From the NCBI RefSeq assembly GCF_963678975.1, contig NC_089277.1, positions 24,068,672 through 24,132,671 of the forward strand: a DNA stretch of 64,000 nucleotides, written 5' to 3'. Shown one piece after another: positions 1-64,000 of this stretch. The position numbers were made by a program, and so were the translations under genes. Under the pieces are notes generated by a model. It was not told the DNA's origin. It made no database searches and saw only the letters and a list, made by a program, of their open reading frames with translations. Source of the DNA: Dysidea avara (Eukaryota; Porifera; Demospongiae; Dictyoceratida; Dysideidae). The number at the start of each line of letters is the position of its first letter. Position 1 is the first letter of the stretch.

Positions 1-1401
1 AAAGCATCGCTGGAAAGCATGGAACCCCTCTTTTAAAATACTGGATTTGCCCCTCAAAGGCATACTAGCATGTCATTCTTAGTTATGGACATTTCTAGGA
101 TGCGGACAGTAGTATATACCAGATCACCTGGATAAGAGAGGTTCCACTGTAGAGGACTCCTTAGCTACTAGCACCCATCTTACGCACACGTATTCACACT
201 TCGTTAAAATCACGTGTTTGGGCAGTGACGTGCACCACAAATGTGACCAGATTTTACAGAACCGATCCAAATCGCACATCAGGCAAAATCAAACTAACAC
301 CACCAGTGGATAGCTACACTATCGTACTACAAGTTTTGACCCTCAGCACTACTCAAACTACACCAGGCTGGTTTTTACACACGTCTTTTCTGGGTGGTGT
401 GGAGTGCTCAAATGGCGGTTTCAGGCCTTGTGAAGGACCTGGCTTGGCAAGAGTCAGTGGTTTACTGGTGGACAGCCTTATAATGTTGGCCAGACGTGTT
501 CTCTGTTGATTTTGCTACATATCAGCCACTAAGGAGCCAGCACAGCCCTGTAATCTCGTGTCTGGACTCCAATCGTGGTCTGCCTCCATTTTGAGGTCTA
601 ACTTTTGCCCTCCCCGCCACCCCCCAGCCTCCACCCCTTTGTGAGCACTCGTGATACTACTTTGCTCGTCCAACTGCTCAGATTTTCTATCTTATTTGGC
701 GGGAAACTGTACAAGCAGCTACAAGTACTGGAAGTGGCTTGAAGGGTAACAGATTGATGCATCTTTTGTGTAAATTTCATACGCGTGCTTGCTATCCTTG
801 GAGAGTTATGCTGGCTTCAATTCTTTAAAACCGTTTATCTCGGAACTTCTAATGTGCGATTTGGATCGTTTTTCCAAAATCCAGTCACAAATATTAAGCG
901 CTGGGTATAGAGCAGGAAAACGAAATTCAGGTGAATTCCAAAAATTTCAAAACTCACTGCACATCGAAACATTCGACTTTATGCTTCATTTAATCACAGT
1001 ACAGCATCATTACAGCAGTGCTAATGCATTCCAGGTGATTTTTTGTAGGTAAAACGTATTGCAAGGGTGTTTTTTAAGTGCAAAAAGTCAAGCCATATGA
1101 TTTCTTACCAATCCGTACTATGTACTGTATGATGTAGAACTGTTGCATTCTGTATAGGACAGTTTTTCTCCCACACAAGGTTCTTTATATATATATACTA
1201 TCGACACCCTGATACACAACATTATGATGCCACTTGTGTTGCTAGCCTGTTAACCTCTAGATCTGGCATGCTTAGAGATTTGTATGCCAATACAGTTTAC
1301 CTCAGAGCAAGCTAGGATAAGTACAACCTTGTTATAGATTTATCAAAATCGACTGGCCCAAGATGTCTGTTATAAAGAAAGTCACATATAAAAAAACTCA
1401 C
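1..1401. other. Non-coding left edge (intron or 3' side of SLC35F copy A)
   Basis: No exon of the neighbouring transporter or of any other recognisable family was found on either strand. By comparison with copy B, whose intron at this point is about 1.46 kb, the next 3' exon of copy A would fall just outside the window. Around 120-155 there is a half-element ending in the AGGTTCCACTGTA terminus shared with the pogo-like elements at 14.7 kb and 51.4 kb. The open frames at 225-509 and 789-1052 show no family resemblance and are probably chance. Confidence 0.6.
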
Positions 1402-3319
1402 AGTTGAATACTTGCAGCTAGTGTTCCACTAAATCCTAACAATGCCATGAAATCAATTACACTAATTTCTTCCTTGATTAGAAATTCTTGTCCAACAAGA
1501 CTGAGACACTGTGCCAGTGCAGCAAGGATACACAGGGAGTCTCCTAATAACTGATGTCCTCCTACGTGTAAAAACTTGTTTACATGTATATTATACACAA
1601 TCATAAAGCATCATAATTTGTGCATGTGATAAATGAATGCATAAAATAGATGGACAATACATGTAGATATCACTTAATAACTATGGCTTTCATAAACAAT
1701 ACTTTTTCTACAAGCATATATGGTCATTTCAAATAAGTAGCATCTGAAATAGTATTATATAAGTTAAGGTCTAGTGGAGATGCTGACTTCATTGCATGAT
1801 AGTCCATTACAAAGTGATACAAAATATACAAAGCATTCATAAGACTTTGATCTTGCTATCAATTTGATTAAAAACATATATACATGTTTCTGGTACTCAG
1901 AGATTAAATATGTAATATATAGCTACTATACCTAACCTGCTTGGTTACCTCCACTCTTTGCTGACTTAAAATCTTCAAAGATCAAAACTACCATACCAGC
2001 AGTGCAGATGATCATTGAAACATAATGAACAAGCTTGTATCTTGTTTTTATTAAGAAAAGTAAAAGGATGACAATCCAAACTATAGATGCACCATTATCA
2101 ATAACCTATTGGGTATAGCTATGTAATGTAATACATATTGATGAGACATTTTCATGCAGCTATATTAGTTATATTGTGTATGTAGCATAATGTTTAAACT
2201 GCACGATTATGTAATGTGTACTGCATGGTGCATGCCTTGATGTCTCAGTGTAAATTGCATGCACTCACAATGAGATGTGCAGTACAACTATATTGTTACA
2301 AAGCAAGGCAGTGAATATTCTCTTTGATAAACTGTGTAATCATATTTGAGCTTCCATGCACACAAAATCAAGTTCACATTTTTATCACAAGTGGATTGCT
2401 GGCCTAATAGACTACCATATCTTTTCTTCACAGCTGATGAGTCTGGGTTCTGCTGATGAGTCTGTTTTCTGCATTAGCTTTTCTCAGACCCTATAAAAGC
2501 CACAGAGTGGAGGTTTGGCACCATTCAATGGCCGTGGGTTTGTTGGAATGGCATTTAGTGAGTGGGGGAAATCATTGAGGGTTGGCAGCTATAGTCTTGT
2601 TCTTCTTCAGTTAGTGGCTACAAATTGGACCTCAGGCTTTTACTCATCTTCTTATTGCATTTTATACTCCTATCACATTGAAAACTAATAAATGGACGAA
2701 AACATGGTGTGAAGTTTATTTACATACTATTGTACAACAATTACTTAAAATCACTATATCCACTAAGTCAAACGAAGCTTTCTGTGTTGAAGCTGTTTTT
2801 TTTTTGTTTTTTTTCGCATATAGACATATGTACACAGTTTTATGTCTACAGAATTATAATCGATGTATGTACAATGTCATTCTAATACACTTATTTTGGT
2901 TACTAAGCCACTTGCTTTGTGTATGTAGAGCGTGCCAAATGTGTACACTACATATATATAGCAACATATAATTATATTAATCATTTCTATGCCACATGAC
3001 AAAAGTAACAATCGCATTCATTACCATGCTACTTGTAACTGTAGTATCCTTCAGTGATAAATTCTGTAAATAAACTCCCTGTACATCGGCAATCCCTAGT
3101 ATTAAGAATTTCCACCAGTTTGCCTTGATCTTTGCCACAAAGTTTCTCTGCAGAGCCATGTATGGTCCACAGGTTACACTGAGTACAAAGTAAACACCAG
3201 CAGCCAATGTAGTAGATATGTCCCTCCCTGTGTGGTTGTCTAGTAGGATAACAAATACTCCTGTTCCTGTCCATAACAAGGACAGCATCTGACTAGTCAC
3301 TAGGACATAAAAGAAGTAT
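1402..3319 (-). CDS. SLC35F1/2-like: SLC35F1/F2-like drug/metabolite-superfamily transporter, copy A (partial)
   Basis: Multi-pass membrane carrier of solute carrier family 35 subfamily F. Three exons are visible on the minus strand: 3025..3319 (295 bp), 1937..2105 (169 bp) and 1402..1561 (160 bp). All have AG/GT borders and phases that join. Exon 1 of this set encodes helices with QMLSLLWTGTGVFVILL and NWWKFLILGIADVQG, matching the family's GQxLSLL and WWKYxxLGLxDxxAN blocks. The second encodes RYKLVHYVSMIICTAGMVVL and the third GDSLCILAALAQCLS plus QEFLIKEE. The N-terminal exon was not identified, and the C-terminal exons lie beyond the left edge. Exon sizes and phases are almost the same as in copy B at 31.8-35.9 kb, so the two are paralogues. 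The substrate cannot be read from sequence. Family assignment is firm; completeness is not. Confidence 0.85.
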
Positions 3320-4616
3320 CTAGAAAATAAATTAGATTTTATAGATACACTGTTAGTAGCATGTAAGTATAATCTGAATATTAATGAATTAAATTTATGC
3401 ATGTTCACTTATAATGTCTCCACTTGTTGGCTGCGTAATGCGATGTCAAGCATCTTTCCTTGAGAGCTTAATACATGCACAAAATTTCTGTGCATGTATT
3501 AAGCCGTGACAGAATGGCATTGCCAGATATGGACTTTAATTCATTTTTTGAATGAATCACACAGAGAGCTAATACTCATTTCAAAAGCATAGTTCTTGGC
3601 AAACATACATATACTATATTTCTTATTCATTCCACATTGCACTGTATTACTACGTAAGTATATAAAAGTGTGCTGTGTGTGCACTGTATTATATAAACAC
3701 AGAGTTCTATGGAATAATGCCTCAAGCTTGCTTAGTCATGCGCCACAACACAGGGCCTTCGGGTCTGTAAATTGTGCGTTTCGAAGTCTACGTAGCCTCC
3801 TTGCAGTTCCATAGTGGGATAGTAGTATATTATGTACATTTGTAGATATAAATGATGTTTAAATTTGAGAGGTTGCCAATGGATACACAAGGTTTTAAAA
3901 TCTTAATTGCTATTTTGGTATTATTTTCAATATTTACATATGTTTAAAATCTGTCTTTATGGAATACAGAATGTTAACGATTTCAGGATTGTCAGCACCC
4001 ACATTTATGCATAGTGGAGGTAGAAAGCTACTATCATGTACTGTGACTGTATACAGGGGATTTTGAAAATGGACTTATTTTTTGTTGTTGCTTTTCTGCT
4101 TAGTGGACTATGCGTGATGATGCACACAGATTAAGCAACCACTATCAACAATGTGTTTGATCATGTGACAAAACATTTACAACCCATATTATTATAATAG
4201 TCCTAAATGATAGTTCATACAAGTCTATTATTATCATAATATTTTCTTATAGTTATGTAGGCCTCAAGCTATAAGCTATATGGCCCAGAATATGCAACTG
4301 AGCCTGTGGAAACAGGGAATGTGGGCACAAATGACAGTATAGCCTTGTCACACAACAGGTCATATCTTATATAGGACTAGAATAGAATATTTGTATACCA
4401 TAACTTGCATCTTAACGCCAATTAAAATTTGTCTTAAGGCTGAAAATTTCATGACTATTATAGCGTAATAACTTTAAAAGTTATGCGCTATCAAAGTATA
4501 AAAAGACAGGAAAATTTGCTCGAGCAAATTTTATGTGCCCACATGCCCTGTTTTTGCAGGCCTGGTCACATTAACTGAAACTCCTAAATTTCACATTGTG
4601 CAATGGCATGCTCATA
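3320..4616. other. Intergenic, no gene recognised
   Basis: AT-rich sequence upstream of SLC35F copy A on its strand. It should contain the unidentified first exon and promoter of that gene. One candidate is a short minus-strand open stretch around 3411-3450 ending at an AA|GTGAAC donor in the phase the 3319 acceptor needs, but it has no start codon and is not called. An inverted copy of ATACATGCACA lies at 3470-3500. Confidence 0.5.
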
Positions 4617-4838
4617 AGGGACCGTACGCAAGGAAATTTGACGTCAAAAAACTTTGACGAGTTCAGACTTCAGCAGATTTGACAAATAAAATGTTGACGA
4701 AAATCAAGAAATTGTAGGCAAAACCTGTACTTTTAAGGGCGCTTATAAACATTTGACGAATTTAAATTTGACGAATTAAACCGATTCGTCAAATTCATCA
4801 AATTTTTTTGACATCAAAATTTCCTTGCGTACAGTCCC
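4617..4838. mobile_element. hAT-like MITE with 8-bp target duplication
   Basis: A 222-bp element with terminal inverted repeats of about 33 bp. The left end starts AGGGACCGTACGCAAGG and the right end is its diverged complement. It is flanked by TGCTCATA at 4609-4616 and 4839-4846, an 8-bp duplication typical of hAT transposition. The interior is AT-rich, repeats the word TTTGACGAA, and encodes nothing. Confidence 0.8.
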
Positions 4839-5019
4839 TGCTCATAATACTGTTTTGCATACTTGTTGCAAAATTGGTAATTATGTAGTGTAGACACTAG
4901 ACAGAACCATTTTATCAAACAGATGTACAATTTTTTCCAGGGCATGCCCATGCAGGCCCTATATAGTATTGGCAGCAAATCCATGCTTGTTACTGTGCTC
5001 CATGCAGGTGATGCGTATA

Positions 5020-5420
5020 CACCCTGCCAGCAATAGGCACCGGCCTATTATGCTGGCATAATTTTGAGCATAATAGGTGCCTGAAAGCATCAAGCATAAT
5101 GCTAGCATAATAGGCAGAATAGTTGTCACGCAGAAATACATGCCACAGAAAAAGGTAGACTTACACTAATAGCACAGTTGATGCTACTGATATGACAGTG
5201 GAGTAGTTATTTGACATGACTGTTATTATAGTTTACAATTCAGCCAATTCTTAATGCACAACAAGCACTTTTCACATTAAATTTTAACCAGTTGTTCAAA
5301 AGCCAACATTTGGGAACTGTGGCAAAAAATTTGAGCACAATTATAAGCATAATTATAGGAAATAATTTGAGCATTGTAGCATAGCATAATAGGCAAAATT
5401 AAAAGCATAATTGGCTGGTG
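5020..5420. repeat. Clustered GCATAATAGGC-type short palindromic repeats
   Basis: The word GCATAATAGGC and its complement GCCTATTATGC recur in both orientations between about 5020 and 5420, for example near 5030-5060, 5065-5085, 5100-5125 and 5385-5420. The copies can pair into several hairpins. No coding content was seen. The cluster may be a degenerate palindromic transposon. Confidence 0.6.
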
Positions 5421-5508
5421 CCTAACCTAGTCAGCAAGACATTAAATTTGTGTAACACTACACATATACATTCCTTAATTGCACTGGTCAATTAATAATT
5501 ATAGTTAA

Positions 5509-5875
5509 GGCCACTCCAAATAAATTCTCTGTTTCCCGTCCACCACCCGCATCTGGTTACTGTCAGCTCTAAATATTCCATTATTCAGTATTCTTCTGGT
5601 TGTTCTTACATACTGTACTAATAGCCATCCTATAACAAGTGTCAGCAGTGCTATCTAGTCGGCACAAATTCATGCTTGTGTTATTTTTGCAACTTAAAAG
5701 GAAGGTACAAGTATTAAGCATGCTTTTATGCAGCCCGCTTTTTATGGCTGTGCCAGGCAAATAATGACTTGAAAGCTGCCAATTTTTTAATGGAATAATG
5801 GAAATGGACTGTCCACCCGCATGCAAATATGCCTTGAGTCCAGGACAGGAAACAAAGAATTTAATTGGAGTGGCC
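5509..5875. mobile_element. PIF/Harbinger-like MITE (367 bp), TSD TAA
   Basis: Terminal inverted repeats start GGCCACTCCAAATAAATT and continue to a GTTTCCCGTCC block. The element is flanked by TAA on both sides (5506-5508 and 5876-5878). A copy of identical length lies at 16368..16734 with TTA duplications. A 3-bp TWA duplication with GGCC termini fits PIF/Harbinger. It is non-autonomous, with no transposase. Confidence 0.8.
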
Positions 5876-5910
5876 TAACAGAATAATATGCCGGCGATAG
5901 CTAATAGGAT

Positions 5911-5950
5911 AAAATCATAGATATTAGAGAGACTCTAATATCTATGATAA
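5911..5950. repeat. Perfect hairpin palindrome
   Basis: ATCATAGATATTAGAG is followed after 3 bp by its exact complement, giving a 16-bp stem at about 5914-5948. It lies between an upstream MITE and the start of the duplicated DM9 unit. Confidence 0.6.
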
Positions 5951-6626
5951 AATGGACACATAGATTTAAATGATTTTATACAACTTGTCCCCCAGACACC
6001 TGGGGAGCAAATTCCTACATAAATAATAATCAGATACCCCTGTCATGTTGCCGTACTCCGAGTGCACCATATACAGGTAGTTCTGTACATGCACAGTCCT
6101 GCACAGCCAGCGCCGTAACAGGTAGCTATATCACCTAGCTATAGTTTATATTTAATACCAGTATAATAGATCACATACGCAATTTGATTATTTATTTTCT
6201 TTGCTGGCCTTGTAGTCATAGTCGCCTTTATCACACTATACTCCAGCTGTTCCTCAATTCTGTCAATCAAGAGGAGGCGAGAGGCGGTCCGGTTGCGGGA
6301 AAGGGTCAATATCGAGGTCAAATGATAATAGACTCTATAAAACAATAGACTCTATAAAACCTTCATTCGCCACTGGTAGCTATAGCTACGTAACTGAGTA
6401 GTAACCACTCAATCTTCTTATCACTTAATCACTAAGCAGCCTGGTCGAGACACTAATACTGATATATCACATGTGGCTTCATACGGCATTATTTGTAACC
6501 GGGGCGCGCATTCCATTCGACGTACCCATAATAATACAATTATTATACGCTGATTGAATTCCTTTGAACTGATTTGGTCACCAGACCTTTACTTTTTTGC
6601 GAAAAGTGGGCAGCACCAGACGAGCA

Positions 6627-9600
6627 ATGGATAGGTTGGAGATGATTGCTTCGGCTGAGGGGCACATTCCACCAGGAACAGTACACGCAGGAGTGAATGT
6701 GAAAGGTATGATCGCCGGCTGTCTGGCTTCGCGAGACTATTATAGAGTAGTAATGTAGTTATGAGACACTCAACTTCTGAGTAATCAGCCAGTACAGAGG
6801 TAGTCTCGCGGCGCCCGACCCTAAAAACTTTTAGGGTCGGGCGCCGCGAGACTAGTACAGAGGTTTTGAGGTTGCTTGATACACAACTACTAACTTGGCG
6901 CATGTGCAGTAACTAGCCAATGAAATTTAAGGCCATCTTTATTATATTGCTTGTTTCCCGTCACCCAATGGAACAAAAACTGATGCGGGCGGGAGGTGAT
7001 TATTGATTGTTAATTATACACTTGACTCTTGTTATTTCAGTTTCTGACTGCTCTATTAGAGTATCTCAATCTTGAAGGCTGCCAGGACTGTACACCAGCT
7101 ACATGCACCCTAGAATAATTAATTAATTATATGTAATGTACAGGACTCGACAAGCGGGTGTAAACGTACATAAAAGGAGTAGTGTGTGTGCAAGTATTAT
7201 TAACTGTTAATTAGATCTTTAGAAGTTTTGTAATGTTGTACAATTTCCCTGAGACTGATAATGATCTACAAAATTGTTAATAATCTTGTTGAAATTGAAA
7301 CAGGGAACTCACTTATCAAGAATAATTTACCCACCCGAGGACATTCAAATAGATTCAAGCAACCATTTACCGGAGTTAATTCATTTAAATATTCCTTTTA
7401 CCCTGATGCAGTTAAATTGTGGAATAAATTACCAGATACTATAAATAATTGTACAACATTACAAAACTTTAAAGATCTAATTAACAGTTAATAATATAGA
7501 GACTCACTGCCATCCTTCTGCTATGTTTATATGCATAGCTATAATACATTTACCTTAAAACTCGGTCACTCTGTGCCTCCTTCTATCATGAAATAGTGCA
7601 TTCACGTGATCTATAATCAAATAATTAAAAGTTGGTACGGCTGCTACCTAAATATATTGATGTGGGTGGTGACGGGAAACAAGGAATTTAATAATGATGG
7701 CCTAAGCAGCATATTTGAATTTCTCGAAGAGTAAATTTCATTGGCTATAGACTATCTGTTGCACATGCGTAATACAATCGTGCCGATAGTATCAAGCAAC
7801 CTCAAACCTCTGCAGAGTCTATGGCTTTCATCTAGACAGTAATCAGTGCACATGTGCACTTACTATTTATAAACATTTGGAATTCCTCCCTATGGCTAAG
7901 AAACATGCTTGTAGGATTAGGAACAGCACTCCTAGGTTTAGGATTAGGGTCAGATTCAGGCTTGGTTTGTTCTTCGCCTTTGTTAAAGGTTTCTTCATTT
8001 TACATTAATAGAACTGAGGTAGAAACTAAGGAAGATGTCTTAAATGTGGGAAAACTGATCTTATTGCCTATTTAAAAGTATCAAGATATGCCAGTTTTAA
8101 GTGTTCAGTGTGTTGTAGCTCACCCACAATGGATGAAGCTATGTGTACTGAATGCTCACACATTTTATACCGATTCCTTACCTTCCAGAGTATCCACTGT
8201 ACTAAGTTTCTTGTGCCATTTTAGAGGAAGGTGTAGGTCCAGCTGTGGGCCATTCAGGAATCAAAACTGGCTAAAACAAGACATTACAGCGCAGGTCTTT
8301 ATAATCAAAATCATGGAGCTGTACAGTCATATACAGCCATCCTCAGGCTAACTAGAGTTCCATTAGGGCCCATACCACTTGTATGGATTGCCACTGTGCT
8401 CGGGAAAAAGCAGCTTGCAATGCCGCCTGCATATTCCTTGTACCTGCAGTTTATTGTCATGCTAGCCACAAACTTGGCTTACATAATCAAGTGAAGATGT
8501 GTATATATAGCTCGATGGAGGTGTATTTATATTTACCTAAGAGCTGCATGTAGAGTATGGACATTACATTGCATTATTTAACACATATACATAATACACC
8601 CTGTACTTGCAGGTGGTATGCTGAAATGCATGGAGTCAGTGGTTGTGAACTAGTTTGTAATTCAAGATGAATCGAAACAGTTTTTATTGCATAAATCAAT
8701 GATTCTACTAGTGGAATTAGCAGCTTGTGATGGGACAATTCTTTTTTTGCTATTATAGTACTTCTATTTCTGTTTCATTGTATTCTAAGAAATTTTATGA
8801 CAGAAAATGGAATAGGCTATTTGTTCTTGAGTGTATCAGTGTAACCACATGTAGTTGCAGACACATGTCCTACAAAACTCTTGTGTGAGATTCCTTTGTA
8901 CTGTATTCTATAGCTTCACAGCATCAGAGGCACTTCATGCTTAGCAATTATAAACTATTAAAAATGTGGAAAATAATGGACTGGTGGAACACTGCATGGA
9001 ATAGACTACTGAAATAAATTTTAATGCTCTTTTCTTGTTGTTCACATGCACTTACATTAGCTGAAGTGTCATGGCTATACTGTTGCTGTATATGGGTATA
9101 CTCTGTTGTTGCTATGTATGAGCAGAAATATGGGATTAGAGTTTCACTGTACAGTATGTACAGTGCTTGCATTTTTACAGCCTCAACCTTGATGGAATGT
9201 TGTGAGTACATATCAAAAAAGCGTGTGGAGCATGATAAAAAATTCTAACCTTATCATGAATCTTATGAAGCATTTAATGTACTGTACATGGTTAACTGTT
9301 CCACAGATTTTGGTAGTGTACCAAACATTAATTTTCACATCATTAGTTACAGTCAAAGCTAAAACAGCACTACCTTTGAAAGTTGACTGATGTCACACAA
9401 AAACCAAAGGAATTCTATTCCCTAAACCCAGGTGTTAAAATTAATGTTAGGGTAAGGTTACTGTGTAGACTGGTTTTACTATTTATCTGTGTATACTGTC
9501 ATTGTGCACAGGTAAAACTTAACAGTGAACCTCAGTTTGAGATTTAGCCACATTATTTTTTAATGAAATAATTGACTAATGTGTGTGTTTGTGTATTTGT

Positions 9601-11134
9601 GTGTGTGTGTGTGTGTGTGTGCATGTGTGAGTGCGTATTTGTGTGTATGTGTGTGTGTGCACGTGTGCGTATTTGTGTGTGCGTGTGCGTGGGTGTGTAT
9701 TTGTGTGTGCATGTATGTGTGCGTTTGGGTGTGTGTGCATGTGTGTATTTTGTGTGTGTGTGCATGTGTGTGTACTTGTGTGTGTGTGTCTGTGTACGTG
9801 TGTGTGGGTGTGTGTATTTGTATTTGTGTGTGATAGTGTGTGTGTGTGTGTGTGTGCGCATGTGTGGGTGTGCGTGTGTGTGTGTGTGTTACTAGTACAT
9901 GTAAGTATTATTATTAGGTGAGACTCTCTACATTGGTAAGTATGAGCCTCATCATTCTTTTAATCCTGAATATCCTTTTGGAATTATCACACCTTCACAA
10001 GAAATGATAGCATACTGTGACTACAGTAACACAAGTGACAAGGAGTTAACACTGAAGCTTTGTATGAGGTATGAAGCATTGACTGGTAGAGACTCTGTGG
10101 TGTTTTATTGGAAGCCATGTGATGAATATTCTCAAAAAGCTCCAAAGTACTTCCCAGAAGACATTGTGTTTTCAAGCAAAACTTGCAAACCGCTTCTGTA
10201 TTTTGTTGCTCGGGTTGATCCCAATATTATCAAAGAGAGCAATGTGGTAGGAAATTATAACAAAAGTAAATTTCCAGCAGATTTGGATGGTCCACTTGTT
10301 GGAGTTGGACATGCTTGGTATGTTGAAGGCACTCATGTATTCGGTCACTACCGCACACCTATCAGCTCTTTTAATGTTTATGTACCTTATGATGGAAAGA
10401 TATTTCAAGTGTCCAAATTTTCATTTCTCTGCTCACGTCGATTGCCCAGATTAAGTCATTTTACATATCCAAAAGATGAGTGGGTGAAAATCTATAGTCA
10501 TGATCTTCCATCTAATGCATTTCCTGCTGGCATTGCCCCTGATGGAGAAGTGTTATATGTCGGTAGAGCAGAGCACCTCAATGATGAATATGATGTGATT
10601 CCTGGATATGTGACACCTTCAGATATGCATCTTCATATGATGTGGGGGCTACAGGAACAAATATATGACAGCAATGATGGGTTTGAAATGTTAGTTGAGG
10701 AGGTTCAAGATTTGCTTGAATGGGTTGTAGACTCTCAGGGAAGAGTGCCCCAAAATGCTGTAATTGCTGGCTGTGAAGGATTTGCTCTCATGTACTATGT
10801 TGGCCGTACAATAACTGGTAGTGACCTTTCAGTTGGGAAGGACCGGTTTCATGATGCTATTAACCTACCAGATGATAGGGTTGCAAACACCCAGTTATTG
10901 GGGAAGATTGATAAACGTCATGGATTGTGTGTTGCATGGAATGGTTATGAGTACTATTACCAGCAATATGAAGTGTTAGTGCTGAGAAAGAAATTTTCAC
11001 CTAAGAGCCTACAATGTCTTTGTCGTAATGTCATTATCATTCTCACAATGGGTATGCCTCACATAGTTGACCAGTTGAATCTTCCTACACAGCTAAAAAA
11101 GTTCTGTAAAGTGACTGGTAACAAAGTAGATTAA
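6627..11134 (+). CDS. DM9-repeat protein with C-terminal SOCS box, copy 1
   Basis: Two exons, 6627..6705 and 9918..11134, joined at a phase-1 intron (AAAG|GTATGA ... TTAG|GTGAGAC), give 431 residues. DM9 (DUF3421) repeats are mannose-binding lectin modules. The first spans the splice junction (IPPGTVHAGVNVKGETLYIG). A degenerate middle unit ends FNVYVPYDGK. Clear units start at WVKIYSHDLPSNAFPAG (about residue 214) and EWVVDSQGRVPQNAV (about 294). The last 45 residues form a SOCS box: SLQCLCRNVI fits the elongin BC box (L-x3-C-x3-hydrophobic) and DQLNLPTQLKKF fits the Cullin-5 box with N for the first Pro of LPxP. I infer an E3 substrate adaptor that binds a glycan or glycoprotein. No signal peptide or membrane segment is seen, so it is probably cytosolic. 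The usual first-repeat Trp is Glu here. The start is chosen because all three copies share it at the same distance from the donor. Confidence 0.85.
6801..6854. mobile_element. 54-bp fold-back element with 9-bp target duplication
   Basis: TAGTCTCGCGGCGCCCGACC heads a GC-rich, nearly perfect palindrome with 26-bp arms and no real loop. It is flanked by GTACAGAGG at 6792-6800 and 6855-6863. The paralogous intron of copy 2 has a single ATACAGAGG at 18182-18190 and no insert, which is an empty site. A 9-bp duplication suggests MULE-type mobilisation. Confidence 0.85.
6931..7702. mobile_element. PIF/Harbinger-like MITE, 772 bp, TSD TAA
   Basis: Terminal repeats start GGCCATC and share the CTTGTTTCCCGTCAC block with the 367-bp family at 5.5 kb. 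TAA flanks both sides (6928-6930 and 7703-7705). It sits in the copy 1 DM9 intron and carries a retrotransposon 3' fragment internally. The immediate flanks are themselves inverted repeats (CCAATGAAATTTA / TAAATTTCATTGG, extending out to about 6855 and 7820), so it appears to have inserted into the centre of an older palindrome. Confidence 0.75.
7261..7491 (+). pseudogene. Non-LTR retrotransposon reverse transcriptase C-terminal tail
   Basis: A 76-residue open frame ends in the signature found after the RT domain of LINE-type elements: LPTRGHSNRFKQPF, then FKYSFYPDAVKLWNKLPD and a final FKDLI. No RT catalytic core or endonuclease is nearby, so it is a 5'-truncated fragment inside the 6931-7702 element. 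Confidence 0.7.
7703..9570. other. Rest of DM9 copy 1 intron, paralogous to copy 2 intron
   Basis: Sequence from about 8035 to 9540 aligns with about 19420-20935 of copy 2 (for example CTTATTGCCTATTT and GAGTTTGAGATTTAGCCACATT, both present once in each intron). It has no coding content. The alignment is interrupted in copy 2 by a retrotransposon fragment at 20.1-20.55 kb. Confidence 0.7.
9579..9893. repeat. Long imperfect (TG)n tract next to a splice acceptor
   Basis: About 315 bp of TG repeats with scattered TATT and GCG interruptions, ending about 25 bp before the exon 2 acceptor at 9917/9918. Open frames on both strands here are low-complexity artefacts. Confidence 0.95.
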
Positions 11135-11172
11135 TTCTTCACATAATTTTTTTAACTTTGTATAATTTTATG

Positions 11173-11480
11173 CCATTTTTTACATTCATATAGTTGGCAG
11201 AACTAAACGTTCTATATTGTGCTACTACTATATGCAAGAGGAATGGCACAGCACATATTGATGGATGATCATGAGAGCTAGCACAGCTGTGATCATGAGC
11301 ATATTTTGTCATCATTGTAAAAACAACCATTTTTTACATTCATATAGTTGGCAGAACTAAACGTTCTATATTGTACTACTACTATATGCAAGAGGAATGG
11401 CACAGCACATATTGATGGATGATCATGAGAGCAAGCACAGCTGTGATCATGAGCATATTTTGTCATCATTGTAAAAACAA
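11173..11480. repeat. 154-bp tandem duplication, two copies
   Basis: The unit at 11173-11326 is repeated at 11327-11480 with only a couple of differences visible. It lies 40 bp after the stop of DM9 copy 1, in the 3' UTR or flank. It contains the palindromic GATGATCATGAGAGC / GCTGTGATCATGAGC pair. Copies 2 and 3 have only one related unit, so this duplication came after the gene duplication. Confidence 0.95.
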
Positions 11481-11621
11481 CTTACCTGTAGCTATATGTT
11501 TGTGTACATGTGTAGTGGTGTTCACTAGAATTTTTAAACAAAAGTAATGACATTTACTGACTTGATCTGTAATTAATCTGGACATGTGGGCACACAAAAT
11601 GTGTTCACATTTTCAACTATA

Positions 11622-11627
11622 AATAAA
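11622..11627 (+). promoter_or_regulatory. Candidate poly(A) signal of DM9 copy 1
   Basis: AATAAA lies about 490 bp after the stop codon. It would give a 3' UTR that includes the 154-bp duplication. It is the first canonical hexamer noticed downstream, but transcript evidence is absent. Confidence 0.35.
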
Positions 11628-11639
11628 GATATATGCACG

Positions 11640-12490
11640 GGTGGGTCCAGAGATCGACAAGGGGCAGGGTATAGTAGTAGGTGATAAGTATATGGAGCAG
11701 GCTAGGGGTTTCGGGGTGCACCCCCCCCCCCCCCCCATCCCCTCCAGAAGCTAAAAATTTTAATATGTTTCAGGAGTGAAATCTTTGATGTAGTGTAGTT
11801 TTATGCAAATTCTTAATGCTTTTTCTAAGTGGTATGCATTGATCAAAAGTTGTATAGGGATCAATAGTTCAGTTATGAGCCTGCCATACAGAATTGCATA
11901 AAAAGGGCCATGGCCATGTATATTTCATCTGCAGAAAAAATCCTAGAAGGTTAAATGTGCCAAGGGAAGATGCTAGTTTTCATATTCAGCAACTGGTTTT
12001 ACTATATGGTGCATGCGGTGACTGTTCTTAGAGAATTTTGATTGACTGCTCTATTAGAGTATCTCAATCTTTAATAATCCTTGGGGGGGGAGGGGATTAT
12101 GTAATACAAGGTAATTATATATATATTGCACTCCACTATACTAAGGTATGATCTGTTGTGCAATGGTGTTCCATAGGCGAATTTTAAATCTTAAGTAATT
12201 ATATGTACACGCACACTAACTGTTGCTATGTGTCTTCTTTAGAAACATTTCTTTCGCTTTATCTCAAATGATAAGATTTAAGTATTAAACAGGTACTTTT
12301 TGATTGCTGACCAATTTTATCATTTAATACTGCCAGGTAGCTAGCACCATTCACACAGTATGCCAGTCCAAAACTGCATATCTCAAAGTGTGTGGTTTCA
12401 ATTTTTTCCTGGGGGGGGCATGCCCCCCCTCCCTGCCTGAGCCTTGCCACTTTCACCCCTGCTCATGCACCAGTCTTCTCCTCATTCAAG
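11640..12490. other. Non-coding 3' flank of DM9 copy 1
   Basis: Contains the remnant GGTGGGTCCAGAG of a CAGGGGCGGATCCAG-type MITE end near 11640, a run of 16 C at 11721-11736 and one dispersed TGACTGCTCTATTAGAGTAT motif at about 12043. Much of it aligns with 22.6-24.1 kb. No gene was seen. Confidence 0.6.
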
Positions 12491-12860
12491 TCAGTAGACA
12501 CATTTGTAGTACAATCCTTCATATACAGGAAGTGAGTAACCAAAATTGCTTAATTTTACATTTAGCAGCATTAAACAGACTGAAGTAACCAAATACTTGA
12601 CTATTGCATTACCAATCAATGTCAGATTGCAGTTTAAGACTGTCATGACAGAGTGAATTTTAGTGTCATCTATGAACATCTTCGAGTTACACTGTTGGGT
12701 ATATTGCTGACATACAATGATTAATAATAAGGGCACAAGGACTGAACTTTGAGGTACTCCAATCTGGACACCATGCAAATCAATCAGACAGACATCCATT
12801 AATTCTTTGAAGATGGTCAGCAAGAAAAATTTGATAGCCTCATAGTGTCCTAATAAGGTT
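12491..12860 (-). pseudogene. Decayed non-LTR reverse transcriptase core fragment
   Basis: The minus strand reads GVPQSSVLVPLLL (canonical GVPQGSVLGPLLF) followed by FIDDTKI (canonical FADDTKI, the catalytic YxDD region). The metal-binding motif is altered and no full-length frame exists. The paralogous segment at about 24.59-24.9 kb holds a further decayed copy, so this insertion came before the DM9 duplication. Confidence 0.75.
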
Positions 12861-13508
12861 ATATGAAGAACCTCCTAACAAAATAAAGTCTGCATACAAC
12901 TGTTGCATTGATAGGCTGTCTCTATAAGCAAACCACAGTTCTTTAAAAAGCTGTTGATTTTCACAAATTTTATAGCATACAGAAATGGGTAAATAGCACT
13001 ATGTATCAAACTGTACGGCAGTGCTGTTAAGTAAGATTCCCCCTGAGAATGAATGCATGATGACCACCAATGTAGTATTAACACCATTGCAGAGACAACG
13101 ATCACACGCAATGAAAAGTAATTTAAAACAAGTAAACTCCTTCAGAAGGCTGAAAATTAATTTTAACTTAAAAACAAAACCTAAAAACAAAATCTAAAAA
13201 AGGCTAGAAGGCTAGAGGCTAAACATAGCAGCACAGAGTCACTATTAATTCAGAAGCCTAAATTTAACAGGAAGCCCTTGGAAACCTCCTCCCTATACCT
13301 CTGTGTATCTTCCACCCCCAAGTGAAATGGTATACAGAAGGTCTATCTACCCCATGGTCAAAATATTTCAGACTAGTACAGTAGCCATAAGCTCCCACCC
13401 AGTTTTGCATGCCTCAGTCCCAGTGCTACACTTACTACAACTTGTGGTTTGTAAGTAGTTATTTCCCAGAGTTTGTTTTAGATTAATGTGCTGTTAGATG
13501 GATATTAG

Positions 13509-13859
13509 TATCTAATCCAAAACAGCCAAGCTGTAAAAAAAAAGAGTGCGGTCCCCAAAAAGGCTATGGTGAAAAAGGATGTGAAATCCAAGGTGGCGGC
13601 CAAGAAATGGCTGTGATAGTAGGTTAATGGTAAAAATTTCAATAACAACAATTCAGGTGAATTTGGGGCCAAATCCTAGTGAAACTTGGAGGAGGCAACA
13701 CAAATTCACCTGAATTGTCGTTAATAAAATTTTTACCATTAACCTACCATGCATCACAGCCATTTCTTGGCTGCCACCTTGGATTTTACATCTTTTTCAA
13801 CCATGGCCTTTTTAGGGGCCGCACCTATTTTTACAGTTTGGCTGTTTTTGATTAGATAA
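13509..13859. mobile_element. 350-bp palindromic (fold-back) element
   Basis: Arms of about 150 bp are inverted copies: AACAGCCAAGCTGTAAAAA on the left and its complement at about 13836-13854, continuing through CCAAGGTGGCGGCCAAGAAA and GGTTAATGGTAAAAAT. The arms meet at a spacer near 13665-13700. The whole could form one long hairpin. No open frame was seen. Confidence 0.85.
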
Positions 13860-13999
13860 TTATTACATTAATACACATCTTTGTACAGCCTTAAACACAG
13901 TCACCATCTTTACAATAACAATTTCTCTCTCAGACACATCATGTCCTATTTACAGCCAGCTATTTTTTTACACAGAATTATACAAATGCATTATAATAC

Positions 14000-14726
14000 A
14001 CTTTCACACCTCAGATCAAAGGAGTGGCCAGGGCTACATTTCATATGTAGCCCAGCCACTGGGCTACATACGAAATGTAGCCGGGCTATATACAACTGGC
14101 AGTTATTGATACTCAGGATGCACGACTTGGATTTCGCCATGAAAATCACTAAGACGGAGAGCGTTTTGTTGTCCTCACCATCCTACGAGTTGAAAAACAT
14201 TGGGCTAAGATGAGTACTAGTGTTATAGCTTATTCACCAATCGTTTCCGCATGTTTTTGAATATGAACACACACCCATCAAGAAGCTACCACTTTGCATA
14301 GAGTAACCACTCTACGAGCAAGCTTACTACTGACCTATCTCGGCCCTTAGTGAACTTCGTAATTTTTCCATAAACGATTCAATAACACTGATCAAAACAC
14401 TAAACTCACGTAACTGCTGCACTTGTATTGGCTTAGGTGATTGATCACCCTGTACAGGCTATCAGCCTGAGAAGTGTTACATATTAACTGTAACATGGGG
14501 CATTCAGGCTTTGCCCGATATGTATGCTCTCTGCCTTCGGGCCTGTGGCCCTCAGGCCAGTTGGGCATACATACACTGGATCGGGCAAAGCATAAACGAA
14601 TGTTCAAATAAATGAATGAATTATATAAATGAATGTTCATAAAACATAATAAAACTATTTGCTTAGCTACTAATTCCAATCAGTAACTTTTCACTATAAT
14701 ATGAAGCATCATACTTTTTAAAAGTA
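14000..14726. other. Intergenic with short inverted repeats
   Basis: GGGCTACAT...ATGTAGCCC repeats lie at about 14029-14090. A second inverted pair, GGCTTTGCCCGATATGTATG and its complement, lies at about 14508-14592. No gene recognised. Confidence 0.5.
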
Positions 14727-14962
14727 CAGTGGTAACCTCAGTTATCAAACCCCTTGGGACTAGGGGTAGTCCATAAGTCTGAAAAGTTCATATCTCTGAA
14801 ACTGTGTATAAATAACCTTAAAATAGCATAAAGATTTTAAAAAAAAAAATCATTTTCAAGTACCCTAATAGAACAGTCACTACTCTAATAGAGCAGTCAT
14901 TTTCATAATTCGGTTAACCAAGAATCTGGATAAGATGGGTTCGGATAACTGAGGTTCCAGTG
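14727..14962. mobile_element. pogo/Tc1-mariner-like MITE, TA target site
   Basis: A 236-bp element bounded by TA on both sides, with CAGTGGTAACCTCAGTTATC at the left and its complement (GATAACTGAGGTTCCAGTG) at the right. It carries two ACTCTAATAGA(G/A)CAGTCA words internally. Related elements are at 51366-51575 and, damaged, from about 60547. Confidence 0.8.
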
Positions 14963-15444
14963 TAACTAGTTACATATTACATATTACTTACAACTGAACT
15001 ATTTAGTTACAGTTACATATTGCCCATAAAATAAATTAACTATAATATTATTACATATTATATTACTTTGTGTCCACAGCCTTAAGCTGTCACGTGTGAA
15101 ACTACCACCTAATAACCATGTGACATGATTGCGTTGTTGGACAATGTGCACGCGGAAATCTTGGTTATAAGTAAGAAGCTGGTGAATAAGCTTCATTCAG
15201 TAGGTTTTGTTACTTCATTGTGGCTAGGTGTTACTCAGTGGATAACTATTGAGATTAGTAACCTTGTTACTTGTAATATTACATAATGTTAGACTTTTAC
15301 AATAACTATATTACTTAGGTAACGCGTTACAGTTGTAAGTAAAGTAACTTGAGTTATATTACCTGTTTTTATAATGTATTTCGTTATATTACTTTGTTAC
15401 CACAAAAGTAATAATTATTACGTAATGTGTTATCCCCAACACTG
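14963..15444. repeat. GTTACAT/GTAAC-rich element ending CCCCAACACTG
   Basis: Dense ACTAGTTACATATTAC and GTAACGCGTTAC words in both orientations run up to TTATCCCCAACACTG, a terminus like that of many hAT MITEs (CAGTGTTGGGG on the other strand). The left terminus overlaps the end of the preceding pogo-like element and is unclear. Confidence 0.45.
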
Positions 15445-15580
15445 GTTTTATGCATGTTGCATACTGTATATTAGTTTTAACTGTATGACTAACATGCGCT
15501 CCATATGCATGTGTATATATTATTCACTCATTGTAATTATTATTGCTTAAAGTGCATTTATGGGCACTCCTATATGATAG

Positions 15581-15796
15581 ACGAAAAGGGGTCTTCCACA
15601 CATATCCAATTGTGTTAACTTGGAAGACTATAACTTGGTGTGCAAGAAAGATACAAACCTGAAAATTTCTCCATCTATTGACCTACGTTGCGGTACTCAC
15701 TACTGTCCAACGTTCAAGGAAATAACGTGTTCCAATCCGAAGTTATGAATTGCCAAAGTTTGTAAATTGGATGTGTGTGGAAGACCCCTTTTCGCA
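15581..15796. mobile_element. TIR element with GTCTTCCACACA termini
   Basis: ACGAAAAGGGGTCTTCCACA on the left matches the complement of TGTGTGGAAGACCCCTTTTCG on the right. A related element lies at about 60722-60955 inside the USP gene. No coding capacity. Confidence 0.7.
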
Positions 15797-15987
15797 AATC
15801 CGGTCACATATTGTCATTATTTTATACATACTAAGAATGTCATAGCAACCAATTGTCAGTCATATAATCACATTACAACCCTTAGGTTTCCCTTTTGTAC
15901 TTTGATTTGGTTTCACTGCCCAAATATAAATTATTTAAGTGCTGTTGCCTCAGCATAAATGTGTTATGTGTTTATAATCTATAGCTA

Positions 15988-16834
15988 ATTGTGACTGGAT
16001 CTGGGAAAACCGGTCTTATCACCCATGTTAGCAGATTTGATTTTTCTTGCAAGAGCACAAAGCTACATGAATAAATTATCTAATTTCACAATCAAAATCA
16101 GCTATACTTGAGTGGTCTGCTTTTGCTGGCTGCTTTTCCCAAGCAAAGTGGTGATCTGTACGTGCAGTGTGGAGCTCTGGTCAACCTAGCTGAGGGTGGC
16201 TATATTTGGCTGTACAGCTCCATGGTGTTGAATAAAGACCTGTGCTGTGAATTTCCTTTTATTTAAGCCAGCTTTGAGACCTGAATGGCCCACAACTTGG
16301 CCTAATTCATCCCTACGCCTTCTTTTCCAACCTCGGTTTAAAACTATCTAAAATGGCGGGAAACTTAGGCTACTCCAAATAAATTTCCTGTTTCCCATCC
16401 TGACCTCAGGCATATTTGCATGTGGACAGGAGGTCCATTTTCATTATTTCATTATGAGATTGCAGCTTTATTTACCTGGCACAGCTATAAAAAGCTGCAC
16501 AAAAGCATGTTCCTTCTTTTTCAAGTTGCAAAAATAACACACACATGAAGTTTGTGCTGACTTGATAACACGTTGACATTGTTTCAAGATGGCTTTTACT
16601 AAGCCAGTCAGTATGCAAGAATAATTGGAAATATATATAAATAATGGAAGAATATGGAATAATTTATTTAGAGCTGACAGTAACCAGATGCGGGTGGTGG
16701 ACGGGAAATGGCAGGAAATTTATTTGGAGTGGCCTTAGTGGATGCTCTGGAAGGTAAGGAATTGGTGTAAAACGTGTGAAAATTTGATACATAGCTTCAA
16801 CCATTGGCAAGCTACAACACACTAAATACTTGAG
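15988..16834. mobile_element. TGTGACTGGATC-type element interrupted by a younger MITE
   Basis: The left part (15988-16367) and right part (16738-16834) match a continuous element at 54856-55498, including TCTGCTTTTGCTGGCTGCTTTT, CTATCTAAAATGGCGGGAAA and AACGTGTGAAAATTTG blocks. The 367-bp PIF/Harbinger-like MITE at 16368-16734 splits it. The distal terminal repeat is lost on the right. Confidence 0.75.
16368..16734. mobile_element. PIF/Harbinger-like MITE (367 bp), TSD TTA, nested
   Basis: Same family and length as 5509..5875. TTA lies at 16365-16367 and 16735-16737, with GGCTACTCC...GGAGTGGCC termini. It inserted into the older element around it. Confidence 0.8.
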
Positions 16835-17310
16835 GCCAACCCAAATTGTTGTCTGGTTTCTGGTCCGCTACCCCCTCCCTCCGGCAAATTCCTACATGAA
16901 TCATGATCAGATACCCCATGTCATGTTGCCATACTTTGATTGGACCATATACATGTAGTCCTGTACATGCACAGTCCTGCACAGCCAGCGCTTCAACAGG
17001 TATAGCTACACAACTAGCTAGTTTTAATACTTATAATAAATCACATACGCAATTTGATTACTTATTTTCTTTGCTGGCCTTGTAGTCATAGTCGCCTTTA
17101 TCACGCTATACTCCAGCTATTCCTCAATTCTGTCAATCAAGAGGAGGTGAAAGGCAGTCCAGTTGGGGGAAAGAGTCAATATCAAGATCAAATGATAATA
17201 GACTCTATAAACCTTCATTCGTCACTGGTAACTAACTAGCAACCACTCAATCTTCTTATCACTTAATCACTAAACAGCCTGCAGGTGGAGAGTCGAGATA
17301 CTAATACTGA

Positions 17311-17792
17311 CACTACTGGACAATAATCTATGCTATTGCCATGAAATTCCCATTATCCTGTGAAATACCCATGAAAGTTTCAGTTGATAATTTTTTCATG
17401 GGTAATGTAATACGTAATACCCATGAAATGCTGGGGTAAAATATTGTACCCATGAGTGACCCATGAACTAGTGAGTTTTCATGGGTTTGTATGCCATGAA
17501 AAACTTCTGAAATCATACCAATGAAAGTCCTATGGAAAACCTATGAATGTATTTCATAGGCTTTCCACACATTTTTCATTGGTGTGATTTCACAGGTACT
17601 TCATGTGTTGTACATACATACCAACCCATGAAAACTTTACTCATTCATGGGTTTTTCATTGGTACACTATTTTGCTCCATTCATTTCATAGGTATTTCAT
17701 TACCCATGAAAATACCAACTGCAACTTCCATGGGTATTTCAAGGGGATCATGGAATTCCATGGTAATAGCATGGATATATTGTCCAGTAGTG
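17311..17792. mobile_element. CACTA-like MITE upstream of DM9 copy 2
   Basis: A 482-bp element starting CACTACTGGACAATA and ending with the complement (TATTGTCCAGTAGTG). Terminal repeats are about 34 bp, and TGA flanks it at 17308-17310 and 17793-17795. CACTA termini plus a 3-bp duplication fit the CACTA/EnSpm group. The interior is built from ACCCATGAAA words in both orientations. In copy 1 the matching site (ACTAATACTGATATATC, about 6452) is uninterrupted. Confidence 0.85.
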
Positions 17793-17999
17793 TGAGTGAT
17801 ATATCAGTTTTAATTATTTATTTTTTTAGCATGTGGCTTGGGGTTCGGGGCGCGTTTCACTCTCTTAGTCGTGAATATAATTCAGTATACGCTGATTGCA
17901 TTCCTTTGAACTGATGTGGTCACCGGTACTCGAGCCAGAACTTTACTTTTTTGCGAAAAGTGGGTAGCACCAGACTGTGAAGGACATTACTGAAGAGCA

Positions 18000-20900
18000 A
18001 TGGATAGGTTGGAGATGATTGCTTCGGCTGAAGGGCACATTCCACCAGGAACAGTTCACGCAGGAGTGAATGTGAAAGGTACTGACTGTATGATCGCATT
18101 GGATCGCCGGCTCAGCCCGGCTGTCTGGCTTCGCGAGACTATCATATGAGACACTCAACGTGACGTCTGGCTAATCAGCCAATACAGAGGTTTTGAGGTT
18201 GCTTCATACACAACTGCTAAGGGGGCATCTGATTTTGGTACGCTTAACGTTATAGTTAATAATGAAGCCGACTTCAGACCCCCTCCTCCGTAGCGTCACA
18301 CTATGAAAACAATGCGGCATTGGCATTAGAAACACCATAGATAATATAGCTAGAATGTTCTAGAACAATCTAGATTTTATCAGTTTTACTTATTAAGCTA
18401 GAATTTTCATTTGTAAGGTAGAAATTAAGTGAAGTGATTAGCCGAGGTATCACTGGTTAAGGATGCAGGCGTTAGGTATGGAGGTCCTTGGTTCGAACTC
18501 TGGTCATGATGAGTTCATTTTTTTCGACATTTTTTTTTGCCCCCCAGTGACTGCTCTATTAGAGTATCTCGATCCCGCAATTTTACACTTGCTCGGTTTT
18601 TGCTTTATGACTTTGTATCTGTAAGTCTGTTGCTGTTCTAACCACCAAAAGGCACTCCTACGATGATCAGCCTATGTTCACACGAATTTTCAAGTTATTC
18701 CTCTACTCCGTTTACCCTGTAGGCGTGACAAAAGTTCATCTTTTTTTTAGGTGAATAAACGCTCATAACTCCTTGGATATTTATCAGATTCATAGCAAAC
18801 TTGGTACGCGAATGTACCTTTATACGCTCTTTACTTGCGCCAAATATCGATACAATAGAGGTACAAGTTTGTGTTTTATAGCAATTTTTGCAAAGTGTGC
18901 GAAAAGAAATTGAAGCCCCTAGGCGAAGAAATTAAACGAAACTTTGGCCACTCATATCTCAGAAGTGGCTATGAGATTTCCTTCAAATTTGGTATGTGGT
19001 GTGGCCTACCTGGTGGGCACCTCTGTAATGAAACTAGTTCCAATCGAGTAAGGGATCATGGAGCTACAAAGGTGTGAAAATCACGTTTTCTTTCTTCCTG
19101 TAAACATACTCACGGTGTGGCGTGCTGGCTTCTTGGGCCGCACGACACACTACCATGTGTCTTGATTATTATCATCATTCGTAGTGGCTTAACTCTTTCT
19201 TTTCAAAATCTCTCGTCCAAGAGACATGTTCCATAATTTAACCGATTATTCCCGTTGACGCCTGATAATTCTAAAATTATTCCTGTAAGCATCCTATAAT
19301 TCCAGAATTATTCTTACGAAATAGATGACCTATAATTCTCAAAATTATGATGGCATGTTAGGCACAAGCCTACTCTGGTAGCTGGAAGCACCATGGTACA
19401 GTGGTCACGACAATGCACCGGTCTTAAATGTGGGACGACTGATCTTATTGCCTATTTGAAAGCATCCAGATATGCCAGTTGTAAGTATTCAGCATGTTGT
19501 AGCTCACCAATGGATGAAGCTACATGTACCGAATATTAATGTTCATGCATTTTACAACAATTCCTTACCTTCCACAGCATCCACTGTACTAAGTTTCCTT
19601 CCATTTTAGAGGAAGATGTATAGGAATAGATTATCAGTAATTAGGTCAAGTTGTGGGCCATTCAGGTAAAACAAAAGACATTACAGCACAGGTCTTTATA
19701 TTCAACATCTCGGAGCTGTACAGCCACATATGGCCATCCTCAGGCTAACTAGAGTTCCAACTTGTGATGGGACAATCCTTTTTTGTTATTAGTACTTCTA
19801 TTTCTGTTTCATTGAAACTTTATGACAGAAAATGGAATAGGCTTTTCATTCTTGAGTGTATCAGTGTAACCACACATAGTTACAGACACTAGAAAACCTT
19901 GTGTGATATTCCTTTGTACTGTATACATAGCTCCACAGCATCAGAGACATCACATCCTTATTTGTGAGTTAGTTATAAACTATTAAAATGTGGAAAATAA
20001 TGGACTGGTAAGACACTGCATGGAATAGACTACTGGAATAGATTTTAATGCTCTTTCTTGTTGCTTATGTGCACTTACATTAGAAGTTTCATGGCTATAC
20101 TGCATATTGCTGTATATGGGTGTGTATATACGTCCTATTCTTGAGTATGCGGCAGTAATTTGGTGCCCTCACATAAAAGCTAGCACACAGCAAGTAGAGA
20201 TGTTACAAAGGAATGCTGCTAGATTTATATTTGGAGATTATTTGAGACATTCAAGTGTTACAACCATGCTACACAAACTTTACTGGTAAACAATGGAAAA
20301 GAGAAGAGACGAATTAACTCTTATCAATCATCAAGTAGATATCTTATACAATCACATCCTTCAAATCACTCCTAACTCCACCCGTAGTATTAGTAGTAAG
20401 AAATATTTACACTTACCCTCCAGAATTGATTCCTATCTGAACTCCTTTTTTCCCAGAGCTATTAGATTGTGGAATTCTCTTCCTGATCATGTTGTAGAAG
20501 CTGACAATATTAACACTCTTGCATAAGTTTGGCTGGTAGCTAATCATGTACTCTATGCTCGTTATTGAGGTCGAACACATATCAAAAAGTTTATGGAGCA
20601 TGATAAAACCTTCTAAACTAATCATGAATATTAATTGACATGGTTAACTGTTCCACAGCTTTTGCTAATGTAACAATGCTGGGTTTCTGTGTGACATCAG
20701 TCAACTTTTAAAAGTAGTGCTGTTAAAGCTTTGACTGTAACTAATGATGTGAAATGTTGTTTATTAAATCTAAAGGAATTCTAATCCCTGAACCCAGGTG
20801 GTAAGATTAATGATAGGGGTAAGGTTACTGTGTAGACTGGCTTTACTGTTTATCTGTGTATACTGTCAATGTGCACAGGTAAAAATTAACAGTGAACCTG

Positions 20901-22258
20901 AGTTTGAGATTTAGCCACATTATTTTTGAAATAATTGTATAGTGTGTGTGTGTGTGTGCGTGTGTGTGTGTGTGTGTTTCTAGTAGGTATAAGTATTATG
21001 CATAATGGTTAGAACTTACTGTATAATGTCCATTATATTAGGTGAGACTCTCTACATTGGTAAGTATGAGCCTCATCATTCTTTTAATCCTGAATATCCT
21101 TTTGGAATTATCACACCTTCACAAGAAATGATAGTATACTGTGACTACAGTAACACAAGTGACAAGGAGTTAACACTGAAGCTTTGTATGAGGTATGAAG
21201 CATTGACTGGTGCAGATTCTGTGGTGTTTTATTGGAAGCCATGTGATGAATATTCTCAAAAAGCTCCAAAGTACTTCCCAGAAGACATTGTGTTTTCAAA
21301 CAAAACTCGTAAATCACTTCTCTATTTTGTTGCTCGGGTTGATCCCCATATTGTCAAAGAGAGCAAAGTGGTAGGAAATTATGACAAAAGTAAATTTCCA
21401 GCAGATTTTGATGGTCCACTTGTTGGAGTTGGACATGCTTGGTATGTTGAAGGCACTCATGAGCAAGGTCACCGCACACCTATCACATCTTTTAACGTTT
21501 ATGTCCCATATGATGGAAAGATATATGAAATGTCCAAATTTTCATTTCTCTGCTCACATCTGTTGCCCAGGTTAAGTCATTTCACATATCCAAAAGATGA
21601 GTGGGTGAAAATCTTCAGTCATAGTCTTCCACCTAATGCATTTCCTGCTGGCATTGCCCCTGATGGAGAAGTGTTATATGTTGGTAAAGCAGAGCATCTC
21701 ATTGGTGAGTATGAAGTGATTCCTGGATATGTGACACCTTCAGATATGCATCTTCATATGACGACGTGGGGATTTCAGGAACAAATTTATGACAGCAATG
21801 ATGGGTTTGAAATGTTAGTTGAGGAGATTCAAGATTTATTTGAATGGGTTGTAGACTCTCAGGGAAGAGTGCCCCGTAATGCTGTAACTGTTAGCTGTAA
21901 AGGATTTGCTCTCATGCACTACGTTGGCCGTACAGTAACTGGTAGTGACCTTTCAGTTGGGAAGGACTGGTTTCATGATGCTATTAACCTACCAGATGAT
22001 AGGGTTGCAAACACCCAGTTATTGGGGAAGATTGATAGACGTCATGGATTGTGTGTTGCATGGAACGGTTATGAGTACAATTACCAGCAATATGAAGTGT
22101 TAGTGCTGAGAAAGATATTTTCACCAAGGAGCCTACAATGCCTTTGTCGTAATGCCATCATCATTCTCACAATGGGTATATCTCACATAGTCAACCAGTT
22201 GGAACTTCCTGCGCAGCTAAAAGAGTTTTGTAAAGTGACTGATGACAGAGTAGATTAA
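18000..22258 (+). CDS. DM9-repeat protein with C-terminal SOCS box, copy 2
   Basis: Exons 18000..18078 and 21042..22258 join at the same phase-1 intron as copy 1 (AAAG|GTACTG ... TTAG|GTGAGAC), giving 431 residues. Domain order matches copy 1. The first DM9 unit crosses the junction; later units begin at WVKIFSHSLPPNAFPAG and EWVVDSQGRVPRNAV. The C-terminal SOCS box has BC box SLQCLCRNAI and Cullin box NQLELPAQLKEF. As in copy 1, residue 5 is Glu where DM9 repeats usually have Trp. The frame is fully open, with differences from copy 1 scattered and mostly conservative, so it looks functional. Its upstream region carries the CACTA-like insertion about 200 bp before the start, which could alter expression. 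Inferred role: cytosolic glycan-recognising substrate adaptor of a Cullin-5 ligase. Confidence 0.85.
18425..18530 (+). repeat. tRNA-derived SINE-like segment
   Basis: Contains an A-box-like stretch (TATCACTGGTTAAGGATGC) and a near-canonical B box (GGTTCGAACTC, about 18490), followed within 35 bp by a T-run that could end Pol III transcription. It does not fold into a convincing full tRNA, so it is probably a tRNA-derived SINE head or relic. A second, weaker A-box-like word lies at about 19393. Confidence 0.4.
18540..20118. other. DM9 copy 2 intron, non-coding
   Basis: Holds one dispersed TGACTGCTCTATTAGAGTAT motif at about 18548 and, from about 19420, sequence paralogous to the copy 1 intron from about 8035. 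The 18870-19077 open frame has no recognisable family. Confidence 0.6.
20119..20560 (+). pseudogene. Non-LTR retrotransposon RT C-terminal fragment
   Basis: Two open stretches separated by an in-frame stop encode RPILEYAAVIWCPH, QVEMLQRNAARFIFGDY and, after the stop, FFPRAIRLWNSLPDHVV. These are the standard post-RT motifs of LINE-type polyproteins. It occupies a point where the copy 1 intron has only about 100 bp of unrelated sequence (about 9085-9205), so it inserted after the genes duplicated. Confidence 0.75.
20941..20980. repeat. (GT)n tract near the DM9 copy 2 acceptor
   Basis: About 40 bp of GT repeats, at the position matching the 315-bp tract of copy 1. It ends about 60 bp before the acceptor at 21041. 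Confidence 0.9.
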
Positions 22259-24138
22259 TTCTTCACACAATTTTTTTAGTTGTAATTTTATGCCATGTTT
22301 TTTTACATTCATAATTATAATTATTTAGTTACATATCACTTATAAACATTCTACTATGTGCAAGGGGAATGATGCAACACATATGGATATTCATAAGAGC
22401 ACAGCTGTGACTGTTAATGGTAATCACCTTTTGTATACATAATATAAAAGGCATCAGTACAACAATCGTTATACAGATTTGTGAGCGTATTTGTCATTGT
22501 AAAAAAAATCCAGCCAGTAATGCCACTATAAACTTTTATTTGTGTACATGTGCAATAATGCTCACTATATATATACATAGAATGAAACAAAAGTAATGAC
22601 ATTTACTGACTAGACCTGTAAAATCTGGGCATGTGGTCACACAAAATTTGTCTACTTTTCAAACTTTCATAACTTTTTATATCATTTATAATATGCAGGG
22701 GTGGATCCAGGGTTTGAAAAGTGGCAGGGTAGTAAGTACATGGAGCAGGGAGTTTGGGGGATGCAAACACCGGCCAGAATTTAATATGTTTCAGGACTTG
22801 GAGTGAAATTTTTGATGTAGAGTACATATATAGTTTAGTGTGCAAATATCAAATTCATAATACTTTCTAAGTCCACGGTATGCATTGATCAAAAGTTGTA
22901 TAGAAATCATTGACATGCAGTCAAGAGTATTCTGTTATGAGCCTAAAGTACACTGGCATAATATACAGTATGTACAGAATAGCATATAAAAAGGACCATG
23001 TGCATTTCATTTGCTGAAAAAAATCCTAGCAGGTTAAATGTGCAAATGGGATGGTGCTGCAGATGCAAGCTTTCACATTCAGCAACTCTGCATTACTATA
23101 AGTAATTTATAAATTTTAGTGCTACATGTAGGTGCATGTGCAGTTCTATTAGAGAATTTTGACTGACTGCTTCTCAATCTTTCATAAGCTTTTTTTCTTT
23201 TTTTAGGGGGAGAGGGGGTGCTGCTTATGCAATATTCAGTCCTAATTGAAAATATTATTGGCTATGTAGCTATGAAATATATACAGGATACACAATGCAA
23301 AATTACGTAATGTGAAAATACTGTACCTTTAATGGTTCTAACTGAAAGCTAGCTATAGCATCTTTGAGGTATGTACAATTAAACTTCTGCGAAGGTGGTG
23401 ATAATAATGATGCAATAAAACTGATGAGATTTCTAATATCTGGCTTGCTCACTCAAAGTTATTGGTTGGAACTTTGTACTGATGCATTCCACTAAAGAGA
23501 CCATGGCCAGTGAGGAGGTCATTATTGAGGCCTATACTGATCAAGGAGCCAGAACCTTGAGCTCTGCTGAACGTGTGGATACAGCCTGTAGTTGACTTTA
23601 TGTGCACACAGCCACTGCATGCATATAGATAATCTTTCTTTGTGGCTAAGAACCTTGGGGATACGTGACTGTAGACTAAGAGATATGTGGACACCAGCAA
23701 TCAGTAGATTGTGCACCATCGTATATGAAACATTAAGATGTTTGAAGCATGTGATACAATAGAAATCTCAGTTTTACCCTGGTTTCTATTGTATCATTTA
23801 ACACCTCCTCTTGAAGATTCCAGTTTCTTAATATAACAGCCATAGAAAAATTAATAGCATTGTGTTACGATATTATTATTTAATGGGCTGGAATGCCTAA
23901 TACATGCAGGCAATGCTAAAATTTCCAGGGTATACTTTAGTCTGTGCATTGTTTCCAAACATTATCCATATATTGATAAAATAGCTACAAACATGTCTAC
24001 TTACTACTGAATTAAATGTTAAAGGATCTTCTGAGAACCTGCGTAGCCTTAACAGAAGCTTTGTGACAATGTAAGGATTGTTTTAGGTCACTCGTGCACC
24101 ACACACCAAGGTCCTTCTCCTCATTCAGGTCAGTAGAC
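22259..24138. other. 3' flank of DM9 copy 2, non-coding
   Basis: Aligns in patches with 11.14-12.49 kb (for example GGCATGTGGTCACACAAAAT and AAATCCTAGCAGGTTAAATG). A GGTGGATCCAGG MITE-end remnant lies at about 22703. No gene was seen. Confidence 0.6.
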
Positions 24139-24551
24139 TAGAGCTGAGCGATAGTACAACTATCATAATCACATACTTCACATAATAGTTGGTTTTATAT
24201 CACGATAGTTACTAGCAGTTATTAAAGACACTCAACTTCATGTAAACAACACATGAATACTCCAATTACATACACACCACATATCTGCTTTTCTAACACT
24301 CCACTAAAAATTGTTATGTGTCAGTATTACAGTTGTTATCTTTGTTGTCCACGTTCAAGCTAGTGAAGCTACTAGCCATTTACAGTTTTCTGAACTTCAA
24401 CACTACTATCATGTTTGCTTTTGTTATCCATGTTTTTGACTAAGCGCAGATATGGATAAGTAATCACAATAGCACGATAGTATACTATCAAGATCACGAT
24501 TGTTAATAGCTATCATGATAATCAATTGATCGCCACTATCGCTCAGCTCTA
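24139..24551. mobile_element. hAT-like MITE with 8-bp target duplication and known empty site
   Basis: 413 bp, starting TAGAGCTGAGCGATAGT and ending with the complement. It is flanked by CAGTAGAC at 24131-24138 and 24552-24559. The paralogous site in unit 1 (12492-12499) has one CAGTAGAC and no insert. The interior is rich in TATCATGATA-type words. Confidence 0.9.
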
Positions 24552-24589
24552 CAGTAGACACCAATTCTTCATAACGTATGATACACAAA

Positions 24590-24900
24590 GTGAGTTACCA
24601 AAATTGCATAATTAATTACATTTTGCAGCAGTAACCAGCTGAATCATTGATACTTGACCACTGCATTACGCTATCAATATCATCTTGCAGTTTAAGACCA
24701 TCATCAAAACTTTTGATGACATATATATAGTGTTATCTGCAAACATCTTAGAGGTAATTACACTGTTGGGTATATCAGTTGCATGCTGACATACAATATA
24801 AACAATAAGAACCCAAGGACTGAACCTTGAAGTACTCCACTCTGGACACTAATCCAATCAGATAGATATCCATTAACTACCACTCTTTGAAGTAGTCAGC
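24590..24900 (-). pseudogene. Second copy of the decayed RT core fragment
   Basis: Paralogous to 12491-12860 (shared CCAAAATTGC, TACACTGTTGGGTATAT and CATACAATATAAACAA-type words) but further decayed, with no open frame of length. It was carried along by the tandem duplication. Confidence 0.6.
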
Positions 24901-25049
24901 AAGAAAAGAATTTTATAGCCTCATAGTGCCAACCTAAGGTTCTTATAATAAAGAACCTACTGACAACAAAGTAAATGGCTCTGTATTAAATTGATGGGCT
25001 GTCCCTACAAGCAAACCACAGTAGTTTAACAACGGCTGTCGGTTTTCAC

Positions 25050-27423
25050 TACGTGTTCATTACCAACTATTTAATACTTGAAAATGAAAGACCGCTCTAG
25101 TAGAGAGTTTTAAATTGGCTTTGTCATAAGTCACAAATTGTTGTATGGAGAGCTAATTGATGTGTGCAGACAGCTTTATTGATCTTATCAAACTAATGAA
25201 GTCCATACAAGTGCAAATTATATTATATGGTTATAAGTGTCATTTAGTCTGGACTATATATGTTGCCACTATTATCTTAAACAAGATTCATATAGCTAGT
25301 TGCAATGAATTCATTAGTCCATACAGTACTAGTACTGCTAATAATACTCTAAACATCAAAGCCTACAATTATCGATGATTATTCTTTGAAGGATTGCTGT
25401 GTGCTCAACAAAAATAAATCAAAAAATGAGTGACAGCTTTATTAAGAGTAACTCAAAATAATTGTGCTTATATCAGTAGCAGTTATATACTTACAATCAC
25501 TTTGTTTGCTTTGACATATTGAGTGGTCAGATAGCTGTTTATATAGCTAATGAAATCCTTACAATTGTAAACTAGCTATATTCACACCGCTATACTGGCG
25601 ACATGCCTGACACATTCTGTAATGTGATTAATTATTCAGAAAGTAAGTTTATTAGTCCCTAATACCTATAGCAGGGGCGGATCCAGGAGCTGGCAAGGGA
25701 GGAGCTGTGCATATTTTAATGAGTTTTGTGGCTAAACCGATCTTTGCCTGACAAAGTTTAGTATTTTAACTAGAAGCATGGCTGGCTTCTCCACAAGTGA
25801 GGGTGGGGGGAATGCCCCATCCTGGATCCGCCATTGTATAGTGTCTATATATACCACTGTGCTAAGCATTTCTGCTTAAAAGTAATCTTGAAATGTAGCA
25901 AAATCCATGATGACTGTATTTGCTGACTCTAATAGAACATTCACCAAATTTGTAAAAAATTAATTGTTATGTTATGCTTCACAAATGTTATAGTAGAAAT
26001 TGCACTATGTATCTTGATCAAACAGTATGGCAGTATTGTTTAGTGGGGTTTCCCCTGAAAATGAATGCTTGGTGACCACCAATAATATGCTGCACGCCTT
26101 TAAAACCATTACAAAGACAATACACAACAAAAGTGCCTCAAATCCTGCTGGGCCAAACAGCAGTAACCATAAGCTCACACCCAGTTTTGCATGCCTCAGT
26201 CACATGCAATGCTACATTTACATAGTTAGCTACAACATGTGACTTGTGTTAGTTAGTATTTTCTCTGTGTGTAGTTCTTACTTTAATAGAATTACTGTGT
26301 TTGTAGATGGATATTTGTTATGAATGCTCTATTAGAGTACACTTGATAGAGTTATCTCCAACTTTCAAAACTATCTGCCGGCTTGATCAATTCAGGCAGT
26401 TCACAAACTTGAAAAATCCTGTAAGAGATTTCAAATCTTTTCAATCAAGATTTCAAAGATTTTATGGTAGCTAAGATTTCTTGAAGATTTCAAAGCAGAC
26501 TAGCTATCTGATTCAAGTTGTGTGATGGTAAGTAGCTACCCAGAAATATACGGAAATTATATCGTGAATAATATTTCAGATTTCAAAATCTCTACCACAG
26601 ACTGTATGAGTATAGCTGATTCAGTGAACACATGTACACGTATAGCTACTGAGACACACATGACAGTACAGATCAAGTTTATATTAAAAAAAAAATTGTA
26701 CAAAAATACATCATCAACATAGGTGGGCAACGTGACATGCAGTACAGGACTATGATTTACTTTCATGGCTCAGCCAGGGAAAGGATTAGGAGGGGGCATC
26801 CACAGAGATGCCAACCTCTGAACAATTTTAGGAGTGAGACCTCAAACACTACCGGCAATGTGGAACAGATTCAAGTGCAGCTCCAGGATTTTTGGTAGTG
26901 AAGACCAAAAAAAAAAAAAAAAGGTCGTCGCATGTTCTAAGTACAAAAATAAGCACAGGTCTGCCCAATTTTAAGCACAGGGCTAATTACGAAGTAGATC
27001 AGGCGTGAGAAATGCGTGAGAACTAAGCTGAAAGAGTGAGAAACAGAGGGTTAGGCGTGAGAGCGTGAGATTACTAGCCAAAGAGTGAGACTCACGCCTA
27101 ATGCGTGAGAGTTGGCATGTCTGCATCCAGTAAGCGAGTTAGACTGTGTGTAATGGTGCCATCATTCTGTCATAAAGTGGGAAACTCCCATGTGATGCGC
27201 GTGCCCCTGTATAAAGGCATTCCCTTCCACCCACTCACACTCGTAGCGTTTCAATCAAACTTGGTTTCAATTTCAGGAATTTATTCATAAGCTATGGTCT
27301 ATCTGATTTAAAGCGCATCAAAACTTTACACGCGCATGTTGAATTATTTAAGTATAAAGTTTCTCAACAGCAAGGCATAGAACACACACCCATAATATTA
27401 TCTACTAGCTATCACTGAAGAAC
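25050..27423. other. Intergenic between DM9 copies 2 and 3
   Basis: Includes a MITE at about 25674-25840 with CAGGGGCGGATCCAGG / CCTGGATCCGCCATTG ends. A patch at about 25.98-26.29 kb is paralogous to 13.0-13.5 kb. A GCGTGAGA-rich repeat spans about 26990-27120. No gene recognised. Confidence 0.6.
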
Positions 27424-30400
27424 ATGGACAAGTTGTGGATGATTGCATCGGCTGAAGGGCACGTTCCACCAGGAACAGTGCACGCAGGAGTGAATGTGAA
27501 AGGTAGACTTACGTATGGAGTACATGTACAGTGTATGATTGTGTTTGCGTCCTTGCATGCTGCCCGCTGGGACAATGAAGTGGTTGTCTTGATCGTTATA
27601 CCCGGCGGCCTTTTAGTAATGCTTTAGTTAACACAGTCGACATGTCGACCTGAACCCTACTTAAATTCCCCAACTTTACACTTTGAACCTGCTACAGGGG
27701 TGTCACGTAGGTACGCGCTGTAGGTAGACCTGCGACCGCGGTCAAAGTCTTTACCGGCCGAAATTTCGCTTTGACCTGTGACTAAGAGCCTTTTCCGACC
27801 TTTGACCTGGAGTATTAAAATTAACACTTGATGTTAAGGTTACACTATTTATTAGCTCACTTTGTTATAAAGGAGTGACACCATCAAGGACACTGTCAAG
27901 ATTGTCAAGTGGAATTTTTTTGTTGATCAGGTTATCAGGAGAACACATACTCCACTACTTTAATACAGTGTGTGCACCATTGTCAAGGCCGATGAGAGGA
28001 TTTAGGGGGCTCAGGGCAAATTTTGAATGTGGCACCCCCATAACCCATAATTTTCAAAAGGAAAAATAGACAAAAGGACATTGCAAGAACAATCTTATAC
28101 TAGACTACAACTAAAAGCAAACCGCTAGCCACTAACCAATATGCTTATTGACAGTTTTAACATGCAAAGCATGCCAAACCAGGGGGCATGCCCCCAGGGG
28201 GTCTGTAAAATTTAGTCCGTCTGAGATTGAACATGAGAGTGATTTTAATAATTTATCGGAGTATAATTATAATGTTTATTGGACTGTTGTATTAGGTTGA
28301 TTGCTGTATTAGGGTATCTCGAGCTTGAATTGTATATCAAACTTTCTGCCAAATACATACCGCCTAGGAAATACAGCATCATCTGAGGCATCTCATGTTT
28401 AGAACTCAAGTGAGGAAAACATTAAAATGGTCTAGCTATAGTGGTGCATACATTGAAACAAGACTACTGGATTATCCTTAGATATTTTATTACTTCCCTC
28501 CATTATTTCTGTTAAATTTATAATTATGCTCATTTGATAAAGTTATTGTGAAGTCAATTCTCGAACACAAACAGTAAAAGTGAAGGTACTTAATTTAGTA
28601 CTACTGTTGGCCAAAGCCTTAGCCTGTACTTCAACACTTAATAATACTGTACTATGGGTGTGTGTACACATAAAAGGCCATACCATAGAAGTTTTGAATA
28701 AGGCCAAAACAAAATTTTTAAGGACTTTGGCACTGTAGTAGTAAAATTAATACTGGATGTTTTTATTACTTGACCCACTATTTATTAACTCGCTTTGTTA
28801 TATATAAAAGATTGACAATATCGAGGGACACTGTTAAGATTGTGGAGTGGAATTTAATGAACTTTGCTTGTTGATCAGGTCATCAGGAGAACACTTACAT
28901 CAGTACACCTAGTACTTTAATACATTGTGTGCACCATTGTTGCTACTGGAAATCTGCTTGTATCTGATATAAAGCCTATCAAATATTTATGCCTAAAACT
29001 ATAGTACTCATCAGTACTCAATCATTAACACCAGACAGTACTTTTAAATTTTGAAATATTATGTCTCGCAATGCACTAATAAGGAAATTTACTGATATTC
29101 TGATAAGAACAATATATTGGGTACAGAATTAGTGATTCCGATACCAATAATTTGTAGTATCTGTGAAAAAGGTACATGCCTATGAAGAGGTTTGCATGTG
29201 CAAAGAAAAATTATTAACCCAGAGTTGGACTCATGGCCATCTTGTGCATGCTCATACTTTACCTACAGTCCTGCAGAGTCACCCTATAAGTAACGATGAG
29301 CTAAATTTGATATACATCTTACTTTTATCCAATGTTATTGTACGTATCTGTATGCATAATGGTTAACATAATCTCTATTAGGTGAGACCCTCTACATTGG
29401 TCAGTATGAGCCTCGTCGTGATGTTAATGAATATCCTTTTGGAATTATCACACCTTCACAAGAAATGATAGTATATTGTGACTACAGTAACACAAGTGAC
29501 AAGGAGTTAACACTGAAGCTTTGTGTGAGGTATGAAGCATTGACTGGTAGAGACTCTGTGGTGTTTTATTGGAAGCCGTGTGATGACTATTCTCAGAAAA
29601 CTCCAAAGTACTTCCCAGAAGATATTGTGTTTTCAAACAAAACTCGTAAATCACTTCTCTATTTTGTTGCTCGGGTTGACCCCCATACTATCAAAGAGAG
29701 CAAAGTGGTAGGAGATTATAACAAAAGCAAATTTCTAGCAGATTTTGATTGTCCACTTGTCGGAATCGGACATGCTTGGTATGTTGAAGGCTTTCGTGAG
29801 AAAGGTCACCGCACACCTATCACCTCTTTTAATGTTTATGTACCTTTTGATGGAAAGATATATGAAGTGTCCAAATTTTCATTTCTCTGCTCACATCAGT
29901 TGCCCAGGTTAAGTCATTTTACATATCCAAAAGATGAGTGGGTGAAAATCTTCAGTCATCGTCTTCCACCTAATGCGTTTCCTGCTGGCATTGCCCCTGA
30001 TGGAGAAGTGTTATATGTTGGCAGAGCAGAATGCTTCAATAGTGAGTATGATCGCAATGATGAGATTCCTGGATATGTGACATGTTCAGATATGCATCTT
30101 CATACCACATGGGATCAACTTGAGATTATTTATGACTACAGTGATGGCTTTGAAATGCTAGTTGTAGAGGATCAAGATTTGCTTGAATGGGTTGTAGACT
30201 CTCGAGGAAAAGTGCCACGGAATGCTGTAATTGCTGGCCGTGGAGAATTTGCTCGCTTGTACTACATTGGCCGTACAATAACTGGCAGTGACCCTTCAGT
30301 TGGAGAAGATTACAGTGATGCTCCCATTAATCTACCAGATGATAGGGTTGCAAACACACAGTTGGTGGGGAAGATTGACAGTGGCCGTGGTAGTATGTGT

Positions 30401-30604
30401 GTTGCATGGAATGGTAATGAATACTATTATCAAAAATATGAAACGTTAGTGCTGAGAAAGAGATTTTCACCAAAAAGCCTACAATGTCTTTGTCGTAATG
30501 CCATCATCATTCTCACAATGGGTATGGCTCACATAGTCGACCAGTTGGAACTTCCTGCACAGCTAAAAGAGTTCTGTAAAGTGACTAGTAACAAAGTAGA
30601 TTAA
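27424..30604 (+). CDS. DM9-repeat protein with C-terminal SOCS box, copy 3
   Basis: Exons 27424..27502 and 29382..30604 (phase-1 intron, AAAG|GTAGAC ... TTAG|GTGAGAC) give 433 residues. This copy keeps the canonical first-repeat Trp (MDKLWMIASAEG) that copies 1 and 2 replace with Glu. The first DM9 unit crosses the junction. A degenerate unit ends near residue 190. Clear units begin at about residue 213 (WVKIFSHRLPPNAFPAG, then DGEVLYVGRA) and about 295 (EWVVDSRGKVPRNAV, then ARLYYIGR). The SOCS box covers about residues 392-427: SLQCLCRNAI fits the BC box and DQLELPAQLKEF the Cullin-5 box. Small indels in the third unit (NSEYDRNDEIPGY) separate it from the others. Family and domain calls are solid; the E3 adaptor role is inferred from the SOCS box. 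Confidence 0.85.
27855..28960. repeat. Duplicated segment inside DM9 copy 3 intron
   Basis: Sequence at about 27855-27990 (CACTTTGTTATA, GTTGATCAGGTTATCAGGAG, GTGTGCACCATTGT) recurs in the same orientation at about 28790-28945, roughly 930 bp away. It is non-coding and not present in the copy 1 or copy 2 introns. Confidence 0.75.
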
Positions 30605-31830
30605 TTCTTCACACAAGTTTATGCTATTTTTATGCTGTTTATTAAATTTTCTTTTCATAATTATAATTAATTGGTAGATAAAAGGTAACACTATATTGTT
30701 CAAAGGGAAATTCCATAGCATTATATGGATGATCATGAGAGCATAGCTGTGACTGTTTTATAGTTGATTGATCAGTATACATAAAATATTAAGACATCAG
30801 TATTATAACAATGTTTTGATTATATGTGTAGCAATTATATATGCTGGCACAATTCTGAGAACAATAGGCGGTATGAGTAGGAATCAGGAATTATGCTGGC
30901 ATTTTGAAGTTTTAACAGTAAGACTTGAAAATCTGCAATTTGCACAATTTTGTAAAATAGATTGAGATACTCTTACTAATAGAACAGTTACAAATCACTT
31001 TACACTATAAGATGTACATACATAGTTATGTGCATATAATGTGTGAACACTGACTAGCTGCACGTGGATCATCATTAGGGATGAGCCTATTTTGCTTTTT
31101 TTTCCCACCTATTCTTTCCAGCAATTCTTTTATTTTTTACCTATTTTGCTCGAATTTTTTCTGTTTTGCTGAGCATCAGTAAAAATTAATTGCAGTATCT
31201 CTAGTTTACAAGCATGTGTGACTGCTCTATTAGAATATTTTGTACATAGTGACTGCTCTATTAGAGTATCTCGATCTTTAGTCACTGTTTCCTATGAGCA
31301 TAATTATGTTGTCCTAATACTATATGCGTGACTGTTCTATTAGAGTATCTCGATCTTTATCAAACAAAATGTACCAAGTTGCCATTCTTTGGTGCCCATT
31401 TTTCCAATTTTCCACCTATTTCCAGCATTTTGCTCTTTGCTTTTAGCTACCAACGTATTTCCCAAAAAATTTGCCGGCAAAATCGGCGCATTCCTAATCA
31501 TCATTCTTTGTGACTAAGAACCATGCAAGAAGCAGTTTTTCATAATATGACAGTTATGATATTAAAAGGTTTGTGTTTGTGTGATCGTCTGATTCAGTTG
31601 GTGGTTAGCCTCTAAGCGGGTTCTTAGCCAGAAAGAGACTTCAGCCTGCAAAGTAACTCCGTATGTGATTGTTGTATTGATAGGCTGTCCAAACCACTAG
31701 AAATTGTCAGATTTTGAACACAAATTCAATAGTAGAAATGGGTAAAAGGGACTTAGTTCACAGGTTACATTATGTAAATTAAAATAATTTTGTAAAAAAA
31801 AATATTACTATGGAATAGCTAAGTGGCTAG
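30605..31830. other. Gap between DM9 copy 3 and SLC35F copy B (tail to tail)
   Basis: No gene. It holds three TGACTG(C/T)TCTATTAGA words within 150 bp (31219, 31250 and 31329). The end (about 31660-31750) resembles the far 3' flank of the other two DM9 units (TGATAGGCTGTC), marking the end of unit 3. Confidence 0.6.
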
Positions 31831-34800
31831 CTAGCTACTACATACAATAAAAGATTTATTTTCACTATGTGAAGCAGAGCCTTCATCTGAATCGTCCAAG
31901 TTAACCAGTCTATCATATTTGGGAGGACAACACCTCCACTCGCAGAATAGTGAGTGTCCATAGTTGTACCAGTAGCCAATACTGAACACTGACTGGTCTG
32001 TACCTCCTTCAGGTACTGATATAATATTGTATAGGATCAGTCCAAACATGATCACCACAAATCCTCCGATGTAGAATGCTGAGAACTGTAAGAATGTGAA
32101 ATACAATACATTTGTGACTGGATTTACAAAAGGTATACTCTTTTCACACATTTTACATGCCAGCAAACAAAGTGTTATAATAGTTGACTTCTTACTCTGT
32201 TTAAGGCCAATTATTGTAATTTCATGTTTCAGACCCTCGCCTGTGTTGCTATATATGTCTCACTGTCTAAATTTGGTCGCTATTATGAGTTTTCTGACAA
32301 TTATTTCATCATCTCAATGTTTAATGACTGTATAGAAGTTATAACAAATGTACAAAGCTAAAGGAAGACTAGATGGGCTGAAGACCAATCCCAATTCCGG
32401 ACTTTAACCCAATAATTTAAGATAGAAGATAGAGAATTGTAATAGGGCATTCAGCTAACTCTAATAATAGTCTTAAGATTGTAACGAATAATGAGCCACC
32501 CACTCACATTAGTTTTGGCTAATTAACTTCCCTACCTGAAACATAAAATTAACAATAAGTGGCCTATTAAAATGTATGCACAGCCAGATAGTTACAAAAC
32601 TATTATTATGCAACGATAATAGCTAAAGGTATGAAGTTTCAAACTCAGATGTTTATGTGTGAAAAGGTACCTTTTTGTAAATTCGGTTGCAGCTTTAATT
32701 TTGTGATGAGGGTTTACAACAATGCTGCCATAAAACAAGGCATTATAAGTGGTGACTGACCAGGGGCGGCTCTACAAAATCTGTTGAGTAGCTGGTTTGG
32801 CCAATCCTAAACTAATAGAACATCCGAATTACCCATGCATAGTGAGAGTTGGATTTAGTTAGATTTGTTTAACATGCCTAAAGGTGTTGGAGAATTGAAT
32901 AGGAAATTTATGACATTCAGTCACTAAAAGTATGTTTCAGCTGACTGTTCTGTTAGAATATATGGATTTTCAATTTTGAAAAGCTGATTGGCTTCCAGAA
33001 ACCAGTGAAACACCCTTAGAACCATGTCTGGACTTGATCAATCAATGCACAAGTGTGTAGTTTGCAGGTATTCAACATACAAAGATATCAGAGTGTGCCC
33101 ACATACCTTTATAATTGTGGTATTTATAATAGTGATACAGATTATTTAGTAATTGTTATGCATGAACATCTTAAATCCACGTGTCAAGATACAATCAAAC
33201 TTAAAGAAGTATTATGTGCACATGAACAATTTATAAACTTACATACACCATATGAATTGCACGAACCAACCTGGTTGCCAAATAAGAAAACAGCAAATAT
33301 CAAGCTGTACACATTAGCGGTGAGGTTTGATAAATTAATTGCCATCGATGATGAGAATATCAGGACCAGCGGTTGCAAATAGTAGTAGCCAATATTGCAG
33401 GCATTGTAACCCAAATAGTAAAGAACTGTAATGGGTAAATGTACAGTGATGTATGGCTCATACCAGCTGGAAGATCCCATGCAATTTCAACCAGAGCTTT
33501 GTGGTCTAAAATACACCTGTAAAAATTATCAAAACCAGCATGCAAAGAAAATCTAGCTACTACACAACGCAAAATTTGATAAAAGAAAAGTTGATAAATC
33601 AGCTAAACTTGTCAACTTTTTAAGTCATCGAACATCCATAAAAGTGAGTGTTTATTGTTTAATTCACTTATTGTTCCATCAATATATAGTTCCTGTTGTA
33701 TGGTAGTTTGGACTTGCTTAGTTAAAGGGAAACACATAATTATAAGCACATGTACATAATTAATAGTGCAATAGTACGACATTATGCATATTGTTTTGAA
33801 GGTACCAGATGGAGCAAGACCAACACTAAATAATCAGTATTTTCAGCTAAAATGATTTCATGGTTTAAAATTTTCATTGAACAATTTTCGTAATTGCTGG
33901 CCAAAACTACAAAAAAAACTTGCATAAAGTTTTACACAGACAAGAAAGTCTCAAAGAAAGAATTGCTCTATCAATAAATCTCCAACATAGCTTTGTAAGG
34001 AGTGGTTATAGAATCAAACACAGGCACTACGGCCAAAAACTTCAACACTGGTTAGCGGATGTAGTACGTGAGGTAGCATGCTACATACTACAAACAATCA
34101 CAACCCAACTGCAATGCAATGCATGTGGATGGAGAACATAAACACACCTATTATCTGAGGTACTGTAGACCAGTAGTATCTTTTTTTCACAATTACGATT
34201 CCAGTACTGCTAATAGTTTTCAAGTGAAAAATTTTGGCTGACCAAACTGCCAACATAAATATTTTAATGATGAACTATGGTATTAAAGTCCAAGTAGCTA
34301 CTGCTATGAATTTGAGTATCCTGATCTTTGACAATACAATAAGCAAGGGCATATGGAATGGGTGGCATACCTGACTGATCTATTAGAGTATTTTCTGTAT
34401 CTATACAAAATTATTTTCATTCAAACTCAACTCAGCTGCCTCAACAGTACACCATTGATAAAGTGAGCCACCCAGGCACTCCAGGCAAGAGCTTGACCAT
34501 GCAGTATATAACCATTTTTAAATCAATCTTAATTTTTTTGGTCCAACTATTTTCTACTAATTCAAGTCCAGTTATGCCACATATAATTGTTATGATTATA
34601 CTGCAAATGCAGAGTTATGATTTTCTGTGAGATATATATATGTAAAAGTAGGGATTCTAAAGTGGGAATATTGATGTTTACTAGCTTATAAACTGCAGGA
34701 AAGCATATAGTTAAGAGAGATGTCTTTAAAAATTATCATGGTATATGCACATAGTGTTCTTGTGCAAACAAACAAGCTGTTCTGTAATACTACGTACCTA

Positions 34801-35858
34801 TAGCTAATTGAAGGTTGTACAGTAATATAAGATTCTCTGTAGCATACATGCGGGATGGTGACAGCAGCTATTTTCCCTGAAGAAAACCAGTTAAGTTGCT
34901 ATATACAAGAGTACATGTATAGTTCTACTGTGCACATTAAAACGTTACGTTTTACTCATACATATAGCTTTACTTACATTTGAATACTTGAGGCCAGCGC
35001 TCCACTAAATCCCAACATGGCCATATAATCTATTATACCGATTTCTTCTTTGATTAGAAATTCTTCACAAACAAGACTAATACATTGTGCTAGTGCAGCG
35101 AGGATACACAGGAAGTCTCCTAATACTTGATGCCCTCCTATCAACAGTATCATTTTTACATCAATGATTCTGGCATTGCTAACCTGTGGCTGCATGCTTG
35201 TCATGACTGCTGAAATCCTCAAAGATTAAGATTACCACACCAGCAGTACAGATAGTCATTGCAACATAATGGACAAGCTTGTATTTTGTTTTCAGTAAGA
35301 AGATGGAGAGCACAACTACCCACACTACACTTGCACCATTAACAATAACCTGTTGAATGGATACATAATGATGATACATGTTTCACGATGAGTAATTTTG
35401 GTACTTGCATATGTGTGTGTGTGTGTGTGTGTGTGCGTGCGTGCGTGCGTGTGTGTGTGTGTGTGCATGTGTGCATCAGCAATATTGAACCATGTGTGTA
35501 GTCCATCTACATGCATACAGTACATGTATACAATGAAGGGAGAGACAAAAACAATTTCATTACCATGCTACTTGTTACTGTGGTATATTTCAGCGCTAGA
35601 TTCTGTAAATAAGAACCTTGCACATCAGTAATCCCCAGTATAACAAATTTCCACCAGTTAGTCTTCAGTTTTGCCACAAAGTTTCTCTGCAGAGCCATGT
35701 ATGGTCCACAGGTTAAACTGAGAACAAAGTAAACACCAGCAGCCAGTGTAGTAGATATGTCCTTCCTTGTGTGGTTGTCTAGTAGGATAACAAATACTCC
35801 CAACCCAGTCCAAAATGATGATAATATCTGACCAGTCACCAGAACATAAAGAAGGTAC
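31831..35858 (-). CDS. SLC35F1/2-like: SLC35F1/F2-like transporter, copy B (3' complete, 5' exon not located)
   Basis: Six minus-strand exons join in phase: 35564..35858, 35184..35349, 34978..35137, 33464..33516, 33271..33425 and 31831..32085 (stop TAG). Together they encode 360 residues, close to the 370-410 usual for the subfamily. About ten hydrophobic helices are expected. Diagnostic stretches are QILSSFWTGLGVFVILL, NWWKFVILGITDVQG, KYKLVHYVAMTICTAGVVIL, GDFLCILAALAQC, LDHKALVEIAWD, YYLGYNACNIGYYYLQPLV and LTANVYSLIFAVFLFG, matching SLC35F1/F2 from the first helix to the last. An acidic Ser-rich tail follows (NLDDSDEGSASHSENK). One intron (35138-35183) is only 46 bp. The substrate is unknown. 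The start codon lies in an unidentified upstream exon. Confidence 0.88.
35411..35466. repeat. (GT)n microsatellite in SLC35F copy B intron
   Basis: About 56 bp of GT with GCGTGC interruptions, between the first two mapped exons. Confidence 0.95.
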
Positions 35859-37372
35859 CTAAAAGCAACTATGTATAATACGGATTGTAAATGTCTCAAC
35901 AAAAGCCAACCTCATTCACGCAGCTAACCTTTCAAATAAATACCAACTCTTTTTAATAATTATAAACTCTTTATATAACGCAACGCAGTGTATAGTTAGA
36001 TGAGTAATGATGAGAATACTTAAATAGTCATAGTAAGATACAGTCAAAATTTTAATGGCTTTATACAATACAAAGTTCAAAAGAATTTGCTTATACATGC
36101 TGTACAATAGTGGATGCAATGATAAACTATAGATACAAGTATATAAAATGAGTTGTGGGGATTGGTCAAATTCACTCCAGTGGTGATTTAAATGATCATA
36201 CAGTAGTAATGGTCTAATTATAACTGTGACATACATATACGTAGCTATGGGATGCAAAGGACAGTAACTGCTCAGTAATGAAGTCTTCTACTTGCAGCTT
36301 CATGCCACAGACATATTCAGCAGGTAATGTTCGCAAATGAAATGACGTGGAATAAGTGTTACATGTGGTGGCAGTTATTCTCAATTAGAGTATTTGAGTG
36401 TTCAGGACACGTTTGGGACCAATTAATTTAATCAAATTTTCCTATTTGAAGAGGAATGTACAGTGTTCTTTACATGAAGTGTTCTTTACATGAAGAGTTC
36501 TTTAAGAGAAGTTCCACTAACTACTGTATGTCTGTTAGAGACCTTTACCTTCCATGTACCCTTGGTCTGTTACTGATATCACAGGTAGACAATTTAATTT
36601 TTGAAATAACTTACTATTACAATTCACCAGAAGGACAAAAAGATTGAGTTCTTCTGTTAGACACAGTTCCTAGGAGGTTTCTGTTATGTTAGTATTTACT
36701 CTTGATACTAGCACTTAACATGGAGTCATATGGATTTTATAGCAAGGTGCTGTCTTTTGTCTCCTACAACAAGCAACATGAAGTGGCAGCTACCTTTAGC
36801 CTCGTAAGAGGCCTTTACCACAAACAGGTCTGTTGCACAGAGTTTATTTTTATTAACGTTATAATTAGCTATTATAATAGGTTCTGACTTTTTGTGTTGC
36901 AAAACTTAATTGAAAAGATGGTGTAACAAAACCACTAAAATTAATGTAGAGTGATTTTTTTATCACAGACTTCGAGGTTTAAGTGGAAAATGGTCCAGGG
37001 ACTATTTCTGCATTCAACAGAGTTTTAGTGTTATACTTCAGATGCCCTGTTTCACAGGCTGTTGCCTTCCTGTACAGAGAATAATAAATTCTCCTTTGTG
37101 TCCTTCAGGAATTATGAAATGAACCCATGCAGATATCAACTATATACACATCAAACAGATCAGGTGACAAAGTTAGTAGCCATTCAAGCAATGAATTGTT
37201 TTATGTGGCTACAGTGGTGGCTTGATGAGTAGTAAACCTCTACTAATGTATATACTTATATGGCTAATTGTTCTTAAATAGGCAATGCATATGGCTTCTC
37301 CAGCCAATGGATATCTGGTTTAGATTCTGACTTACTGTTGTACAGGTACAGCCTTTAGTGGGCCTTTAGTGA

Positions 37373-37373
<1 letters not shown>

Positions 37374-37466
<93 letters not shown>
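37374..37466. repeat. (GT)n microsatellite, 93 bp uninterrupted
   Basis: A pure GT run of about 46 units in intergenic DNA. Its purity suggests it is mutationally active. Confidence 0.97.
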
Positions 37467-37467
<1 letters not shown>

Positions 37468-37958
37468 CTAAAATAATGGCTGTTGGATCCTTCATCTAGT
37501 GTGTATACATGCATATGCATGCATGTAACGCTGACAAATGTTTCATGACATTTCTTTGCTCAGCTAGTTACACATTAATATATAAAGTATGTCAGTATGC
37601 TGATGATGGCTGTGCATGCCAGGTCAATGCCAAGACAAACTGAAGTGTATGATGATAGCATATTTGCCAATTAAATAGCTACATGCAATAATCATGGATT
37701 TATCTATAAATTTGGGGTTTAAAAATTATGCACTAGCGAGACAGTTTCTCTTATTAATAATAAATGTGAACACTTCACATTTAGCAATTAAATTAAATTT
37801 TGGCTCTTAAGCCTATTATGTTAATGCCAATTAAGAATTCTTAAGTATAAACAAAAGACCATTCACATTCCAACATAGCCTGAAGGGCTGGAACAATACA
37901 CCCTCCGAAGTTTCTTTTGGAAGTGCTATATACTGAAGTTTCAAAGCTTTGTTACTAA

Positions 37959-38390
37959 GGCCAGGCCAAGTTGATTCACAGTTTATCGTCACCGCCCGCA
38001 TGGGTTTTTAGGAATGGAGCAATAATTTCATAACTCATTATTTCTCATGTGATAATCATTGCTTACGCTCCCGAACTCATTTTTGTATATTGAAACATGG
38101 TGTGTGCAACAATGTAACAAACGTAACGATTATCCCCCGCCCTCAGGGACTCGTTAGAACCTTCAATAAATCGATTTTTAAAGAGAGATTGTATAAATGA
38201 GTAAGTAAACTAGTGACGTAATCAAATAAGCTTGCAATTATTGTTAAAGTATGTAGCTAGCAACTGTGTGAAGCTACTTTTAAAATGTTTTTTCTATGTT
38301 AAAAAATGATGAAATATGAAAATTACCTCCCGCCCGCATGACTTTTTCAAATATCCTGGACGATAAACTGTGAATCAACTTGGCCAGGCC
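37959..38390. mobile_element. PIF/Harbinger-like MITE (432 bp), TSD TAA
   Basis: Termini GGCCAGGCCAAGTTGATTCA and the diverged complement span about 33 bp and are flanked by TAA at 37956-37958 and 38391-38393. Sub-terminal CCGCCCGCATG words occur in both arms. It encodes no protein. Confidence 0.8.
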
Positions 38391-39861
38391 TAATGTTGTG
38401 TGACGTGCACACTGTAGTACAGACCCCTACACTTTTAGTATAACTCCAGGTATTAACTACTGTATCATTGTACCAAAAATACACAAATGGCAGCTGTCAC
38501 ATGCAAGAAATAACAATACTTAATTGTGCAGATGTTCATGGGAACAAATCTTTGGCAGTGAGGCTTACCTTTGATCAAATTTATACTTCTTCTGCAGGCT
38601 GGTACTTATTGTTGATGATGTCAAGCCTTTATTTTGTAAACAGGTTGTAGCTACTGGTGTTACTTGACTCAGTGATATCCCTTGATGTATTTCAGTTGAC
38701 CACTCTTACCCTTGCTTAAACACAACATAGCTACTTGCAGTGTTTTCATTCATAACTCATATAACTTAAGTTTGCTGAAAACTGTACGGTTATAGGCTTA
38801 AGCAATCTGATGCCGGACTGTTCTCTACATATCAAAACATTCGTCAACTTTTACCATACATTATAAAAATCCGTAACGTAAAATATATGCAAAAATGACA
38901 CCGTCTATTAAATACGGCACCATAACTTCCACATACTTTAATTTACGGAGATATGGTATGGCTCATCAGAACCCTTGATCAATGGCAAATCGAGTGATAT
39001 ATAGAAGTTTGTGAAGTTACGAAGAGAAAAGGCAGGATAGAGTCTTGTATCGCCAAATTACGCATTCAGATACGTATTAAAACAGCAGGAAAACCCTGTT
39101 TTTTCGTATGTTTTATAATGTAACTCAGTATAATAATTGGTTAGGAAGTTACTTCAGCCGGATTCTTAATCAGCAAGTGTTGACACGTAGAATGATACTA
39201 AGTTTAGCGAATTTGGTTGAGGGTAACAGGTTGCTTTTTGGGAGTTTTCCCACCTGAGTAATTAAATTCTCCAATATAAATTGCACGGGGGCGCATGCTA
39301 TGTTGTAATCATAGTAAATAAATGTTACTATGGTAACACTAGAACATTACTTCGGGTGGAATCATGTAGAACAATTCAAGGGCTTTAATTTTTTGTGTAA
39401 TGTCCTGTAGAGATTATGGATACTAATGATTACTTATTTGCATTTTTTGTATTTAGTACAAAATGCATGTATTTTACATAGGGCAAGAAATGATGGCTGC
39501 CAACAAGGTTTTTCAACCAACTGGTTTGACTAAGCAAGACTACCAAAATGACATGGAGTTGATATTTAGCTATTATAATGGCTTTGCATAATTCATAAGA
39601 ATTAATAGCAAAATTTGATGTTATGTAAAATTTTATTTTGACCACTTTGGTTTACAATTCCCAATAGCAAGTTTTGATATGAGAAAATGTTTAGCCATGC
39701 AGCCTAATCGCCTGCAGCTACATATGACTTAGCTATCTAGCTAATAGCTACACTTGAGCAAATACAATTCATCATTTATATGTAACTGCATGTGCTGAAA
39801 GTATAGGGGCCGCATGGTAGCTACCAAGCCGTCATCAGCTTGGTAGCTCAGTACCATGCAG

Positions 39862-40027
39862 ACATGATGTTCTGGAGTGTTGGATTTTTATTCACGGCTT
39901 GCATGTCAAGTGGTAACACTATAACTAATAAGAAGGAAGCATCGAGTAAAAAAGAAAATTCCACCCGTTATCGTCCCGGTAGCTATGAGGCTGCATTCTG
40001 TATTTCATCCATTCAAAAAACGTAGCT
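39862..40027 (+). CDS. Possible small secreted peptide (55 residues), doubtful
   Basis: ATG at 39862 opens a frame starting MMFWSVGFLFTACMSSG, which resembles a signal peptide. A Lys/Ser-rich stretch and YRPGSYEAAFC follow, with the stop at the edge of the next MITE. Local GC content and CpG are higher than in the surroundings. I know of no homologue and see no splice evidence. It may be an exon fragment or chance. Confidence 0.2.
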
Positions 40028-40415
40028 ATAGTATGTTCGCGTTGAGCTGAATCCTCAAAAACATTTAATAACTCATGGATGCAATTACACATGATCTTGA
40101 AATTTGGCTCATTTGTAGTACTGCTTGACCTGCTAAAAATATTTCAAAATCTTGTTCTTCAAATGTTTGACATAATATTTACGGCCAATCAAAATTTTCA
40201 CAATACATTTCTTATGGAGAAGCCATATAAGTACAGTATCCATTAGTGCCCTTTCCCGAACTTGTAATGGAATTAAACTGTACGTGTCTGTTGTTGACAC
40301 CTTTGCTGTTACCAATAATCATGTGGTTGGCAGAAATGTTAAGTCTGTTGAGAAAAAATCCACTTTTAATTTTTAGCTGTTCTTCAGGGTTCAGCTCAAC
40401 GTGAACATACTATAG
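40026..40415. mobile_element. CTATAGTATGTTC-family TIR element, copy 1
   Basis: About 390 bp, with ends CTATAGTATGTTCGCGTTGA and the diverged complement. Full or near-full copies lie at 52650-53038 and 57899-58285, and a decayed copy at about 53039-53400. It has a shared interior (TTTGGCTCATTTGTAGTACT, CCACTTTTAATTTTTAGCTG) and no coding capacity. Confidence 0.85.
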
Positions 40416-42851
40416 CTAAGAGTAAACTAAGCACCCTGGGGTTAAATACCTAGCTAAGCCTTGGAAAGTGCGATTTTACTGAAGGTGGTCATCGTGTACA
40501 TGGCGGAATTAATCATTCTTACACATACTGCTAATATTGTCACATAACTGGCGTAACTATAGTAGCTTACATAACTTGACTGCTGAGTTTCCGCCTTGTC
40601 CTTGTCTCCATTTCACAATAGTAAAGACCCTGATGAGTCTTGTCTAAGATTTAAGATTTAAGTCTACCAATCAATTTCGAAAGATTAATAGAATTCTCAC
40701 ACCTATAGCCATAATATATATAGGGTCTAACGTGTACCATTATGCGACCAATAATTGTCTGTAGTGGCGCCCGCTCTGAATCCTTGTACTACTTTGGTGA
40801 TATGAAGAGGCTCAATTCCACTTATGGCCTGGTGTACTAGATACAGTGTTTAGTATTTAGAATGGTAACTAGCTTATAGTGATGTAGAAATACACTTTAA
40901 TACAGCGACTAGGGGAATGCAGTGATGGCATGCATGGATATAGCTAGCATGTACATTGCACAACTGATGCAATGGAAAGTGCATATTCATTCAGTGTACA
41001 GATAGCCAGATAGTTACTGCTTGATTCCATATCAAAGTGGTGGGTTTATCACTGGCAGCTCTTACAGAATGTGGTGTCGAACAGCTTTCAATGCTTGACC
41101 CCAATAGTGGTGCATTCTTGTAGATACCTGTATATCATGGTGCATTCAAATTAGGATTCCATACAATGGCCATATATGTATGTGCTATATATAGTGCATG
41201 GTCCAATTGGCAAGCATCTCATGTAGCATCTCTGTATACAACAAAAACCCACAACTGCTACACATAGTCCCCAAACAAGTATATGGAATACATTCACCTA
41301 CCTAGCTACATGCAATGATATAATCATAATGTAACTAACATGCAAAAGGAGTGGGAGGGTCAGGGGCGGTTTCTAGAAACCCCCGCTGAAATAGCGCGTG
41401 CCCCTACGAATTGTCTGGGTGATAAAAATTATTATATTATGGTTTTTCTATTGGCAAAACTTCATACTTTTGCCTTTTAAACCACCTTCACAGCATTCAA
41501 AACCACGTAGTGACCTTTTTTTTGGTCTTCAACTTGCAGCTAGGCTGAAGTTGCAATTCCAGAGAACCTGAAACCTCCTCTGAAAATTTCTAGATCCGCC
41601 TCTGAGGGGGTCTATACTACAGCATGCAGCTTCCACCATCTACCTTGTATATATTCATGGTATGTATATTTCAGTACTTTTACTATTCTGCTGTTCCTAA
41701 GGACATTTACTGTTGATGTTTAGTTTCACATCTTCAGCTAGCATTGCTATTAAGACAACGACCACTGTTTGTCACTTTTCTAGCATTTTGTACATTGTAG
41801 AGGAAGAAGGCTAGTAAGATGAGCTGAAGTCCCATCCTCAATGCCATGGGAGGGACTTTACCTTTTACTTCATAAGATAGTGAGTTGGTTGATCAATAAT
41901 AACAGATCGAAACACTCTAATAGAGCACTCAGCTTACTTAACGAAAGTGAGGTGCATGTAAAATTGCATGCAATGACTAATGAGCCACTCACCTGCCCGC
42001 ATCTGTTTAGGCTAACTTCCTGAAATGAAACTGAAACATACCATTAACAATAAGTGTCCTAACAGGAGTACCAGTGGATCCAATTTCAAAAATTCATGGA
42101 CTTTTTTATTGCATACATGCAATGATAGAACCATTATGGTTATATCAATTTTCATTCTAAACATTGAGTGGCTGCCAATGGATTTGCTACATAAAAATGA
42201 GCTGTATGCATCTACAACTGATTTTATGAATAGCTGAAATTTCTACCCGTTATTGTATTAGTACCCAGTAAAGTTATTTGGAACTGTTGATATGTGCCTA
42301 ACAACACAAGTTATGCACACCATATAGAAATGATAACATTGCAGAGGAACCAATGCCGCTTTTTGTAGCTACAATTGCTCCGAGGGACAATGAGATTGCA
42401 ATAACTTGTTGCAGACTGATTATGATAGCTGTATGAAAGCACTTTACTTTTCTAGTAAAGTTTTTATTAGCAGTCAACTCTTAGATAATGTTACCAGACT
42501 ATAGCAACCATTTCATATGCACACAACAAACAAGCCCACATTTTTTTTCTAATGCAAAATATATTTTTCTGGAATCCACATGATACTCGCATAATCTGCA
42601 GGTAGCTTTATGTGCTCCATTAATGTAAAAGATGATGGATAGGTGAGCGTTTATTGGATATACAAAGGAATATACACCATAGGTAGGTTACACTTGGAGT
42701 GAGAAGTGCTTATGAAGGAAGGAACTGAGATATAACTACTCCAAGACGAGATTGGTGACCACATCATGACTTGCAGTTACACCCAGAGTTACACCGTTGG
42801 TAATTCTAAACCCACAATCGATTACTATGTATTCTATTTAACGCCCTTGAG
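40416..42851. other. Intergenic upstream of the Roc-COR-USP gene
   Basis: Contains a MITE at about 41361-41604 with CAGGGGCGGTTTCTAGAAA / TTTCTAGATCCGCCTCTG ends. A segment at about 41790-42060 resembles about 32350-32570 (GGAAGA-GCTGAAG, AATGAGCCACTCAC, ACAATAAGTG). No gene was seen. The promoter of the next gene should lie at the right end. Confidence 0.55.
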
Positions 42852-63052
<20,201 letters not shown>

Positions 63053-64000
63053 CTGCAATTTCTAATTGTTAACAAAAATTTGTATGATGACTAGCATATG
63101 TACTGTACGGTGTTGTGCGATATTATTAACATAATACAGTTGTGTCACAAAACATGGACATGCTCCACTACAGTACATGCACATACTGTATGTTCATATG
63201 TTTGTTGTTTTCCTTAACTATTAAAGAAAAAACCAGGTACTGTATGTGCACTCATCCCGCTTGCAGCCAGTTGTGAATGTACTGTACACATAAGTTGTAC
63301 TGTATGTATGTATGTAGGCAACATCTCCCCAGGGGGGTAGCGCCTCCCCCAACATAACATAATTGAAACATCTGACCACCATAGAGTGGATTATTTTGGA
63401 ATGAAAATTTAAAAAAACACAAAGCAACAAATGTCTCCGACAAATCTGTAAGACCAAAATAGAATGATATTGTTACTTAATAACTTATCAATGAACGTGG
63501 TCTGTGAGTAAGTGAAAATGGGTTGATTTACAATGACACTATAAAACAAGCATACTCTCTTTTTTCCCTTGTTTTCTACAACTGATGGTCATGAATTTTT
63601 TCCTATGCTTAAACCACCTCTGGATTTTACATTGTCTTCATGTTCAAAGTATGTCTATAAGCCTTGGTCAGTTACCATGCCCTACACATTGTGCTTTTTC
63701 CTCTATTTAATACATATATTTTGTGGGCAACAATTAGATCAACACATGAAAATGTTGCACAGATTACATTGAACGTTGTATTGCATTGAACAGAGACAGG
63801 AATGCGAGTTACTTTTGAGCAATTATAATTACTTAATTACCATTTAACTGCCGCACCTTCAATAGTAGCCACACTTGAGTGGTGTTACAATTGATTTTGA
63901 AAATAATTGCTTCAACATCGTTTTCAACCTTCGAGTGGTCGTAAAATTTGAAGAGTCACCACACCAATTTTATGAACTAAACGCTGTAGTGTTTAACCAA
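63053..64000. other. 3' UTR and flank of the USP gene
   Basis: ATTAAA at 63220-63225 is a candidate poly(A) signal about 170 bp after the stop. The right end (about 63848-64000) is a copy of the dispersed repeat at about 49616-49780. No further gene was seen before the window ends. Confidence 0.5.

Follow-up and report, generated by a model that had tools for sequence, protein, structure and literature searches.

The window, the whole 64,000-nucleotide stretch of Dysidea avara DNA analysed here, holds three tandem paralogues on the + strand, spanning positions 6627-30604, in which DM9 repeats are fused to a SOCS box, and the products of these genes are likely to be soluble, and most probably cytosolic, substrate receptors of a cullin-5 ligase with a diversifying recognition part. 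Partner domains known for SOCS boxes include SH2, ankyrin, SPRY, WD40 and Rab-like domains, and we know of no SOCS-box receptor with DM9; what is new is the recognition domain joined to the SOCS box. Far from being a local trio, the window genes belong to a family that numbers at least 27 loci in the same genome. Their features are as follows.

6627..6705, + strand: copy 1 exon 1 (predicted), encoding MDRLEMIASAEGHIPPGTVHAGVNVK plus the first base of a Gly codon, the start of DM9 repeat 1; ATG, phase-1 GT donor, DNA conserved across the three copies
9918..11134, + strand: copy 1 exon 2, the rest of DM9 repeats 1-4 and the SOCS box, including the stop; open frame, AG acceptor, Pfam DM9 at 3.8e-27
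10997..11110, + strand: copy 1 SOCS box, with SLQCLCRNV and LNLPTQLKKF; Pfam PF07525 at residues 365-402 of protein P0001, 30.8 bits
18000..18078, + strand: copy 2 exon 1 (predicted); ATG, GT donor, DNA conserved across the three copies
21042..22258, + strand: copy 2 exon 2, DM9 repeats and SOCS box; open frame, AG acceptor, Pfam DM9 at 9.8e-24
22121..22234, + strand: copy 2 SOCS box, with SLQCLCRNAI and LELPAQLKEF; Pfam PF07525 at residues 377-414 of protein P0002, 30.9 bits
27424..27502, + strand: copy 3 exon 1 (predicted), encoding MDKLWMIASAEGHVPPGTVHAGVNVK
29382..30604, + strand: copy 3 exon 2, DM9 repeats and SOCS box; open frame, AG acceptor, Pfam DM9 at 1.4e-24
30467..30580, + strand: copy 3 SOCS box, with SLQCLCRNAI and LELPAQLKEF; Pfam PF07525 at residues 366-403 of protein P0003, 29.2 bits

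The fusion itself is read directly from the DNA. Since one uninterrupted exon encodes both domains it is free of any splicing assumption, and a splicing artefact as its source is ruled out; a chance match is likewise ruled out by the Pfam E-values and by recurrence in 16 loci. All three window proteins match Pfam DM9 (PF11901) with 95, 84 and 86.6 bits (cut-off 26.2) at E-values between 1e-23 and 4e-27, and the SOCS_box scores listed above, with E-values from 3e-7 to 1e-6 and coverage of profile positions 1-39 of 39, all exceed the cut-off of 23.5 bits. The profile search thus bears out, in three proteins out of three, the initial annotation's claim that three paralogues across this span join DM9 to a SOCS box. 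The F-box is absent from the three proteins, a Pfam search at E<=1 having returned only DM9 and SOCS_box.

The junction between exon 1 and exon 2 of the window genes is a prediction from sequence, in which each first exon comprises 79 bases and ends in phase 1. A longer exon 1 with a later GT scored equally, and the donor immediately after AGVNVK was preferred because G|GT stands at the same place in all 12 of the exon-1 peptides found; these come from 12 of the 16 intact family members, whilst for L010, L017, L018 and L019 no exon-1 peptide was found within the stretches fetched. The resulting proteins have predicted lengths of 431, 431 and 433 residues for copies 1 to 3. Their spliced N-termini open straight into the first DM9 repeat, no signal peptide or hydrophobic leader is evident by eye at the predicted N-termini of the window proteins, and no leader was seen by eye among the 12 of 16 members with an exon-1 peptide. 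From such a leaderless start a cytosolic location is the natural inference. Two repetitive elements lie close to copy 1: a CA/TG-rich simple repeat (window 9553-9895) fills the end of its intron, just ahead of exon 2, and two tandem copies of a 154-base unit, 99% identical to each other, lie at window 11173-11480, shortly 3' of its stop codon.

With copy 2 as query, 39 matches were obtained in the genome to which the window belongs (550.8 Mb in 108 contigs), corresponding to at least 27 loci; contig C1 carries 14 of them (32.87-33.32 Mb) and contig C6 the other 13 (at 15.8, 18.5, 24.0-24.1 and 33.4-33.6 Mb). The sequences of all 24 loci outside the window were retrieved for comparison with the three window genes. 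Exon 2 is open through the SOCS box in 16 of the 27, window copies included, and the other 11 are partial or interrupted. The fusion is therefore carried by 13 intact loci beyond the window, with 27-76% identity to copy 2. DM9 is matched at E<=0.01 in all 16 intact members and SOCS_box in 15, the sole exception being L020 (E 0.013). When scores were compared with the Pfam cut-offs member by member, which was done singly for 8 of the 16, L017, L019 and L020 fell under the one for SOCS_box and L022 under the one for DM9 (22.2 versus 26.2 bits). These same three C1 members, L017, L019 and L020, share an alternative tail after LPLP, MRNVLKEICQL followed by a stop, as if they had inherited a late frame change. 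A tree of the 16 members, in which 9 of 13 inner branches are well supported, groups the window copies with L023-L025 in a supported clade, separate from a clade of C1 copies; L026 and L022 form long branches whose position is uncertain. The genome was searched exon by exon for both domains, and the totals of at least 40 DM9 and at least 23 SOCS_box matches are lower bounds; among the matches listed, 39 of 40 for DM9 (the remaining one being an isolated fragment) and 17 of 23 for SOCS_box overlap family loci, and on this basis the DM9-SOCS family is a main use of both domains in the genome. A search for relatives gave 29 pattern matches in viral contigs and 52 in contigs of prokaryote genomes, none of which was confirmed in either set, and a viral or prokaryote source is thus unsupported.

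The C-terminal segment was compared with known SOCS boxes by motif, by profile and by model. The BC box read by the initial annotation in SLQCLCRNAI proved to be general, the pattern L-x3-C/S-x3-hydrophobic occurring in 16 of 16 intact members. The Cul5 box is more variable: the complete LPxP is present, as LPLP, in 7 of 16 and its second Pro is invariant (16/16). In the window the segment starts LNLP in copy 1 and LELP in copies 2 and 3, just as had been described, and all six members of the window's clade have Glu, Asn or Asp where the first Pro should be, while 7 of 8 members of the sister group keep that Pro; Glu or Asn at this place may weaken cullin-5 binding by the window copies. Three other SOCS genes of the genome (L002, L003 and L004) carry LPLP. 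Against the PDB, the family profile matched a SOCS4 chain (2IZV, an entry that also contains elongin C) at E 0.0016, and a profile of the tail matched SOCS4 at E 0.0038 and ASB7 at E 0.16. The significance of SOCS4 depends on family profiles, for as single sequences the tail of copy 2 gave no PDB matches and that of L026 nothing significant, with fasciclin-type proteins ahead of SOCS4. A model of the 54-residue tail of copy 2 has helices at 2-8, 11-26, 30-35 and 40-45 (mean pLDDT 67, pTM 0.47), and Foldseek with this model returned four matches, none significant; AlphaFold models of the three full-length exon-2 proteins of the window had a pLDDT of 29 and no usable fold. The genome also contains an exon of elongin C (E 8.9e-22) and the last exon of cullin-5 (E 4.5e-27, the next cullin scoring 2e-9). 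The family had first been proposed as a sugar-reading E3 adaptor, and the adaptor half of that reading, plausible from the SOCS box, the elongin C and cullin-5 exons and the LPLP of 7 members, is well supported on these sequence grounds; the sugar-reading half is weaker, and the reading of mannose is not supported as stated.

The DM9 part shows homology to a lectin. The family profile matches the oyster DM9 lectin CGL1 in the PDB (E 8.6e-11), and its repeats were counted as four, equivalent to two CGL1-like pairs of which the second is very divergent. In CGL1 the strong mannose site consists of Asp22, Lys43 and Glu59 and a weaker one of Lys114 and Glu130 (PMC4932603), and mannose is no longer bound once either D22A or K43A has been introduced singly (PMC5712788). 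Among oyster DM9 proteins Lys43 is shared and residue 22 variable (PMC7907646). The positions of these sites were placed in repeats 3 and 4 by profile alignment, with only repeat 3 aligned confidently along its length. There the place of Asp22 is taken by Ala in 15 members and Ser in one, that of Lys43 by Tyr, His, Thr or Val (Lys in 0/16), and the Glu of position 59 remains in 14 of 16. At the Lys place of repeats 1 and 2 there is Ile, Val, Phe or Ala and no Lys, by our own assignments, those for Lys and Glu in repeat 1 being made by motif spacing and repeat 2 being unaligned to CGL1. Judging from these residues, the strong mannose site of CGL1 type is gone, and the claim of mannose reading is left unsupported by the loss of Asp22 and Lys43 from repeat 3 in 16 of 16 members and the want of Lys in repeats 1 and 2. 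In repeat 4, where the alignment to CGL1 is weak, equivalents of Lys114 (14/16) and Glu130 (13/16) are present, Trp occupies the place of Phe126 in 16/16 and the place of Tyr123 is held by Tyr in 7 members and by Cys in the 6 that make up the window's clade. One weak-type sugar site may thus remain in repeat 4, and a sugar ligand for the family is possible. Immediately ahead of the Lys114 position, repeat 4 contains an insert, roughly 20 residues long and not seen in CGL1, whose conserved core reads INLPxxRVANTQL in most members.

An important consideration is how selection has acted on the two halves of the protein. Median pairwise dN/dS lies at 0.44-0.54 for the DM9 and SOCS parts alike in both groups, and values of about 2 for the SOCS part in two pairs (W3 with L025 and with L024) are based on very few changes. 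Pooled over 13 of the 16 members (L027, L026 and L022 being left out), dN/dS is 0.39-0.51 for the SOCS part and 0.45-0.53 for DM9 outside three loops, the fewer replacement than silent changes in the SOCS part being as expected if it is translated. For the three loops the pooled value is 0.98 in one clade and 1.05 in the other (again 13 of 16), and their mean entropy is 1.7-2.2 bits compared with 0.8-1.0 elsewhere (14 members). By alignment to CGL1 the loops lie beside the Lys43 places of repeats 1 and 3 and the Asp22 place of repeat 4. As they were picked by eye as the most variable parts of the same alignment, a dN/dS of about 1 fits a diversified recognition surface without proving positive selection, and it may have come from relaxation or misalignment.

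If these proteins are receptors of a cullin-5 ligase, the DM9 repeats would form the recognition part that holds the target, the BC helix of the SOCS box would bind elongin C, the LPxP-like segment would bind cullin-5 and the target held by the DM9 part would be ubiquitinated. What that target might be has to be considered in the light of both the lost sugar site and the fast loops. One proposal is that glycans, high-mannose or other, which become exposed to the cytosol in ERAD clients, ruptured phagosomes or invaders are bound by the DM9 part, and that the SOCS box ubiquitinates their carrier, as a CUL5 counterpart of F-box proteins of the Fbs1 type. Homology to a lectin, the Lys114 and Glu130 equivalents and universal Trp of repeat 4, the variability of residue 22 among oyster DM9 proteins that share Lys43 (PMC7907646) and the precedent of sugar-recognising F-box proteins (PMC6389600) all speak for it, but the equivalents of both Asp22 and Lys43 are lost from repeat 3 in every member, repeats 1 and 2 are without the Lys, and in CGL1 the change of either residue is enough to kill mannose binding (PMC5712788); it is accordingly regarded as rather doubtful. 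That the DM9 part binds proteins instead, either pathogen effectors or host factors, so that the family would be a set of diversified protein-recognising CUL5 receptors, is a distinct possibility that still falls short of being probable. It would account for a DM9 profile match that persists after loss of the strong sugar site and for the fast-changing loops, and there is a parallel in a four-DM9 protein of Anopheles, in connection with which a review cites work on the mosquito midgut receptor of the parasite protein Pfs47 (PMC8402412); the sugar-type residues kept in repeat 4 are at odds with it. Because the strong mannose site is lost, at most one weak-type site is left and three fast loops lie near the expected ligand face, the ligands are probably a varied set (microbial or exposed glycans, glycoproteins or proteins) and not plain mannose.

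The other two alternatives concern the SOCS box and the family as a whole. Replacement of the first LPxP Pro in 6/6 members of the window's clade, as against its retention in 7/8 of the sister group, could mean that in this clade the SOCS box, though able to bind elongin B/C, has little affinity for cullin-5 and serves stability or regulation rather than ubiquitination; with the second Pro invariant in 16/16 and the SOCS part under constraint, this is considered unlikely. It is very improbable that the loci are simply decaying tandem duplicates without function, for although 11 of 27 are broken or partial and a dN/dS of about 0.5 is not low, the frame of exon 2 is intact in 16, dN/dS outside the loops is below 1 and the exon-1 peptide followed by G|GT has been kept in 12 of 16. 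The preferred reading, that of cullin-5 substrate receptors with a diversifying recognition part, can be extended into a more speculative one, put forward tentatively, in which an animal without adaptive immunity would possess germline-diversified cytosolic pattern-recognition CUL5 ligases, tandem-expanded and with fast loops on a lectin-fold DM9 part, whose targets would be ruptured phagosomes or microbes, be they invaders or symbionts.

Several other loci were noted in passing. A similar pair of SLC35F-type transporter frames, at window 2977-3408 (- strand) and 35507-35911 (- strand), matches Pfam PF06027 (E 6e-11 and 2.6e-11) and flanks the DM9-SOCS cluster on both sides, on the opposite strand. 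An open frame of 427 residues at window 43485-44768 (+ strand) has a COR-A match (E 3.1e-5) of 24.4 bits, under the cut-off of 35.3, and is possibly a Roc-COR protein; a frame at window 61807-62109 (+ strand) resembles an exon for a ubiquitin carboxyl-terminal hydrolase (PF00443, E 1.8e-9). Elsewhere in the genome, contig C12 has nine Skp1_POZ matches within about 1.1 Mb (6.48-7.56 Mb; L030-L034 and L036-L039), seven of them in open frames of 409-442 residues; two, L030 and L038, resemble BTB proteins by eye, and the cluster is possibly an expanded family of another cullin-adaptor class.

The initial annotation knew of no published DM9-SOCS protein, and none was found in a search of open-licence papers by title and opening of the abstract, which found nothing either on a SOCS box in Amphimedon; the main text of a paper on the Dysidea avara genome mentions neither DM9 nor SOCS (PMC12909245). 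The parts of the fusion do have known counterparts. CGL1 (CgDM9CP-1), the mannose lectin of the oyster, is of the same DM9 family, and repeats 3-4 of the sponge proteins align over most of it, but it has two repeats and no SOCS box where the sponge family has four repeats and a SOCS box, and the Asp22 and Lys43 of its strong site are absent from the family, in which repeat 4 also has its insert before the Lys114 position. Receptors of CUL5-RBX2 ligases of the SOCS4 and ASB7 type have a BC box and a Cul5-box segment at the C-terminus, as the sponge family does. Fusion of DM9 repeats to other domains is likewise found in natterins and insect DM9 proteins, where a pore-forming domain or a farnesoic acid O-methyltransferase domain takes the place of the SOCS box (PMC5712788). 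In terms of logic the closest analogue, as far as the likeness of the parts goes, is provided by the sugar-recognising F-box proteins, for Fbs1-3 and the plant F-box/Nictaba proteins similarly join a lectin-type module to a cullin-ligase adaptor motif in the cytosol (PMC6389600). Their sugar binding has been assayed, whereas the DM9-SOCS family is known here from sequence alone, and they work through SCF (Skp1-Cul1) with other lectin domains, whereas the sponge proteins would combine DM9 with elongin and CUL5. Should the fusion work as its parts suggest, it would constitute a lectin-fold receptor coupled to a cullin ligase independently of the F-box proteins, and would connect DM9 recognition proteins to degradation inside the cell in a concrete and testable way.
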